Shown here: positions 1 through 64,000 of the stretch, in pieces
Numbering within the stretch: position 1 is the first letter of the stretch
Layout: each line of letters begins with the position of its first letter
Assembly (NCBI GenBank): GCA_944376905.1
Contig: CALWEA010000003.1
Span: forward strand, 62,001-126,000
Reading direction: 5' to 3'
From: an uncultured Clostridia bacterium
GTDB taxonomy: Bacteria; Bacillota; Clostridia; Christensenellales; UBA1242
DNA: 64,000 nt
The notes under the pieces: model-generated
Databases searched by the model: none
What the model saw: only the letters and a program-made list of their open reading frames with translations
What the model was told of the DNA's origin: nothing
Translations under genes and position numbers: made by a program

Positions 1-603
1 GCAACAAGTTTATCAAAAACTAAATTTGATGAAACTCTTGAACTTCATTTGCGACTTGGTGTTGATGGAAGAAATGCTGATCAACAAGTTCGTGGCGTTG
101 TTGTTTTACCAAACGGAACTGGTAAAAATGTTAAAGTTTTAGTTATTGCAAAAGGTGATAAAGCTGATGAAGCAACAAAAGCTGGTGCAGATGTTGTTGG
201 TGCTGAAGAAATAGTAACTAAAATTCAAAGTCAAAATTGGTTAGATTTTGATGTTTGTATAACAACACCTGATATGATGGGTGTTGTTGGAAGAATTGCT
301 AGAATTTTGGGACCAAAAGGACTTATGCCTAATCCTAAATCTGGAACCGTTACAAATGATGTTGCCAAAGCAATTGCTGATGTTAAAGCGGGTAAAGTGG
401 AATATCGTTTAGACAAATTTAACAATATTCATGTTAGTTTTGGAAAAGTTAGTTTCGGAAAAGATAAATTAATTGAAAATTATGAAGCTATTATGAATGC
501 AATAATTAAAGCTAAGCCAGCGTCATCAAAAGGGCAATACATTAAAAACGCATCTATTTGTACAACCATGGGACCTGGTATTAAATTAAATGCTCGTTCT
601 TAA
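1..603 (+). CDS. rplA: 50S ribosomal protein L1 (5'-truncated by window edge)
   Basis: L1 binds 23S rRNA at the mobile L1 stalk and helps release deacylated tRNA. The reading frame is open from the first base, so 200 C-terminal residues are visible and the N-terminus lies outside the window. Family landmarks are present: the [14 protein letters not shown] stretch near the visible start, the [20 protein letters not shown] signature in the middle, and a C-terminal [10 protein letters not shown] terminator follows immediately. The usual rplJ-rplL partners are not downstream; rplU comes next on its own promoter, so the rplK-rplA unit appears separated from rplJL here. Identification is secure. 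Confidence 0.97.
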
Positions 604-604
604 T

Positions 605-644
605 AAAAAAAGAAATTTTGCTAAATAGTAAAATTTCTTTTTTT
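605..644 (+). terminator. Rho-independent terminator after rplA
   Basis: An A-rich 5' arm (605-619) pairs with 630-644 around a short loop and ends in a run of seven T. The hairpin has A-tract and T-tract symmetry, so it could also work in the opposite direction. It separates rplA from the rplU unit. Confidence 0.85.
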
Positions 645-715
645 ATAGTTTTTACTTATATTCTTGTTAAATTTTGTATTTTAAGTTTTATTTTTTATTA
701 TTTATATTTATATTC

Positions 716-744
716 TTGACAAAAAACAATAATTATGCTAAAAT
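716..744 (+). promoter_or_regulatory. Sigma-A promoter for rplU-prp-rpmA
   Basis: A perfect TTGACA -35 box (716-721) is followed after 17 bp by a TAAAAT -10 box (739-744). The predicted start near 751 gives an untranslated leader of about 90 nt before rplU. Confidence 0.75.
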
Positions 745-750
745 TTTAAA

Positions 751-843
751 TCATCCGCTTGGATTGGGTTTTTATGGTTTGTCCATAAAGAAAAGTTGGT
801 ACGCCACACCTTAAACAGCGAGTTTATAAAGAGGAGGAAAAAT
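751..843 (+). promoter_or_regulatory. Candidate L21 leader (rplU 5' UTR)
   Basis: The leader is more GC-rich than surrounding spacers. It contains a 7-bp hairpin (TTTATGG paired with CCATAAA) and a short ATCC/GGAT hairpin before it, then an unpaired purine-rich 3' end containing AAACAGCGAG shortly before the AGAGGAGG ribosome binding site. Bacillota commonly carry an autoregulatory L21-leader RNA here (Rfam L21_leader). Position and general shape agree, but I could not run the covariance model, so family membership is an inference. Confidence 0.5.
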
Positions 844-1146
844 ATGTACGCAGTTATTGAAACTGGAGGTAAACAATATTCTGTTAATGTTGGTGATGTT
901 TTAAAGGTTGAAAAACTTGATAAACCTGAAGGCGAAAAATTAACTTTTAGTGCTATCTTTGTTAATGAAAATGGTTCTATAAAAGTAGGCAAAAAGGCAG
1001 AAAGTGTTAAAGTTATAGCAGAAATTGTTTCACATGGAAAAGCTGATAAAATTTTGGTTTCAACTTATAGACCTAAAAAACGCACAAAAAGAAAATATGG
1101 TCATCGTCAACCATACACAGAAATCAAAATTATTGAAATTAAATAA
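844..1146 (+). CDS. rplU: 50S ribosomal protein L21
   Basis: L21 is a 23S rRNA-binding protein of the large subunit. The 100-residue product is of usual length, opens with MYAVIETGGKQY and carries the basic PKKRTKRKYGHRQPYTEIKI motif typical of L21. The ATG at 844 is preceded by AGAGGAGG. An in-frame upstream extension from 796 is rejected because it runs through the leader RNA. Only 8 bp separate it from prp, consistent with the conserved rplU-prp-rpmA operon of Gram-positives. Confidence 0.97.
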   Translation: MYAVIETGGKQYSVNVGDVLKVEKLDKPEGEKLTFSAIFVNENGSIKVGKKAESVKVIAEIVSHGKADKILVSTYRPKKRTKRKYGHRQPYTEIKIIEIK

Positions 1147-1154
1147 GGTGGTTC

Positions 1155-1469
1155 ATGACTACTATTAGATTTTTAAAATGTAATGATGATTTTTGGGGTT
1201 TAGAATGTTCTGGACATTCGGGGTTTGCTGAATTTGGTCAAGATATTGTTTGCAGTGCTATCTCCACTTTATGTGGGACACTACACATTGCTTTATCGAA
1301 AGTTTTAAATCTTCCAATTATTCACAAGCAAGATGATAAACAAGGTTTTTTTTACTTGGAATTAAAAAATAAAAAGGATTCCATAATTGCTAATAAGTTC
1401 TTTCAAACAATTTATTATTCTTTTTGTGAAATTGCAAACTCTTATCCTAAGTTTGTTAAAATATTATAG
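1155..1469 (+). CDS. prp: Ribosomal-processing cysteine protease Prp
   Basis: Prp (YsxB, DUF464) is the cysteine protease that removes the N-terminal extension of L27 in Bacillota. The 104-residue protein has the family catalytic dyad: His21 in GHSGFAEFGQDIVCSAIS and Cys33 a dozen residues later. It lies between rplU and rpmA, the diagnostic position, with 9 bp to the next gene. The cleavage substrate is encoded directly downstream and keeps the extension, so the enzyme-substrate pair appears functional. Confidence 0.93.
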   Translation: MTTIRFLKCNDDFWGLECSGHSGFAEFGQDIVCSAISTLCGTLHIALSKVLNLPIIHKQDDKQGFFYLELKNKKDSIIANKFFQTIYYSFCEIANSYPKFVKIL

Positions 1470-1478
1470 GAGGATAAA

Positions 1479-1754
1479 ATGAAATTTATTAATCTTCAAC
1501 TCTTCGCTCATAAAAAAGGGGGCGGAAGCAGTAAGAATGGTCGTGATAGTCAGGCTAAACGTTTAGGCGTTAAAGCAGGAGATGGTCAATTAGTTCATTC
1601 AGGTTCTATTATTTTGCGTCAAAGAGGAACTAAAGTTTATCCTGGTTTAAATGTTGGTTTGGGTAAAGACCACACTCTTTTTGCTTTAATTGATGGTAAA
1701 GTTAAATTTGAAGAAAAAGCAGGAAAAAAAGTGGCTAGTGTTTACAAGGCTTAA
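1479..1754 (+). CDS. rpmA: 50S ribosomal protein L27 (precursor with Prp-cleaved leader)
   Basis: L27 reaches the peptidyl-transferase centre with its N-terminal tail. The 91-residue product begins [17 protein letters not shown]: the INLQLFA stretch is the Gram-positive extension that Prp cuts after the FA pair, exposing the mature HKKGGGS end. The remaining sequence ([33 protein letters not shown]) is standard L27. The start codon is preceded by AGGAGG. The gene ends the operon and is followed by a long terminator hairpin. Confidence 0.97.
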
Positions 1755-1755
1755 T

Positions 1756-1822
1756 TTAAAGGTTAGAGTTTTATTTTTATTTTTTTGATATTTAAATAAA
1801 ATTTTAACCTTTATTTTTTTTT
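1756..1822 (+). terminator. Long terminator hairpin after rpmA
   Basis: AAAGGTTA (1758-1765) pairs with TAACCTTT (1805-1812). A second stretch, TTTTATTT against AAATAAAA, extends the stem, and a run of more than eight T follows. This is a standard Rho-independent terminator for the rplU-prp-rpmA unit. Confidence 0.8.
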
Positions 1823-1845
1823 GTTTATTAGTTTGTTCTTTAATT

Positions 1846-1925
1846 TGCTGGCACATTTTGTTTTGCATGCAAAACAATAAATGTTAAAAACATTTTGTCG
1901 GCTGTTGCCGACTAATGTGCCAGCA
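1846..1925. other. Four-helix junction inverted-repeat element, copy 1
   Basis: The 80-nt segment folds into one closed four-way junction with no mismatch. The outer stem is TGCTGGCACATT (1846-1857) with AATGTGCCAGCA (1914-1925), 12 bp. Inside are three hairpins placed almost end to end: 1858-1877 (8 bp around CATG, itself a 20-nt palindrome), 1879-1895 (7 bp around AAA) and 1897-1912 (GTCGGC/GCCGAC around TGTT). Every base except the loops and two or three junction bases is paired. It is not a tRNA: stem lengths are wrong and there are no 7-nt loops. It sits after the rpmA terminator and 28 bp before the glycosylase gene, so it could be an RNA leader or a DNA cruciform. A second element of the same shape is at 5108-5183. 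Confidence 0.8.
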
Positions 1926-1953
1926 TACTTAGATAAATTATAGAGTTTTTATT

Positions 1954-2808
1954 ATGAAAAATATTTTAATTATAGATAAAAAAATATTAAATATTGTTCA
2001 AACATTGGAATGTGGACAAATTTTTTCTTTTGAGATTATGCCAGAATATATAAAAATATTTTCTGGAAATAATTTTGGATTAATTATAAATAATCAACAA
2101 AAAGATTATTATGAAGTTTATTGTACAGATAAGAAATATTTTGAAAATTTTTTTGACATGCAAACTAATTATATGGAAATTAAAAAGTTGTTATGTCGAG
2201 ATAAAATTCTAGTAAAACCTATTCATTTTGGAGAAGGAATAAGAATTTTAAAACAGGATATTTTAGAAACTATTATTTCATTTGCAATTTCTGCTAACAA
2301 TAATATTAAAAGAATTAAAAAAAGTATTGCTTTATTAAGGGAATTTTATGGAACAAAAAATTTATTTTATTATAATGATAGTAAAGTAACATATTATACT
2401 TTTCCCACATTAGAAAAATTAAATTCTCTAACATTAGAAGATTGGTTGAAAATTGGTGTTGGATATAGGGCTCCACAAATTCTTAAACTTATCCAACAAC
2501 TAAATAACATAAATTTAAATAAATTGAAAGAATTGCCAACAGAAATTTTGAGAAATGAATTAATAAAATTGAGCGGTATTGGACCTAAAGTTGCTGACTG
2601 TATATTGTTATTTGCTTTTCATAGAATGAATGTTTTTCCTGTTGATACATGGATTGAAAAGGTATATAACAATTTTTTTGGAACTTCTTTTAATCGTGCG
2701 GAAATTAGAAATAATTTAATTAAAAAATATGGAAATTTATCAGGATATGCACAACAATTTTTATTTTATTATGGTAGAAGTTTAAAAATAAAGATTAAAG
2801 TTATTTAA
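1954..2808 (+). CDS. 8-oxoguanine DNA glycosylase / AP lyase (OGG1-type)
   Basis: The 284-residue protein matches the OGG1 family of base-excision repair enzymes, which remove 8-oxoguanine and nick the strand by beta-elimination. An N-terminal beta domain (about residues 1-95, including LECGQIFSF) precedes the helix-hairpin-helix domain. The HhH motif LSGIGPKVADCILLFAF contains the catalytic lysine (GPKVADC), and the following PVDTW supplies the catalytic aspartate. The start ATG lacks a strong Shine-Dalgarno sequence. The four-helix element ends 28 bp upstream. Whether it belongs with the phage-derived region downstream or is an ordinary host gene cannot be decided; it precedes the SOS-box promoter and a terminator lies between them. 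Confidence 0.88.
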   Translation: MKNILIIDKKILNIVQTLECGQIFSFEIMPEYIKIFSGNNFGLIINNQQKDYYEVYCTDKKYFENFFDMQTNYMEIKKLLCRDKILVKPIHFGEGIRILKQDILETIISFAISANNNIKRIKKSIALLREFYGTKNLFYYNDSKVTYYTFPTLEKLNSLTLEDWLKIGVGYRAPQILKLIQQLNNINLNKLKELPTEILRNELIKLSGIGPKVADCILLFAFHRMNVFPVDTWIEKVYNNFFGTSFNRAEIRNNLIKKYGNLSGYAQQFLFYYGRSLKIKIKVI

Positions 2809-2869
2809 TATTAAAACTTTGCAAATAACTTTTATGAATTTATAATTTATTATTTATTTGTAAAAGATT

Positions 2870-2912
2870 TTAAGAGATTTATAAAAAAATATTAAGAGAT
2901 TTATAAAAAAAT
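2870..2912. repeat. Tandem duplication, 21 nt x 2
   Basis: The segments 2870-2890 and 2892-2912 are identical (TTAAGAGATTTAT followed by an A tract and T) with one base between them. This is low-complexity AT-rich sequence, probably slippage. Confidence 0.6.
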
Positions 2913-3057
2913 TTTAATGCTTTTATTGTATATTATTTAGATTTATTTATTGTTTTATTATATTGTAAACTATGTTGTTAATACTGTTTTATTGAGTTTT
3001 TAAATAAACATTTAAAATATTTAATTAAATAATTTTTCTTTATATAATAAGTTTATT

Positions 3058-3094
3058 AAAAAATATCTAACACAATTGTTGGATATTTTTTTAA
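3058..3094. terminator. Terminator hairpin upstream of the SOS promoter
   Basis: AAATATCTAACA (3061-3072) pairs with TGTTGGATATTT (3077-3088) around a CAAT loop, with a single G-U pair, flanked by an A run and a T run. It isolates the glycosylase transcript from the regulator promoter and could act in both directions. Confidence 0.75.
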
Positions 3095-3111
3095 ATAAAT
3101 TATTAATTTAA

Positions 3112-3126
3112 TGACTGAAAATATTG
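3112..3126. repeat. TGACTGAAAATATTG motif, copy 1
   Basis: The 15 bases are identical to 9824-9838, and similarity continues at a lower level for about 30 bp (both continue to a TGATA-type sequence). Both copies lie in control regions of the phage-derived module, so a shared regulator site or promoter element is possible. Confidence 0.45.
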
Positions 3127-3176
3127 CTTTTACGAATTTTGGTGATAATTTGTATTAGTAAATATTTTATTTTTAA

Positions 3177-3227
3177 TTGACATAATCAAATCAAAGTATT
3201 ATAATCTAACCGTCGAACAAATGTTCG
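3177..3227 (+). promoter_or_regulatory. Consensus promoter overlapped by a LexA (SOS) box
   Basis: TTGACA (3177-3182) and TATAAT (3200-3205) are both perfect, with 17 bp between them. The predicted start is near 3212. The palindrome CGAACAAATGTTCG (3214-3227) fits the Gram-positive LexA operator CGAACN4GTTCG and lies directly on the first transcribed bases, a position where LexA would block transcription. The next gene is the sigma-region-4-like regulator at 3382, with a 170-nt leader. DNA-damage induction of this gene is an inference from the site. Confidence 0.8.
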
Positions 3228-3282
3228 AAAAAGCCGATTCAAGCGTAAAAATTCCATACATATATTTTTTTATTATAAATAG

Positions 3283-3333
3283 TTTTGTACAAAATAAATA
3301 GTTTTGTACAAAAATGTAGTGTTTTGTCTAAAA
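3283..3333. promoter_or_regulatory. Three-site palindromic operator array
   Basis: The palindrome TTTTGTACAAAA occurs at 3283-3294 and 3302-3313, and a degenerate third copy, TTTTGTCTAAAA, at 3322-3333. Spacing is 19 and 20 bp, close to two helical turns, so bound proteins would lie on one face. The array is 48 bp upstream of the regulator start codon and within its SOS-promoter leader. This suggests autoregulation or a second repressor. Confidence 0.55.
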
Positions 3334-3336
3334 ATG

Positions 3337-3365
3337 TTGACTTATGTCTTTTAAAAATTTAAGAT
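3337..3365 (+). promoter_or_regulatory. Possible second promoter for the regulator gene
   Basis: TTGACT (3337-3342) and TAAGAT (3360-3365) are spaced by 17 bp, directly abutting the third operator palindrome. It would produce a very short leader starting around the AGGGAGGG ribosome binding site. The -10 box is imperfect. Confidence 0.35.
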
Positions 3366-3381
3366 ATTAAAGGGAGGGATA

Positions 3382-3903
3382 ATGAATAATATTAATATTG
3401 CAAAAACTGCATTCGTCGCATATAGATTTTTAGATAAATTATGTTATTCTGTTGACCAAATTATAAAAAATCGTGCTGTTAATTCTTTTTATGTTTCATC
3501 AAAAAAACCTTTTGAAAATTCTGTTTGGGAAGTTTCTCAAAATATTATTGATTTAATAGATAAAAAAATTGGATTAATTAATTTAAAAATTTTAGTTGAA
3601 AAAATTTTACATAATTTACCTTCTAGATTTGCTCGTTTATTAATTATGAGATATATTGATGGTCAAAAAATGGACTTTATTTTAAATAGATTGCAAATTT
3701 CCGAAAGAACATTTTCGAGAAACACAACTCAGGCTTTGAAATTATCTTTAATGTTTATGAAAAAATATGGTTTTGAGGAAATTAATCTTTTTAATCTTAT
3801 TAAATCAGATAAGTGGATGTTGGGCGTTTATAATGTTTTGTCTGCTAGAAATTTGAATCAAGATTATATTTCTTCTCTTAGTTGTGATGCGCTTCTTAAA
3901 TAA
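3382..3903 (+). CDS. Phage-type sigma-70 region 4-like transcriptional regulator
   Basis: A 173-residue basic protein with no enzymatic motif. Residues about 75-120 (LPSRFARLLIMRYIDGQKMD, then ILNRLQISERTFSRNTTQAL) have the layout of a sigma-70 region 4 helix-turn-helix: a conserved RYI-x-G turn, then a recognition helix with SERTFSR. Small phage late-gene activators (RinA/ArpU/DUF1492 type) look like this. AGGGAGGG precedes the ATG at 3382. Its promoter carries a LexA box and its leader carries three palindromes, so it is the likely control switch for the packaging genes that begin 1.4 kb downstream. It could also be a TerS-type DNA-recognition protein. Confidence 0.55.
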   Translation: MNNINIAKTAFVAYRFLDKLCYSVDQIIKNRAVNSFYVSSKKPFENSVWEVSQNIIDLIDKKIGLINLKILVEKILHNLPSRFARLLIMRYIDGQKMDFILNRLQISERTFSRNTTQALKLSLMFMKKYGFEEINLFNLIKSDKWMLGVYNVLSARNLNQDYISSLSCDALLK

Positions 3904-3970
3904 TTATTTTCTTTTTTTCTTTTTCTATTAATTTTTGTTTAATTCTTCTTTCTTTTGCATAATAATATTT

Positions 3971-5017
3971 TTAATCGTCGTATTCGTAGTATTCACTTTT
4001 TTTCAATTTGTTATATTTTTTCTTATTGCTTTGATTACCGTTATCTAACATTATTTTGGTTGGTTTAAATAGTAGGTAGATTATAAATAAACAAGGCAGG
4101 CAGGCACATATAATTATAATTATTTTTATTTCGTTGGATAATAGAATGGGATTTTCAGGAGAAGTGCTGGTTGGAGTGTTTTTATCTTCAAACAATTCGC
4201 CGTTATAATATTCAACAATTTCTGTATTTGGTGAATAATAGGGCCCTAAATAACAATAAGGTGCATATAAGTACCCATAATAACTATTATTTCCGCTTAG
4301 ATATTTGCAATAATACCATTGTTCTCCTAGTTCTGGAACCATTTCTTCTCCTATTATATCACCATAATATATTAAATTTTTTTCTAGAAATGGTATGTTT
4401 GTTATTATATTAAATGGAGTTATTTCTGGTTTTTCTCTTAAATCTAGTCCAGATAGTGAGTATATACTAAAACTTAAATCATTCGCAAAAGGTTTCATAG
4501 GTTTATTAACAACTGGTTTTACTTCATTTTTTTTTACATAACCATTTTTATCCATGTAGGTTGCCAAATAAAACATATCTTGTTCATCTCCAGCGTTTCC
4601 TGTTAATAATACAAAATATGTTTTAGGAATTTCAAACATCTTATATATATTATTATCTACTGCTTGAGAATAAAAATATATATTTTCAGTTTCTATTCTA
4701 GCATAAAATTGATTTGTTGAATTTAATTCTTGTAATATAAATTTTTGATTATTTTCTTCTTTAATTTTATATTTTTTTTGAATTGCTACTTCATCTAAAT
4801 TTACATTTTGGTTTTCTTTTGTATTTGTTGCTTGGGTGTTGCTTGGCTCTATTTTAAATTTTGTGTTTAATTTATTTTGTTCTTGATTATGTAAAAAAAC
4901 AGTTAAATTATTTGAACTGTTTTTATTTATATTTAAGATAGAAATTGTAATTATACATAAACTTGAAATAACTATTATTAATATTATTTTTAAGATTTTT
5001 ATTATTTCATTTTTCAT
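3971..5017 (-). CDS. Membrane-anchored protein of unknown function (SH3-like central region)
   Basis: I do not recognise a specific family. The 348-residue protein has a hydrophobic N-terminal segment (about residues 8-30), an Asn/Lys/Gln-rich linker, a middle region with aromatic-rich beta repeats (FYARIETENIYFYSQ, YSLSGLDLREKPEITPFN) resembling tandem SH3-like wall-binding folds, a second hydrophobic segment near residues 295-320 and a basic, Lys/Tyr-rich tail. Two membrane segments bracketing an extracytoplasmic domain are likely. It is transcribed against the flanking genes, and its start faces the second four-helix element and terL. Its relation to the phage module is unknown. Confidence 0.6.
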   Translation of the reverse strand: MKNEIIKILKIILIIVISSLCIITISILNINKNSSNNLTVFLHNQEQNKLNTKFKIEPSNTQATNTKENQNVNLDEVAIQKKYKIKEENNQKFILQELNSTNQFYARIETENIYFYSQAVDNNIYKMFEIPKTYFVLLTGNAGDEQDMFYLATYMDKNGYVKKNEVKPVVNKPMKPFANDLSFSIYSLSGLDLREKPEITPFNIITNIPFLEKNLIYYGDIIGEEMVPELGEQWYYCKYLSGNNSYYGYLYAPYCYLGPYYSPNTEIVEYYNGELFEDKNTPTSTSPENPILLSNEIKIIIIICACLPCLFIIYLLFKPTKIMLDNGNQSNKKKYNKLKKSEYYEYDD

Positions 5018-5107
5018 AGTTTTATCATAGCATATATTATTTAAAATTTTTTAACTTTTTATGTTGATTTTTTAGTTTATTTGGAAGTTGTTCAGTTGGT
5101 TTTTGAG

Positions 5108-5183
5108 ATGGCGTCTTTACGAACTGTGTTCGTCTTGCACTGAAAGTGCAAAGCGGATTGGAAACAATCCGCTAAGACGCCAT
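5108..5183. other. Four-helix junction inverted-repeat element, copy 2
   Basis: The 76-nt segment forms a perfect four-way junction. The outer stem is ATGGCGTCTT (5108-5117) with AAGACGCCAT (5174-5183). The hairpins are 5119-5133 (ACGAA/TTCGT, loop CTGTG), 5135-5151 (TTGCAC/GTGCAA, loop TGAAA) and 5152-5173 (AGCGGATTG/CAATCCGCT with a GAAA tetraloop). Thirty pairs form with no mismatch, and only two bases are unpaired at the junction. It stands out as GC-rich in AT-rich surroundings, between a divergent gene pair, 75 bp before terL. The shape matches 1846-1925 although the primary sequences do not align. A GNRA tetraloop favours an RNA role; cruciform DNA is the alternative. Confidence 0.82.
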
Positions 5184-5258
5184 TAATTTTTTAATTTTTA
5201 TAACAACTTTATATTTTATTAATAAAAGATTTTTATAAATAATTATCTGGGAGAGGAT

Positions 5259-6713
5259 ATGAAAGACATTATTTTACAAATTAAAAAAATTGAAAATATT
5301 TTAAATGAAAGAAGGAAAAAAGATAAATTAAAATTTTATAATTCTGGAAGTAAAATACACGAAAAACAAATAGAATTTCATAAAAGTAAAAAAAGAAATA
5401 GATGGGTTTTTGGTGGAAATAGAACAGGTAAAACTGAATGTGGTGCAGTTGAAGTTGTTTGGCTTGCCAGAGGCGTTCATCCTTACAAAAAAAACAAAAA
5501 AAATATAACTGGTTGGGTTGTTTCTGTTTCACGTCAAGTTCAAAGAGATGTTGCTCAAGAAAAAATTTTATATTATCTCAATCCAGATTGGATTGAAGAA
5601 ATTGTTATGCTAGAAGGTAGGAAGGATAGTCCTGAAAATGGAATTATTGATTATATAAAAATAAAAAATATTTTTGGGGGTTATAGCAAAATTGGTTTCA
5701 AGTCTTGTGATCAAGGTCGAGAAAAATTTCAAGGAACAAGTTTAGATTTTGTCTGGTTTGATGAAGAGCCTCCATATGACATTTATTTAGAATGTAAGAT
5801 GAGGGTTTTGGACAAAAAAGGTGAAATTTTTGGAACAATGACTCCTTTAAAAGGTTTGACTTGGGTTTATGATTTAATTTACTTAAATAAATTTAATGAT
5901 GATGAAGTTTTTTATATTTTTATGGAATGGAGTGATAATCCTTTTCTTGATGACGAAGAAATTCGCTTATTATCACAGTCTATTTCTAAATCCGAGTTGG
6001 AGAGTAGATGTTATGGTAAATTTGTTGGTAATGGCGGATTAGTTTATAAAGAATTTGACGAACATATTCATGTTATTGAACCATTCAATGTTCCGCAAGA
6101 TTGGTTTGATATAATATCAATTGACCCTGGCTTACATAATCCGCTTTCTGCTCATTGGTATGCACAAGATTTTGATGGTAATGTTTATGTTATTGCTGAG
6201 CATTATATGGCAGATAAGTCATTAGAATTCCATGCCAACGCAATAAAAGATATTTGCAAAACGTTGAATTGGCCTAAACTTTATAATGGTATGATTTCCG
6301 CTCTTATTGATAGTGCGGCTAATCAACGTACTTTGGCTAGTGAAAAAAGTGTTAGCGAATTATTTTATGATTATGGAATTGCAGTTAATACTTCAATTAA
6401 AAAAGATTTATTTGCTGGTATTAATATGGTTAAAAAGTATTTGTGTAATGCAGAAGGACAAACAAAATTATTTATTTTTAAAAATTGTGTTAATTTAATT
6501 AGAGAGATAAAAGGATATTTTTGGGGAAGTGGTGAAAATCCTACCAAAAAAGATGACCATGCTCTTGATGAATTAAGGTATTACATAATGTTTAATGCGG
6601 AAAAAAATTGTGAGTTTTTTAAAAAGAAAAGTTTAGTTCAAAAGGATAAAGAAAGAAAAATACAATCAAATAGGGAAAAATTAAATTCTAATTATTTTAA
6701 ATTTTTAAATTAA
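5259..6713 (+). CDS. terL: Phage terminase large subunit
   Basis: TerL is the ATP-driven motor and nuclease that packs DNA through the portal into empty heads. The 484-residue protein is full length and intact. The ATPase half has Walker A GGNRTGKT (residues 52-59) and Walker B VWFDEE (about 165-170). The RNase H-like nuclease half has the three acidic positions in IISIDPGL, ALIDSA and KDDHALDELRYY. GGGAGAGG precedes the ATG. Size and motif spacing fit the P22/Sf6-type terminases. A 570-bp AT-rich spacer and then a surface-protein gene follow, rather than the portal gene as usual. Confidence 0.92.
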   Translation: MKDIILQIKKIENILNERRKKDKLKFYNSGSKIHEKQIEFHKSKKRNRWVFGGNRTGKTECGAVEVVWLARGVHPYKKNKKNITGWVVSVSRQVQRDVAQEKILYYLNPDWIEEIVMLEGRKDSPENGIIDYIKIKNIFGGYSKIGFKSCDQGREKFQGTSLDFVWFDEEPPYDIYLECKMRVLDKKGEIFGTMTPLKGLTWVYDLIYLNKFNDDEVFYIFMEWSDNPFLDDEEIRLLSQSISKSELESRCYGKFVGNGGLVYKEFDEHIHVIEPFNVPQDWFDIISIDPGLHNPLSAHWYAQDFDGNVYVIAEHYMADKSLEFHANAIKDICKTLNWPKLYNGMISALIDSAANQRTLASEKSVSELFYDYGIAVNTSIKKDLFAGINMVKKYLCNAEGQTKLFIFKNCVNLIREIKGYFWGSGENPTKKDDHALDELRYYIMFNAEKNCEFFKKKSLVQKDKERKIQSNREKLNSNYFKFLN

Positions 6714-7285
6714 ATAAAATTTTATAATATTTTTAAATTAGAAATGTTTTTAAATATGAAATATTATTAAATTACAAATTTTGTTAAAAATATTGTTAGA
6801 TTATAAATATTTTTTAAATTAGAAATGTTTTTAAAGTTATAATTTTTTATTTTTTTTTTTTTTTACTTACAAGATTGTATACTTTATATTTTATTTACTT
6901 AAATATTTTATTCAAAAATTAAATATTTTTTTATAATGTCTTATTATAAAATTTGTTAATTTTTTGTTTTAATATAAATAAAGATTATATTTGTTTTTTA
7001 TTTTATTTTTGTTAATATGATAATTTTTAAGATTAGTTTTTCCTTCTTTCAATAAAATATATTTTAAATAAATTTGAAGTTATTATGAAATTTTTATTAA
7101 GTTTAATTAATGAAATGGTTTTGTTTTTTTGTTAATTTATTTTTCATTTACTAATTTTTATAACTTTTATTTGTAATTTTGTTATATTATGGTATAATAT
7201 TAAATAGAAATTTATTTTACATTTACATTGATATTAATTTTTAATACAGAATTGTATAAAAAATTATTTGAATTGTGAGGAGTTT
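6714..7285. other. AT-rich spacer with a 25-nt direct repeat and a promoter
   Basis: The stretch is almost pure A/T and contains no gene I can support. A 25-nt sequence (TTTTTAAATTAGAAATG followed by TTTTTAAA) is present at 6730-6754 and again, identical, at 6811-6835. A promoter-like pair, TTGTAA (7171-7176) and TATAAT (7193-7198) at 16 bp, precedes the surface-protein gene. Confidence 0.55.
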
Positions 7286-9505
7286 ATGAAAAATTATAAG
7301 ATTGTTTATTTACCTCTAATTTTTATTTTGGGACTTTTGGTTTCTTATTTTTGTTTTGTAACTTTTAGCAAAAACAATAACTATAATGTTTTTGCTAATA
7401 GTTATATTTCTTTAAATAATGATAATTTTTATCAACAATTAAATGAAAATCCTTCAGGTTCTTTTCAATTAACCCAAGATATCATTCTTAATGATTGGAC
7501 ACCTATTAATTTTAGTGGTGTTTTAGATGGTAATGGTTATACTATTTCCACAAATAAACAACTTTTTATTAATATAAACAATTCTAAGATTTTTGATTTG
7601 GCTATTGAAACTATTGATACCATTGTTTATAACGCAAAAGATAATTTTGCTAATACTAATTTTGGAATTCTTGCTCAAAGTGCTTATAACAGTGATTTTT
7701 CAAGTATAAGTATCAATGGAAGTGTTAGCGTTTCTGCAAAATCTTCAATTGCTGTTGGGTCTCTATTTGGATTTGCTCAAAGTAGTGTTATTTCAAATTG
7801 CTATTCAAACACTAATCTTAAAGTTATTCAATCTTCTTCAGAGGCTCTTCAAACAGTTGTTGGTGGCTTAGTTGGTCAAAGTGTTGCTTGCAAGATTTAC
7901 AATTGTTATACTGTACCGCTAATTGATGAAATTATTAATGTTAATGTTTTAAATAATCTTAATCAACCTAAAACTGATTTGATAATTGGAGGTTTTATTG
8001 GTTTTGTTGAAAAATCTTCTGTTGGTTTAGTAAGTAATTGTTTTTGTGGCGGAAATATAAACTTTAACTATACGCAAGATGAATCAAATAAAAATACTTA
8101 TATTGGTAAAATATTTGGACAGGTTAGTGGTTTTTCTTCTTTGGATAGTTCTTTGTCTTATGTTTATACTTATAATTCTTCAAATTTTGATTTTATTGGC
8201 AAAACAAATAATGTTGTTTTTAATTGTTTTCAACAAAAGGACATTGCATTATTTGGTGAACGCTCTAATTTTGAAACATACAATAATGAAAATTTACAAT
8301 GGAATGTTATTTATCAATGGAATTTAACAGATATTTGGACTAAAAACAATAATTCATCTTTTTTGGTTTTACAAGTGTTTGAATTCTTTACAATCAATCT
8401 AGACCAAACTTTAAATGATGAGGGTATTTCTTCATCTTTATTGATTTTGCAAAATGAACAATATATCCAAACCAATGAACTTAAATTTAAGTATGGAGAA
8501 AAACTTCGTATTAGTTTGGCAATAACTCCTGAATTTAGTAACTATAAAATTGTTCAATCTTTAATTAAAACTGATAGCAATGATTCTTTGATTTTAAATT
8601 ATCAAAATAATAGAAATTCTGCTTATTTTGATTTCATTGTCAATGCACAAACTGCTGGTTTATATTATGCAACTGCGGAAAGTATTGAATATTCTCTTAT
8701 TGTTAAAACAGAAAATATTGAACATGGATTTGTTAAATATGGGACTTCTAGTACTAATCAAGAAAAGATAACCTATTCTGTTGTGTACGGCGGGGAATAT
8801 ACTTTTGTTGCTGATCCTATTGATAGTTCCTTTGCTTTTGGTGGATGGTATTGGGTTGACTATAAAGATGACGGTTCTTTTGAAACTATTTTAGCAACTA
8901 GAGGGGAAGTGGACAGTGGGCTTTTGGCTAACCGTTCTATAACCATTGCATTTGGTGAACAGGGAACTTCTGCAAGTGTTACTTATTTGGGCTTGGGCGA
9001 AGGATTTAATATTCCTTATCAAGTTGGACAAGACGGAAAAGTAACTTTTACAATTCAGGCTGGTTTTACTCAAAATGTTGCTAATTTAAAAATTATTTCT
9101 AATTTAGACGCTGATGCTTTTAATTTATATGTTGGTGGTGTATTGGTTAGTAATATTGTTGATTTTATAAACCTATATGACAGTAGTATTCAAATAGGAA
9201 GACCAATTTTAATAAGTGTTGAAATGAAAGAGGGATACATTTTTGATGGGTGGAGTGCTTCAAGTGGATTATCTCTTGATGATAAACTCGCTGAGGGGGA
9301 AAGTTCAAAATCAACTTCTATAAATTTAACAATTAATAATGATTTTGTTTTAGAAGTTTCCGCTCATGCCGAAGTTGACCCTGTTACAAGTCTTTTGTGG
9401 TTATGGATTTTACTTGGTTGCTTGGGTGCAGGAGGACTCATTACACTTATTGTTATTTTTAGTGTTAGGGCTAAAAGACGCAGAAGTTTTATAAATAATT
9501 ATTAA
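7286..9505 (+). CDS. Large anchored cell-surface protein (GLUG/InlB-like repeats)
   Basis: The 739-residue protein begins with a signal-anchor segment (about residues 8-26). It continues with repeats of the GLUG type (VGGLVGQSVACKIYNCYTV and IGGFIGFVEKSSVGLVSNCF are examples) and beta-rich modules with FGGWYW and FDGWS signatures that recall InlB/Listeria-Bacteroides repeats. A C-terminal transmembrane helix (LLWLWILLGCLGAGGLITLI) followed by AKRRR would hold it in the membrane with the repeats outside; no LPXTG motif is visible. The ATG at 7286 follows GAGGAG. It lies between terL and the portal genes on its own promoter, so it is either a lysogenic-conversion (moron-like) gene or an unrelated insertion. 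Confidence 0.7.
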   Translation: MKNYKIVYLPLIFILGLLVSYFCFVTFSKNNNYNVFANSYISLNNDNFYQQLNENPSGSFQLTQDIILNDWTPINFSGVLDGNGYTISTNKQLFININNSKIFDLAIETIDTIVYNAKDNFANTNFGILAQSAYNSDFSSISINGSVSVSAKSSIAVGSLFGFAQSSVISNCYSNTNLKVIQSSSEALQTVVGGLVGQSVACKIYNCYTVPLIDEIINVNVLNNLNQPKTDLIIGGFIGFVEKSSVGLVSNCFCGGNINFNYTQDESNKNTYIGKIFGQVSGFSSLDSSLSYVYTYNSSNFDFIGKTNNVVFNCFQQKDIALFGERSNFETYNNENLQWNVIYQWNLTDIWTKNNNSSFLVLQVFEFFTINLDQTLNDEGISSSLLILQNEQYIQTNELKFKYGEKLRISLAITPEFSNYKIVQSLIKTDSNDSLILNYQNNRNSAYFDFIVNAQTAGLYYATAESIEYSLIVKTENIEHGFVKYGTSSTNQEKITYSVVYGGEYTFVADPIDSSFAFGGWYWVDYKDDGSFETILATRGEVDSGLLANRSITIAFGEQGTSASVTYLGLGEGFNIPYQVGQDGKVTFTIQAGFTQNVANLKIISNLDADAFNLYVGGVLVSNIVDFINLYDSSIQIGRPILISVEMKEGYIFDGWSASSGLSLDDKLAEGESSKSTSINLTINNDFVLEVSAHAEVDPVTSLLWLWILLGCLGAGGLITLIVIFSVRAKRRRSFINNY

Positions 9506-9823
9506 AAAAACAAAATAAATTTTATATTCAAAACATTTAAATTATTTTAATTAAAAATATTATATATAAATTAAAAAAGTTATTTAAATCAATTAAAAAT
9601 ATAAAAGTTTTATAATTTAAAAATAAAAAAAATAATAAAGATTTCAACAAAATAAAAATTTAAATAAAAGCAATATTAAATAATAATTTTGTTATATAAA
9701 ATTAATATTTTTTATGTTTAAAAATTAGTATTTTATATTAATAAACTTACATTGAAAAATATTAAAATTATAAAAAATTAAAATTATATTTTTAATTATT
9801 AAAATATTTATTATAAAAATTAT

Positions 9824-9838
9824 TGACTGAAAATATTG
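9824..9838. repeat. TGACTGAAAATATTG motif, copy 2
   Basis: The bases are identical to 3112-3126. In this copy the motif runs into the -35 region of the promoter for the packaging genes, which makes an activator-binding role plausible. Confidence 0.45.
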
Positions 9839-9863
9839 ATTTACTTAAATTTGTTGATATAAT
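9836..9863 (+). promoter_or_regulatory. Promoter for the head genes
   Basis: TTGATT (9836-9841) and a perfect TATAAT (9858-9863) are spaced by 16 bp. Transcription would start about 25 bp before the hairpin at 9897. Confidence 0.55.
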
Positions 9864-9896
9864 ACTTTTGGATAAAAATTTTATCTATTTTAATTC

Positions 9897-9930
9897 AACT
9901 CGCAAGACAATTTGTCTGGCGAGTTTTTTA
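9897..9930 (+). terminator. Leader terminator/attenuator before the TerS-like gene
   Basis: AACTCGC-A-AGACA (9897-9909) pairs with TGTCT-G-GCGAGTT (9913-9925) around a tiny loop, with one A-G mismatch, and is followed by a T run. It lies between the promoter and the first gene of the head operon, so it should stop most transcripts unless antitermination occurs. Confidence 0.65.
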
Positions 9931-9953
9931 ATACGAATCTTTAAGGATATGTT

Positions 9954-10253
9954 ATGAAAAATTTAAAATCACAGGAGAAAAAAATAAAAAACGCCTTAAT
10001 CAAAAAGGCAACAGGATATGATGCTGATGAAATTATGGAGGAATATTCTGTTAATGAAGATGGAATACAACATCTTTCTAAACGCAGAGTTTCAAAAAAG
10101 CATTTTGCACCTGATATTTCTGCGATTAAACTGTTTTTAAGTTATTGGAATGAACATTCTTTAAATGAATTGGAGAAAATGAGTGATGAAGAACTTATTG
10201 AAGAGCGTAATAAACTTATAAAATTATTGGAAGAAAAAACAATTAAAAAATAG
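9954..10253 (+). CDS. Terminase small subunit-like protein
   Basis: A 99-residue charged protein. The stretch ALIKKATGYDADEIMEEY followed by VSKKHFAPDISAIKLFLSYW matches the segment found near the C-terminus of many phage small terminase subunits (an AL-x-K-A-x-GY motif, then a PD-x-SAI-x-x-L motif). The N-terminal HTH part common in full TerS proteins is missing, so it is either a short family form or a truncated one. The start follows AAGGA. It lies 120 bp before the portal gene. TerS normally binds the packaging start site and feeds DNA to TerL. Confidence 0.5.
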   Translation: MKNLKSQEKKIKNALIKKATGYDADEIMEEYSVNEDGIQHLSKRRVSKKHFAPDISAIKLFLSYWNEHSLNELEKMSDEELIEERNKLIKLLEEKTIKK

Positions 10254-10373
10254 TTGTATTGTTTTTAGTTGTAATTGATTAATTAATTTAAGTTTGTAAA
10301 ATTCTTTTTATGTTTTCATTTGTTTTTTATGTATTAATAAAAATATTTTTTTTATATTTATAGGAGATTAATA

Positions 10374-12227
10374 ATGAATAATAAAAATAATCAAATTAGT
10401 GAAGAAGAATTGGCGGAAAAATTATTAATAGAAGATGTTTGTGCTGATTTTGAAAAGCGTCAAACTCAAAGACGCAGTTTTGAAACTCAATGGGCGTTAA
10501 ACATGAATTTTTTAATAGGAAATCAATTTTGTAATGTTTCACCAGCAGGTGAATTATCAACAATAGAAAAACATTATAATTGGCAACATCATGATGTTTA
10601 TAATCATATTGCACCTATTATTGAAAGAAGATTATCTAAACTCCAAAGAGTTAGACCTGTTATTAATGTTTTTCCTGCTTCTGGTGATGATAGAGATGTT
10701 AAAACTGCCAAAGTTACTAAAAAAATCATTAATTCTGTTTATAATAAAAATGATATGACAAAAACTATTGCGGAAGTAACACAATGGAGTGAGATTTGTG
10801 GAACAGGTTTTTACAAAATTATTTGGAATAGTGGAAAGGGTATGAAAGTTGCTAAAACAGAGTTTGGGAAAGAGGTAAAATCTGGTGATGTTGACATTAT
10901 TCCTATTTCTCCTTTTGAAATTTTTCCAGAAAGTTCTTCAATTACAGACATTTCAAATTCTCGTAGTTTAATTCATGCAAGGGCTTATCATGTTGATGAA
11001 ATTAAAAATCAGTGGGGCGTTGATATAAAGGGATGTGATGTTAATGTTTTTACTTTAGATAAATGTTTTACATTGGGATATGTTGAAAAATCTGCTAGCA
11101 TACAAAGTACTCGTTCCAATTATGCTATTGTTATTGAGCGTTATGAGGCGCCTAGTATTAAATTTCCTAATGGGCGTTTAGTTATTGTTTGTGAGGATAA
11201 ACTCCTTTTTGTTGGAGAACTTCCTTATATTAATGGAACTGATGGCTCTCGGGTTTTTCCTTTTGTTCGCCAGGTTTCATTATCTCAACCTGGTTGTTTT
11301 TGGGGGTTGAGTATTATCCAACGCCTTATTCCTTTACAAAGAACTTTTAATGCAATTAAAAATCGTAAACATGAATTTTTGAACAGGTTATCAATGGGAG
11401 TTTTAACTGTTGAAGATGGGTCTGTTGATTTAGATGAACTTGAAGATGAAGGATTAAAGCCTGGTAAAGTTTTAGTTTATAGAAATGGTGCGAATCCTCC
11501 TAAATATATGCAAAATGATTCTATTCCGTTTAATTTTACAACAGAAGAAGAAGCAATTTTAGAAGAATTTGCTAGTTTAAGTGGAGTGTCTGATTTTTCA
11601 AGCAACAATTATTTAACTAAAAATTTAAGTGGTGTTGCTCTTGAATTGTTGATAGAACAAGATGAAAGTAAAATTGTTACAACTTCTGAAAGTATTAAAG
11701 ATGCAATTAAAGAAATTGCTAAACAAACTTTAAGATTATATAAGCAATTTGTTAAAATACCAAAATTAACAAAAATTATTGGTGATAATGGTGAAATGGA
11801 GATTTTTTATTTCACTTCAAGTGATATTACAACTGATGACATTGTTTTTGAAACAAAAGATGAAGCAGGAGAAACTTTTAGTCAGCGTCGTAATATGGTT
11901 TTTGAACTGTTAAATGCTGGCTTATTTTCTGATGAGAATGGCAAAATTTCTAATAGAATGAAAACCAAGATTTTAGATATGATTGGTTTTGGGGTTTGGG
12001 AAAACACTCAAGATTTAGAAGAATTACATATTGCAAGAGCAGGTAAGGAAAACTTAATGTTTTTAAATCTTCAATCATCAAATATTTTGCCAATTGATGA
12101 CCATAAAATTCATATTAATGAACATACAGCATTTGTTTTAGGCGGAGAAATTGAAAATCTCTCAGAAAAAGATGCTATAATCCAAAATTTATTAAAACAT
12201 ATAGAAGAACATAAAAAGAGAATTTAA
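10374..12227 (+). CDS. Phage portal protein (P22-like)
   Basis: The portal forms a dodecameric ring at one capsid vertex, through which TerL pumps DNA. The 617-residue protein resembles the long podovirus/P22-type portals: an N-terminal helical start with RRSFETQWALNMNFLIGNQF, a HDVYNHIAPIIERRLSKLQR segment, VCEDKLLFVGELPYINGTDG in the clip/wing region and a long C-terminal helix (ESIKDAIKEIAKQTLRLYKQ). GGAGATT precedes the ATG. The gene appears undamaged. The scaffold gene starts 55 bp downstream. Confidence 0.85.
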   Translation: MNNKNNQISEEELAEKLLIEDVCADFEKRQTQRRSFETQWALNMNFLIGNQFCNVSPAGELSTIEKHYNWQHHDVYNHIAPIIERRLSKLQRVRPVINVFPASGDDRDVKTAKVTKKIINSVYNKNDMTKTIAEVTQWSEICGTGFYKIIWNSGKGMKVAKTEFGKEVKSGDVDIIPISPFEIFPESSSITDISNSRSLIHARAYHVDEIKNQWGVDIKGCDVNVFTLDKCFTLGYVEKSASIQSTRSNYAIVIERYEAPSIKFPNGRLVIVCEDKLLFVGELPYINGTDGSRVFPFVRQVSLSQPGCFWGLSIIQRLIPLQRTFNAIKNRKHEFLNRLSMGVLTVEDGSVDLDELEDEGLKPGKVLVYRNGANPPKYMQNDSIPFNFTTEEEAILEEFASLSGVSDFSSNNYLTKNLSGVALELLIEQDESKIVTTSESIKDAIKEIAKQTLRLYKQFVKIPKLTKIIGDNGEMEIFYFTSSDITTDDIVFETKDEAGETFSQRRNMVFELLNAGLFSDENGKISNRMKTKILDMIGFGVWENTQDLEELHIARAGKENLMFLNLQSSNILPIDDHKIHINEHTAFVLGGEIENLSEKDAIIQNLLKHIEEHKKRI

Positions 12228-12282
12228 TCTTAAAAATCTTTTTATTTTTTTTAAAAATTTTATCAATATAAGGAGTTATTAA

Positions 12283-13548
12283 ATGAAAAATAAAAGTATT
12301 AGGGAACAACCTTTTGGGCAAATTTCGCAAACTGTTAATACAGAGGGTGAGAAGGAAAACTTTTTAGAATTCCAAGATTTAGAAATTGGCGATAATTTGA
12401 AAAAAGGCTCCCTAGGAAAATTTAAAAACACTGAAGCTTTACTTTCTGCCTATAACAATTTGCAGGCGGAATTTACTCGCAAGTGTCAAAAATTAAAACT
12501 ATTAGAAAATCAAATTAATTCAAATCTAATAGATAATGACCAAGATGTGCAAAATCAAAATTTGGTTAATGAAAGTGCTCAAAATATTATTGATGATAAA
12601 ATACAATTAAAAAATAACGATGAGGAAGTTAAACCAATTATTTTTAATATTGATTCTTCTAAAATTATTAATAAATCTTCAAAACCTATTTTAAATTCTG
12701 ATAATGAAAATAATAATGAAGATGTTGAAAGCAAAAATTCAATTGCTATGCAGTTTCTTGATGAAAATAAATTTAAATCATTTACTTGTAAAGATAATAA
12801 TTGTGATAACTTGGCTCAAAAACAAAAAATTGAAAAAGGGAATACCGTAGCATCATGTTCTTTGAATAATGATTTTGATATTCAAAATACTTTTGATGAT
12901 GTTTTAACCACAGATAGTCAGTTAACCAATTGTTTAAACGATAAATCTCAAAAAAGTTATATTCAAGAGACTTTATCTCCTAATAGTATTAATAATGCTA
13001 TTAATATTCAAAATAATCAAGATAAAAATGATTTTAGTACGGTTGTTGATGATGCAAACGAAAATGGTGAAAGTAATTTAGATTATGTAAATCAAGAACA
13101 AACTACATCTCAAAAAATAAATGATGAAGAACCGCAAATTTATAGTTCATATAATCAAGAACTGCAAGACAATTTAAACGATAATTTTCAAGAAAAAAAC
13201 AATATTAATAACTTCAATAAAAGAAATGATAGTTTAAGCGATTTAAGTCATAATACTTCAAAAAGCAATCCATACTTTAATTTGTTTGATGAAAATAAAA
13301 ATATTGGCGAATTAGACAAGCAACATTATGAAAATCTTTTTAAAGATAAACAATTTTTAGAAAAATTTATTCAATCAAATAAAAGTATTCGAGATTCTAT
13401 TGTTATTTCTTATCTAGAAGAAATTATGAAAACTAACTCTCCAAAAGTTATTGGAGAAACAATTTCAAGTGGAATTGTTCTTGGTAAACCTCCTCGTCCA
13501 CAAAATTTAGATGAGGCAAAAGATATTGTTACTCAAATTTTTTCATAA
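12283..13548 (+). CDS. Phage capsid scaffolding protein
   Basis: Scaffolding proteins direct coat assembly and leave the procapsid. The 421-residue protein has the typical N-terminal signature GKFKNTEALLSAYNNLQAEF followed by a coiled-coil (TRKCQKLKLLENQ), and a conserved C-terminal end (GKPPRPQNLDEAKDIV) of the kind that binds coat protein. Between them are about 230 residues of Asn/Asp/Gln-rich low-complexity sequence, which is unusually long and probably disordered. Its location between portal and major capsid genes supports the assignment. Confidence 0.8.
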   Translation: MKNKSIREQPFGQISQTVNTEGEKENFLEFQDLEIGDNLKKGSLGKFKNTEALLSAYNNLQAEFTRKCQKLKLLENQINSNLIDNDQDVQNQNLVNESAQNIIDDKIQLKNNDEEVKPIIFNIDSSKIINKSSKPILNSDNENNNEDVESKNSIAMQFLDENKFKSFTCKDNNCDNLAQKQKIEKGNTVASCSLNNDFDIQNTFDDVLTTDSQLTNCLNDKSQKSYIQETLSPNSINNAINIQNNQDKNDFSTVVDDANENGESNLDYVNQEQTTSQKINDEEPQIYSSYNQELQDNLNDNFQEKNNINNFNKRNDSLSDLSHNTSKSNPYFNLFDENKNIGELDKQHYENLFKDKQFLEKFIQSNKSIRDSIVISYLEEIMKTNSPKVIGETISSGIVLGKPPRPQNLDEAKDIVTQIFS

Positions 13549-13628
13549 TACTAATAAATAAAAGATATTTAGATATTTATCTAATTAATTCTTAAAACTT
13601 AAAATTTTAAAATAAAAGGAATATTATA

Positions 13629-14849
13629 ATGGCAGTTACTTTACAAAATGCAGAATCTGCATTAAAAAGCGTTTATCTTGGTGTTGTTGCAAATCAGTTA
13701 AACGTTAAGGCTAATCCTTTACTTTCTAGCATTAAACAATCTAGTTCTAATGTTTGGGGAAAGGAAATAATAAAACTTGCACCATTTGGAATTAATGGTG
13801 GTATTGGTGCTGGAAGTGAAGATGGACTTTTACCTATGGCAGGAAGCAATAAATATGTTCAATTTAAAAGTTCTTTAAAAAATTTATTTGGAAAAATTGA
13901 AATTTCAGATAAAGCAATTCGTGCGTCAGAAAATAATGCTGGTGCATTTGTTAATCTTCTTAATGATGAAATGGAAGGTCTTATTAAAGCAAGTTCCTTT
14001 AATCTTGGCAGAATGTTGTATGGTGATGGAAGTGGTTTACTTACAACAACTTCATCTGCTATAACAACTTCAGGAACTACAACCTTTTTAACAGTTAATG
14101 ATACTCGTAATCTTATAGAAGGTATGATTATTGATGTTTATTCTTCAGGAACTAAAAATTTAGATTATAGTGGTCGAAGAATAACATTTATTGATAGAGA
14201 AAATAAAAAAGTTTATTTAGATTTACCTACTGATAACAACAAGGCATTAGCTCAAAATGCTGAACTTTATGTTCAAGGCTCAAAAGGCTATGAAATAACT
14301 GGCTTGGAGGCAATTTTTGGGACAGGTAATCTTTATGGGCTTAACAGAACAGAACATCAATGGTTAAAACCTTATATCTCTAATCCTGGATCTGCTGTTG
14401 AAATTAGTGACATTCTTCTTCAAAAAACTATTGATGCTCTTGAAGACAAGGCAGGTAGTGAAATTAATTTTATTGCTTGTTCTCGTGATGTTAGACGTGC
14501 TTATCAAGAATATTTAACATATTATAAAAGAAATGTTGATGTTACAGAACTTGCAGGCGGACAAAAAGCTATTACTTTTAATGGAATACCATTGGTTGCT
14601 GATAGATTTATTGCTGATGGAACTTTATATATGCTTAATACAAATGATTTTACATTACATCAACTTTGCGATTGGAATTGGCTTGAAAATGAAGATGGTA
14701 AAATTTTGCGTCAAAATGGAACTTATCCAACTTATAGTGCGACGTTGGTTAAATACGCAGATTTAATTTGTGATAGACCTATCGCTCAAGCTAAATTGAC
14801 AAATATTAGTTCAAGTGTTACTAATCCTTTTGCAAGTGTTACAGAATAA
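13629..14849 (+). CDS. Major capsid protein (HK97-fold, P22-like)
   Basis: The 406-residue protein is the head shell subunit. The early region (AESALKSVYLGVVANQLN, FKSSLKNLFGKIEISDKAI) and the internal insert between about residues 140 and 200 (GTTTFLTVNDTRNLIEGMII) match the pattern of N4/P22-type capsid proteins. The C-terminal portion includes IPLVADRFIADGTLYMLNTN, common at the end of HK97-fold coats. No N-terminal protease-cleaved domain or Prp-like site is evident. A 15-bp hairpin 70 bp after the stop probably terminates much of the transcript. Confidence 0.88.
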   Translation: MAVTLQNAESALKSVYLGVVANQLNVKANPLLSSIKQSSSNVWGKEIIKLAPFGINGGIGAGSEDGLLPMAGSNKYVQFKSSLKNLFGKIEISDKAIRASENNAGAFVNLLNDEMEGLIKASSFNLGRMLYGDGSGLLTTTSSAITTSGTTTFLTVNDTRNLIEGMIIDVYSSGTKNLDYSGRRITFIDRENKKVYLDLPTDNNKALAQNAELYVQGSKGYEITGLEAIFGTGNLYGLNRTEHQWLKPYISNPGSAVEISDILLQKTIDALEDKAGSEINFIACSRDVRRAYQEYLTYYKRNVDVTELAGGQKAITFNGIPLVADRFIADGTLYMLNTNDFTLHQLCDWNWLENEDGKILRQNGTYPTYSATLVKYADLICDRPIAQAKLTNISSSVTNPFASVTE

Positions 14850-15220
14850 TTTATTATTTTCTTATATTATTTTGTATTATTTTTAATGTTTGTTATAAAT
14901 AGTTTTTTTCTTATTTTATAAATATATATTTAGATTAATATCTAAATATATATTTTTTAATTTAATTTTTCTTAATATTTGTTTTAATTTAAATTAATTT
15001 AATTTTTAATAATTTTTTATAAATTTTTATATTTTTTTATAATTTTTAAGTTATTATATTTAAATTTAATTACTTCTTTATTTTAATTGTTTCTTTATTT
15101 TAATTATTTTATTTAATTATTTTTTATATATAATTTAATATTTATTATAAAAATTTTTAATAATTATTAAACATCTTAAAAAAAGAACTATTTGAACAAA
15201 CAGAATTAAAAGGTTAAAAA
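14850..15220. other. AT-rich spacer in the head operon
   Basis: Apart from the hairpin at 14921-14956, this 371-bp stretch is low-complexity A/T with no gene I can support. Confidence 0.5.
14921..14956 (+). terminator. Hairpin terminator after the capsid gene
   Basis: A perfect 15-bp stem (14921-14935 with 14940-14954) around TAAT is followed by a T run. It would limit expression of the connector genes relative to the coat gene. Confidence 0.7.
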
Positions 15221-15541
15221 ATGATTATTAAAATAGAAACAGATGTTTATTTTATTGCTCAACGATTGCGTGGAATTGATAATAATTATTTTGTCGTTTA
15301 TAACACAAAAACAAAAAAATATGAAATTCATTATTCTGGACAGATTGGGGGTAGTTTTTGTTTAAGTCTTCCTTATGATGTCTTAGATGAGAGAGCAATT
15401 GAAATGGTTTATAAGACAAAAATAGAAAATGCAAAAAATCTTTTTAATGAAATTGAAAAAGATAATCAATTAAAAATTAAAAAACAACAAAATCAAACTG
15501 TTGAAAATTTTAAAACTTTATTAAAGGAGGGTGTTTTATGA
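15221..15541 (+). CDS. Small conserved phage head-region protein
   Basis: A 106-residue protein with no named function known to me. It begins with a compact beta-rich section (TDVYFIAQRLRGIDNNYFVV, then YNTKTKKYEIHYSGQIGGSF) and ends in a charged coiled-coil. Proteins of this type occur beside capsid and connector genes in clostridial podoviruses. The stop overlaps the next start (ATGA at 15538), so translation is coupled. It may be a head-completion or capsid-decoration protein. Confidence 0.55.
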   Translation: MIIKIETDVYFIAQRLRGIDNNYFVVYNTKTKKYEIHYSGQIGGSFCLSLPYDVLDERAIEMVYKTKIENAKNLFNEIEKDNQLKIKKQQNQTVENFKTLLKEGVL

Positions 15542-16341
15542 AGGTTATTGATGTTATTGAAGATACTCTTATATTGTTGAATAAGAAAACACTTTTAGAA
15601 AAGGTGCAACAGTATAAATTAGAAAATCAAGATGATACTAGTGCATTATTAGGAAATATTTTATCTAAATCTATTTCCCCATCAATTGAAGACGGTTCCA
15701 TGTCTTTAAATAATGTAGAAGATGGTGGCAATATTGAAAATAGTATAAATACTGTAAATAGTGAAGATGGAGAAAGTGTTGCAAATAATGATAGTGAGGT
15801 AGATGGAGAAGAAGATGGAACAGGTATTGTTTCAATCTTTGATGAAAATGATTTAAATGAATTAGATATTTTAGTTAGATGTTTTAATTTGGTTTATTCG
15901 GAAATTTGTGTTTATTTTTTACCTTTAATTAAAGAAGAAATTGTTATTTTTAATAATAACAGATTTTATTTCAATACTTTACAAAAAAACATTTTAGAAG
16001 CATTAACATTACAAGATAGTTATGGAAATAAATTAAAATTTAGACAAAATTTTGATTATTTACTTTGTTTAGATTGTAAAGACAATAAAAATTTTCCAGC
16101 AATTTTATCTTATTCTTACTATCCTGATGTTTTAATGCTTGAAAATGATATTCAACTTCCAACTAACAAACTTTCTTCTTATCTTTTTGCATTTGGTGTT
16201 GCTCGCGAATTTTGCGTTCTTGAAGAAGACTTTGAAAATGCTGATATTTGGTCTATTCGTTTTGAATCTGGTTTGCAAAATTTAATTCAATCTACTTCTA
16301 TGCAAAAATCTTTTAATTTAAAAGAGCGGAGGTGGGAATAG
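15538..16341 (+). CDS. Putative head-tail connector / head-completion protein
   Basis: A 267-residue acidic protein placed where P22-like phages encode the tail accessory factor (gp4-like). The C-terminal half (FNLVYSEICVYFLPLIKEEI, LKFRQNFDYLLCLDCKDNKN, LFAFGVAREFCVLEEDFENA) has the helix-loop-helix look of a connector subunit. An acidic, Asn/Ser-rich insert covers about residues 45-100 (NSEDGESVANNDSEVDGEED) and has no obvious counterpart. The start overlaps the previous stop and its own stop overlaps the next GTG, giving a tightly coupled trio. The functional assignment rests mainly on position. Confidence 0.5.
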   Translation: MKVIDVIEDTLILLNKKTLLEKVQQYKLENQDDTSALLGNILSKSISPSIEDGSMSLNNVEDGGNIENSINTVNSEDGESVANNDSEVDGEEDGTGIVSIFDENDLNELDILVRCFNLVYSEICVYFLPLIKEEIVIFNNNRFYFNTLQKNILEALTLQDSYGNKLKFRQNFDYLLCLDCKDNKNFPAILSYSYYPDVLMLENDIQLPTNKLSSYLFAFGVAREFCVLEEDFENADIWSIRFESGLQNLIQSTSMQKSFNLKERRWE

Positions 16342-17906
16342 TGGCATACTTTTTTAACTCTAAAAAAATTTTAGACAATAAAAAAAGTGAGAATAATGAT
16401 AAAAGTAATCTTGATACTGCAAAATTGTCAAATTTAAAAAAATCTTCAATTAAATATTTTTCATTAAATCTTTTTGATAAGCCTGTTAAGTATAAAGTTG
16501 GCGATGAACAGCGTAAAGATTTTGAGGCGGAGTCTTGTTATAATTACAATTCTCAAAGTGGAATTTTAAAAAATGGTGTTGGTTTTGAAACTGCTCTTTA
16601 TCCCACCTCTGAAAGTGGGGAGGAATATCACACCGTTAATATGCCACATACAGGTGATATAAAAAAAATATGGTATTATCCTTATTACGAAACAAACAAT
16701 AATAGAAGAGTTGATAAAATTATTTTTTATGGAACTGATAACCAACTTTGGACTTTTGCTTTATTTTATCCAGGACAAAGTGTTGTTTCTATGCTTGATG
16801 AGGAATTTGGAATTACTCTTTCTAAACTTCCTGTTGGGTTAAGTTATAGAATTTACAACGAAGATTTTATGCTTTTTTCAACTGAAAATGGTTTAATTGC
16901 TTATACAACTCATCTTTTACCTGGTATTTATAATAATTGTCCAGAATTTATTTCTATGACTAAAATTTATGATTTGCTTTGGGCTATTCCTCAGGGTGAT
17001 AGAAACAAGGTTATTTATAATGAAGATTTAAATCCTATTCAGTGGGATAGTGAGAATCAAAAATTTGATTTAAGTGAATTTGGTCAACTTTGTAAACTTA
17101 TCAATTTTGATGACTATTTATTTGTTTTTCGTGATTATGGAATAACTAAAATTTCTCGATATGGAACAGGAGGTAATTTTAGTGTAAGTAATATTTACGA
17201 TTCTGGTTCTAGAATTTATGCCGACACTATTTGTGTTACTGGTGATGATATTACTTTTTTTACAGATGATGGTTTATATGTTTTTAATGGGAGTAGTTGT
17301 AAACCGCTAAGATTGGGCTTTGAATCTCTTATTAAAAAGGATAAAAATAAACAATCTTGTGCAACTTGGCTAAATGGTAAATATTATTTGGCTTGTTATT
17401 TGTCTTTTGATGATGGAAAACAGATTGGTTGCGAAAGTCAAGAAGACGGTTTTATTAATAATGCCTTGGTTTGTATTGACCCAATTTCATCTTTTTATTC
17501 TATAACTCGAGGGGTTGATATTTGTTCTTTAACTTCTGTCTCGGCTGGAATTTATTCCGAAGTTTTGGCTTCTTTTAATGGTAGCAAGTCACAAGAAATT
17601 GGAATGATTAGAGAAAACGGTTCTTTTTTTGATTCTCTTTTATCAAGTTATTATAAAAGTAAAACAACTGATTTTGGATTTATGAAAAAAACAAAAAAGA
17701 TTAAATCTTTTAAAATTAAATCTTTATATGATTGTAAAATAAATATTTGCAGTGATAAAGAAAATCAAATAATTGAAGTTGTTGGTAAAAATTCTTGGCA
17801 AACTATTAAATGTAATGTCAAAGGTGAAACTTTTTTCTTCGAAATTTCTTCTGTTGGTGTTGCTCAAATTTATCCTCCTAAATTTGAAGTTCAAATTTTC
17901 GATTAA
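16341..17906 (+). CDS. Packaged-DNA stabilisation (P22 gp10-like) protein
   Basis: A 521-residue beta-rich protein with regularly spaced blades (KIIFYGTDNQLWTFALF, DLLWAIPQGDRNKVIYNED, DDYLFVFRDYGITKISRYGT, DDITFFTDDGLYVFNGSSCK), as expected for a beta-propeller. P22 gp10 and its relatives form such a propeller ring that closes the portal after packaging. I chose GTG at 16341, 8 bp after GGAGG and overlapping the upstream TAG; the in-frame GTG at 16332 overlaps the Shine-Dalgarno sequence itself. In podoviruses a needle and tailspike gene would follow, but none is present here. Confidence 0.55.
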   Translation: MAYFFNSKKILDNKKSENNDKSNLDTAKLSNLKKSSIKYFSLNLFDKPVKYKVGDEQRKDFEAESCYNYNSQSGILKNGVGFETALYPTSESGEEYHTVNMPHTGDIKKIWYYPYYETNNNRRVDKIIFYGTDNQLWTFALFYPGQSVVSMLDEEFGITLSKLPVGLSYRIYNEDFMLFSTENGLIAYTTHLLPGIYNNCPEFISMTKIYDLLWAIPQGDRNKVIYNEDLNPIQWDSENQKFDLSEFGQLCKLINFDDYLFVFRDYGITKISRYGTGGNFSVSNIYDSGSRIYADTICVTGDDITFFTDDGLYVFNGSSCKPLRLGFESLIKKDKNKQSCATWLNGKYYLACYLSFDDGKQIGCESQEDGFINNALVCIDPISSFYSITRGVDICSLTSVSAGIYSEVLASFNGSKSQEIGMIRENGSFFDSLLSSYYKSKTTDFGFMKKTKKIKSFKIKSLYDCKINICSDKENQIIEVVGKNSWQTIKCNVKGETFFFEISSVGVAQIYPPKFEVQIFD

Positions 17907-18141
17907 TATTTTGTATTGATTATTTATTCAATTGTTCAACGTGGGAGATGTTTTTTTGCTTTTCATAAATAAACTTATTTTAATACCATAGACTATGTTT
18001 TCTTTTGTTACATAGATTATTTTTATTTTTTAATCTTATAAACTTTGTTAATTTTGTTTAACCTTAAAATATTATATTTTTAATCATAAGTAATAATTTT
18101 TTAAGTCTTATATTTTTTATTTAATATTGTTTGAGGATTTT

Positions 18142-18339
18142 ATGCGGAGTAGTAAACATTTTTTTAAAAACATTTTGTTTAATAATTTTAAAAGTGATTT
18201 TTTAATTTTAAGATATAAAAATTTTTCAAATTGTCATTGTTTTTATTGTAAGTTTTCTTCTAACTTAATAAAAAATAAAATTGATTTTATTAAACGAAAG
18301 CAAAGACAATTTAAAGGCAATAAAACATGGAAGATATAA
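18142..18339 (+). CDS. Small basic hypothetical protein
   Basis: A 65-residue, Lys/Phe-rich peptide with a central cysteine cluster (NCHCFYCK). The ATG follows TGAGGA by four bases, and its end overlaps the holin start by 13 bp, which supports translation. No family recognised. It could be a small membrane-associated or metal-binding phage protein, or a leader peptide coupling holin synthesis. Confidence 0.4.
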   Translation: MRSSKHFFKNILFNNFKSDFLILRYKNFSNCHCFYCKFSSNLIKNKIDFIKRKQRQFKGNKTWKI

Positions 18340-18566
18340 TTAACATTGTTATAAGTAACGGAGTTTTTGCAACTTTATTTGTTTGGTTACTGTTTTATCA
18401 ACTTAAAGATAGTTCTAAAAGAGAACAAAAATATATTGCAACAATAGAAAAACTTTCTAAACATCTTGATATTGTTGAAGAACTTAAAGAAGATTTAACG
18501 GAAATTAAACAATCGTTAATTAAAAATTCAAAAGGTGATAATAATGAAACTTCAAGAAAGAATTAA
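18327..18566 (+). CDS. BhlA/UviB family holin-like protein
   Basis: A 79-residue protein with one N-terminal transmembrane helix (IVISNGVFATLFVWLLFYQL) followed by a charged coiled-coil (EKLSKHLDIVEELKEDLTEI). This is the standard layout of the BhlA/UviB holin family, which perforates the membrane to release bacteriocins or phage particles. It overlaps both neighbours: the small basic gene upstream and the second holin downstream. No endolysin gene is found with it. Confidence 0.85.
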   Translation: MEDIINIVISNGVFATLFVWLLFYQLKDSSKREQKYIATIEKLSKHLDIVEELKEDLTEIKQSLIKNSKGDNNETSRKN

Positions 18567-19008
18567 GTCGTATAAATTTTGGGTTGGTCTTTCAGCATCT
18601 TTGGTTTTTGTTTTACAGTGGATTGGTAAGGCTTTTGGGTTTGAAATTTCTGCTGAAATTGTTAATGGTATTACTATGGGATTTTGTTCTGTTTTAATGG
18701 TTTTTGGATTTGTTGAAAAACCTAATAAAAAGCAAAATAATGATTCAAACGAAGCAGTTTCTATTGATAATACATCAGAAATTTCGTCAAATGATGAAAA
18801 AGAAGTTGCTTTAAATAATTTATCAAAAATTTCTTTAAATAATTTAAAAAAGACTAATACGAATGATGTGTTAGAAAGTACAACAATTGACGAATTGTCG
18901 GTTAATACAAGCAATACGTCTAATAATGAAAATTTTAATAATAATTTATCTTCACAAACTAAAAATAGTTATGATGTGATTGAGGTTTATGATGAAGATA
19001 AAAATTAA
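18544..19008 (+). CDS. Phage holin (phi-LC3/Hol44-like) with Asn/Ser-rich tail
   Basis: The 154-residue product begins MKLQERIKSYKFWVGLSASL, the hallmark of the phi-LC3-type holins (a KxxxFW start followed by two transmembrane helices, here about residues 12-30 and 42-58). A soluble tail of about 90 Asn/Ser/Thr-rich residues is extra relative to the family. AAAGGTG supports the ATG at 18544; the in-frame GTG at 18535 lies in that ribosome binding site. The overlap with the BhlA gene implies co-translation. Two holins without an endolysin suggest the lytic enzyme is encoded elsewhere or is supplied by the host. Confidence 0.8.
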   Translation: MKLQERIKSYKFWVGLSASLVFVLQWIGKAFGFEISAEIVNGITMGFCSVLMVFGFVEKPNKKQNNDSNEAVSIDNTSEISSNDEKEVALNNLSKISLNNLKKTNTNDVLESTTIDELSVNTSNTSNNENFNNNLSSQTKNSYDVIEVYDEDKN

Positions 19009-19586
19009 AACATAAAAATTTTGAATGTTATTTGTTTATAAAACGAGATTGCTAATAAAGATAATAATGTGGGTTAAAGAGTTAAAATTTAATAAATTAT
19101 TTATTTAAAAAATTTTAATTTTTATTAAACATATTTAATAATAAAATAAAGGTGTTTAATTTTTTTTAAATCTATATTATTTGAATTTGTTATTATGATT
19201 AACTATTTGTTAAAACTTAAATGATAATTTAACAATAAAAGTAACATATGATGGTTAGTTGTGAAAATTATAGGAGTGGAAAGATTTTTTCTGCTCCTTT
19301 TTTTATTTTTATTGTATGTCTTATTAGATTTTTATTTATTTTGTTTTTAAAATACATTAGTTTATGTTTTTGCATTTTACTTTACAAAATAAATGGTTAA
19401 TGATATAGTAAAAATATAAACAAGAGTTATTATGTATGATTATTATGTGTGATTATTATTAATTAGTGTTGTTGAAAATTTTTAAATAATTTTTAATTAA
19501 AATTTTCTTAATTATATGTTAAAATTAAGTAAATTATAAACTAATTGACATTGTATACTAATTTGAAAAATTTTATTGAGGTAAAA
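19009..19586. other. Intergenic region at the distal end of the phage-derived module
   Basis: This 578-bp AT-rich stretch carries the module terminator (19272-19306) and otherwise only low-complexity sequence. I looked for an att-like duplicate of sequence near the left end (1.8-3.2 kb) and saw none. Confidence 0.5.
19272..19306 (+). terminator. Terminator after the holin genes
   Basis: AGGAG (19272-19276) pairs with CTCCT (19294-19298). An inner GAAA/TTTC stretch also pairs, and a long T run follows. It marks the right end of the module transcript. Confidence 0.75.
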
Positions 19587-20912
19587 ATGAATTTTAAAGA
19601 AATTGTTGATAAAAAATTTGCTAATAAAGAACTTTCTTTCGAAGAAATAAAATTTTGTGTAGATTGCTATATGCGAGAACTGGTTAATGATGAAAACATG
19701 ACAAATTTTTTAAAAGCAATTTATGATAATGGTATGTCAAATGATGAAACATATTTCTTAACAAAAGTTTTGCAAAATTCGGGTGTAAGTTTGAATTTGC
19801 ATAGCATGGGTATAACAAACGTTATCGTTGACAAACATTCAACAGGGGGAGTTAGTGATTCGACAACTTTAATTATTGTTCCCCTTTTGGCTTCCTTGGG
19901 AATTAGTGTTGTTAAAATGAGTGGGGGAAAACTTGGGTTTACTGGTGGAACGGCTGATAAAATTAAGTGTTTTGCTAATTTGAAAAATGAAATACCTCTT
20001 GATGAAGCGGTTGAAATTGTTAAAAATAATAATGGTGTTTTTTTAACCCAGTCTGAAGAATTTGCACCTGCTGATAAAAAAATTTATCATCTTAGAGATA
20101 AAACAGGATTGGTTGATAATGTTCCATTAATTGCTTCTTCTGTTGCGAGCAAAAAACTTGCAGTTGGTGCTGATATTATTTTAATTGATGTGAAATGTGG
20201 CGATGGTGCAATGATTAAAGACTTGCGTAATGCAAAAAAATTATCCAATTTATTAATGTGGATATTTAAAAAGGAAAATAAAAGATGTGTTACTGTTATA
20301 AGTCAAATGAATAGACCTTTGGGAGATTATATAGGAAATGAACTTGAAGTTTACGAGGCTATTCTTATTTTAAAAAATAAATTAAACAACAATTTACTAA
20401 AATTAAGTTTGTTTTTGTGTGGTTTAATTGTTCAAAAGGCATTTGGAGTTGATAATTACGAAGCATACAACTTACTTTCACAATCTTTGAAATCTAAAAA
20501 AGCATTAAAAAAATTTATGGATATTGTTCAGGCTCAAGGAGGTTCTCTTGTTTTATTTCAAGATAGAATTCCTTATAAAAAACATAAAATAAAATCTTCT
20601 AAAAGTGGTTATCTATTTGTCAATACTGCAAAATTAGGGGAATTGTGTAATTATTATGATTCAGTTTTTAAACAATTTAAAGGTGTTCATTTGCTTAAAC
20701 CAATCTTCGAATTTGTTGAAGAGGGAGAAGATATTTTTGAAATTATAACAAGGCATAAAAATTTACAAGTCGAAAATAATGTTTTAAATGTAAAAGATTT
20801 AACAAATGAAGATTTGTTGGAAATAAAAAAACAATTTCAATCTTGCTTTCAAATTAGAAAGAAAAAACCAAATAAATGTTTTAAGTTAGTTGAAAATGTT
20901 GTTTTACGTTAA
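19587..20912 (+). CDS. pdp: Pyrimidine-nucleoside (thymidine) phosphorylase
   Basis: The enzyme splits thymidine, uridine or deoxyuridine with phosphate to base and pentose-1-phosphate, for nucleoside salvage. The 441-residue protein contains the family signature KHSTGGVSDSTTLIIVPLLA and the phosphate-binding SGGKLGFTGGTADK region, and a C-terminal beta domain (about residues 330-441). GAGGTAAAA precedes the ATG at 19587, so the upstream in-frame extension from 19545 is rejected. It begins the housekeeping segment after the phage-derived genes and is 52 bp upstream of tsaE. Confidence 0.9.
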   Translation: MNFKEIVDKKFANKELSFEEIKFCVDCYMRELVNDENMTNFLKAIYDNGMSNDETYFLTKVLQNSGVSLNLHSMGITNVIVDKHSTGGVSDSTTLIIVPLLASLGISVVKMSGGKLGFTGGTADKIKCFANLKNEIPLDEAVEIVKNNNGVFLTQSEEFAPADKKIYHLRDKTGLVDNVPLIASSVASKKLAVGADIILIDVKCGDGAMIKDLRNAKKLSNLLMWIFKKENKRCVTVISQMNRPLGDYIGNELEVYEAILILKNKLNNNLLKLSLFLCGLIVQKAFGVDNYEAYNLLSQSLKSKKALKKFMDIVQAQGGSLVLFQDRIPYKKHKIKSSKSGYLFVNTAKLGELCNYYDSVFKQFKGVHLLKPIFEFVEEGEDIFEIITRHKNLQVENNVLNVKDLTNEDLLEIKKQFQSCFQIRKKKPNKCFKLVENVVLR

Positions 20913-20964
20913 TTTTTTCTTGATATTTTATCGCTTGATTTTTTATAATATGATAGAGGTGTTT

Positions 20965-21408
20965 ATGAAATTAGAAATTTTATCCAAAGGACCAGAGCAA
21001 ACAATGGCAATTGCTGAAAAATTTGCATCAACTTTAAAATATCCTTGTGTTATTTCTTTACGTGGAGAACTTGGTGCTGGCAAAACAACTTTTGCGAAAG
21101 GTTTTGCAAAGGGATTGGGAGTTAAAGAAGTTTTAACTAGTCCAACTTTTGCTATTTTAAATGAATACAACTCTGGGTGTTTGCCCTTATACCATTTTGA
21201 TTTATATCGTATTAATGGGGTTGAAGAAGCATATTCTTTGGGATTCGAAGAATTTTTTGATTTAACTAAATTGAAGGGTATTTCATTGGTTGAATGGGCG
21301 GAAAATGCTGATGGTATTTTACCTATGCGACACATTGAAATTGATATTCAAAAAATAGATGAGCAATCTAGAAAGATTGTTATTGAAGCAAAAAACGAAC
21401 CTGCTTAA
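20965..21408 (+). CDS. tsaE: tRNA threonylcarbamoyladenosine biosynthesis ATPase TsaE
   Basis: TsaE is the small ATPase that, with TsaB and TsaD, installs t6A at position 37 of ANN-decoding tRNAs. The 147-residue protein has the P-loop RGELGAGKTTFAKGFAKGLG, the SPTFAILNEY switch segment and YHFDLYRI. GAGGTG precedes the ATG at 20965; a longer in-frame start at 20890 would overlap the pdp stop and is not supported. The tsaE-tsaB-rimI order is the standard Bacillota cluster. Confidence 0.95.
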   Translation: MKLEILSKGPEQTMAIAEKFASTLKYPCVISLRGELGAGKTTFAKGFAKGLGVKEVLTSPTFAILNEYNSGCLPLYHFDLYRINGVEEAYSLGFEEFFDLTKLKGISLVEWAENADGILPMRHIEIDIQKIDEQSRKIVIEAKNEPA

Positions 21409-21634
21409 TTTTTATTATTTTTTGTTTAATATTTTTAAATTTTAATATTTATTATTTTAATTAAATATTTAATGCATACTTGTTTTATTTAATAAGAATT
21501 TATATTAATTTATAAAAAATAAACCTTTATTTAGAATAAAATCTAAATATCTTATTAATTAAAAAATAATAATAAATTTAAAATAATTAGATTTTTATCT
21601 AAATGCAAATAATTTATATAAGTTGGAGAAGATT

Positions 21635-22273
21635 ATGAGCGTTGTTTTATGTTTAAACACTGCTTTTGCTAAAGCAGATTTGGCTTTGTCTGTAAATAAT
21701 AAAAATGATTATATTTCTATTGATTCGAATTCAAAATCATCAGAGAATGTTTTGCCATGTATTGAAAAAATGTTATCTCAAAAAAATTTAAAACCAACAG
21801 ATTTAGATTTTATTGGGGTTGTTGTTGGTCCTGGTTCTTTTACTGGTTTAAGAATAGGTGTTGCGATTGTTAAGGGTTTTGTTTGCGTTAAAGAAAGAAT
21901 TAAAATTGTTGAAATTAATTCCTTAGATTTAATGGCAAAAACCTTTTTAAATAAATTTAAAAATAAAATTAACCAAAAAAATTTTTATTGTGTTTTAAAT
22001 GCTTTATCGGGTAGATTTTTTATTGCTAAATATGATTGTTTTGGTAATTGCTTGGAAAATGCAAAACTTGTTAACGAACTGCCAAATTCTTCTGTTTTTG
22101 TCGGTTTAGAAATTGAAAATTTAGATTTCGTTGATTTCAGTATTCAACTTACATCTGAAACGCTGTTTGAAGTGTGCTGTGAAAAAATTAAAAATAATAC
22201 GTTTACAAATCTTGAAGATTTAAAACCGCTGTATTTGCGTCTTTCACAAGCAGAAGAAAATTTGTGTAGTTAA
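21635..22273 (+). CDS. tsaB: tRNA threonylcarbamoyladenosine protein TsaB
   Basis: TsaB is the catalytically inactive ASKHA-fold partner that dimerises with TsaD in t6A synthesis. The 212-residue protein has the typical VVVGPGSFTGLRIGVAIVKG motif and an N-terminal LNTAFAKADLAL strand in place of LDTS. The start at 21635 is behind GGAGAAG. A 226-bp AT-rich gap separates it from tsaE, larger than usual for this cluster. Confidence 0.92.
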   Translation: MSVVLCLNTAFAKADLALSVNNKNDYISIDSNSKSSENVLPCIEKMLSQKNLKPTDLDFIGVVVGPGSFTGLRIGVAIVKGFVCVKERIKIVEINSLDLMAKTFLNKFKNKINQKNFYCVLNALSGRFFIAKYDCFGNCLENAKLVNELPNSSVFVGLEIENLDFVDFSIQLTSETLFEVCCEKIKNNTFTNLEDLKPLYLRLSQAEENLCS

Positions 22274-22337
22274 AAAATATTTTTTTATTTTTTTGATTTT
22301 TATTTTGTTTTTTATTTTGTTAAAAGGAGATGTTTTT

Positions 22338-22880
22338 TTGAAATTTAAAATTTTAAAAGCAAATAAAAAGCATATTAAAGAAATTCAAGAAATTTCAACT
22401 CAACAATTTGGTTTGTTGGGTTGGGCTCCCAATTTTTTTGAATCTGAATTAAAAAATGAAAACCATTTTTTTTATGTTGTTGTTGTTAATCAATGTGTTG
22501 AAAATATACAAGATAATAATGGTTTGGTTAATTCAAATATATTTTTAAAAAAAGAAAAGAAAGGTTTTATAAACCCTTGTCAAAAAATTGTTGGTTTTAT
22601 AAATTTTATGCAAACGGAAGGTGAATTGGGGTTAGATTTTAACATTCTAAATATAGCAACGAGAGAAGAGTTTAAAAATAAAGGTGTTGCATCTGCTTTA
22701 ATTAATTTTGTTTTTAAATTAGCAAAACAAAGAAAATTTAAAAGTGTTTGGCTGGAAGTTCGTTGCTCTAATAATGTTGCAATTCATCTTTACCAGAAAC
22801 TTGGTTTTCAACAATTGTATATAAGAAAAAATTACTATTCTAATGGTGAAGATGCTATAATTTTTAGAAAAATTTTTTAA
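22338..22880 (+). CDS. rimI: Ribosomal-protein-alanine N-acetyltransferase RimI
   Basis: RimI is a GNAT acetyltransferase acting on the N-terminal alanine of S18. The 180-residue protein has the GNAT A motif (NIATREEFKNKGVASALINF) and the VRCSNNVAIHLYQKLGF B motif. Compared with usual family members of about 150 residues it has an Asn-rich insert near residues 50-80. I chose TTG at 22338, eight bases after AAGGAG. The in-frame start at 22293 is in poor context. It ends the tsaE-tsaB-rimI cluster. Confidence 0.88.
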   Translation: MKFKILKANKKHIKEIQEISTQQFGLLGWAPNFFESELKNENHFFYVVVVNQCVENIQDNNGLVNSNIFLKKEKKGFINPCQKIVGFINFMQTEGELGLDFNILNIATREEFKNKGVASALINFVFKLAKQRKFKSVWLEVRCSNNVAIHLYQKLGFQQLYIRKNYYSNGEDAIIFRKIF

Positions 22881-23062
22881 TTTTTATTTTTTTACTTATA
22901 TATTTTTTTTTGACAATACTTATATTTTTATAATTTTTTTTATTTTTTATTTTAAAATTTTTATTTTTGATTTTATATTTCTTAAAAATTTTTTATTGTG
23001 CTTGGTTTATTTTTTTATATGACAATATTAAACTCTAAATCATATATAATTGTGGAGTTTTT

Positions 23063-23779
23063 ATGTTTTTTTATTTTAAAAATGTTAAAATAAACTATTT
23101 AGTTTTGGGAGATAAAGGAAAGTGGTTGGTTTTTTTGCATGGTTGGGGTGGTAGTGTTGAATCTTTTTTAGGTGTCGCTAAGACTTTTAAAAATAACCGA
23201 TGTTTGTTAATAGATTTTCCACCTTTTGGTGATAGTGGTGAGCCACAAGATGTTTGGGATTTGAAAACTTATGCAGATATGGTTTTTTCTCTTATTCAAA
23301 AACTTAAAATAAAAAAAATTTCATTAATTTCTCATTCTTTTGGGGGAAGAGTTGCAATTTTACTTTCTTCAACTTATAATGTCAATGTTTCTAAACTTAT
23401 TCTTATTGATAGTGCGGGTATGAAACCTCGTGATTTTTTATGGACTAAATTTAAAATTGTTAAATATAAATTTTTAAAAAAATTAGGCTTTAAACAAAAG
23501 AACAAAGGTTCCCAAGACTACAAGTCTCTTTCACCCATCATGAAAAAAACTTTTTCTTGTGTTGTCAATCAATATCTTGAACAGTTTTGTTCATATATTA
23601 ATGCAGAAACTCTTATCTTTTCTGGTGATAAAGATAAAACAACACCTCTTTATATGGCTAAACGTTTAAACAAGTTAATAAAAAATAGTGGTTTAGTTGT
23701 TTTAAAAAACGCAGGTCATTTTTCTTACTTGGATAATTTTGAGCAATTTATTATCATTGTTCACAAATTTATAAATTAA
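23063..23779 (+). CDS. Alpha/beta-fold hydrolase
   Basis: A 238-residue hydrolase with the HGWGGS oxyanion motif, the nucleophile elbow SHSFGGR (Ser) and a C-terminal GDKDKTTP (Asp) and NAGHFSYLD (His), giving a complete catalytic triad. The fold resembles carboxylesterase or MhpC-type hydrolases; the substrate is unknown. It has a TATATAAT-like -10 close to its short leader and a GTGGAG ribosome binding site, and is followed 70 bp later by a Mur ligase gene, so a cell-envelope link is possible but unproven. Confidence 0.85.
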   Translation: MFFYFKNVKINYLVLGDKGKWLVFLHGWGGSVESFLGVAKTFKNNRCLLIDFPPFGDSGEPQDVWDLKTYADMVFSLIQKLKIKKISLISHSFGGRVAILLSSTYNVNVSKLILIDSAGMKPRDFLWTKFKIVKYKFLKKLGFKQKNKGSQDYKSLSPIMKKTFSCVVNQYLEQFCSYINAETLIFSGDKDKTTPLYMAKRLNKLIKNSGLVVLKNAGHFSYLDNFEQFIIIVHKFIN

Positions 23780-23848
23780 TTTTATATATTTTTTGTTTTT
23801 ACTTGATTTTTTTTTGTTTGTCTTTAAAATCTATTATAGGAGTTTATT

Positions 23849-25501
23849 ATGACATTTACAGATTTTTTCAACTTATCCAATATTCACTTCATTATTTCTA
23901 TATTTATTAGTATAATAAATGCAGTTTTATTAATTTTTATTGCACGTAAGTTTTTACAAATTCTGCAAATCTCTGGTTATAAAATTAGGGGGTATCAAAT
24001 TTGGCTTGGTGATACAAAGGCTAAATATATTTCGCGTATTGCTTTGCTTTGCTTTTTAAGTTTGGCTTGTGTTCTTGTTACAAATGCATTATTTGATGTT
24101 TACAATCAAGATATGTTCTATTCTTATTTTGGTTTAATATTTTACATCTATTTCTCTATTGTTTTTATTATTAATATGGACCGTTCTCCTCAAAAAACAC
24201 CTTTAGTTCAAACTAGAAGAATGTCGCGCTTAACAACTTTATTGTTTTTAGTTTCCTTTGTTATAACCTTAATTCTTATTTGGTTTTCTTCATCATTGTT
24301 GCCATTTTTAAGATTTGGTATTGTTGCTATAACACCTGTTTTGCTTCCTGTTTTAGTTCCGCTTTGTCATTTTGTTTTAATACCTTTGGAAATGCTTATT
24401 CGTTTAAGATATATTAAAAAGGCTAAAAAGAAACTTTCTAAACGAAATGACCTTATAAAAATTGGTATAACTGGTAGTTTTGGTAAGACAAGTGTTAAAC
24501 ATATTTTAAATGTTATGTTAAGTAAAAAATATAATGTTTGTATGACTCCGCATAGTTTCAATACACCTATGGGTTTAACAAAAGTTGTTCTTAAATATCT
24601 AAAAGAAGAAAATAATCTTTTGATTGCTGAAATGGGGGCAAAGCAAGTTGGGGATATTGATTATTTGTGTAAATTAATCCAGCCACAACATGGGGTTATA
24701 ACAGGAATTGGTAGTCAGCATTATGAAACTTTTGGAAGTAAAGAAAATATTATAAAAACCAAAAATGAGTTGATTTTAAATTTACCTGAAAATGGTTTTG
24801 CGGTTTTTAATTGTGAAACTGATGGTGCACAACAGATGTATGATAATTGCACTTTAAAAAATAAGTTTGCAGTTTCTCTAAATTCAAAAAATTCTGTTGT
24901 TGTTGCTAAAAATACAAAAATTAATGAAAATGGTTTGGAATTTACTCTTTGCTACAATAATGAACAAGTTGATTGTAAAACAAATCTTCTTGGAAGACAT
25001 AATTTATCTAATATCTTAGTAAGTTCTTGTCTTGCTCTTAAACTTGGCGTTTCTTTGAAACAAATTGCAGAATCTATTTCTCTTTTAGAGTCAATACCTC
25101 ATCGTTTGGAATTGATTAATAGTGGGAATACAATCATTTTAGATGATGCGTATTCTTCTAATGAACAGGGCGCTAAGGCGGCGGTTGAAACATTGGCTCA
25201 ATTTAAAAATCGTGTTAAAATTTGCGTAACTCCTGGTATTGTCGAATTGGGAGATGAAGAAAAAAGAATAAATAGTGAGTTTGGTTCTTCTTTGGCGGGC
25301 ATTTGTGATTATGTTATAATTGTCAATAAAATCAATGCGGATTCTATAAAAGAGGGGTTATTAAAATCTCAAATGGACTCTAACAATATTATTCAAGTTG
25401 ACACTCTTAATGATGCAAAATTAAAACTTCAAGAAATTATAGATAATAATAAGAAATATGCTATTTTATTTGAAAATGATTTGCCAGATAATTACACTTG
25501 A
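23849..25501 (+). CDS. Mur ligase (MurF-type) with N-terminal membrane domain
   Basis: The C-terminal 350 residues are a Mur ligase: P-loop GITGSFGKTSVKHIL, then TPHSFNTPMGL and IAEMGAKQVGDIDYLCKLIQP, a substrate-binding middle and a C-terminal domain with IPHRLELIN and LDDAYSSN. This pattern is closest to MurF, which adds D-Ala-D-Ala to UDP-MurNAc-tripeptide. The first about 190 residues contain five or six hydrophobic helices (for example FIISIFISIINAVLLIFIAR) and anchor the enzyme in the membrane. Soluble MurF lacks these. The gene ends in TGA. Confidence 0.85.
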   Translation: MTFTDFFNLSNIHFIISIFISIINAVLLIFIARKFLQILQISGYKIRGYQIWLGDTKAKYISRIALLCFLSLACVLVTNALFDVYNQDMFYSYFGLIFYIYFSIVFIINMDRSPQKTPLVQTRRMSRLTTLLFLVSFVITLILIWFSSSLLPFLRFGIVAITPVLLPVLVPLCHFVLIPLEMLIRLRYIKKAKKKLSKRNDLIKIGITGSFGKTSVKHILNVMLSKKYNVCMTPHSFNTPMGLTKVVLKYLKEENNLLIAEMGAKQVGDIDYLCKLIQPQHGVITGIGSQHYETFGSKENIIKTKNELILNLPENGFAVFNCETDGAQQMYDNCTLKNKFAVSLNSKNSVVVAKNTKINENGLEFTLCYNNEQVDCKTNLLGRHNLSNILVSSCLALKLGVSLKQIAESISLLESIPHRLELINSGNTIILDDAYSSNEQGAKAAVETLAQFKNRVKICVTPGIVELGDEEKRINSEFGSSLAGICDYVIIVNKINADSIKEGLLKSQMDSNNIIQVDTLNDAKLKLQEIIDNNKKYAILFENDLPDNYT

Positions 25502-25829
25502 TTGCTTTATTCGTTTTAATAAAAATATTTGTTGTAATTTTTGTTTTCTTATTATAAATAAACTTTTTATAAACAAACTATCTAATATTATATTAAATTG
25601 AAAATTTTGTTGTTTGTATTTGATTTATTTGGATTTATATTGATAATTTTTATTAGTTAGTTATACGATGAAAACAATATTTTTTTAATAAATTTTATTT
25701 ATTGCATGAATTTTTTATGTTATTTTTAAAAAACTATTAAAAAATATTGTTTTTTTTGTTTTATTTTGTTATAATTGGGGAGAATAATTTTAAGTTGATA
25801 AAAAACAGAAGGGAAGTGGAGTTTTTATA
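25502..25829 (+). promoter_or_regulatory. Intergenic region with promoter for the VirB6-like gene
   Basis: The 328-bp AT-rich stretch has no gene I can support. TTGTTT (25747-25752) and TATAAT (25770-25775), 17 bp apart, form a plausible promoter about 50 bp before the next start codon. Confidence 0.45.
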
Positions 25830-28172
25830 ATGAATTTATTTGGTTTTAATTTGCAATCACTGGCATTTGATATTATGGGAGAAATTTGGAGTTGGGTTTA
25901 TTGTATTGCTTCAATTTTTCCAAAAATTTTCTATTTGCTATGTAATGCATTTTTAACCATAATTGACTTCTTTCAATTTCTTTTTAGGAAGTTTGCTGGA
26001 TTGGAAGTTTATTATGTTGAAAGTGCTAACGGAACTTTAACCGCTCAAGAAGGTGATGTTGTTTATCAATTTTTGTATAACATTATTTTAGGCGACAAAT
26101 ATCCACTTCTTTCTAATGTTTTTTGGGCTATGATAGTATTGGCTGTTATACTATTGTTTATTTCAACTTTGGTTGCTATTATTAGAAAAGATTATAACTA
26201 TGAAAAAGATAATGCAAAAGGTCCTATTATTGGAAGTGCTATAAAATCTCTTGCGTTCATTGCCATGGTTCCTATCATTGTTTTATTTGGTGTTTATTTA
26301 TCTAATACTTTATTAAAAGCGGTTGATTCGGCAAGTAATCCCCAGCGTGCTGAAAGTTTTGTTACATTAGATGCGGAAGAACATTTAAAACCTTACACAC
26401 TGGAAAATGGTAAACAATCGTATATTGCTTTTAACTTTTTTGGTGTTCAAATAGGAACGTCAACAACTCCTTTTAGTTCTTATGTTTTTGAAACCTGTGC
26501 TTATGGTGCGAACAGGGTTAGATTGAGTGAAAACACTTCTATAACTTCTGATGGTCAAACCTTTACAGGTGGATTTTTAGATTTATTACAAAACAATTAT
26601 GCAACTAATTTTAAAGGTATGTTTACTGGCGATAATGCTGAAATTGTTGCAACAAAAATAGATGAAGCATTTATGGGTGCTGTAACGGTTAAAGATGAAA
26701 ATAAGCAACCTTTAAATTTTGAGCCCTCTTATATTGCTCAGTATAATAGAAGTATTGACCCATTTTTGTTCTTAAATGGTTCGGATAGAGTTTATGCAAC
26801 TTTCGATAAGGCTAATGTAACGCTTGTTTGGTATTATTACGATTTATGGTCATATAATATTTTTATAGCAGTTGGTGCAGGATTACTGATTGGGTTAATT
26901 ATGTTTAACATAACTATTGCTATGCTTGGACGTATTGTTGAAATGATTGCTTTGTTTATGGTTTATGCTCCAACATTGGGACTTTCTCCTCTTGATGGTA
27001 ACAAGGCGTTTAAATCGTGGAGAGATGCATTTATAAAGAAAACTGTTATGGCGTTTGGTGCTGTTGTTGGCTTAAATATTCTCTTTATCATGTTGCCGTA
27101 TTTGGGTGATATTAAATTCTTTGGTGATTTTGTTGGGGCAGAAGTTGCTAACGGAATTGTTACTGTTCTTTTAATTTTTGTTGGTTTGCAAATGGTTAAA
27201 ACCTTTATTGGAATTATTAGTAATTTTGTTGGTGGTGAAGATGCCAATAAATATGGCGGAGATGTTGGGCAAGAACTTGGTGGAAATTTAGTTAAAGCAG
27301 GTTTGGGAACCGCTGCTCTTATTGGAGCAGGAACGGGAATTGCAGCATCTGCTTTAACAGGAGGTGCTGGTTTAATAAGAGGCGGAACGGGATTAAAAAG
27401 GGCAGTTTCTGAAACTTACAAAGAAAATAAACAATATAGCCGTGAATTTTTAGGCAAAGAAGCAGGTCGAAGATATAATGAAAAAATAAACAAACAAAAA
27501 GAGTTGGAAAAACAATTTCTCGATCAGGAAATTGATAGTATAACTAATAGTAAGTTGAGAGAAAGTGCCGACCTTTATACAGAATCAGGTAAGGCTTATA
27601 AAGACTTAACAGATAAGGAATGGGGATTCGAACAGGAAACACAAAATTACAAAGATTTATTAAAAAAACAAAGAGATTTAACCTTAAATAATTCTAACTT
27701 AATGAAATCAATTCGTTCTAATGCTTCAATAAAAAGTAAAAATGCTGTTGTAGATTATATGATGCAACAATACGGAAATAATTGGGCAAATCCTAAGGCG
27801 AGAGATTTTAAACATAGTATTATCTTGGGTGAGAATAGTTATTATGATAACATTAAAAAAGCGGTTGCTTTTGAAACACAAAAAGGTGTTGCTAGGGGGT
27901 ATGGGCGAGCATTTGCAACAGATTCTTTAAATAATTTATGGAAATATGCAACTGATAAAACTTTTGGTTCTGGTAGTGGATTTTATAAAGGATTCGTTGA
28001 TGCCGGTGGAAAAGATTGGAAAAATTTTGCAAAAGAATCTAAAATTCCTGTTATTGGAGATTACGCTTCTAAAAAACTTAGAGAAAATGACCCTGAATTG
28101 AAAAAATTAAAAGATGAAGTTAAAAACAGAATGGATGCTGAGGCAGATTATAATTCTAAAAATAAAAAGTAA
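25830..28172 (+). CDS. VirB6/TrbL-like polytopic membrane protein
   Basis: A 780-residue protein. The N-terminal two thirds hold about seven transmembrane helices (for example FWAMIVLAVILLFISTLVAI, IAFIAMVPIIVLFGVYL and VLLIFVGLQMVKTFIGII). A glycine/alanine-rich hydrophobic stretch (about residues 485-530, GLGTAALIGAGTGIAASALT) leads into a long charged coiled-coil C-terminus. This is the layout of VirB6/TrbL inner-membrane channel proteins of type IV secretion and mobile-element conjugation systems. No ATPase, relaxase or other type IV gene is in the window, so it is either an orphan remnant or part of a different apparatus. The SPFH gene follows 47 bp later and is probably co-transcribed. 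Confidence 0.65.
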   Translation: MNLFGFNLQSLAFDIMGEIWSWVYCIASIFPKIFYLLCNAFLTIIDFFQFLFRKFAGLEVYYVESANGTLTAQEGDVVYQFLYNIILGDKYPLLSNVFWAMIVLAVILLFISTLVAIIRKDYNYEKDNAKGPIIGSAIKSLAFIAMVPIIVLFGVYLSNTLLKAVDSASNPQRAESFVTLDAEEHLKPYTLENGKQSYIAFNFFGVQIGTSTTPFSSYVFETCAYGANRVRLSENTSITSDGQTFTGGFLDLLQNNYATNFKGMFTGDNAEIVATKIDEAFMGAVTVKDENKQPLNFEPSYIAQYNRSIDPFLFLNGSDRVYATFDKANVTLVWYYYDLWSYNIFIAVGAGLLIGLIMFNITIAMLGRIVEMIALFMVYAPTLGLSPLDGNKAFKSWRDAFIKKTVMAFGAVVGLNILFIMLPYLGDIKFFGDFVGAEVANGIVTVLLIFVGLQMVKTFIGIISNFVGGEDANKYGGDVGQELGGNLVKAGLGTAALIGAGTGIAASALTGGAGLIRGGTGLKRAVSETYKENKQYSREFLGKEAGRRYNEKINKQKELEKQFLDQEIDSITNSKLRESADLYTESGKAYKDLTDKEWGFEQETQNYKDLLKKQRDLTLNNSNLMKSIRSNASIKSKNAVVDYMMQQYGNNWANPKARDFKHSIILGENSYYDNIKKAVAFETQKGVARGYGRAFATDSLNNLWKYATDKTFGSGSGFYKGFVDAGGKDWKNFAKESKIPVIGDYASKKLRENDPELKKLKDEVKNRMDAEADYNSKNKK

Positions 28173-28219
28173 AACCTTTATTAACTAATATTTTATTTTG
28201 ATTTGTATGAGGAGAAGAG

Positions 28220-29335
28220 ATGTCTTTTTGGCAGGGATTAAAGGCTATGTTCGGTTTAAGTCGAGATATAGGTGTTTCAGAAGATATTTCTGGATACCTT
28301 ATTTTTCCTTTAAAACTAAAAAATAAAAAATTAACTCTTAACAAAAAACTTATTGTTCCTAAAAATTTTGCTTTGGTTATTGTTAGTGAAGGGAAAATTT
28401 TAGATGTTTTTCCTGAGGGAGAACACATGCTTGGTGTTGTTTCTTTGCCAGAGGCTTCGAAAAAATTTAAACTTTATAAACCTGATAAAGACGGTAATCC
28501 AATAAATTCTTTCCCTTGTGATGCTTTTTATGTTAATTTGAATCTTCAAGAAAAACAACCTTTTACTATAAACAAAAAACTTCGTTTTAAAACTTCTGTT
28601 GATGGTAGATATTGGATTAAGCCAAAAGGAGAACTTAATTTTAAAATTATCAATGTTAAACTCTTTTTTGCTTCAATTCTTCAATTATCTCCCAAAATAA
28701 AATTAAGTAAACTTGATGGTATTATGCAAGATTTTTTTGAAGAACCAATAATTCAAACTTTTAAAAAAGAAAATTATTTATATAGTAGTTTTACTGAAAA
28801 CGTTGATGTTTTAGAAGAAGCAATAATTCCTAAATTAAATAAAATTTTAATTAAGCAGGGGGTTGAGGTTACGAGAATTGATTTTTTAGAACATGATGTT
28901 TCTAAAAATATTCAGCGTAGAGAAGAGCGAAAAAAACAGCAACAAGAAGAATTAAATATAAAACAACAAAAAGAACAATACTTACAAGATTTGAATCAAT
29001 CTCAAACTAATATGTTTGGAGTAAATAACGATTTAAATTCTTCTAATAGTGAGAATAATTCAAAATTATGTTTAGATGAAAAAATTTTTTCAGCCAACTG
29101 GGTTGGTCTTGAAAGTTTAAATAAAGGAAAAATTAATTTAAATCAATTTGAAACTTCTCTTGATTGTCAATTTATTCAAAATCAAATAAATCAACAAAAA
29201 AATTTTAATGGTTTAAGTGATGATTGTTCGACTAATAATTGTAACTTACTTGAAAATCAAAATATATCAAATATAAAAGCAAAATGGAAAGGTATTGATG
29301 AATTAAACAATTTCATTAAAAAAAATAAAAAATAA
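28220..29335 (+). CDS. SPFH (Band 7)-domain protein
   Basis: A 371-residue protein. The core (about residues 15-235, with KNFALVIVSEGKILDVFPEG and DGRYWIKPKGELNFKIINVK) fits the YdjI-type SPFH/virion-core family of membrane-scaffold proteins. It ends in a coiled-coil rich in Gln/Glu (about 228-260) and an Asn-rich tail in which FSANWVGLESLNKGKINLN and IKAKWKGIDELNNF form two related short motifs. It lacks an N-terminal transmembrane helix and presumably acts beside the membrane. Its pairing with the VirB6-like gene suggests they function together. Confidence 0.75.
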   Translation: MSFWQGLKAMFGLSRDIGVSEDISGYLIFPLKLKNKKLTLNKKLIVPKNFALVIVSEGKILDVFPEGEHMLGVVSLPEASKKFKLYKPDKDGNPINSFPCDAFYVNLNLQEKQPFTINKKLRFKTSVDGRYWIKPKGELNFKIINVKLFFASILQLSPKIKLSKLDGIMQDFFEEPIIQTFKKENYLYSSFTENVDVLEEAIIPKLNKILIKQGVEVTRIDFLEHDVSKNIQRREERKKQQQEELNIKQQKEQYLQDLNQSQTNMFGVNNDLNSSNSENNSKLCLDEKIFSANWVGLESLNKGKINLNQFETSLDCQFIQNQINQQKNFNGLSDDCSTNNCNLLENQNISNIKAKWKGIDELNNFIKKNKK

Positions 29336-29712
29336 AAATTTGTATAGTTGCTTTAAAATATTAAAAATTTTTAAAAAAAATAAAAAATATAGTTTTATTA
29401 TAAATAATTTGTATATTTTTGTTGGGTTTGATATTTTTGATATTTGTGTTTTTTAAATAGTTAAAATGTTAATTTTTTTAATAATTTTTCTTTACATATC
29501 AATAAAATTAATTTATAATTAAAAACGTTGTAAATGAGTTAATTAGAAAAAATTTTTTATTATTGTTACATTTAATTTTTTTGTTGTTTATGCTTATCAT
29601 TACTTTGAGTTTAATATAATAATTTTTTAAATATTTACTTGTTTTTTTGTTGTTTTTGTTATTGGTATTGAGATTTTATTTTGTTTTTGATTAAGTAAAA
29701 GGAGATAATTTT
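29336..29712. other. AT-rich intergenic region, nothing recognised
   Basis: The 377 bp are nearly pure A/T. I see no hairpin with a T run and no convincing promoter pair. AAGGAG precedes the next gene. Confidence 0.5.
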
Positions 29713-29916
29713 ATGTTTACTAAAAATTCAACTTTGGGAGAAATTTTAAAAGTTAATCCTGAGAATGCAACTATTCTTATGGGGTTTGGTATGCATTGTT
29801 GCGGGTGTCCTATGAGTCAAATGGAAACACTTGAAGAAGCGTGTATGGTTCATGATTTAGATGTTGATTTTGTTTTAGAAAAATTAAATGAAGCAAATAA
29901 AAAAAGTAAAAAATAA
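29713..29916 (+). CDS. DUF1858-type disulfide/redox small protein
   Basis: The 67-residue protein matches the DUF1858 family (domain found beside hybrid-cluster proteins). It has the LGEILKVNPENATILMGFGM start, a CCGCP cysteine motif and the ETLEEACMVHDLD turn. The clustered cysteines probably bind a metal or undergo disulfide exchange, but the biochemical role is not established. It stands alone with long AT-rich flanks. Confidence 0.85.
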   Translation: MFTKNSTLGEILKVNPENATILMGFGMHCCGCPMSQMETLEEACMVHDLDVDFVLEKLNEANKKSKK

Positions 29917-30300
29917 ATTAACCATAAAAATTAACATATAGACTTTTATTGTTCTTTTTTTTGTTTTATAAATTTACTTTAAAAGATTTGTAAAAGTGTG
30001 TTAATTAATTCTTATTTTTTAAACAATTTTAAATTAATTACTGTTCATTTATGTTTATTATATATGTTTATTATATATGTTTATTATAATTGATTGGCTT
30101 ATAATTTTATAATATTGATAATATTATAATAATCTTAGTATTTTAAGTTATTGGTTGACTATGAATTTATAATGTAATAATTTTGATTTTTCTTATTAAT
30201 AATAATTATCGTTAATCTAATTTTTAATTATTTATTTTTATTTTTTAACATAATTTTTATTTATTTATTTATTTATTATTAATTTGTGTTTGGGGGATTT
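29917..30300. other. AT-rich intergenic region with a 13-bp tandem repeat
   Basis: The unit ATGTTTATTATAT occurs about three times in tandem at 30051-30088. The rest is low-complexity A/T. No T-box leader was recognised ahead of trpS. Confidence 0.5.
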
Positions 30301-31344
30301 ATGGAACGAAAAATTGTGTTAACGGGAGACCGTCCAACAGGACCTTTGCATATTGGACATTATGTTGGTTCGTTAAAAAAGCGTGTTGAGATGCAAGAAA
30401 GTGGAGATTTTCAACAGTTTGTTATGATAGCAGATATTCAGGCTTTAACAGACAATGCTGATAATCCCGCTAAAATAAGAGAAAATATCTTAGAAGTTAT
30501 GTTAGATTATCTTGCTGTTGGTTTAGACCCTGAAAGAACAACTATTTTTGTTCAATCTAAAATACCTGCTTTGTTTGAGTTGCCTATGTATTATTCTAAT
30601 TTGGTTACTCTATCTAGGTTACAACGAAATCCAACAATTAAAAGTGAAATTAAAATGCGTGGGTTTGAAAAAAGTATCCCAGTTGGTTTTTTGACTTATC
30701 CTATTTCTCAGGCAGCAGATATAACTGCTTTTAGAGCCAATTTAGTTCCTGTTGGGGTTGACCAACTTCCTATGTTGGAACAAACTCGTGAAATTGTTAA
30801 TTCATTCAATAATCTTTATAAAAAAGATGTTTTGGTTTTGCCAGAGGCTGTTTTACCTGACAATGAAAATGCTTATAGAATTGTTGGAATTGATGGCGGT
30901 GCAAAAATGAGCAAAAGTTTGGGGAATTGTATTTTTTTAAAAGATGATGCAAAAACTGTTGAAAAGAAGGTTATGAGTATGTTTACAGACCCTAATCATA
31001 TTAAAGTTTCTGAGCCGGGAAAAATTGAAGGTAATGTTGTTTTTACTTATTTAGATATTTTTTGTAAAAATGAACATTTTGAAAAGTATTGTCCAGATTA
31101 CAAGAATTTACAGGAAATGAAAGACCATTACAGACATGGTGGTTTGGGTGATGTTAAAGTTAAAAAATTTTTAAATAGTATTTTACAAGAAATTTTAACC
31201 CCTATTCGTGAAAGAAGAATTAAGTTTGAAAACAATAAAAAAATGCTTTTAGATATACTGGCAGAACATTCGCGTGTTGCTTCCGATTATGCGAATATAA
31301 CCCTTGATGCTGTTAGAGATGCTATTGGTATAAAAATTTTTTAA
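30301..31344 (+). CDS. trpS: Tryptophanyl-tRNA synthetase
   Basis: This class Ic aminoacyl-tRNA synthetase charges tRNA-Trp. The 347-residue protein has the HIGH-type motif GPLHIGHYVGSL near the N-terminus and the KMSKS motif GGAKMSKSLGN. SRLQRNPTIKSEIK and YPISQAADITAFRANLVPVG are family blocks. GGGGGA precedes the ATG at 30301; the in-frame ATG at 30286 would lack a proper ribosome binding site. Trp is encoded only by TGG in the genes I read, consistent with the standard code. Confidence 0.96.
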   Translation: MERKIVLTGDRPTGPLHIGHYVGSLKKRVEMQESGDFQQFVMIADIQALTDNADNPAKIRENILEVMLDYLAVGLDPERTTIFVQSKIPALFELPMYYSNLVTLSRLQRNPTIKSEIKMRGFEKSIPVGFLTYPISQAADITAFRANLVPVGVDQLPMLEQTREIVNSFNNLYKKDVLVLPEAVLPDNENAYRIVGIDGGAKMSKSLGNCIFLKDDAKTVEKKVMSMFTDPNHIKVSEPGKIEGNVVFTYLDIFCKNEHFEKYCPDYKNLQEMKDHYRHGGLGDVKVKKFLNSILQEILTPIRERRIKFENNKKMLLDILAEHSRVASDYANITLDAVRDAIGIKIF

Positions 31345-31844
31345 ATTTCATTTTTTAATATTATTAGAAATTGTTATTGTTTTTTAATTATTTTTTCTTT
31401 ACTTTTTATTTTATACTTTTCATATACTTTTACTTTTATTATATTTTATTATATACTATAATATATAGGTCGATATGTTTTAAATTTTCTTAAATATACT
31501 TTAAATATACATGTCGATATAATTTAAATCTTCTTAATGCTATAGATTAGATTGGTGTTTAGTTATTAATTTTTCTTTGTTTGTTAATTTGATTTTTTTA
31601 TTTCATAAAAATAAAACATATGATTTGTAGTAAAACTTTAATATTTCATTAATGTTTTATTAATATTTTATTAAAAAGAATAAAAAATTTTGATTTGAAA
31701 TTTGTTTTATTGATTATTTTGCCATTTTTTTATTTAGATTTCTCATCTTTACAAATTTTTTATTATTTAGCATTATGAAATTTTATAAAATATTTGTTAA
31801 AAAAATCTTTTATTAAAAAGTTAAAAAATTTTTCAAAAAAAAGG

Positions 31845-31873
31845 TTGACAAAAACTTGGTGTTGTTATATAAT
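31845..31873 (+). promoter_or_regulatory. S10 operon promoter
   Basis: TTGACA (31845-31850) and TATAAT (31868-31873) are both perfect, with 17 bp between them. This is the strongest promoter match in the window, fitting ribosomal protein expression. The transcript would start near 31880 with a leader of about 220 nt. Confidence 0.85.
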
Positions 31874-31879
31874 AGCCCG

Positions 31880-32086
31880 AGTTGATAGCAACTTTTTTTT
31901 GTGCTATTGCCCGAAAACACACGGATAAGTGTTTAGAGAATGCGCAAGGTTAAGTGCGCTAGTCGTGTAAAGTTGAAAATTCTTACTACTTTTTTATTTT
32001 TTAAATAAAGTTGTATCAATTTTTTTTATAAGGTAAAGATTTAGTGGTTTTAATTTTTGACTTTGTGACAATGCAACAATGCTAAC
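31880..32086 (+). promoter_or_regulatory. Structured S10 operon leader, attenuator-like
   Basis: AGTTG (31880-31884) and CAACT (31889-31893) form a short hairpin followed by eight T, like a minimal terminator. Its loop and 3' arm (ATAGCA, 31885-31890) can instead pair with TGCTAT (31902-31907), which would break the terminator. The hexamer GCCCGA flanks this unit on both sides (31875-31880 and 31909-31914). Further on, ACACG and CGTGT (31919-31923 and 31964-31968) enclose GCGC/GCGC. Ribosomal protein feedback is plausible, but the family is not identified. Confidence 0.5.
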
Positions 32087-32099
32087 AGGAGGAGTTTGT

Positions 32100-32414
32100 T
32101 TGAGTATGGCTACAGAAAAGATTAGAATTAAACTTAAAGCTTATGACCATAGTCTTTTGGAAGAAGCTTGCGGACGCATTATTGAAACATCTAAAAAGGC
32201 TGGTTCAAAAGTTGTTGGACCTATTGCACTTCCAACAGACAAAGAGGTGATAACTGTTATTCGTTCACCTCACAAAGATAAAGACAGTAGAGAGCAATTT
32301 GAATCAAGAACTCATAAGAGAATGATTGACATTTATAGTCCTAGTTCAAAAGCAGTTGATGCTCTTATGAAAATTGAATTGCCCGCTGGAGTTGACATCG
32401 ATATTAAAATTTAA
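32100..32414 (+). CDS. rpsJ: 30S ribosomal protein S10
   Basis: S10 is a 30S head protein that also takes part in transcription antitermination with NusB. The 104-residue product contains [20 protein letters not shown] and the [18 protein letters not shown] segment. I chose TTG at 32100, seven bases after AGGAGG. The ATG two codons later (32106) is 13 bases from it and remains possible; the upstream in-frame ATG at 32079 overlaps the ribosome binding site. It is the first gene of the large ribosomal cluster. Confidence 0.95.
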
Positions 32415-32595
32415 TAATTGTATGTTGCGTGTTTTGTTTTAATTTGCTTGAATTTATTTGAAGTTATTGCTTAATATACATTGTTTAGTTTTAATGTTGT
32501 TTCTAAGTTTCAAATATTTTTGCAAATTATTTACTTTTTATAATCAACATATCTTTAAAGTTGAAAACTAAATTACACAAGGAGTTTTAAAGAAA

Positions 32596-33231
32596 ATGAA
32601 AAAGGCAATTATCGGCAAAAAGCTCGGTATGACTCAAGTTTTCACTGCTAATGGCGCCGTTGTTCCAGTTACAGTTGTTGAAGCTGGCCCAATTGTTGTT
32701 ATTGCAAAGAAAACCGCTGAGAAAGATGGTTATGAATCATTAGTTGTTGCTTTTGGAAATGTTAAGGAAAACAAACTTTCTAAACCTAAACTTGGCACTT
32801 TCAAAAAAATTAATGTTCAACCTAAAAAAATTATTAAAGAATTTAAACTTGAAGGAAGTTATGATGTTGGGGCAGAAATTAAATGCGACATTTTTAATGA
32901 AGCAGAAAAGGTTGATGTTTCTGGAACAACTCGTGGTCGTGGATTTTCTGGGGTTATAGTTCGTCATAATTTCCGTAGAAACAGAATGTCTCATGGTGCT
33001 GGTCCAATTCATAGAGAAGTTGGTTCAACAGGTTCAAGTTCTCATGTTGCTCGTGTATTTAAAGGTAAAAAATTGCCAGGACAATATGGGCATGAAAATG
33101 TTACAATTCAAAATCTTGAAATTGTTAAAGTTGATGTTGAACGCAATATCCTTTTAATAAAGGGTTGTGTTCCAGGACCAAAAGGTTCTATCGTTATTGT
33201 TAAAGAAGCAGTTAAAGGAGGTAAGAACTAA
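32596..33231 (+). CDS. rplC: 50S ribosomal protein L3
   Basis: L3 is an early-assembly 23S rRNA-binding protein near the peptidyl-transferase centre. The 211-residue product starts MKKAIIGKKLGMTQVF and holds the GRGFSGVIVRHNFRRNRMSH extension. GGAGTTTTAAAGAAA precedes it. The stop overlaps the rplD start by one base, so translation is coupled. A 181-bp spacer separates it from rpsJ. Confidence 0.97.
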   Translation: MKKAIIGKKLGMTQVFTANGAVVPVTVVEAGPIVVIAKKTAEKDGYESLVVAFGNVKENKLSKPKLGTFKKINVQPKKIIKEFKLEGSYDVGAEIKCDIFNEAEKVDVSGTTRGRGFSGVIVRHNFRRNRMSHGAGPIHREVGSTGSSSHVARVFKGKKLPGQYGHENVTIQNLEIVKVDVERNILLIKGCVPGPKGSIVIVKEAVKGGKN

Positions 33232-33854
33232 TGGCAAAGGCAAAAGTTTATGATATGCAAGCAAAAGAAGTTGGTTCCATGACTCTTAAAGACGAAATCT
33301 TTAATGTGGAATATAATCAACCTGTTATTCATCAAGTTATTGTTGCTGAAAATGCAAATGCTAGACAAGGAACTAAGGCGTCTCTTTCTAGAGGTGAAGT
33401 TCGTGGACACAGCAAAAAACCTTATGCTCAAAAACATACTGGTAATGCTCGTCATGGAGACACAAAAGCCCCTCAATTTAAAGGTGGTGGTAAAGTTTTT
33501 GCGGCTCAACCTAGAGATTTTTCTAAAAAAGTTAACAAACAAGTTAAATATTTGGCTTTTGTTTCTGCTCTCAGTCAAAAACTTCGCCAAAATGAAATTA
33601 CTATTGTTAATGAAATTAAATTAGATGAGCCTAAAACTAAAAATGTTGCTAACTTTTTGAAGGCATTTAATTTTAATCGTAATACTGTTATTGTTACTGC
33701 TGAAAAAGATGATAATCTTTTAAAAGCAACTGCAAATATTCCTTTTGCAAAAGTTACGACTGCTGACCTTCTTAATGTTGGTGAAATTGTTTCAAACAAA
33801 AACCTTATATTCTCTAAAGGTGCAATACAAAAATTAGAGGAGGCAAGAGTATGA
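33231..33854 (+). CDS. rplD: 50S ribosomal protein L4
   Basis: L4 lines the exit tunnel and in some bacteria represses the S10 operon. The 207-residue product contains the LSRGEVRGHSKKPYAQKHTG loop, ARHGDTKAPQFKGGGKVF, and the C-terminal LLNVGEIVSNKNLIFSKGAI. A GGAGG lies just before its ATG, inside the end of rplC, and the end overlaps rplW by four bases. Confidence 0.97.
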   Translation: MAKAKVYDMQAKEVGSMTLKDEIFNVEYNQPVIHQVIVAENANARQGTKASLSRGEVRGHSKKPYAQKHTGNARHGDTKAPQFKGGGKVFAAQPRDFSKKVNKQVKYLAFVSALSQKLRQNEITIVNEIKLDEPKTKNVANFLKAFNFNRNTVIVTAEKDDNLLKATANIPFAKVTTADLLNVGEIVSNKNLIFSKGAIQKLEEARV

Positions 33855-34159
33855 GTATAAATAAATACGATATTATAAAAAAGCCTCTAATGAGTGAAAA
33901 AAGTTATGCAAATGTTCAAAATAAAATATATACTTTTATTGTTGACAAAAACGCAAACAAAGTTCAAATTAGACAGGCAGTTGAAGAAATCTTTAACGTT
34001 CAAGTTGCTAAAGTTAACACCTTAATCGTTAAAGGTCATGAAAAATCACAAAACACAAAATCTGGTAGAACTATTGGTAGAACAAGCGATTATAAAAAAG
34101 CCATTGTTACTTTAACAAAAGATTCAAAACCAATAGCATTCTTCGAGAGTTTGAGTTAG
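33851..34159 (+). CDS. rplW: 50S ribosomal protein L23
   Basis: L23 sits at the tunnel exit and docks trigger factor and SRP. The 102-residue product has the DIIKKPLMSEKSY start and VDKNANKVQIRQAVEEIFNV motif typical of the family. It overlaps rplD by four bases and is nine bases from rplB. Confidence 0.97.
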   Translation: MSINKYDIIKKPLMSEKSYANVQNKIYTFIVDKNANKVQIRQAVEEIFNVQVAKVNTLIVKGHEKSQNTKSGRTIGRTSDYKKAIVTLTKDSKPIAFFESLS

Positions 34160-34168
34160 GAGGAGAAA

Positions 34169-34996
34169 ATGGCAATTAGAAAAAGAAAACCAACCTCACC
34201 TGGTTCTAGATTTGTTTCAACTCCAACTTTTGAAGAGCTTTCTAAGGTTGCTCCTGAAAAAAGCCTTTTAACAGTTAAAAAGAAACATGCGGGCAGAAAC
34301 GCTCATGGACGCATAACTGTTCGTCATCATGGTGGTGGAAATCGTCAGAAATATAGAATAATTGATTTTAAACGTAATAAAGATGGTATACCAGCAAAAG
34401 TAACTAGTATTGAATACGACCCTAATAGAACTGCTTATATAGCACTTTTAACTTATGCTGATGGTGAAAAGAGATATATCTTAGCACCACTTGGCTTGAC
34501 AGTTGGTGATGTTGTTATGAGCGGTGCTGATGCTGAAATTAAAGTTGGAAACACTTTACCTCTTGAAAACATTCCTCTTGGTTCAACAATTCATAACATT
34601 GAACTTCAAGCAGGAAAAGGTGGACAAATGTCTAGAAGTGCTGGAACTAGCGCACAATTAGTTGCTAAAGAAGGCAATTATGTTACTCTTAAAATGCCAA
34701 GTGGCGAAATGAGAAAAGTTTTGAAAGGTTGTCGTGCAACTTTGGGAATTGTTGGAAATGTTGACCATGAACTTGTTTCTGTTGGTAAGGCAGGAAGAAA
34801 AAGACATATGGGCATTCGACCAACTGTTCGTGGTGTTGTTATGAACCCTAATGACCACCCTCATGGTGGTGGTGAAGGTAAGAGTCCTATTGGACGTCCT
34901 TCTCCTGTTACTCCTTGGGGTAAACCTGCTCTTGGCTATAAAACGAGAAAGAAAAATAAATCTTCTAATCGTTTAATGGTTAAGCGTGTTAACTAA
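34169..34996 (+). CDS. rplB: 50S ribosomal protein L2
   Basis: L2 is needed for subunit association and peptidyl transfer. The 275-residue protein has the [11 protein letters not shown] start, [20 protein letters not shown], and the functional C-terminal loop containing [19 protein letters not shown] with the conserved histidines. AGGAGGAG precedes the ATG. A 273-bp AT-rich spacer follows, unlike the tight spacing normal in this operon. Confidence 0.98.
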
Positions 34997-35269
34997 CACT
35001 TCTATTAATTTAATATTCTGTTTAATGCTTTTGTTATAAATTAACTATAAATCAAAATTTAATTAAACATGATATATAAATATAACATGATTTTATGTTA
35101 GAAATAAATAGATATTCTATTTAAATTAATCAAATTTAATTAATCAAATTTAATTAACTAAATATTATAATGTAAATCAATTTTAATTTAATTTGTTTAT
35201 AAATGTTTTGCAAGCAGGCGAAAAATAATGGCAGTGTTTGTGTAAGCGTTTAAAAATATTGGAGGAAAA
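34997..35269. other. AT-rich spacer between rplB and rpsS
   Basis: The 273 bp are A/T-rich, with a 14-nt tandem repeat around 35125-35155. A slightly more GC-rich pocket lies near 35210-35250 before the rpsS ribosome binding site. No gene is supported here. Such gaps are unusual inside the S10 operon. Confidence 0.5.
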
Positions 35270-35554
35270 ATGAGTAGGTCACTTAAAAAGCAACCATATG
35301 TGTTTCCAAAACTTTTAAAAAGAGTTGAAGAGATGCAACAAAGTGGTAGCAAAAAACCAATAAAAACTTGGTCAAGAGCGTCTGTTATATATCCTGAATT
35401 TGTTGGCTATACTTTTGCGGTTTATAACGGAAAAAAGCACATTCCTGTTTATTGTACAGCTGAAATGGTTGGTCATAAATTGGGTGAGTTCGCTCCAACA
35501 AGAACATTTAAAGGACATGCGGGCAGCAAGAAAAAAGTTGCCGGCAAAAAGTAA
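35270..35554 (+). CDS. rpsS: 30S ribosomal protein S19
   Basis: S19 is a head protein that contacts S13 and the A-site finger. The 94-residue product contains [19 protein letters not shown], then [20 protein letters not shown] and [29 protein letters not shown] precedes the ATG. rplV starts ten bases after the stop. Confidence 0.97.
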
Positions 35555-35564
35555 GGAGGGATAA

Positions 35565-35948
35565 ATGGCAACACGAATAAGAGAAAAAACTGAAGCGATT
35601 AGAAAAAATAGAGATAATCGTCCACGTGCTATTGTTAAACATGTTAGAATTAGCCCTTCAAAAGTTAAGTTTGTTCTTAACAATATTCGAGGAAAAAAAG
35701 TTGAAGTTGCACTTGCTTTGATGGAAAATTCAACACAAGGTGTTGCAGAAGTTTTAGTTAAACTTCTTAAATCTGCAATTGCAAATGCTGAAAATAAAGG
35801 TCTAAATCGTGCCGATTTAATTGTTGCTGAAACTTGGGTTGCACCTGGTCCAACAATGAAGAGAATAAACATTCGCGCAAGAGGAAGGGCTGATAGGCTT
35901 TTAAAAAGAACTTGCCACATTACCATGATATTGGACGAGGCAAAGTAG
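35565..35948 (+). CDS. rplV: 50S ribosomal protein L22
   Basis: L22 lines the exit tunnel with its beta-hairpin (GPTMKRINIRARGRADRLLK is visible). The 127-residue product is slightly longer than usual at its N-terminus (MATRIREKTEAIRKNRDNRP before RAIVKHVRISPSKVK). Nine bases separate it from rpsC, which has its own AGGAGG. Confidence 0.96.
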   Translation: MATRIREKTEAIRKNRDNRPRAIVKHVRISPSKVKFVLNNIRGKKVEVALALMENSTQGVAEVLVKLLKSAIANAENKGLNRADLIVAETWVAPGPTMKRINIRARGRADRLLKRTCHITMILDEAK

Positions 35949-35957
35949 GAGGATAGT

Positions 35958-36629
35958 ATGGGACAAAAAGTTAATCCAATTGGTCTTAGAGTTGGAATCA
36001 ATAAAGAATGGGATTCAACTTGGTTTGCTAGCAAAAAAGATTTCGCAACTTTTCTTATGGAAGACCAAAAAATTAGAGATTTTATAAAGAAGAATTATAG
36101 TAATTGCTCTATTTCAAAAGTTACTATTGAACGTTCTGCTAAAAGAATTATAGTTAATATTTTCACAGGACGTCCTGGTATGTTAATAGGGCAAAAAGGT
36201 GCTGGCGTTGAAGAATTAAAAACTTCTCTTGCTAAAATTATTAAAACAATTCCTAATTTTGTTGTTAATATTAAAGAAGTTAAAAAGCCAGACTTAGATG
36301 CTGTTCTTGTTGCAGAAAATATTGCATCACAACTTGAAAAAAGAATTTCTTTCAGACGTGCTCTTAAAGCAGGGCTTAGCCGTGTTATGAAAGCAGGTGC
36401 GAAAGGTTGCAAGGTTCAAGTTAGTGGTGTTGTTGATGGTGCTAATACTATTGCAAGAACTGAATATTATATGGAAGGTTCTCTTCCATTACACACTTTG
36501 CGTGCTGATATAGATTATGGTGTTGCTTCAGCATTTACTAACTACGGCAAACTTGGTGTTAAAGTTTGGATTTACAAGGGCGAAATACTAGGTTCCTCTA
36601 AAAATGATAACAAAGGAGGACAAAACTAA
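35958..36629 (+). CDS. rpsC: 30S ribosomal protein S3
   Basis: S3 forms part of the mRNA entry tunnel and helicase. The 223-residue product has [20 protein letters not shown], a KH domain with [17 protein letters not shown], and the C-terminal [20 protein letters not shown]. Its stop overlaps the rplP start by one base. Confidence 0.97.
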
Positions 36630-37054
36630 TGTTAATGCCTAAGAAAGTTAAAAGAAGACGTGTTCATCGTGGTAGAATGAAAGGAGTTGCAACTCGTGGA
36701 AACACTATAACTTATGGTGATTACGGTTTAGTTGCAACAGAACCTTGTTGGATTAAATCTAATCAAATTGAAGCCGCACGTATTGCAATGACACGTTATA
36801 CAAAAAGAAGTGGTAAAGTTTGGATAAAAATATTCCCAGATAAACCAGTAACGAAAAAACCAGCAGAAACTAGAATGGGTAGCGGTAAAGGTTCTCCAGA
36901 ATTTTGGGTTGCTGTTGTTAAACCTGGAAGAGTTCTTTTTGAAATGAATGGTGTTTCTGAAGAAACTGCGAGAGAAGCTTTCCGTTTAGCATCACACAAA
37001 CTTCCGCTTAAAACTAAATTTGTTAAGAAAGAGGCAGAGGAGGCAAGCGAATGA
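36629..37054 (+). CDS. rplP: 50S ribosomal protein L16
   Basis: L16 organises the A-site tRNA region of the large subunit. The 141-residue protein begins [20 protein letters not shown] and has [20 protein letters not shown]. The ATG at 36629 lies nine bases after AAGGAGG; the later ATG two codons on could also serve. It overlaps rpmC by four bases. Confidence 0.97.
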
Positions 37055-37260
37055 AAAAGATTGATATAAATAGTATGACAAACGAAGAACTTAATAGCAA
37101 ACTTGCAGAACTCAAATCCGAACTCTTTAACCTAAGATTTTCTCTTGCAACAGGCAATCTTCCAAACAATTCACAAATAAAAAATGTTAAAAAAGATATA
37201 GCAAGGGTTAAAACAGTTTTAAGACAAAGAGAAATTAAAGCCAATGAGGCAAAGGCGTAA
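37051..37260 (+). CDS. rpmC: 50S ribosomal protein L29
   Basis: L29 lies near the tunnel exit beside L23. The 69-residue helical product has the [20 protein letters not shown] and [18 protein letters not shown] motifs. It overlaps rplP (ATGA) and is nine bases from rpsQ. Confidence 0.96.
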
Positions 37261-37269
37261 GGAGATAAT

Positions 37270-37536
37270 ATGGAAAAGGAATTAAGAAATAACAGACCAA
37301 CCAAAACAGGCTTGGTTGTTAGTGCGGGAAAAATGGAAAAAACCATCGTTGTTGCCGTTGTTTCAAGCTCAAAACACCCACTCTACAAAAAGGTTGTTAA
37401 GAAAACCAACAAATTTAAAGTTCACGATGAAAAACAAGAAGCAGGAATTGGCGACACAGTTGAAATAATGGAAACTCGTCACCTTAGCAAAGATAAATAT
37501 TACAGGCTTGTTAGAATCGTTGAAAAAGCGAAGTAA
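37270..37536 (+). CDS. rpsQ: 30S ribosomal protein S17
   Basis: S17 is a primary 16S rRNA-binding protein. The 88-residue product has [39 protein letters not shown] and the closing [26 protein letters not shown] precedes the ATG. Confidence 0.96.
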
Positions 37537-37552
37537 TGGGAGGAAATGAAAA

Positions 37553-37918
37553 ATGATTCAACCACAAACAATATTAAAGGTTGCAGATAACACAGGTGCA
37601 AAAACAATCATGTGTATTCGTGTTCTTGGTGGCTCTTTTAGAAGATATGGAAATATTGGCGATGTTATCGTTGCATCAGTTAAAAAGGCAATACCTGGAG
37701 GTGTTGTTAAAAAAGGTGATGTTGTTAAAGCGGTTATTGTTCGCACAAGTAAAGGGCTTCGTCGTGAAGATGGTACACATATTCGTTTTGATGATAATGC
37801 TGCGGTTATTATCGACAACCAAAAACAACCAAAAGGAACAAGAATTTTTGGGCCAATAGCAAGAGAACTTAGAAATAATTATATGAAAATTATTTCTTTG
37901 GCTCCAGAGGTTATTTAA
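37553..37918 (+). CDS. rplN: 50S ribosomal protein L14
   Basis: L14 forms an intersubunit bridge. The 121-residue product has [20 protein letters not shown], a [20 protein letters not shown] segment and the [14 protein letters not shown] end. GGGAGGAAA precedes the ATG; AAGGAG for rplX spans its stop. Confidence 0.97.
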
Positions 37919-37928
37919 GGAGATTGAT

Positions 37929-38513
37929 ATGGCAAAGTTAAATATAAAGAAAGGCGACAATGTTGTTGTTATCGCAGGAAAAGATAAAGGGAAAACAGGT
38001 AAGGTTCTTGAAGTTTCATTAACAGAAAGTAAAGTTACTGTTGAAGGCGTTAACATTATAACAAAACACCAAAAAGCAAAAAATGCTAAAGAAAAAGGTG
38101 GAATAGTTAAAAAACCTGCTCCTGTTGAAATTTCTAATCTTATGGTTGTGTGTCCATCTTGTGGAAAGGCAACAAGAGTTGCTAAGAAAAATATAGATGG
38201 TGTTAACACTCGTATTTGTAAAAAATGCGGTGCTGGTTTAGATAAAGCTTTTGTTAAGGCAGTTAAAAAAGATGCTAAAAAATCATCATCAAAATCAGAA
38301 ACCGAAATTAAAGATAAAAACACAAATGTTAAATCAACTTCTGTAAAAAGTGAAAAAGAAGTTAAAGCAAAAACAAAATCAACAAGTGCAACAAAAACAA
38401 CAGGTGTGAAGAAAACAACTGTTGCTAAAACCAAAGAAGCGTCAGTTAAACCAACCGCTTCAAAAGCTAAAACTCAAACAACTGCACGTAAGTCAGCTGG
38501 AAGAGGAAATTAA
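37929..38513 (+). CDS. rplX: 50S ribosomal protein L24 with long basic C-terminal tail
   Basis: L24 starts large-subunit assembly and sits at the tunnel exit. Residues 1 to about 105 are ordinary L24: KOW motif ([20 protein letters not shown]) and a Cys4 zinc-ribbon-like part (CPSCGK and CKKCG). About 90 further residues follow, made of Lys, Ser, Thr and Ala (for example [20 protein letters not shown]), giving 194 residues where about 100-110 is usual. The tail resembles histone H1-like disordered basic segments and would project near the nascent chain exit. Reading frame and codon use are continuous with the core, so it is not an obvious frameshift artefact. Confidence 0.95.
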
Positions 38514-38524
38514 AGGAGAAGGTT

Positions 38525-39073
38525 ATGGCAGAAAAGAATAGACTTTATGAAAAGTATAAAACAGAAATTGTTCCCGCTCTTATTAAAGAATTTGGCTATA
38601 AAAATGTTAACGAGGTGCCAAAATTAGAAAAAATAGTTCTTAATATGGGGCTTGGTGCAGAAAAAGATAACTCTAAAAGTTATAATATTGCACTAGATGA
38701 ATTAACACTTATAGCAGGGCAAAAAGCCGTTCCAACTGTTGCAAAAAAAGCTATTTCTAACTTTAAATTAAGAGAAGGTATGAAAATAGGTGCACGTGTT
38801 ACTTTACGTGGTGCAAAAATGTATGAATTTTTTGACAGATTAATCTCCATTGCTCTTCCACGTGTTAGAGATTTTAGAGGTGTTAACGATAAATCTTTTG
38901 ATGGTCGTGGTAATTATTCAATGGGAATAAAAGAACAACTTATATTTCCAGAAATAATTTATGAAAAAATCGAAAAAATTCGTGGCTTCGATATCAATAT
39001 TATAACATCAGCAAAAACAGATGCAGAAGCTAGAGCATTATTAGCGGCACTTGGAATGCCTTTTAGGAAATAA
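38525..39073 (+). CDS. rplE: 50S ribosomal protein L5
   Basis: L5 binds 5S rRNA in the central protuberance. The 182-residue product has [20 protein letters not shown], the [20 protein letters not shown] segment and [30 protein letters not shown] precedes the ATG. Nine bases separate it from rpsN. Confidence 0.97.
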
Positions 39074-39082
39074 GGGGGAAAA

Positions 39083-39268
39083 ATGGCAAGAAAAGCATTA
39101 GTTCAAAAACAGCAAAGAAAACAAAAATTTTCAACTAGAGAATACACTCGTTGCGCTCGTTGTGGACGTCCGCATGCTGTTTTAAAAAAATATGGAATTT
39201 GTAGGATTTGCTTCCGTGAATTAGCTTCAAAAGGTGAAATTCCGGGAGTTAAAAAGTCTAGTTGGTAA
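39083..39268 (+). CDS. rpsZ: 30S ribosomal protein S14, zinc-ribbon type
   Basis: S14 helps assemble the 30S head. The 61-residue product is the short zinc-binding form: [20 protein letters not shown] followed by ICFREL gives the CxxC-x15-CxxC ligand set. Zinc-type S14 in the spc operon is the general Gram-positive arrangement. GGGGG precedes the ATG. Confidence 0.96.
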
Positions 39269-39280
39269 GGAGGAAAAATT

Positions 39281-39673
39281 ATGGTTACAGACCCAATAGC
39301 AGACATGCTTACAAGAATTAGAAATGCAATAACTGCAAAACATGAAGAGGTTTGTTTTTCAGCTTCTAAAGAAAAATTAGCTATTGCAAAGATTCTTGAA
39401 AGTGAAGGATATATCACCTCTTGTGAAGTTGTTGACAATGGTAAATTTAAAGATATAAAAGTTGTTTTAAAATACAAAGATGGTGAAAATGCAATTCAAG
39501 GGCTCAAAAGAATTTCTAAACCAGGACTTAGAATTTATGCCGGTAGCGATAATCTTCCAAAAGTTATCAGCGGGCTTGGAATTGCAATTATAAGCACAAA
39601 CAAAGGAATTATGACAGATGCAAAAGCACGTAAAGCCAACGTAGGCGGGGAAGTGCTTGCATATGTTTGGTAG
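39281..39673 (+). CDS. rpsH: 30S ribosomal protein S8
   Basis: S8 is a central 16S rRNA-binding protein and, in some bacteria, the translational repressor of the spc operon. The 130-residue product has [20 protein letters not shown] and the C-terminal [20 protein letters not shown] with [15 protein letters not shown] precedes the ATG. Confidence 0.97.
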
Positions 39674-39682
39674 GAGGTTGAA

Positions 39683-40234
39683 ATGTCTAGAATAGGTAGA
39701 AAAGAAATTATTTTGCCCGCTGGCGTCAACCTTGAAGTTTCACCTAAAAATGAGGTGACTATCAGTGGTCCAAAAGGCACATTAAAACAAGTTGTTGATA
39801 ATTCAATTAAAATTGAAAACCAAAACGGAAAAGTTCAATTAAAACGTAATAGCGACGAGAAAGAAATTCGTGCTTTACATGGTCTTTATAGAGCACTTCT
39901 TGCAAATAATGTTGAAGGTGTTACTAATGGATTTGTTAAAGAATTGGAAATCAAAGGTGTTGGTTACAAAGTTAGTAAACAAGGAACCAAATTAGTTATG
40001 AATTTGGGATTGTCGCATCCCGTTGAAGTTGAAGAAGAAGATGGTGTTAAAATTGAGTGTCCATCAGCAACTGAAATCAAAATAAGCGGAATTGATAAAC
40101 AAAAAGTTGGTCAATTTGCTGCAAAAATTAGAGATATTAAACCTGTTGAACCATATCATGGTTATGGTATTCGCTATAAAGGTGAGCGTGTTATAACTAA
40201 AGTTGGTAAGGCAGCGGGAAAAGGTAAAAAATAA
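39683..40234 (+). CDS. rplF: 50S ribosomal protein L6
   Basis: L6 lies near the sarcin-ricin loop and the L7/L12 stalk base. The 183-residue product has MSRIGRKEIILPAGVNLEVS, the internal duplicated domain and the PYHGYGIRYKGERVITKVGK signature. A 255-bp AT-rich gap follows before rplR. Confidence 0.97.
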   Translation: MSRIGRKEIILPAGVNLEVSPKNEVTISGPKGTLKQVVDNSIKIENQNGKVQLKRNSDEKEIRALHGLYRALLANNVEGVTNGFVKELEIKGVGYKVSKQGTKLVMNLGLSHPVEVEEEDGVKIECPSATEIKISGIDKQKVGQFAAKIRDIKPVEPYHGYGIRYKGERVITKVGKAAGKGKK

Positions 40235-40489
40235 TTAGCAGTCATCAGCATTATTCATAATCATATTAATTAAAAATATTTGCAAAAAATGGAATTTATT
40301 TTTACACCAATTTTAAATTTTATAATTGAAAAATTTATTAATTGTTTAAATAAAAAAACATATTACTTATTAGAAAATTTTGATATAAGTGTAATTTAAA
40401 ATTTAGTGTAATGTTACAATAAAATATTGTAAATAGTTATAAAAAATTTGATCGTATATAATGCAGTGATTTGTTTAAGGAGATAAAAA

Positions 40490-40858
40490 ATGATTATCAA
40501 AAAAGATAAAAACAAGGAAAGATTAGTTCGCCATAAACGTGTTCGTAATAAAATTTTTGGAACAGCTGAACGTCCTCGTCTTTGTGTGTATAGAAGTCTT
40601 AACGGTATTTATGCACAAATCATAGATGATGAAAAAGGTGTCACATTAGTTGCAGTTTCAACACTTGATAAATCTTTGGAAAAACTTCTTCAAGGTAAAA
40701 GCAAGTCTGAACAAGCAGTTGTGATAGGAAAAGCCATTGCAGAAAAAGCACAAAAAGCAAAAATTCAAAATGTTGTTTTTGATAGAGGCGGATATCTTTA
40801 CACTGGAAGAATTAAAGCGTTAGCTGATTCTGCTCGTGAAGCAGGACTAAAATTTTAG
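40490..40858 (+). CDS. rplR: 50S ribosomal protein L18
   Basis: L18 binds 5S rRNA with L5. The 122-residue product has [20 protein letters not shown] and [27 protein letters not shown] precedes the ATG at 40490, after an unusual AT-rich spacer (40235-40489) where no gene or clear hairpin is seen. Confidence 0.96.
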
Positions 40859-40866
40859 GAGGAATT

Positions 40867-41511
40867 ATGGCAGAAGATGTAAAAGTTGAATTGGGGGCAG
40901 AAGCAGTGCAACAACAAACTGCTGAATCAAAAGTTGAAAAACAACCTGTTTCTAATAATGGAAAAAAACCAAAAAAAGATTTTAAAAAAGACGGAAAAAG
41001 CAGACGTGATGACCGCCGTAGAGAAGATGATGGTATTGATAAAATCACAGTTGAAATAAGAAGAGTTACAAAAGTTGTTAAGGGTGGACGTACAATGCGT
41101 TTCTCTGCTATGGTCGTTGTTGGTGACAAAAAAGGCAAAATTGGTATAGGTATTGGCAAGGCTGCAGAAGTTCCTCAAGCAATTGATAAAGCTGTTGCTT
41201 ATGCAAAAAAACATATGCAATTGGTTGCCATTGTTAATGGAACAGTTGCTCACGAGGCTATAGGTAAGTTTTCAGCGTCAAAAATAACTCTTTTCCCAGC
41301 TAAAGAAGGAACAGGTATTATTGCTGGGGCTAGTGCTCGTGCTGTTCTTGAACTTGCTGGATTTACTGATGTCGTTACAAAAGTTCACGGTTCAACAAAT
41401 AAAATAAATGTTGTTAAAGCAACATATATGGCTCTTGTTGGAATGAAAACAAAAGAACAAATTGAAGAAATCAGAAACATATCTTTTGACGATAAAAATA
41501 CAGAAAATTAA
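40867..41511 (+). CDS. rpsE: 30S ribosomal protein S5 with extended N-terminus
   Basis: S5 contributes to decoding accuracy and the mRNA entry site. Residues 57-214 are standard S5 (RVTKVVKGGRTMRFSAMVVV, then GKIGIGIGKAAEVPQAIDKA). The first 56 residues are a low-complexity Glu/Gln then Lys/Arg/Asp-rich extension, longer than in common homologues. The TAGGAGGAATT before the ATG and tight junction with rplR support this start. A 352-bp spacer follows. Confidence 0.95.
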   Translation: MAEDVKVELGAEAVQQQTAESKVEKQPVSNNGKKPKKDFKKDGKSRRDDRRREDDGIDKITVEIRRVTKVVKGGRTMRFSAMVVVGDKKGKIGIGIGKAAEVPQAIDKAVAYAKKHMQLVAIVNGTVAHEAIGKFSASKITLFPAKEGTGIIAGASARAVLELAGFTDVVTKVHGSTNKINVVKATYMALVGMKTKEQIEEIRNISFDDKNTEN

Positions 41512-41863
41512 TTAAGGTTGTTGTTTTTTCGTATAATTAAATAGAATTATTTTTTGATTTACAAGATGTAAGAATAATTGAAATTAATTGTATTTTATTA
41601 GTTATCTATTTTTGCTATTAAAAAATTAAAAATTAATTATGATTTTTATTTATTATGATTTAGCAAAAAATTTATAATAAACAATAATGTATTAACTTTT
41701 AACAATTATAATTTCTTATTAATCCATATGTTAAGTGTTGATATTTTAAATAATTGTCATACAATAAGATTTTAATTTAATAAAAATATGTAAATTAAAA
41801 AATATTCGTTAATTATTTGTTGTCGAATAACAACTTTAATTGCAAATTTTAAAGGGGAAGAAA
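41512..41863. other. AT-rich spacer between rpsE and rpmD
   Basis: The 352 bp of A/T-rich sequence hold no gene, hairpin terminator or convincing promoter that I can support. In most bacteria this junction is within a few bases. Confidence 0.5.
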
Positions 41864-42058
41864 ATGGGTAAATCTAATACAAAAACTTTGAAGGTTACTT
41901 GGATAAGAAGTACTATTGGATACAACAAAAAACAAAGTGCTATTATTGAAGCCTTAGGTTTTAAAAAATTAAATCAAACAAGAATTCTCCCAGATAATCA
42001 ATCTATTCGTGGAAGTTTATTTCATGTTAGACATCTCGTGAGAGTTGAAGAAAATTAA
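41864..42058 (+). CDS. rpmD: 50S ribosomal protein L30
   Basis: The 64-residue protein is the short bacterial L30, with LKVTWIRSTIGYNKKQSAII and the LGFKKLNQTRILPDNQSIRG segment. GGGGAAG precedes the ATG at 41864; a longer in-frame start at 41840 is rejected. It is isolated by long spacers on both sides (352 and 279 bp), unusual for this gene. Confidence 0.94.
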   Translation: MGKSNTKTLKVTWIRSTIGYNKKQSAIIEALGFKKLNQTRILPDNQSIRGSLFHVRHLVRVEEN

Positions 42059-42337
42059 AAATCAAATATAATTTGATTATTATATGATTTTTTGTTAAAG
42101 GTATAAAACTTATATAATTTTGTTAATTTAATTTTAATTATTGTAGTGTACAAAATTTTTTGGTTTTATTATTTAAATTGTTTATTTTTGATTTTTAATA
42201 TTATATTTAATATTAAAATTAATTTTAAATGTTTTAATATTAAATTTTGGAATAAATAATTTTTGACAATAATTACTTTAAATGAAAAGTTTTTTATTTA
42301 ACAACAAGTTATATTAAGCAAAAAAATGGAGGAAAGA

Positions 42338-42778
42338 ATGGATATTCAATCATTAAAACCTGCCGAAGGTTCTAATAAAAAGAAAATTCGTTACGGTCGT
42401 GGTATTGGAAGTGGAAAAGGTAAAACTTCTGGTCGTGGAACAAAAGGACAACACGCTCGTAACACAGTTCGTCCTGGATTTGAAGGAGGACAACTTCCAC
42501 TTATAAGAAAATTGGCTATTCGTGGTTTCAATAATAAAAAATTTAAAGCGGTTTATTCGCTTGTTAATGTTGAAAGTTTAAACGATTTAGAACCAAATAC
42601 TGTTGTTGACGAACAACTTCTTTATGAAATTAGAATTATTGGTAAAAGAGAACCATACGGCTTAAAAGTTTTGGGCAATGGCGAATTAACTATTCCACTA
42701 ACCGTTCGAGCAAGTAAATTTACAAAGTCTGCACAAGAAAAAATTGAAAAAGCCGGCGGAAAAATTGAGGTGGTTTAA
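42338..42778 (+). CDS. rplO: 50S ribosomal protein L15
   Basis: L15 is a late-assembling large-subunit protein. The 146-residue product contains RYGRGIGSGKGKTSGRGTKG and the FEGGQLPLIRKLAIRGFNN motif. I chose ATG 42338 because GGAGGA lies just before it; the in-frame ATG at 42326 is inside the region before the ribosome binding site. The stop overlaps the secY start, ATG at 42778, by one base. Confidence 0.96.
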   Translation: MDIQSLKPAEGSNKKKIRYGRGIGSGKGKTSGRGTKGQHARNTVRPGFEGGQLPLIRKLAIRGFNNKKFKAVYSLVNVESLNDLEPNTVVDEQLLYEIRIIGKREPYGLKVLGNGELTIPLTVRASKFTKSAQEKIEKAGGKIEVV

Positions 42779-44085
42779 TGTTTAAAACTATAGCCAACGC
42801 ATTTAAAGTTAAAGATGTTAGAAGGAAACTTCTTCTAACTCTTCTTTTGCTTTTAATTTATAGAATTGGTTGCTGGATTCCTTTGCCTGGTATTGACCTT
42901 AGTATTTTTCAAGACTTAACTGGAAATGGTGAGGGAAGTGGTAACGACTTTTTAGCACTTTTAAGTGCTGTAAGTGGTGGAGCACTTGCTAATGGTGCAC
43001 TTTTAGCACTTGGTGTTTCGCCTTATATCACTGCATCAATTATTATTCAACTTATGACAATTGCAATTCCTTCTCTTGAAAAACTTTCTAAAGAAGGTGG
43101 AGAAGAGGGTAGGAAAAAAATTAATTATATAACTCGCTGGATTGCTCTTGTTTTATCTTTGGCGCAAGGTATTGGTATTATTGTTGCTCTTGGAGATTAT
43201 ATAAATCCTGATGTACTTTGGGTTGGTGCTCCTGCTTGGTTAATGGGAGTTTGTTTGGTTATTTTATTAACTGCCGGAGGTATGTTCACTGTATGGCTTG
43301 GTGAAAGAATAACAGACCTTGGTATTGGTAATGGTATGTCATTGTTGATTTTTGTTGGTATTCTTTCAACTGCTATGAGTGCTATCATAACTTCAATAAC
43401 TCATATAGGAACTGACATTGACTATCTATGGAATCTTATTATATTGGTTGTTGCTCTTCTTTTGGTTTTTACTTTTATTGTTCTTATGGATTTGGCGGAG
43501 CGTCGAATTCCTGTTCAATATGCAAAACAAATTAAGGGTCGAAAGATGTATGGCGGACAAAGTACTTATATTCCAGTTCGTGTTAATGGCTCAGGTGTCC
43601 TTCCAATCATCTTCGCGACAGCATTAGTTACTTTCCCTCAATTAATTTCAAGTATTTTTTGGCCTGATTCAAACTGGTATTCTGAAATTTTGGGAACAGA
43701 TTCTTGGGCTTATGTTATTCTTTTATCTTTGTTTATTTTGTTCTTCGCTTATTTTTATGCTCAAATTTCATTTAATCCCGAAGATATTTCTAAAAGAATC
43801 CAACAAAATGGTGGTTTTATTCCAGGTATTAGAGCAGGAAAACCAACAACAGAGTATTTAAAGAGAATATCTCATAGAATAACTTTATTTGGGGCTATTT
43901 TCCTTGCAATTATCGCCTTAGTTCCAGGTTTTGTTTTCAAAGCAATTTCAATTGGCAGTGCAGATTCTATCATAACAGCATTTAGTGCAACTGGGTTAAT
44001 GATTATTGTTTCTGTTGCTTTGGAATTTGATAAAAGACTAGATGCTCAATTGATGATGAGAAGTTATAAAGGATTTTTAAAATAA
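42778..44085 (+). CDS. secY: Protein translocase subunit SecY
   Basis: SecY is the ten-helix channel for protein export and membrane insertion. The 435-residue protein has KVKDVRRKLLLTLLLLLIYR at the start, the GVSPYITASIIIQLM plug-region helix, QGIGIIVAL and the cytoplasmic RRIPVQYAKQIKGRKMYGGQ loop. Usual length for the family. One-base overlap with rplO implies translational coupling, a conserved arrangement. Confidence 0.97.
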   Translation: MFKTIANAFKVKDVRRKLLLTLLLLLIYRIGCWIPLPGIDLSIFQDLTGNGEGSGNDFLALLSAVSGGALANGALLALGVSPYITASIIIQLMTIAIPSLEKLSKEGGEEGRKKINYITRWIALVLSLAQGIGIIVALGDYINPDVLWVGAPAWLMGVCLVILLTAGGMFTVWLGERITDLGIGNGMSLLIFVGILSTAMSAIITSITHIGTDIDYLWNLIILVVALLLVFTFIVLMDLAERRIPVQYAKQIKGRKMYGGQSTYIPVRVNGSGVLPIIFATALVTFPQLISSIFWPDSNWYSEILGTDSWAYVILLSLFILFFAYFYAQISFNPEDISKRIQQNGGFIPGIRAGKPTTEYLKRISHRITLFGAIFLAIIALVPGFVFKAISIGSADSIITAFSATGLMIIVSVALEFDKRLDAQLMMRSYKGFLK

Positions 44086-44272
44086 TTTATTCTTCAAAAA
44101 ATATTAAATTAAGTTAATGAAACATTTTTTATTAGATATTAATTTTTAAAATAATAAAATTGTTAAAAACAATTTAATTAGTAATAAGAAAATACTGACT
44201 TTTAATTATAAATAATTTTATAAATTTATATTATGGTTGTTTAACAAAATATATTTTTAATGAGGAATAAAA

Positions 44273-44899
44273 ATGAAAATTGTTATTTTAGGTGCTCCAG
44301 CAAGTGGCAAAGGTACAGTTGCCAAAAAGATTTCTCGTGATTTTAATATTCCGCATATTTCTATTGGCGCTATGTTTAGAGAAAACATTAATAAAAAAAC
44401 TCAACTAGGTTGTCAAGTTGAACAATATATCACTACTGGTGAGTTGGTACCCGATAACATAACTTGTGATTTATTAAAAATTCGTTTAAAACAAAAAGAC
44501 TGTGAAAATGGTTTTATATTAGACGGTTTTCCAAGAAATGTAAATCAAGCAAAATTCTTAAATGAATTTTCTGCACCTGAAGTTGTGTTATTGTTGTCTA
44601 TAACTGAACAAGAATCTATAAAGAGAATTTTAGGGCGTTTGACTTGTCCTAAATGTAAAGAAATATATAATTTATCTTTTTATAAAAATTCAACATGTAA
44701 AATTTGTGGAACAACTTTAGAACATAGGGTTGATGATAATGAGCAGACTATAAAAAAACGATTTGATGTTTATCAAAAAGAAACAAAACCTTTAATTGAT
44801 TTTTATAATGATAAAGTTGTTGAGTTTAGGGGACAAGATGACCCTGATAGTTTATATGATGAAATAAAAAATTTTTTAAACTTAAATTTGATGATGTAA
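44273..44899 (+). CDS. adk: Adenylate kinase
   Basis: The enzyme interconverts ATP + AMP and 2 ADP. The 208-residue protein has P-loop GAPASGKGTVAKKI, the NMP-binding LDGFPRNVNQAKFL and a zinc-type LID domain with CPKCK and CKIC, as in Gram-positive adenylate kinases. AGGAATAAA precedes the ATG. It is 187 bp from secY. Confidence 0.96.
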   Translation: MKIVILGAPASGKGTVAKKISRDFNIPHISIGAMFRENINKKTQLGCQVEQYITTGELVPDNITCDLLKIRLKQKDCENGFILDGFPRNVNQAKFLNEFSAPEVVLLLSITEQESIKRILGRLTCPKCKEIYNLSFYKNSTCKICGTTLEHRVDDNEQTIKKRFDVYQKETKPLIDFYNDKVVEFRGQDDPDSLYDEIKNFLNLNLMM

Positions 44900-45043
44900 G
44901 TTATAAACAATTTGAATAATTGTGTAATTTTATGCTTTTAATTATCTTTTATATATTTTATTAGTTATAATTATAATATTTTTAATGACTTTTTAATCTT
45001 AAAAAATTTTTTGATTTATTTGTATAAAAGGAAGTGAATTTCT

Positions 45044-45787
45044 TTGATAGCAAAATGTGATGATGATATAATAGGAATGAGAAAGGCGGGAGAAATAACT
45101 GGCTTGACCTTGAAGATGATTGCTAATGAAATAAAACCTGGAATTTCTACTTTGTATCTTGACAAACTTATAAATTCGTTTATAATAGAACATGGAGCAA
45201 AACCATCTTTTTTAAATTATAGCGGATTTCCTGCTAGTGCTTGTATTTCTGTTAATGAAACAGTTGTTCATGGTATCCCATCAGATAACATTGTTTTAAA
45301 AGAAGGGGATATTGTTAGTGTTGATGTTGGTGCATGTTTTAATGGTTATCATGGTGATGCTGCAAGAACATTTCCAGTTGGGAAAATTTCTAATGAAAAA
45401 CAAAAACTTATAGATGTAACAAAACAATGTTTTTTTGAGGGAATTAATGCTTTGAAAATTGGCGAAAGACTTGGACTTCTTATGAATGCTGTCCAGTCTT
45501 ATGCTGAAAAAAATGGATTTAGTGTAGTGCGTGAATTAGTGGGACATGGAATTGGTAAACACTTACACGAAAATCCAAATGTTCCAAATTATGGGCTTAA
45601 AAATGAAGGAATTATAGTTCCTAAAAATATTTTTCTTGCTGTTGAACCCATGATTAATCTTGGACGACGCGAGATTTATATTGAAGATGACGGTTGGACA
45701 ATTAAAACCAGAGATGGTAAACCGTCAGCACATTATGAAAACACTATATTTGTTAGTGAAAATGGTGTTGAAATTTTAACTATTTAG
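45044..45787 (+). CDS. map: Methionine aminopeptidase, type I
   Basis: Map removes the initiator methionine from nascent proteins. The 247-residue product has the metal ligands in [20 protein letters not shown] (two Asp), [19 protein letters not shown] (His), AVEPMIN (Glu) and the final HYENTIFV (Glu). I chose TTG at 45044, about ten bases after AAAGGAAGTG. The conserved secY-adk-map order is complete. Confidence 0.95.
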
Positions 45788-45801
45788 TAAAGGAGTTTTA
45801 T

Positions 45802-46023
45802 ATGTCTAAAGAAGATGTTATTGTTTTAGAAGGTGTTGTTGAACAAGTTTTGCCTAACACAAGATTTAAAGTTCGTCTAGTTAATGGGCATGTTATTAAT
45901 GCTATTATATCTGGTCGTATTAGAATGGGATATATAAAAATCCTTGAAGGTGATAGAGTTACAGTTGAAATGAGCCCTTATGATTTATCTCAAGGACGAA
46001 TAACATGGCGTCATAAAGATTAA
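45802..46023 (+). CDS. infA: Translation initiation factor IF-1
   Basis: IF-1 occupies the A site during initiation. The 73-residue OB-fold product has [20 protein letters not shown] and [20 protein letters not shown] followed by RITWRHK. AAGGAG precedes it 14 bp after map. The KOW-domain gene often found between map and infA in Clostridia is absent here. Confidence 0.96.
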
Positions 46024-46106
46024 TCTTTTAAAGATTGATGTTTTGTTTGAGAATTTATTTATAATAATTCATTAAATTATACAAAAACTTAAAAAGGAGA
46101 AAAATT

Positions 46107-46220
46107 ATGAAAGTAAGACCATCAGTTAAACCAATTTGTGATAAATGCAAAATAACAAAAAGAAATGGGCGTGTAATGTGTATTTGTCCAAATCGTAAGC
46201 ACAAACAAGTGCAAGGATAA
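46107..46220 (+). CDS. rpmJ: 50S ribosomal protein L36
   Basis: The 37-residue protein [20 protein letters not shown], then [17 protein letters not shown], is the zinc-binding L36 with its C-C-C-H ligand set intact. AAAGGAGAAAA precedes the ATG. It lies between infA and rpsM as expected for the alpha operon. Confidence 0.96.
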
Positions 46221-46221
46221 T

Positions 46222-46326
46222 ATTAAAACTTGATTGTTGAATTTTCTTATAAGAGAAAATGTTTAATCAAGTTTTAATCTTTTGTTGAAAAACCCTGATA
46301 TCACAGCGGCTGAATTTGTGATATCG
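46222..46326 (+). promoter_or_regulatory. Tandem large hairpins between rpmJ and rpsM
   Basis: ATTAAAACTTGATT (46222-46235) pairs perfectly with AATCAAGTTTTAAT (46265-46278) and encloses an inner 7-bp hairpin. A second, separate hairpin pairs GATATCACA (46297-46305) with TGTGATATC (46317-46325) around an 11-nt loop (GCGGCTGAATT). The first may terminate or process; the second, about 50 bp before rpsM, has the form of a regulatory leader, possibly for S4 or S13 control of the alpha operon. Confidence 0.55.
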
Positions 46327-46373
46327 ACTATATATAAAATAAAATCTAACAAAATTTTGGAGGAAAAAATAAT

Positions 46374-46754
46374 ATGGCTAGAATTGCTGGTGTGGATTTG
46401 CCAAACGATAAACGTGTTGAAATCGGTTTAACAGCAATACACGGAATTGGTGTTGTTACATCTAATAAAATTTTAAAAGAAACTGGTATCGACCCTAACA
46501 CTCGTGTTAAAGACCTCGACGAAAATCAAATTGCTAAACTTAGAAATTATATTGATAACAATATAACCGTTGAAGGTGAAAAACGTAAAGAAGTTTCTAT
46601 GAATATTAAACGCTTAACTGAAATTGGTTCTTATAGAGGAATTCGTCACAGAAAAGGGCTTCCAGTTAGAGGACAAAATACTAAAACGAATGCAAGAACT
46701 CGCAAAGGACCTAAAAGAGTTGTTGGCGGAAGTTCAGTTAAAGGTAAAAAATAG
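46374..46754 (+). CDS. rpsM: 30S ribosomal protein S13
   Basis: S13 forms a bridge with L5 and contacts the P-site tRNA. The 126-residue product has [32 protein letters not shown] and the basic tail [26 protein letters not shown] precedes the ATG. It begins the alpha operon proper (rpsM-rpsK-rpsD-rpoA-rplQ). Confidence 0.97.
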
Positions 46755-46764
46755 GAGATAAAAA

Positions 46765-47160
46765 ATGGCAGTTGCGAAAAAATCAACAAATAAAAAGAAA
46801 AAAATTGTTAGACAATCTGATAAAGGTCAAGTTCATATTCAGGCTTCATTTAATAATACAATTGTAACATTTACCGATCTTGCGGGAAATACTGTTTCTT
46901 GGGCAAGTACTGGTAAATTTGGTTTTCGTGGTTCTAAAAAAAGCACCCCTTTTGCGGCACAACAATGTGTTGAAGATGCTGGAAAAGTTGCGAAAGAACA
47001 AGGTATTAAAAATGTTGAAGTTTATGTTAAAGGCCCTGGTAATGGACGTGAGGCTGCTATTCGTGCATTAGGAAATTTAGATATGAATGTAACTTTAATT
47101 CAAGACGTTTCACCTATTGCACATAATGGTTGTCGCCCACCTAAAAGACGTAGATTGTAA
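46765..47160 (+). CDS. rpsK: 30S ribosomal protein S11
   Basis: S11 forms the platform of the 30S near the mRNA exit. The 131-residue product has [35 protein letters not shown] and the terminal [18 protein letters not shown]. Ten bases separate it from rpsM. A 274-bp AT-rich spacer follows before rpsD. Confidence 0.97.
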
Positions 47161-47434
47161 AATAAAAAATTGTTGTTAATTTTAAGTTAATGATACAATT
47201 TCTCAATTCTTATTAATTATAAATTTAATATTTTTTGTTGAAGTAATATATTAACCTAAACAACAATTGATATAATTATAGTTTAACTTTATGTTATTTA
47301 TTTTTTAAATATTTTATAATTTTGTTAATGATAAAAAATATATAAAAAATTTATAATTACAACTATAAATTATAACTTATGAAAATATTTAATTCTTGTT
47401 AAAGATAAAATAGAAATAAAAAAAGGAGATAATA

Positions 47435-48055
47435 ATGGCAAGATTACTAGATGCAAAATGTCGCCAATGTCGTCGTGAAGGATGCAAACTTTTTCTTAAA
47501 GGCGAAAAATGCACATCTAAAAAATGCTCTATAGAACGTCGTCCAGTTGCACCTGGACAACATGGCGAAGGTAGAAAAAAAGTAACACAATATGGAACAC
47601 AACTTCGTGAAAAGCAAAAAGTTAAACGTGCTTATGGTATCTTAGAAAAACAGTTTAAAAAATACTACAACGAAGCAGAAAGAATGAAAGGCGTTGTTGG
47701 TGAAAATATGCTTTCACTTATTGAAAGACGTTTAGACAACGTTATTTATAGAATGGGAATTGGTGCTTCTCGTTCAGAAAGTCGTCAAATTGTTAATCAT
47801 GGACATATCACAGTTAACGGTAGAAAAGTTAATATTCCATCATATCGTGTTAAAGTTGGTGATGTTATTGAAATAAAAGAAAACAAAAAAGAGAAAGAAC
47901 CTTTTAAACTTCTTAAAGGTATGAAAGTTATAATGCCTAAATGGCTTGAATTTAACTCTGAAACTTTAAAAGGAAGCATTTTAGCTCTTCCAACAAGAGA
48001 AGATATTGACATGAATATTCGTGAACATCTTATCATTGAATTGTATTCAAGATAA
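47435..48055 (+). CDS. rpsD: 30S ribosomal protein S4
   Basis: S4 starts 30S assembly and may regulate its own operon. The 206-residue product has [20 protein letters not shown] with zinc-type cysteines, [19 protein letters not shown] and an S4 domain ([20 protein letters not shown]). Presence of rpsD between rpsK and rpoA is typical of Clostridia rather than Bacilli. AAAAGGAGA precedes the ATG. Confidence 0.96.
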
Positions 48056-48072
48056 TTAAAGGAGATTATATT

Positions 48073-49026
48073 ATGATTGAAATGGAAAAACCTAACCTTA
48101 ATTGTGAAGAAACAGAAAATGGAACTTTTGCTCGTTTTATTGTTGAACCGCTTGAAAGAGGTTATGGTGACACTCTTGGCAATTGTTTTAGAAGAACTCT
48201 TCGTTCTGCAATGCCTGGAGTTGCTCCAATAGGTATTAAAATTGCGGGAGTCCAACATGAGTTTTCAACTATACCGGGAGTGGTTGAAGATGTTGTTGAT
48301 ATTATTCTAAATATTAAACACTTAGTTTTAAAAACACCAGACTTAAATAAAGACTTTCAAACAACTATTAGATTAACTAAAAATAGACCAGGTGTTGTTC
48401 GTGCAGGAGATTTTGAAACCAATGATTTGGTTGAAATAATAAATCCCGACTTATATATTTGCACAATGGATGAAGGGGCATCATTGGACATTGAACTTTT
48501 AGTTGCTCGTGGTCGTGGTTATGTTCCAAATGTCAACAATAAAGAACGCTTGGATAGTTTAGATTATATTGCTATTGATAGTTTGTATTCACCTGTTGTT
48601 CGTGTTAATTATAATGTTGAAAACACTCGTGTTGGTCAAAATATCAATTATGATAAGTTGATTTTAGAAGTTACAACAAATGGTGCTATGGATGCAAAAG
48701 ATGTTGTTGCTTTGGCAGGTAAAATAATAAATGAACATGTTTCTATGTTCACTGAATTGAGCGAAACTTTTGGTGATGTTAATGTTTTAATATCAAAAGA
48801 TGATGATGTTCATTCAAAAGTTTTAGAAATGCCTATTGAAGAAATGGATTTTTCTGTTCGTTCTTATAATTGCTTGAAACGTGCAAATATTAATACTGTT
48901 GAAGATTTGGTTAATAAATCTAAATCTGATATGTTAAAAGTTCGAAATTTGGGGCTTAAATCTATTGAAGAAGTTGTTCAAAAATTGGAATCTTACGGAC
49001 TTGGTCTTCGTGAAGAAGAAGAATAA
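48073..49026 (+). CDS. rpoA: RNA polymerase alpha subunit
   Basis: Alpha dimerises to nucleate RNA polymerase and its C-terminal domain binds DNA and activators. The 317-residue protein has the N-terminal ERGYGDTLGNCFRRTLRSAM loop, the dimer core and the C-terminal HhH domain (SVRSYNCLKRANINTVEDLV, then RNLGLKSIEEVVQKLESYGL). AAGGAG precedes the ATG, 17 bp after rpsD. Confidence 0.97.
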   Translation: MIEMEKPNLNCEETENGTFARFIVEPLERGYGDTLGNCFRRTLRSAMPGVAPIGIKIAGVQHEFSTIPGVVEDVVDIILNIKHLVLKTPDLNKDFQTTIRLTKNRPGVVRAGDFETNDLVEIINPDLYICTMDEGASLDIELLVARGRGYVPNVNNKERLDSLDYIAIDSLYSPVVRVNYNVENTRVGQNINYDKLILEVTTNGAMDAKDVVALAGKIINEHVSMFTELSETFGDVNVLISKDDDVHSKVLEMPIEEMDFSVRSYNCLKRANINTVEDLVNKSKSDMLKVRNLGLKSIEEVVQKLESYGLGLREEEE

Positions 49027-49089
49027 AATTTGCGTGTTTTGAATTTTTAACCAATTATATTTTAATTTAATTTTATAAAGGAGTTATCT

Positions 49090-49599
49090 ATGGCTAACGA
49101 TAAATTAGGCTTGCCTTCAAAAGAAAGACGTGCTCTTATTCGTAATCAAGTTTCTCATTTATTATGGTATGGCAAACTTGAAACAACAGAAGCAAGAGCT
49201 AAATCTGTTAGAAGTCAGGCAGAAAAACTTTTAACTCTTGCAATTAAAACTTATGAAGATACTGCAAAAGTTACAAAAACTATTAAAGATGCAAAAGGTG
49301 TTAAGGCAGATAGAGAGGTTGTTAACGATGGTCCTGCAAAACTTGCAGTTCGCAGAAAACTTATGAGTTATCTTTATGATTTGCAAGAACAAAGAAAAGA
49401 AAAAGAAAGTAAAACCGCTTTTAAAGCAAGAACTCTTGGTATTAACCACCCTTTAATTGAAAAAATTTTTAATGTTTACGCTCCTAAATATGATGCTCGT
49501 GCAAAAGAATTAGGACAAGGTGGTGGATACACTAGAATTATCAAACTTGCACAAAGACGTGGTGATGGTGCTCAAAAAGTTCTTATTGAACTTATTTAG
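49090..49599 (+). CDS. rplQ: 50S ribosomal protein L17 with internal insert
   Basis: L17 lies near the tunnel exit. The family core is present (RRALIRNQVSHLLWYGKLET, ARAKSVRSQAEKLLTLAI and the ending RGDGAQKVLIELI). At 169 residues it is about 50 longer than usual: charged segments between about residues 57-80 and 95-125 are additional. The reading is continuous, and a clear terminator follows. Confidence 0.94.
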   Translation: MANDKLGLPSKERRALIRNQVSHLLWYGKLETTEARAKSVRSQAEKLLTLAIKTYEDTAKVTKTIKDAKGVKADREVVNDGPAKLAVRRKLMSYLYDLQEQRKEKESKTAFKARTLGINHPLIEKIFNVYAPKYDARAKELGQGGGYTRIIKLAQRRGDGAQKVLIELI

Positions 49600-49662
49600 T
49601 TATTTGTGAGTGTTTTAATTCTTATTTTGAATTTATTAATTTTGTAAAATTTATAAAAAATT

Positions 49663-49691
49663 AAAAAACAGCTTCAAAATGGCTGTTTTTT
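49663..49691 (+). terminator. Terminator of the ribosomal super-cluster
   Basis: AAAAACAGC (49664-49672) pairs with GCTGTTTTT (49682-49690) around a nine-base loop, followed by T. It ends the rpoA-rplQ transcript. Confidence 0.85.
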
Positions 49692-49881
49692 ATTAATTTT
49701 TATTTAATAAATTTGTTATTTTCAATAATTTAATATTTTCAAAAAATTTGCTTTTTCAATAAATTTAATTTTTAATTAAATTCATTCTATTCAAAAAATT
49801 TGCTTTTATTAAATAAGTGGGGTTTATTAATAAGTTAGTTAGATAATATTAAATTAATTTTATTTTATTTTATTAAAACAT

Positions 49882-50400
49882 TTATTTAATATTCGATTGA
49901 ATTGTTGTTATTGTAAAAGGCTTAGAAACATCAAAATAATTTATCAATTCAACTTTTCCATTTTTCATATTGTATTGATAATCTCCCGCCACGGCTTTGA
50001 ATGTTAAGGTTGTTTTTTTATCACATTTAAAAACATATGTTGTTGGTTCTGCTCTTGCAAATGTTGTTAAATCAATATGTGTGTTATTTTCTTGATTAAT
50101 CAAGTTAGTTAAAGAAAACCATATATTTTTTTCTTCTATTGTTATAGTAAAAGGAATATTTAATTCTTTGCCTAATTCTAGTTTAACAAATTCATCATCA
50201 CTTTTAATAAATATATCAGTATAATAATCTCTTATTCGTTTATCTTCTAAATATATTGCTGTTATAACATTATTTTGTGAGCCTGTCATAGTTGCATTTT
50301 TAAAAGTAACACACATAGGTGTTGATTGATTTTGTGAACAACTAAAATTGAAAAATATTAAAATAAATAATAAGCAAAAATTAATTATTTTTTTAGTCAT
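49882..50400 (-). CDS. Predicted lipoprotein of unknown function
   Basis: A 172-residue product with a signal peptide (KKIINFCLLFILIFFNFSC) ending in a lipobox-like FSC, so cysteine 21 is probably lipidated. The mature part is beta-rich with no motif I recognise. GGAAGGA precedes the ATG (read on the reverse strand). It faces away from the WalJ unit and has no neighbour in its own direction. Confidence 0.65.
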   Translation of the reverse strand: MTKKIINFCLLFILIFFNFSCSQNQSTPMCVTFKNATMTGSQNNVITAIYLEDKRIRDYYTDIFIKSDDEFVKLELGKELNIPFTITIEEKNIWFSLTNLINQENNTHIDLTTFARAEPTTYVFKCDKKTTLTFKAVAGDYQYNMKNGKVELINYFDVSKPFTITTIQSNIK

Positions 50401-50723
50401 TTTTCCTTCCCTAACTTTTATATTTTTTTTATTCTTATCTTTAGATTTTTTTAATTAAACAAGTTATTTAATTTCGTTAACTATTTCTTTTTACAATTAT
50501 AAGATTGACATTTTTTTTAATTTTATTACAAATTTAAATGCTTTGTTGCAAAAATTAATTTATGTGTTATAATATGTTAATTATATTGATAAATTATTAA
50601 ATATTAAAAATTAAAAATAAAGAAAAAAATTAGATTGTTTTATTAATCACAAACTAAAATATTTTGATTATTAAAACATAAAAATATATTTATTTAAAAT
50701 TAACAAAAGAGAATTTATTATTT
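50401..50723 (+). promoter_or_regulatory. Divergent intergenic region with walJ promoter
   Basis: TTGCAA (50546-50551) and TATAAT (50568-50573) are spaced by 16 bp and would start the walJ transcript with a leader of about 140 nt. The rest is A/T-rich with nothing recognised. Confidence 0.45.
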
Positions 50724-51500
50724 ATGAGAGTTTGTAATATTTCTTCTGGAAGTGATGGTAATATAACTTATATTGAAACGCAAACAACTAAAATTTTAGT
50801 TGATATAGGTTTATCATGTAAAGAAACAGAAAAAAGATTAAATTTATTAAAGGTTGCACCTGAAAGTGTTGACGCTATTTTAATCTCACATGAACATTCT
50901 GACCATATTAAAGGATTAGAAAATTTTGCGAATAAATATAAAACAAAAGTTTTTGTACATCAAGATGGATATAATCCTTTGTGCAAAAAAATAAATAAGG
51001 AATGTAAAATTATTCCTTATAACAATGATTTTTTTATTAATGATGTTGGGATAAAATCAATTGCAGTTCCTCATGATGTTAATAGATGTTCAGCATATTC
51101 TATTATTGAAAATGAAAAAAAAATAAGTATTATTACAGATTTGGGACATACTAATAATGAAATACTCAAAAATATTTCAGGAAGTGCATTAATTTTTATT
51201 GAAGCAAATCATGATATAGAAACATTACTTGCTAATCCCAATTATCCCACATCTCTTAAAAATAGAATTTTAAGTTTAAGGGGACATTTATCAAATAAAG
51301 ATAGTGCTAGGGCAATTACTGAACTTGTTAAATCTGGTGCCAGACAAATTGTTTTATCACATCTAAGTTCTGAAAACAATTCGCCACAATTGGCTTTTAA
51401 TTATATTTGTGGAGTTTTAAGTGATAATGGTATAATTGAAGGTGAAAATGTTAAAATAGATGTCGCTAGTACTGTTCCTAAGGCAATTTTTAAATTGTAA
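50724..51500 (+). CDS. walJ: MBL-fold metallohydrolase WalJ/YycJ
   Basis: WalJ is a metallo-beta-lactamase-fold hydrolase linked to cell-wall and replication control. The 258-residue protein has the SSGSDGNITYIE start typical of YycJ, the metal-binding ISHEHSDHIKGL motif, and later His/Asp ligands (AVPHDVNRCS, ITDLGHTN, LSHLSSENNS). It is followed 74 bp later by an HtrA-type protease, matching the end of the walRKHIJ-htrC cluster. The WalRK two-component genes themselves are not in the window. Confidence 0.88.
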   Translation: MRVCNISSGSDGNITYIETQTTKILVDIGLSCKETEKRLNLLKVAPESVDAILISHEHSDHIKGLENFANKYKTKVFVHQDGYNPLCKKINKECKIIPYNNDFFINDVGIKSIAVPHDVNRCSAYSIIENEKKISIITDLGHTNNEILKNISGSALIFIEANHDIETLLANPNYPTSLKNRILSLRGHLSNKDSARAITELVKSGARQIVLSHLSSENNSPQLAFNYICGVLSDNGIIEGENVKIDVASTVPKAIFKL

Positions 51501-51574
51501 TATTGTTTTTATAATTTATAATTCAATATTTTTTTGTTTGTTCTTGACTTATTTTGAGTATTCGGGAGAGAAAA

Positions 51575-52585
51575 ATGAAAAAAATATTGATTTTTTTATC
51601 TATTAGTTTATGTTGTTTGTTAACAGGTTGTTTATCAACTACTTCTTCTTATGAAACATATGTCGATATGACGCCAAGAATGATTTCAACTAATGCTAAT
51701 ATGAAAACAACAGAAATTATTGAAGAGGTTAGAAGTGCGGTTGTTGGTATTGAAGCAAAATCTTCTTATGGCACTAGTATAGGTAGTGGAGTTGCAATTG
51801 CAGAAGATGGTTATATTTTGACTAATGCACATGTTGTTAGTGGTGCAAAATCTTTAAAAGTTTATTTTGCAGACAAAACATCTTCTAGTGCTGAAATTAT
51901 GTTGATTAAATCTGGTTTAGATATTGCTATCATAAAAACCGATATTAACTTGCCTTATTTAGACACAGCACCTTTATCAGATGTTCATGTTGGAGAAAAT
52001 GTTATTGCTATTGGAACACCAATTTCTTTAACTTTTAAACATACAGTTACAAAAGGAATTGTTAGCGCTTTGGGTAGGACCTTAGAAGTTCAAGATATTG
52101 GTGGTTACACAACTTATATGCAAAACTTAATTCAACATGATGCAAGTATTAATGCAGGTAATAGTGGGGGACCTTTAATTAATGAAAGCGGAAAATTAAT
52201 TGGAATTAATACTTTAAAGGCAACTGATGCAGAGGGGATTGGTTTTGCTATTCCTATTGAAACTGCTAACGTTATAACCTCTAAGATTCAACAAACAGGG
52301 AGTTTTGAACCCGCTAATTTAGGTGTTTTCGCTTATGATGCGGAAATTGCCAATTTTCATGACCAAACCATTGAAAAAAGTGGGGTTTATGTTGAAGACA
52401 TTTTACAAAATTCTTCTGCTTTTAAATTTGGATTAATGACGGGTGATGTTATAATTGCTGTTAATGATAAAGAAATAAAAACAAATTTAGATTTGCAAAA
52501 AGCATTATTTAGTTTGAATAAAAATGATAAATATAATGTTTCAGTTATTAGAAATGGAGAAATTATTAAAATAAATATAGGATAA
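51575..52585 (+). CDS. HtrA/DegP-like serine protease, lipoprotein form
   Basis: A 336-residue envelope protease. The N-terminal signal ends in the lipobox LLTGC (Cys19). The trypsin-like domain has the catalytic triad in ILTNAHVVSG (His), SGLDIAIIKTD (Asp) and INAGNSGGPLI (Ser). A PDZ domain covers about residues 245-336 (GVYVEDILQNSSAFKFGLMT). GGGAG precedes the ATG at 51575; the in-frame TTG at 51554 is not supported. The usual HtrC has a transmembrane anchor rather than a lipid, so this is a variant. Confidence 0.9.
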   Translation: MKKILIFLSISLCCLLTGCLSTTSSYETYVDMTPRMISTNANMKTTEIIEEVRSAVVGIEAKSSYGTSIGSGVAIAEDGYILTNAHVVSGAKSLKVYFADKTSSSAEIMLIKSGLDIAIIKTDINLPYLDTAPLSDVHVGENVIAIGTPISLTFKHTVTKGIVSALGRTLEVQDIGGYTTYMQNLIQHDASINAGNSGGPLINESGKLIGINTLKATDAEGIGFAIPIETANVITSKIQQTGSFEPANLGVFAYDAEIANFHDQTIEKSGVYVEDILQNSSAFKFGLMTGDVIIAVNDKEIKTNLDLQKALFSLNKNDKYNVSVIRNGEIIKINIG

Positions 52586-52916
52586 ATAAAAAAGTTTCTC
52601 AAATCAAAAATTTTTAAAATTTTATTATTTTATGTTTAATATAAAGATTTTATAGTAAAAAAATTATAATAAAAAGGATTAATAACTATAAATTAAAAAA
52701 AAAATTTATTATTTGCTTTAATATTTATATTTTAAAATTTTTTTAATGTAATATTTTATAAAAAATTATATTTTTGGTTATATTTTTTAATATTTTTAGT
52801 AGCAGATAACATAAACATTATTTTTATTAGTCTTATATAGATTTTTTTGTTAAATTTTTGTAAATTTGCTTGAAAAATTTTCAATAATTTGATACAATGC
52901 AACTAGTGGAGATTGT
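52586..52916 (+). promoter_or_regulatory. Intergenic region with strong ABC-operon promoter
   Basis: Most of the 331 bp are A/T-rich without features. TTGAAA (52870-52875) and TACAAT (52893-52898) are 17 bp apart; transcription would begin around 52905, leaving a leader of only about 12 nt with GTGGAG before the ATG. Confidence 0.6.
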
Positions 52917-53591
52917 ATGATTACAATTAAAAATCTTTATCTTAAATTTATAAGAGAATATTTTGCTCTTTATGACATAAATTTAAAAATTGCCGAAAAT
53001 GAAAGTGTTGCATTTTTGGGAGAATCTGAAAGTGGCAAAACAAGTCTTATAAGAATTCTTGCAAAAGTTGAAAAAATGACGAGTGGTGAAGTTTATATTA
53101 AAGATATTCCGCTTAAAAAGATTAATTATGCTTGCGATATTAGTGTTGGTTACTTACCAGAAAAACCTGTTTTTTTTGAAAAGAAAACTGTTTATGAAAA
53201 TTTAAAATGGGCTTTAAAAGTTCAAAAAACAAAAAAACTTGAAATTGAATCCAAAATTAATGATGCTTTAATGAATTTTCAATTGGAAAGTTTAAAAGAT
53301 GTTAAAATAAAACAATTATCTCTTTATGAAAAATATTTGGTTTCTCTCGCTAGATTATCTTTTAGAAAACTTGATTTACTTTTAATTGATGATATTTTTG
53401 TGAACTTAGATTCTAATCAACAGTCTGACATTAAAGAAATACTTAAAAAATTTTTTGTTGGTAAATGCACTTTTGTTTTAGCAACTTCAAATGAGGAAAT
53501 TGCTAAATCATTATGTAAAAAATGGGTTAGATTTCAATCTGGCTCAATTATAGAGGAGAATGTTAAGAAAAATGAAAAAGAAAAAAAATGA
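52917..53591 (+). CDS. Degenerate ABC-type ATPase
   Basis: A 224-residue ABC ATPase-like protein. Walker A is intact (GESESGKT, residues 35-42). The signature motif LSGGQ is replaced by LSLYEKY, and Walker B reads LLLIDDIFVNLD, with Asp where the catalytic Glu should be. No membrane subunit is encoded beside it. The next gene is a PucR-type HTH protein overlapping its 3' end, so this may be a regulatory or non-transport ATPase rather than a transporter. Confidence 0.75.
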   Translation: MITIKNLYLKFIREYFALYDINLKIAENESVAFLGESESGKTSLIRILAKVEKMTSGEVYIKDIPLKKINYACDISVGYLPEKPVFFEKKTVYENLKWALKVQKTKKLEIESKINDALMNFQLESLKDVKIKQLSLYEKYLVSLARLSFRKLDLLLIDDIFVNLDSNQQSDIKEILKKFFVGKCTFVLATSNEEIAKSLCKKWVRFQSGSIIEENVKKNEKEKK

Positions 53592-54054
53592 AATTGAATG
53601 TGAAAACTTAGAACTAGAAATTAGAACAATATTTCCAACTGAAATTATGGTTAAAGCTATTCGTAATAATGACTTGGAACGCTACAAAAACTTTTTCTTA
53701 ATTAATAAGATGATGAAAGTTTTAAATAATACTGATATGATTTATTCTTTAAAACAGTATTTGATTAACGATTTAAATATTGCTAAAACTTCTATAAATT
53801 CTTTCTTACATAGAAATACGTTAATTTATAGAGTTAACAAAATGGCTAGAGTTTCTGGTTTAAATGTTAGAAAATTTAGTGATGCGACTTTATTGCTTAA
53901 TATCTTGTTTATGCGTCAATTTTTAGAAGAATTAAAAGAAGAAGAATTAAAAAAAGAAGAATTAAAAAAATTAGAAGCTGAAAATTTAGCAACTGATGTT
54001 GTAAATGATGTTAAAACAGAAGAAAATCTTCAATCAACAGAAAATAATTCTTAA
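53572..54054 (+). CDS. PucR-type (HTH_30) DNA-binding protein
   Basis: A 160-residue protein. Residues about 55-110 (YSLKQYLINDLNIAKTSINS, then FLHRNTLIYRVNKMARVSGL) match the C-terminal helix-turn-helix of PucR/CdaR regulators, in which LHRNTLxYRI is diagnostic. The sensory domain of those regulators is missing. A coiled-coil and acidic tail follow (KEEELKKEELKKLEAENLAT). The start is uncertain: ATG 53560 lies one base after GAGGAG, so I chose ATG 53572. It overlaps the ABC gene by 20 bases, showing tight coupling. Confidence 0.75.
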   Translation: MKKKKNEIECENLELEIRTIFPTEIMVKAIRNNDLERYKNFFLINKMMKVLNNTDMIYSLKQYLINDLNIAKTSINSFLHRNTLIYRVNKMARVSGLNVRKFSDATLLLNILFMRQFLEELKEEELKKEELKKLEAENLATDVVNDVKTEENLQSTENNS

Positions 54055-54071
54055 AAAAACAAATTTTAGAT

Positions 54072-54110
54072 AAAAACACTTTAATTTGAAACAGTTAAAG
54101 TGTTTTTTTT
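54072..54110 (+). terminator. Terminator after the ABC-PucR pair
   Basis: AAAAACACTTTAA (54072-54084) pairs perfectly with TTAAAGTGTTTTT (54095-54107) around a ten-base loop and is followed by T. Confidence 0.85.
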
Positions 54111-54212
54111 TATTATGACACATATTAAATTTTTTGGTTTATTGATGTTTATTAATGTTTGTTAAGGTTATATTTTAAGGTTTATATTTTCTATTTATAT
54201 TTTTTATCTTTT

Positions 54213-55130
54213 TTATAAATTATCATAATAGTCTTTTATTTTAACGTAAGAATATTCTTTTTTTTGTTTTCGATGACTTTTTTTATTATTTAAATTGGGT
54301 TTTAATTGTGGTATTAAGTTTAATAATTGTGTTATGGAATTTAAATTATTTGGAAATTGAGGAATATTATTCTCAGAAAATTGGTTGTTTTCATTTAATT
54401 TGTTTTCATTAGAAGTGTTTTTTTGAAAATTATTATTGCTTTTATTAAAAGAGTTTAAATTGTTAAAGGTTTGTAAATTTTCATTTTTTAAATGAGTATT
54501 TGAATCATTGTTAAATGGAAATGTATTTTCTTGATAATAACTATTAGTTGAATTTTCATTAGTTTCTTTTGTATGTGGTGCTGAATTATTATTGCTTAAA
54601 TTATTACTTAAAATACTAGCAATTTGGCTTATTGAATTATTGTTAGAAGGTAAATTGATAGTATTATTTTTAGAACTAAAATTCATTAAACTACTTAACA
54701 GGTTTCCCATACTCGTATTACTTCCGTTGTTAAAAAGTAAAGGCAAGAGGGATTGAATGTTTAAGTTGTTAAATCTTTTATTATAATTACTGTTGTTAAA
54801 AGGATTAAAAATATTTGAAAAATTATTAATATTATCATGTGATAAATTTTGTTGCCAATTTTTATTTTGTCTTATTCTTTTTTTTTCATATTCGTCGTTA
54901 TTTTGGAAAATGTCATGTTTTAAATTATTTGTTTTTCCATTTAACGTGTTGTAATTATTATAAAAATTGTCAATAGGGTAAGAATGTTTTGAAGTAAACG
55001 ATTGTTCTATATTATTTTGATTTTCATTATTTAAAGTAGAAGTTATAAAAAAGCCATTATTAGTGGGATATGTTTTGTATGATTGAGATTTGTTTGAGTT
55101 TGTTTTTTTGTTTTTAATGTTATTTTTCAT
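54213..55130 (-). CDS. Asparagine-rich low-complexity protein
   Basis: A 305-residue protein of which Asn is by far the commonest residue (for example NNSNYNKRFNNLNIQSLLPL). No signal peptide, membrane segment or known domain. It ends in a basic KSHRKQKKEYSYVKIKDYYD segment. AAAGGA precedes the ATG on the reverse strand. It is divergent from the small protein and subtilase genes at 55194. A disordered or coat-like structural role is possible; spore-coat or surface proteins can look like this, but I cannot assign one. Confidence 0.55.
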   Translation of the reverse strand: MKNNIKNKKTNSNKSQSYKTYPTNNGFFITSTLNNENQNNIEQSFTSKHSYPIDNFYNNYNTLNGKTNNLKHDIFQNNDEYEKKRIRQNKNWQQNLSHDNINNFSNIFNPFNNSNYNKRFNNLNIQSLLPLLFNNGSNTSMGNLLSSLMNFSSKNNTINLPSNNNSISQIASILSNNLSNNNSAPHTKETNENSTNSYYQENTFPFNNDSNTHLKNENLQTFNNLNSFNKSNNNFQKNTSNENKLNENNQFSENNIPQFPNNLNSITQLLNLIPQLKPNLNNKKSHRKQKKEYSYVKIKDYYDNL

Positions 55131-55193
55131 AATATTCCTTTAAACATTATAATATATGCTTACATATAATATTTTAGTTAATGGGAGATGTAA

Positions 55194-55553
55194 ATGAGTA
55201 AAAGTTTTTATGAATTTAGTAAGCAAGAAGTTAAACAAGAGGATTTTAAACAAAAAAAAGTTGAAAACGAAAATATTGATAACAAATCAAAAAATTCAAA
55301 GTTTAATTCAAATTTTAACAATGATGACAATTATAAAAATTTAAATAATGATGCCATAGAAAAAGCCTATAATCAATTTAAAAATATGGATAGAAATCAA
55401 TTAATTGCAACATTATGTAGTGAGATTAATAAGCAAAAAATTAATGGAACATTTAATCCTAGCAAACTTGAAAATGCTATTGACAATATGGGTAATTATT
55501 TAACTGAAGAACAAAAACGAAACATGAAGGAGATGTTAAATAATTTCAAATGA
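55194..55553 (+). CDS. Small hypothetical protein coupled to a subtilase
   Basis: A 119-residue protein with a disordered Lys/Asn-rich first half and a helical second half (DAIEKAYNQFKNMDRNQLIA, then NAIDNMGNYLTEEQKRNMKE). GGGAGATG precedes the ATG. Its stop overlaps the subtilase start (ATGA), so they form a pair. Not recognised as a propeptide or inhibitor, although that relation would fit. Confidence 0.55.
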   Translation: MSKSFYEFSKQEVKQEDFKQKKVENENIDNKSKNSKFNSNFNNDDNYKNLNNDAIEKAYNQFKNMDRNQLIATLCSEINKQKINGTFNPSKLENAIDNMGNYLTEEQKRNMKEMLNNFK

Positions 55554-56710
55554 TGAGTAAGTTGGATACAAATATTGTAAAAGTTTTGGAAAGTAGTTCT
55601 AAATTTTCAAAAGTTAATTGTATTGTTTTTTTAGATAATTATCAAACCTCTTTACTACACCTTAAAAAAAATAATATTAAGATTATTAATAATCTTCCGT
55701 TTATTAATGCTGTTGAATTGGAATTAGATAAATCTAAATTAACTAAAATTATTAACTATGATTTTGTTAAATATGTTTCTAGTCAAGTTAACGTTTCTGC
55801 TTTAATGAATATTGCTAAAAAAGTTTTACAAGTTGACAATTCTTTTTCAGGGGAAGGTGTTACTATTGCTTATATTGATACAGGTATATCTCCTCATTTA
55901 GATTTCATGTTAGGGAAAAAAAGAATTATAAAGTTTATTGATTTAATTAATTATAAACTTTTTCCGTATGATGATAACGGACATGGAACTTTTGTTGCGG
56001 GGGTTGGTAGTGGGAATGGTTTTCTTTCTGGTGGAAAATTTACGGGTATTGCACCTAAAAGTAATATAATTTCAGTTAAAGCGTTAAATAAAGAGGGAGA
56101 AGCTAATTCTGGTAAAATTTTGGAAGCTATGCAGTGGGTTTATGATAATGCTTTTAAATATAAAATTAAAGTTGTTTGTATGAGTTTTGGTAGTGAACCA
56201 CTGGGTTTTAAAGACCCTATAATGCGTGGAGCAGAAGAGTTGTGGAAGAAAAATATAACTGTTGTTGCGGCGGCGGGTAATAGTGGACCTGATTATGAAA
56301 CAATAAAAAGTCCTGGAGTTAGTCCTCAGGTTATAACAGTTGGTGGTTTTAATGATAACAGAATAGACGAAAATACTTATAATGAAAATTTTTTTGAAGT
56401 TGCAGAGTTTTCTTCTAGAGGTCCTGCTTTGAAGCGTTTTAAACCTGATGTTATTGCTCCCTCTGTTAATATTCATTCTTGTGGTGTTGAAAAACCTTAT
56501 ACAACTTTATCTGGAACCAGTGTTGCAACTCCTATGATTGCCGGTATTTGTGCGTTATGCTATGAAATTAATCCTAATATAGAACCTAATGTTTTGAAAA
56601 AAATTATAATGATGTGCTCAAAAGCAATAACTTATAATAATAATGTTGAAGGTTTTGGAATCCCAAATGCAGAAATCATTTGTTCAAAAATTATAACTAA
56701 CTATAAATAA
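55550..56710 (+). CDS. Subtilisin-like serine protease (S8, intracellular/AprX-like)
   Basis: A 386-residue protease with the complete S8 triad: AYIDTGISPH (Asp), DDNGHGTFVAG (His) and LSGTSVATPMIAGI (Ser), plus the oxyanion VAAAGNSGPD (Asn). There is no signal peptide, so it probably acts in the cytoplasm like AprX or Isp. About 95 residues precede the catalytic domain and resemble an I9-type propeptide. Two adjacent ATG codons (55550 and 55553) make the start uncertain by one residue. AAGGAG lies further upstream than usual. Confidence 0.85.
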   Translation: MMSKLDTNIVKVLESSSKFSKVNCIVFLDNYQTSLLHLKKNNIKIINNLPFINAVELELDKSKLTKIINYDFVKYVSSQVNVSALMNIAKKVLQVDNSFSGEGVTIAYIDTGISPHLDFMLGKKRIIKFIDLINYKLFPYDDNGHGTFVAGVGSGNGFLSGGKFTGIAPKSNIISVKALNKEGEANSGKILEAMQWVYDNAFKYKIKVVCMSFGSEPLGFKDPIMRGAEELWKKNITVVAAAGNSGPDYETIKSPGVSPQVITVGGFNDNRIDENTYNENFFEVAEFSSRGPALKRFKPDVIAPSVNIHSCGVEKPYTTLSGTSVATPMIAGICALCYEINPNIEPNVLKKIIMMCSKAITYNNNVEGFGIPNAEIICSKIITNYK

Positions 56711-57020
56711 TCTATTTATTATGTTACATTTTGTTTTATAAAATTTATTCATTAATTTTATATATTTCTTTTTTTTTGTTTTTACTTAAAATATTTTTTC
56801 AACCAATTCTATATATTTTAAAATAATATATTTTAAGTTAACATATTGTTTTTTAATTAAAAAATTTTTTTAATAAAAAATTTTTATAAACTTAAATTAA
56901 ATATTTCAATTCAGTTCTTAAAACAGTTGCCATTAATAAAAGTCAATGATATAATTAATCTATTAATAGTAAAAATAAATATGGAAATAATAATTTTTTT
57001 TCTAAAAGGTAAGGTTATAA
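56711..57020 (+). promoter_or_regulatory. Intergenic region with promoter for the acyl-CoA synthetase
   Basis: TTGCCA (56927-56932) and TATAAT (56950-56955) are 17 bp apart, 65 bp before the start codon. The rest of this 310-bp stretch is A/T-rich and unremarkable. Confidence 0.6.
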
Positions 57021-59261
57021 ATGGTTAAAAAAAATAACAAAGAAAATCAAGAAAAAAGAGTTCGACAAACCAAATCAAGCATTGCAGAAAATTATAAGAT
57101 AAAATTATTAAACAATTTATTATATCCTAAAAATATTGCTGTTATTGGTGCTAGCAATAAAAAATCATCTGTTGGCAATGAAATTATTTTAAGATTAAAA
57201 TCTTTTGGCTTTAAAGGAAAAATTTTTCCTATTAATTTGAAAGAAAAAAGTATTGAAAACATTCCTTGCTATGATAGTGTTTTAAAAGTTAAAGAAAAAA
57301 TTGATTTGGCCATTATTGCTATTCCAGCGGATAAAGTTTTAGATATTATTGATGAATGTGCAAAAGCAAAAATAAAATCTATTGTTGTTATTTCTAGCGG
57401 TTTTAAAGAAGTTGGAGAACAGGGACAGCAACTTGAAAAAGAACTATTAAATAAAATTAAACAAAATAATATGATTCTTATTGGTCCTAATTGTTTAGGA
57501 GTTATCAATTCTTGTGATAAAATTAAAATGAATGCTTCGTTTGCACCTTTAAATCCTTTAAGTGGAAACATTGGGTTTGCATCTCAATCTGGTGCTCTTG
57601 GAAGCGGTTTTATTAATATTTTACCACAAATTAACTTAGGGTTAGGGCAATTTGTTAGTTTAGGAAATGGTGCAGATATTACGGCAGTTGATTTAATTGA
57701 ATTTTGGGAAAATGATAAAAATATTGATTTAATTATTTTATACTTAGAAAGTATTAGTGATTTACAAAAATTTAAAACAGTTTGTTCAAGAGTAAGTTTA
57801 AAAAAGCCTATCATTGTTATTAAATCAGGAAGAAGTAGTGTTGGAGCAAAAGCAACTGCCAGTCATACAGGGTCATTGGCGGGAGATGATGTAACTATTT
57901 CTGCTGTTTTAAATAGTTGTGGTGTTATTAGGGAGTTGAACTTACGAGATTTTGTTTCAACTGCAAGAATTTTCGCAACAACCAATATTCCAAAAGGGGA
58001 AAAACTTGCAATTTTAACAAATGCAGGTGGACCAGGAATACTAGCATCAGATTGTGCTGAAGATGAAAATTTGCAATTGGCATCACTAACTTCAACAACA
58101 AAAGAAAAATTAAGATTAATTTTATCTCAACAAGCAAGTATTAATAATCCTTTAGACGTTGTTGCAAGTGCAAGTTTGGAACAAATTGTTAATTCTGCTG
58201 ATATTCTATTAAAATCTGATGAAGTTGATATTTTGTTTGTCATATATTTGTATATAACCGGACAAAATGATGTTCCTTTAACTATTGAATTAGAAAAATT
58301 AAAATTAAAGTATCCTAATAAAACAATTGTTGGAATGTATATGACAACAAATGATTTTACTCAACGATTACAAGAAACTAAAAAAACCAATACTTTAATT
58401 ACTGAAAATAAAAATTATATAAAAAAAGAAATTCCTATTTTTAATTTTGTTGTTGATGCAATTCATGGAATAAAAAGATTAGTTGAAAGAAAAAGATATC
58501 TAGATGAACAAAAAGAAGATTTTGATAAATATAAATTTAAATTGTCTGTTGAACAAAAAAATCAAATTAAAAATATTTTAGATAATGCAAAAAATAAAAA
58601 TGTAAAAACATTATCAACTTTTGATAGTTTAAATATCTTTTCTTTATTAAATTTACCAGTTGTTGAATATGAGTTTGTTAAAAATTTACATGAAGCAAAA
58701 AAAGTTGCAAAAAAGATAACATATCCTGTAACTATAAAAATTTCTAGTGATTTAATTTCCCACAAAACAGATGTTGGGGGAGTTGTTACTAATATAAAAA
58801 ATGAAAAAGAACTTATTCAAGAATGGAATTTTTTGTTAAAACATCTGCAAAAAATAGATTTATTGTCAAAAATTAACGGTTTTATTATTATGAAAAATAT
58901 TCAAAATGCTAAGCGTGAATTTGTTGCGGGAATAGCAACAAAACCAAATATTGGAAAAGTTGCAATGTTTGGAATAGGGGGAATATTTATTGAAACATTA
59001 AAAGAAGTTGCCTTTTCTCCTTGTCCATTAAATCATATAGAAGTTCGGCATTTAATTAATAATTCTAAGGCATCTTTACTTTTAGGAAATGTTAGAGATA
59101 ATAAAGAAGTTAATAAAAGTTATTTAGAAGATATTCTTTTAAAATTCAGTTATTTGTGTGAAACTTTTAAGAACATACAAGAATTAGATGCAAATCCTAT
59201 TATGGTAGATAAAAATGGAGATATATTTATAGTTGATGCTAGAATAGTTATTACTGATTAA
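57021..59261 (+). CDS. ADP-forming acetate/acyl-CoA ligase, fused alpha-beta form
   Basis: The enzyme converts acyl-CoA, ADP and phosphate into acid, CoA and ATP, giving fermenters substrate-level ATP. The 746-residue protein joins the CoA-binding domain (PKNIAVIGASNKKSSVGNEI), the ligase-CoA domains (SQSGALGSGF, TASHTGSLAGDD with the phospho-histidine) and a C-terminal ATP-grasp domain (about residues 520-746, with PVTIKISSDLISHKTDVGGV and GGIFIETLKEVAFSPCPLN). Acetate, propionate or amino-acid-derived acids are all possible substrates. This supports a fermentative lifestyle. AAGGTAAGG precedes the start. Confidence 0.9.
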   Translation: MVKKNNKENQEKRVRQTKSSIAENYKIKLLNNLLYPKNIAVIGASNKKSSVGNEIILRLKSFGFKGKIFPINLKEKSIENIPCYDSVLKVKEKIDLAIIAIPADKVLDIIDECAKAKIKSIVVISSGFKEVGEQGQQLEKELLNKIKQNNMILIGPNCLGVINSCDKIKMNASFAPLNPLSGNIGFASQSGALGSGFINILPQINLGLGQFVSLGNGADITAVDLIEFWENDKNIDLIILYLESISDLQKFKTVCSRVSLKKPIIVIKSGRSSVGAKATASHTGSLAGDDVTISAVLNSCGVIRELNLRDFVSTARIFATTNIPKGEKLAILTNAGGPGILASDCAEDENLQLASLTSTTKEKLRLILSQQASINNPLDVVASASLEQIVNSADILLKSDEVDILFVIYLYITGQNDVPLTIELEKLKLKYPNKTIVGMYMTTNDFTQRLQETKKTNTLITENKNYIKKEIPIFNFVVDAIHGIKRLVERKRYLDEQKEDFDKYKFKLSVEQKNQIKNILDNAKNKNVKTLSTFDSLNIFSLLNLPVVEYEFVKNLHEAKKVAKKITYPVTIKISSDLISHKTDVGGVVTNIKNEKELIQEWNFLLKHLQKIDLLSKINGFIIMKNIQNAKREFVAGIATKPNIGKVAMFGIGGIFIETLKEVAFSPCPLNHIEVRHLINNSKASLLLGNVRDNKEVNKSYLEDILLKFSYLCETFKNIQELDANPIMVDKNGDIFIVDARIVITD

Positions 59262-59304
59262 AAATAATTAGATAATATACTAATTTTTTTTAAATATATT
59301 TAAT

Positions 59305-59348
59305 GAAAAAAACATTTATTTAATTTAATAATAAATGTTTTTTTGTTT
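59305..59348. terminator. Bidirectional terminator between convergent genes
   Basis: An A-rich arm ending in ACATTTATT (59306-59320) pairs with AATAAATGT plus a T run (59330-59344). It separates the acyl-CoA synthetase and the reverse-strand murG, and can serve both. Confidence 0.8.
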
Positions 59349-59369
59349 TTTTTATTGTAAAATTATTTA

Positions 59370-60410
59370 TTAACTATTTTTTATAATATAATCAATAATT
59401 ATTTTATTTGCGTTTAAAGGATTGTATTTGTTCATCTTTTCTTTTATTAAATTTTTAGTTTTTAAACAAAGAGTAATTTCTTTTTTTAAAGATGATAAGG
59501 TTAAATTTTCTTCTTCAATAACTTTTGCAAATCCATTATTTTTAAATATTTTAGCATTTTCTATTTGGTCGCCTCTTGATTGTTTTTTAGATAAAGGAAT
59601 TAAAATCATTAATTTTTTAAGTGCCAAAAGTTCAAAAATAGAATTAGCCCCAGCGCGACAAACAACAATATCTGCATAATCAAAATAATCATAAATATTG
59701 TCAACAAAATCTATTTGAAAATAATTATCTCTTTTCAATTTGTTTTTATTATTTTTTCCAACAATATGTATGATATTAAATTCTTTTAGATTGTCAATAT
59801 TATTAAAAACAAAATTATTTATTTTTTTTGACCCTAAACTTCCTCCAAAGAACATTATGATTGGTAAATTTTTTTTAAAATTACAAATATTTTTAACTAA
59901 TTCTTTTTTTCCTTTAAATATTTCACTACGAATAGGGTTTCCGCTATAAATACATTTATTACTAATGCAAGTTTCTCTAAAACTTGTAAACATAATTTGA
60001 CATTTTTTTAAAATAATTTTATTTGCTAATCCCATTGAATAATCGCATTCATGAGCAAGGATAGGAATATTTAGTTTACTTCCCGCAAAGACAACTGGAA
60101 GAGAAACATATCCTCCTTTTGAAAATATTATATCTGGTTTGATATCTTGTAAGATATTTTTAGTTTCTTTTATGTAAGAAATCATTTTAAAAGGTATTAA
60201 AAAATTTTTTAAATTAAAACTTCTTATAAATTTAACGCTTTTTATTGGAACAAAAGTTACATTTTTATATTTTTTAATTAAGTTTTCTTCAATGCTATTT
60301 TTTTCTCCTAAATAGTAAATTTTATAACCTTTTTGCAAATCGGGAATAAGTGCTAAATTAGGAATTACATGTCCAGCAGTTCCGCCACCTGTTAATATTA
60401 TTTTTTTCAT
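59370..60410 (-). CDS. murG: MurG: UDP-GlcNAc transferase of lipid II synthesis
   Basis: MurG transfers GlcNAc from UDP-GlcNAc to lipid I on the inner membrane face. The 346-residue protein has the N-terminal GGGTAGHVIPNLAL motif, the FSKGGYVSLPVVFAGSKLNI and HECDYSMGLANK segments, GGSLGSKKIN and the C-terminal CRAGANSIFELLALKKLMIL nucleotide-sugar site. It stands alone rather than in a dcw cluster. Confidence 0.9.
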   Translation of the reverse strand: MKKIILTGGGTAGHVIPNLALIPDLQKGYKIYYLGEKNSIEENLIKKYKNVTFVPIKSVKFIRSFNLKNFLIPFKMISYIKETKNILQDIKPDIIFSKGGYVSLPVVFAGSKLNIPILAHECDYSMGLANKIILKKCQIMFTSFRETCISNKCIYSGNPIRSEIFKGKKELVKNICNFKKNLPIIMFFGGSLGSKKINNFVFNNIDNLKEFNIIHIVGKNNKNKLKRDNYFQIDFVDNIYDYFDYADIVVCRAGANSIFELLALKKLMILIPLSKKQSRGDQIENAKIFKNNGFAKVIEEENLTLSSLKKEITLCLKTKNLIKEKMNKYNPLNANKIIIDYIIKNS

Positions 60411-60474
60411 AAAAACACCTCAATACATTCTATTATTGTATGCATTTTTATTATTTTTATTTAATGTATAGTAT

Positions 60475-60516
60475 AAAAAAAACTTATTTACAATCTTTTA
60501 TAAATAAGTTTTTTAA
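60475..60516 (-). terminator. Terminator of the metalloprotease gene
   Basis: On the reverse strand, AAAACTTATTTA and TAAATAAGTTTT arms (about 60480-60490 and 60501-60512) form a hairpin followed by a T run, 75 bp after the protease stop codon. Confidence 0.75.
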
Positions 60517-60590
60517 TATTTTTAAATTGTTAAACGGTATAAATTAATTTTAACTGTGTAACTGTATAAATTTTTAAGTTTGTATAAGAT

Positions 60591-62774
60591 TTATTTAAAC
60601 CAACCAAAAATTGTGTTTATAACATTTTCAATTCCTTGAAAAAATGAATCGCTAATAACTTCGAAAACTTTTCCGTCAACTAATTCTTTTGCCTTAGTTA
60701 ATTCAACATCATAGTAAGTTTGATTATAATCTAAATAAACTATTTCGGTTAAAGGAATATTGTTAAAAACGTAATGTATTTTCAACATAGAATATTTGCC
60801 ATTAGAATCAATAAAATTATAATATTTTTTACTATTTTTAATAGTGTAGGCGTAAATATTGACATCTTCATACAAACCAGTTGTTAAATTATAAGCAGTA
60901 AAAGTAAAATTTGATAAGTCATTTGTTAAATAATCAAAACCAATTATATTTATTCCATAATCTTTATAACTTTTGGTTAGTTCAACAAGTGCTTCATTAG
61001 CGTAACTATATTGAACAAAACCAGGTTCATCGTTTGATTTTAGTTGAATTTGGTTGTTTTTGTAAATAAGATTTAAAGTAAAGAAACCGTTTGCAACAAC
61101 ATCAATTTCATCACCCTCACTAACAAATATTTTATTTGTTTTACCTATTAATTTTGATTGATTAACATTGTTAACGTAAATATCATATTCATTAATTTCT
61201 AAAAATTCTTGTTTGTTCCCAATTGTGTATTTTGCTAATAATGTTATTTGTTTTTTATCTTGAAATTGATTTGTTTGAATTAAAGGTATATTAATTGTTG
61301 TTGAAGAAACTATATTCTGGTTAATTGGTATTGTGTAAGAAACATAGCCGTCTTGTGAAACAGTTACTACATCATTAATGCAAGCATTAACAGTTGCTTC
61401 ACCATTAATATTAGAAGTTGCAGATTTTATATTATTTACTTCTATATTTGCACCAGAAATTTTTGTTAAAGGGTTATCACTTTGAAAAATATTTAATTTT
61501 ATTGATGTTTTTGTTGGTTTAAGATATTGAAAGTCAAATTGAATTTTCCCATTTTCTAAGTGTTTAATGTTCGTTATTTGCACATAAGAATTTTCACCAT
61601 TTGAATAAATAATTTTTTCTTTACCGATATTACCAATGGAGAAATCGTCATTATATCCAAAACTTTCACCTTCTCTTGCTAAATTAGAGCCCAAACTACT
61701 ATTAAAATAGTAAATATGAGAGTTAGACTGATTTGTTGCTTGAAGATTGTTATAATATTTTGTATTTATTCTTGCAACGCATAAACCTGTTAATTGTGAA
61801 GATATAAATCTAGTTTCTATTAAAAAGAATTCATTATCTTTTTCTCCAAATTTATAGGCAATTGTTCCATCTTCGCTTGTCCAAGGGTCTATAATATAAC
61901 TTCCAGATTGGTTAATAATTTCTATATCTGTTGTAATACCATCATTGTAAACACTTTCTTCTGCCCAACCTAGCAAATATCTATTGTAAGAATTTGTTGG
62001 GCATGAGTAAGAGTAGTTAGCACCCATCATATCTAAATTAGTTCCGGGATTAAAGTAAAAATTGTTAGAGTATAAATCGCCAAGACCTAATGTGTGAATT
62101 ATTTCATGACATAAAACAGGTGCTTCACGTAAACTATTTGAAAAAATAATAGCAGTGTTTTGTTGATGTTTGGTGTAGGCGTGTGGCCAAAAAATTGTTT
62201 CAGGTAAATTAATAAAAGGTAACTGAGTTGAAAGAATAAGCATTTCACCATTAATATTGTTGTTTTCAATAACTATAGGCGTTGCATTGGCTTTTAGCGT
62301 GTCATATAAATTTTGTTCAAATGTGTAATTACATTGTTGTGTGTATAATTCACCAATATTTTTATCATAATTTGACAAATATAAGTTAAAAGCAACATCA
62401 ACATTGCCCTGAGATAAAGTTATGAAATAGTTTTTTATGTCTGCAAAATTTTGTTGCCAAACTGTAATTGATTTTTCATCAAACGCTTTACAATCTGCAA
62501 AATTAACTAATACAACATCAAATATAATTTTTGTTGATACAATAATATTTGAAGATGAGTTAGAATTGTTTCCAGTTGCGGAATAAGCAGAAAAGAAATC
62601 AGCTCCCAAATTTTCCTTTTCTTCAGATAAAACATATTGTTCTAAATTATTATAATTAATTGTTGTTGTAGTTTTTCTATTTGTAAATCCTAAAACAACA
62701 CATGTAATAATAAGTGCAAGTATGCACAAGCAAACAAAAATGATTGCAAATTTTTTATTAGATAATTTGTTCAT
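60591..62774 (-). CDS. Secreted M6-like zinc metalloprotease with beta-rich C-terminus
   Basis: A 727-residue protein with an N-terminal transmembrane signal-anchor (about residues 9-30). At about residue 225 it has CHEIIHTLGLGDLY, an HExxHxxGxxD zinc site of the kind seen in M6/immune-inhibitor-A relatives. Preceding structure (VVLVNFADC, NYFITLSQGNVDVAFNLYLS) also fits that group. Later segments (SATSNINGEATVNACIN, VTVSQDGYVSYTIPI) are carboxypeptidase-regulatory or Ig-like beta modules. TAGGAGAAAAA precedes the ATG at 62774. The C-terminus has no sortase motif. Confidence 0.75.
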   Translation of the reverse strand: MNKLSNKKFAIIFVCLCILALIITCVVLGFTNRKTTTTINYNNLEQYVLSEEKENLGADFFSAYSATGNNSNSSSNIIVSTKIIFDVVLVNFADCKAFDEKSITVWQQNFADIKNYFITLSQGNVDVAFNLYLSNYDKNIGELYTQQCNYTFEQNLYDTLKANATPIVIENNNINGEMLILSTQLPFINLPETIFWPHAYTKHQQNTAIIFSNSLREAPVLCHEIIHTLGLGDLYSNNFYFNPGTNLDMMGANYSYSCPTNSYNRYLLGWAEESVYNDGITTDIEIINQSGSYIIDPWTSEDGTIAYKFGEKDNEFFLIETRFISSQLTGLCVARINTKYYNNLQATNQSNSHIYYFNSSLGSNLAREGESFGYNDDFSIGNIGKEKIIYSNGENSYVQITNIKHLENGKIQFDFQYLKPTKTSIKLNIFQSDNPLTKISGANIEVNNIKSATSNINGEATVNACINDVVTVSQDGYVSYTIPINQNIVSSTTINIPLIQTNQFQDKKQITLLAKYTIGNKQEFLEINEYDIYVNNVNQSKLIGKTNKIFVSEGDEIDVVANGFFTLNLIYKNNQIQLKSNDEPGFVQYSYANEALVELTKSYKDYGINIIGFDYLTNDLSNFTFTAYNLTTGLYEDVNIYAYTIKNSKKYYNFIDSNGKYSMLKIHYVFNNIPLTEIVYLDYNQTYYDVELTKAKELVDGKVFEVISDSFFQGIENVINTIFGWFK

Positions 62775-62897
62775 TTTTTCTCCTAATGAATTCAAGTTAC
62801 AATGTGAGAGGTCAATCTAAAAATTTATAAAGTTAAAAATTAAGTATTTTATGTAAATAAAAAACATTTTCAAGATGAAGCAAGGTCAGTCTATAAT

Positions 62898-62926
62898 ATA
62901 GTATCATAAGGAATGTAAAAAGTCAA
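62898..62926 (-). promoter_or_regulatory. Promoter for the metalloprotease gene (reverse strand)
   Basis: Read on the reverse strand, TTGACT (62926-62921) and TACTAT (62903-62898) are separated by 17 bp. The predicted leader is about 120 nt. An 11-nt sequence, AGGTCARTCTA, is repeated at 62809-62819 and 62883-62893 in this region. Confidence 0.5.
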
Positions 62927-62994
62927 TATCCCGATTTTATTAAAAATTTAAACTATATTGTTTTTTTTTATTATCAAAGCAAATTTTGGGGTAT

Positions 62995-63023
62995 TGACAT
63001 AAATGGGGACATGATATATACTG
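62995..63023 (+). promoter_or_regulatory. Promoter for the partial gene at 63070
   Basis: TTGACA (62995-63000) is perfect and TATACT (63018-63023) is a good -10 at 17 bp. Transcription would start near 63030, 40 bp before the gene, with AGGGG as the ribosome binding site. Confidence 0.6.
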
Positions 63024-63069
63024 TAAAAAAGCAAATATTTATGTTAAAATTTAAGGGGAAAATGTATTT

Positions 63070-64000
63070 ATGGTTAAAGATTTGTCAAAAAAAGAAGAAG
63101 AATTAGTTGAGTCTGCGGTTTCAAAAAATGAGAGTAAAGGTATAAAAAAGGTAAGTGGACTATTTTCCAAATTAAAATCATTAGGGTTAATAAAAAAAGT
63201 ACAAGAAGAACAACAAGAAGAAAATGAAAAAGATATTTGTTTAAAAAATAGAGAAAGATATTTACATGATAGTCAACAAACAACATTTGTTGGAATTCCA
63301 GAGTTTGATTTAATAGTCAACAATATGAAAGAATATAGTAAAGGTGATGTGTATTCAAAACCATCTTATGATGATGATTCAAAATTTTTTGGAATAAATG
63401 GAAATGTAAAGTTAACAAATGGGATTAAAGTTAGAATAGCAAGCGCTTTTAGTAGTGAAATAAGCAAAGGAAGTAATTACAATAGTGGTTTCATTTCTCC
63501 AGATGCTGAGTTTAGATATGTTACTTTCGATTATGGATTGCCTGAAATTGCAAATACGCAAGATATTGGATTATATGATTATAATGCACATATGAATATT
63601 CTCCAAAAATACGATGACAATTTATTTGAAAGTTATCAGCATAAATTAGTTGATGTTAATTCTGTTCCTAAAAGAACTGTTTGGGCAAATGGTTGTAGTA
63701 TTGGTTTTTATGGTATGCCATGGTTGGTTAATCCTAATAAAATTATCACTGGTGATGAAGTTGATAAAAGAATTGATTTTTCACAAATTTCAAAGGAAGA
63801 CTTGCTAAAATTATATGAAAATTTAAATCATGATGAATTGAAAAAAGTATTAAGAACCGATGTTGTTTTAAGAGAAGAAAAAGGTTGCATTGACATTGAT
63901 TTACATCAAAATAAATTTTTATCCTCTTTTGTTACTTTTGCTGAATATCCTAGATATTCAAATAATACAAAGTGCAATTGGTATGTTAATGGTAAGTGGA
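63070..64000 (+). CDS. Hypothetical protein, 3'-truncated by window edge
   Basis: The frame is open from ATG 63070 to the window end (310 codons visible). AAGGGGAAA precedes it. No signal peptide is evident. The start is charged (KDLSKKEEELVESAVSKNES), then a basic helix and Gln/Glu-rich stretch (about residues 40-60), and then a mixed alpha-beta region (FDLIVNNMKEYSKGD, YVTFDYGLPEIANTQDI, VWANGCSIGFYGMPWLV). I do not recognise a family. It is divergent from the metalloprotease and has its own promoter. Confidence 0.55.
   Translation, partial: MVKDLSKKEEELVESAVSKNESKGIKKVSGLFSKLKSLGLIKKVQEEQQEENEKDICLKNRERYLHDSQQTTFVGIPEFDLIVNNMKEYSKGDVYSKPSYDDDSKFFGINGNVKLTNGIKVRIASAFSSEISKGSNYNSGFISPDAEFRYVTFDYGLPEIANTQDIGLYDYNAHMNILQKYDDNLFESYQHKLVDVNSVPKRTVWANGCSIGFYGMPWLVNPNKIITGDEVDKRIDFSQISKEDLLKLYENLNHDELKKVLRTDVVLREEKGCIDIDLHQNKFLSSFVTFAEYPRYSNNTKCNWYVNGKW

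Follow-up and report, generated by a model that had tools for sequence, protein, structure and literature searches.

The window, that is, the entire 64,000-nucleotide stretch analyzed from an uncultured Clostridia bacterium of the Christensenellales, contained a cluster of approximately 16 kb with phage-type packaging, head, and lysis genes (Table 1). All genes of this module that an earlier note on the sequence had named were open reading frames, and searches with phrog and Pfam profiles bore out its identifications of the large terminase (TerL), the TerS-like protein, the portal, the major capsid protein (MCP), and both holin-type genes. The scaffold was supported by its position but did not match any family. 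Genes for integration, replication, and repression, which would mark a complete temperate phage, were not recognized among the module's open reading frames, and neither was an endolysin gene, as the note had stated for all but the repressor. No pair of long direct repeats flanks the module, in keeping with the reported lack of att repeats, and the notable repeat (3105 and 9817) sits within it.

Table 1. Features of the module, with positions in the window.
Feature	Position	Strand	Basis or remark
Promoter-like repeat, copy 1, ATGACTGAAAATATTG-N17-GATAAT	3105..3149	+	5′ of regulator gene
Perfect sigma-70 promoter, TTGACA-N17-TATAAT	3177..3205	+	Sequence
Predicted LexA operator, CGAACAAATGTTCG	3214..3227	+	Directly 3′ of -10 box; 0 mismatches
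ArpU/RinA-like late regulator, sigma-region-4-like	3382..3903	+	phrog_36 3.3e-8, phrog_248 1.7e-6; kept position
Membrane protein	3971..5017	-	Signal peptide, apparent SH3-like repeats, C-terminal TM
TerL, large terminase (ATPase + nuclease)	5259..6713	+	phrog_2 2.8e-33, PF03237
Surface-anchored repeat protein	7268..9505	+	Between TerL and TerS; weak PF09479
Putative late promoter of structural operon, TTGACTGAAAATATTG-N19-TATAAT	9817..9863	+	Motif recurrence
Intrinsic terminator, in leader between late promoter and TerS	9897..9930	+	-15.2 kcal/mol, z -5.1, then T6
TerS-like, small terminase without N-terminal HTH half	9954..10253	+	phrog_309 1.9e-5
Portal, P22 type	10374..12227	+	PF16510 2.1e-21, phrog_156 1.2e-38
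Scaffold-like protein	12283..13548	+	Position and C-terminus kept in relatives; no family match
MCP	13629..14849	+	phrog_14242 5.2e-57
Small conserved protein g7	15221..15541	+	Weak phrog_4324; kept position
Head-to-tail adaptor, podovirus type	15538..16341	+	AF2 + Foldseek
Tail nozzle/hub, P22 gp10 type	16332..17906	+	AF2 + Foldseek
BhlA-like small membrane protein	18327..18566	+	phrog_2429 1.1e-17
Holin (phage_holin_1)	18535..19008	+	PF04531 3.7e-5, phrog_297 2e-8
Module-end terminator	19272..19305	+	-13.6 kcal/mol hairpin with T-run

The description of the module as being without a tail proved wrong. Specifically, the AlphaFold2 (AF2) model of the adaptor (pLDDT 79.6) matched those of SU10, Pa223, N4, and T7 in Foldseek searches (best E 6e-6), and that of the nozzle (pLDDT 82.5) matched the Pa223 tail (4e-20) and P22 gp10 (4e-14). 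With both folds present, a minimal short tail is therefore encoded. A recognizable fibre gene was not seen in the window's genus, from which a DUF7934 protein present in many relatives was also absent; a genome-wide search for this coiled-coil gene in eight genomes of the genus, run without a positive control, found no copy.

As the note had observed, the catalytic motifs of TerL are intact, and the Walker A and B and nuclease acidic residues were invariant in 18 sequences. The TerS-like protein is of half length, its match to phrog_309 being confined to positions 194-260 of 319, and the N-terminal helix-turn-helix (HTH) of phage homologues was missing in all 17 aligned sequences; a phage homologue (L222:3830-4387) has a 60-residue extension that bears the HTH. 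The membrane protein 3′ of the regulator was found in 17/17 TerL-positive versus 2/13 TerL-negative genomes tested and had an omega of 0.065, while its SH3-like assignment was made by eye and has no Pfam match. Homologues of the surface-anchored repeat protein, which is probably not a part of the particle, occupy the gap between TerL and TerS in at least 20 loci. The DNA-damage control and the lysis cassette are conserved, and the delivery parts differ between genera; no endolysin gene was found in the window's genus.

The SOS link drawn in the note held, in that the promoter and LexA box before the regulator gene are both perfect. The box, for which 0.18 occurrences per window are expected by chance at one mismatch, is the sole exact CGAACN4GTTCG in the whole genome. 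A LexA box preceded the regulator in 37 of 49 loci versus 44 of 685 control genes (p=2e-29) and was mostly absent from genomes without LexA (p=0.017), both comparisons being of related sequences that are not phylogenetically independent; the same motif also precedes lexA. As judged from sequence, the regulator is the LexA-controlled gene of the module.

A second promoter motif appears to link the regulator operon to the TerS operon. The repeat at 3105 is 79% identical to 9817-9859 over 43 nt, and TGACTGAAAATATTG occurs in the window at 3112 and 9824 only, with a 15 in 100 chance of two matches at ≤2 mismatches. Across loci, which again are related sequences and not phylogenetically independent, the late-promoter motif was present 5′ of TerS in 16/60 and 5′ of the regulator in 7/53, versus 7/505 controls, and strict terminators were present in the leader before TerS in 7/33 loci versus 9/180 controls. 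No conserved motif was found 5′ of TerL across the loci compared. A structured RNA or pac element at that position was rejected: the four-way hairpin in the window is striking, but relatives do not share it and Rfam gave no match.

Nearly all members of a large family of gut Clostridia with tiny genomes carry the cluster, as do many members of the wider order. TerL was present, nearly always as a single copy, in 275 of 297 genomes of the window's family and 41 of its 42 genera, with sequences 63-71% identical; approximately 7% of family genomes are without it, some of them near complete (G040). The MCP profile was detected in 243/393 good genomes of the order (70/135 genera). Gene order was common to four families (f3, f17, f26, and f13) at GC 37-53%, and gene order, catalytic residues, and reading frames were preserved across host GC contents of 25-63%, which the module GC tracks. 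Portal-only elements in families f64 and f94 (L136-L139) were set apart as a different thing.

The module is chromosomal in every genome seen. Occupation of the same locus, a check proposed in the note, was confirmed within the genus, with L1-L21-prp-rpmA on the 5′ side in two relatives (L033 and L034) and pdp on the 3′ side in one (L033). The cluster lies at other fixed loci in other genera, which rules out one flanking site for the whole family; in several families the older site is likely the one followed by RNase J and a membrane protein. Genus g34 has retained both parts of a cluster that is divided in two, with 40-55 kb between the halves.

The portal and RpoB trees had eight of eight strong splits in common and none conflicting (Mantel r 0.62, 0/2000 permutations). 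In the TerL tree six strongly supported splits conflicted with RpoB, and MCP distances tracked RpoB weakly (r 0.29); therefore, some genes must have passed from one lineage to another. The dN/dS check that the note had also proposed returned low values, indicating purifying selection on every gene (medians 0.035-0.25).

We consider it probable, at roughly three chances in four, that the module is a vertically inherited domesticated podovirus and a gene transfer agent (GTA)-like particle locus of the Christensenellales. This was one of three identities offered in the earlier note and the only one upheld, being supported by the conservation, vertical inheritance, purifying selection, locus splitting, and HTH-less TerS. 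According to the criteria that we adopted (PMC9662315), GTAs have structural genes derived from caudoviricetes, are fully endogenized, often at several loci, are mostly vertically inherited and co-diversify with their hosts, pack mostly random host DNA while their own genes are not fully packageable, and deliver it to other cells. Here, caudoviricete structural genes are present (by family for TerL, portal, and MCP, and by fold for adaptor and nozzle), the locus is endogenized, with two halves in g34, and inheritance is vertical by the portal, with weaker agreement and some conflicts for TerL and MCP. The HTH-less TerS is an indirect pointer to random packaging.

We infer that particles would form, package DNA at random, be released by lysis, and deliver DNA to sister cells. 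DNA damage would relieve LexA at the promoter of the regulator gene (3177-3227), and the ArpU/RinA-like regulator then made would activate the structural operon from its promoter at 9817-9863, possibly via antitermination through the leader terminator. Small heads would be assembled from scaffold, MCP, and portal and loaded with unselected chromosomal DNA by TerL and a TerS without the site-recognizing HTH, after which the adaptor and nozzle would seal the head as a short tail and the holins would lyse the cell in concert with an endolysin that is not among the genes recognized here. We lean slightly toward a broader proposal, namely an order-old lineage of podovirus-type Christensenellales GTAs in which direct LexA repression is relayed by a dedicated activator or antiterminator to separated operons via a shared late promoter, and which would serve DNA sharing set off by the SOS response among gut bacteria that are streamlined and for the most part uncultured.

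Particles of the PBSX or tailocin kind, induced by the SOS response and packing host DNA without delivering it, and either killing competitors or merely released at lysis, would also accord with the SOS control, the lysis genes, and the lack of an identified receptor-binding protein in the genus, and the same possibility has been raised for FpGTA of Faecalibacterium (PMC12946183). However, the tail parts here are a podovirus adaptor and nozzle, not a contractile tail, and the nuclease and ATPase residues of TerL are strictly kept, making this unlikely. Another host use, such as protecting DNA or defending against phages by programmed lysis, with transfer incidental, would fit the conserved DNA-damage control and lysis cassette and the variable delivery parts, yet is quite improbable given that the kept terminase, portal, and nozzle are hard to explain without DNA packaging and exit.

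The note's two other options fared poorly. Head genes and a terminase, with at first sight no full tail, had suggested a cf-PICI-like satellite, which forms its own capsids and borrows helper tails, but the module has its own tail core in the adaptor and nozzle, lacks an integrase, att sites, framing repeats, or other signs of mobility, is single copy and vertically inherited, and encodes a TerS without a specificity domain, all of which renders this very improbable. A recently reduced or decaying prophage would account for phage-derived genes between housekeeping genes and for the absent replication genes; we give it scarcely any credence, as it is at odds with single-copy retention in 41/42 genera, low omega, open frames, GC that tracks the host, and retention of both halves after the split, and at the level of the entire family it is refuted.

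GTAs with known genes are very few and nearly all alphaproteobacterial, and only PBSX and, since 2026, FpGTA have been named from Gram-positive bacteria (PMC12946183). The closest parallel to the putative GTA-like locus described here is FpGTA; its particles contain 8.4-8.9 kb of random host DNA, and it has an HTH-less TerS and podovirus-like proteins (PMC12946183, 2026). Both are compact phage-derived operons with TerL, portal, scaffold, and MCP (FpGTA MCP and portal accessions RCH50849.1 / RCH50851.1), both combine podovirus-type short-tail proteins with a TerS that has no DNA-binding domain, and both lack replication genes, reside in Gram-positive gut hosts, and occupy more than one locus. 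In contrast, TerS is 5′ of TerL in FpGTA while TerL comes before TerS here, LexA control is not reported for FpGTA while a LexA operator is present here, and FpGTA was described in a single genus while our cluster spans much of an order. A 16S probe intended for Faecalibacterium identified no carrier among the genomes of the class sample. Packaging of short random DNA has also been observed in Christensenellaceae, without an operon (PMC12946183), and the cluster, mostly single copy, with a readable SOS switch, and conserved in dozens of genera belonging to one gut order, offers candidate genes for it in bacteria where GTAs previously had no known gene cluster. Why bacteria retain GTAs also becomes testable, through LexA, TerS, and nozzle mutants and comparative loss patterns.

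PBSX of Bacillus subtilis is domesticated, SOS-induced, and packages host DNA, with a contractile tail and a control different from that of the module. It is also discussed in PMC12946183. RcGTA and CcGTA (Rhodogtaviriformidae and relatives) resemble the module in order-wide vertical inheritance and in having a cluster of ~15 kb together with other loci. They differ in their long-tailed siphovirus architecture, as opposed to a podovirus adaptor and nozzle, and in that their known direct controllers are GafA/GafYZ, as opposed to the regulator gene's LexA operator here. The TerS of RcGTA is also without an HTH (PMC6854486), as in the module, and a further likeness is dedicated transcription control, exerted for CcGTA by activation and anti-termination (PMC11150451).

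Homologous P22-type portals and MCPs, in the same order, were present in Jasminevirus-like and Shocker-like podoviruses and in clostridial prophages such as L135 and L144. The isolated podoviruses were only 23-31% identical, and the prophages have other TerL types; L135 also differs in having an integrase, an SSB, and its own TerS, and is surrounded by integration, replication, and repressor genes.

From promoter to terminator, the module contained genes recognized by hmmscan as encoding TerL, a TerS-like protein, a P22-type portal, the major capsid protein (MCP), a BhlA-like protein, and a holin. Its regulator matched the phage late regulators phrog_36 and phrog_248, which we take to be of the ArpU/RinA type. 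Two proteins without family matches were modelled from alignments of their relatives. Specifically, the 524-aa protein (pLDDT 82.5) resembled podovirus tail nozzles (Pa223, E 4e-20; P22 gp10, 4e-14), and the 267-aa protein (pLDDT 79.6) head-tail adaptors of SU10, Pa223, N4, and T7. By these family matches and predicted folds, the module encodes a head and its packaging motor as well as a short tail of minimal composition. No integrase, replication, repressor, or endolysin genes were recognized in the module, nor a fibre gene in that of the window's genus. Packaging, lysis, and transfer are inferred for this cluster.

Features of the module, in window positions
Feature	Position	Remark	Basis
Second promoter motif, weaker copy	3111		
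Sigma-70-like promoter TTGACA-N17-TATAAT	3177-3205	start of module	sequence
Predicted LexA box CGAACAAATGTTCG	3214-3227	just after the 3177-3205 promoter	sequence
Regulator	3382-3903		
Hairpin array	5107-5184	between membrane gene and TerL	
Repeat protein	7268-9505	between TerL and TerS	
Second promoter motif	9823		
TerS	9954-10253	99 aa	
Adaptor	15538-16341	267 aa	predicted fold
Nozzle	16332-17906	524 aa	predicted fold
Terminator	about 19305	end of module	

A LexA box (at most two mismatches, within 300 bp upstream) preceded the regulator in 37 of 49 loci, against 44 of 685 control genes (p=2e-29); the test ignores kinship, and with loci related to one another the significance is overstated. 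The box sequence also precedes lexA in most genomes examined, including the window's (CGAACATTTGTTTG), and genomes negative for a LexA match mostly had no box upstream of the regulator (Fisher p=0.017), with G330 as an exception. Additionally, a motif derived from regions upstream of TerS and defined on part of the set later counted, TTGNCAGTNNNTATTG-N19-21-TATAAT, preceded the regulator in 7/53 loci versus 7/505 controls (p=1e-4, counts ignoring phylogeny); the window carries it at 9823 and, in weaker form, at 3111, and an unbiased repeat search recovered this pair. Between the 9823 promoter and TerS lies an intrinsic terminator, and strictly defined terminators occurred ahead of TerS in 7/33 loci versus 9/180 controls. 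This leader arrangement is compatible, as a suggestion only, with antitermination as reported for CcGTA (PMC11150451). The four-way-junction-like hairpin array, GGCGTCTT...AAGACGCC around three hairpins, had neither conservation in relatives nor an Rfam family and was very stable (-43 kcal/mol, z -8.7).

TerL was present in seven of the eight genomes of the window's genus and in 275/297 genomes (41/42 genera) of its family, nearly always as a single copy; the window's genome is 1.37 Mb and 96% complete. Across the order, 243 of 393 good genomes, from 70/135 genera, matched the MCP profile, mostly with a single copy at E<1e-100. Among the hits with names are Christensenella sp. UBA1242, Ca. Onthoplasma, Ca. 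Fimimonas, and Ca. Borkfalkia, by which the order is assigned to Christensenellales. These genomes are mostly MAGs, such that a missing gene may reflect assembly loss.

Gene order was kept throughout the compared loci, bar single losses: regulator (+), membrane protein (-), TerL, TerS, portal, scaffold, MCP, the small protein g7, adaptor, and nozzle, then variable fibre-like genes and DUF7934 (both optional), BhlA, and holin. The signal-peptide repeat protein with a C-terminal TM segment held the same position in 20+ loci of several genera. In one family, the DUF7934 protein (L152:5448-6446) had an apparent N-terminal LysM domain, which hints at cell-wall binding. Locus GC tracked host GC, from about 25% in the window to as high as 63% in L152. 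The cluster lies between L1-L21-prp-rpmA and pdp in the window's genus and at different fixed sites in other genera, with RNase J and one membrane protein downstream in several families. In genus g34 it occurs as two separate, intact halves (regulator-TerL and TerS-to-holin); in genome G103, for example, a single contig carries them at 152 and 207 kb. Inheritance as two halves would be impossible for an intact phage and is seen for known GTAs. In about 19 loci (L066-L074 and similar, probably g34), the structural half adjoins genes that by eye are comEC-like and holA-like; known GTAs depend on Com proteins of the recipient cell for uptake.

Selection was estimated as omega (NG86) from up to 29 close, non-overlapping pairs, with medians of 0.035 for TerL, 0.072 for portal, 0.092 for MCP, 0.125 for nozzle, 0.167 for TerS, 0.180 for adaptor, and 0.253 for scaffold. 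Trees were compared with RpoB from the same 21-28 genomes. Portal agreed with it in 14 of 20 splits, including all eight strong ones (Mantel r 0.62, 0.81 within the family; 0 of 2000 permutations). For adaptor and nozzle, Mantel values were similar and common splits few. TerL (r 0.47) had six strong splits in conflict, and MCP (r 0.29) is tandemly duplicated in some genera (L035, L036, L047), possibly providing two capsid proteins. By these trees, descent is mainly vertical with some recombination, TerL and MCP having also undergone exchange between lineages.

From their first residues onward, the window TerS and 16 aligned relatives (80-127 aa) correspond to the C-terminal half of the phage protein. 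In the homologue of a faecal phage (L222:3830-4387, 185 aa), 60 N-terminal residues that include an apparent helix-turn-helix precede the shared KRALGFEYTEKETEY...KYFAPDVGAL. In having no DNA-binding part, the window TerS is like RcGTA gp1, which starts without that domain (PMC6854486), and like the TerS of FpGTA, the Faecalibacterium agent (PMC12946183). A TerS that has lost the ability to recognize a site is what one would expect where packaging is unselective. FpGTA, described in January 2026, combines its HTH-less TerS with podovirus-like proteins and has 40 nm capsids holding 8.4-8.9 kb of random host DNA; short random packaging was also observed in Christensenellaceae, with no operon reported there (PMC12946183). 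The literature searched, whose coverage excluded most subscription journals and preprints, contained no account of this cluster. Among the six formal GTA criteria (PMC9662315), all three that genomes can address hold for the cluster. Because the other three call for experiments, the cluster is classed as GTA-like rather than as a proven GTA.

Beyond the order, the portal profile matched 14 genomes of the class, some being ordinary prophages with unrelated TerL; close to one of them (L135) lie genes for an integrase and SSB, along with a TerS of its own. A complete 5 Mb clostridial genome (G1009:C1) had portal matches with identical scores at about 1961116 and 2023887, 63 kb apart, which are relatives of the ancestral phage type; the analysis covered the surroundings of the first. 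Finally, in families f94 and f64 (L136-L139), a homologous portal belonged to a small group of genes, none of them a matching MCP or TerL, similarly placed in all three f64 loci examined, and perhaps another domesticated element.
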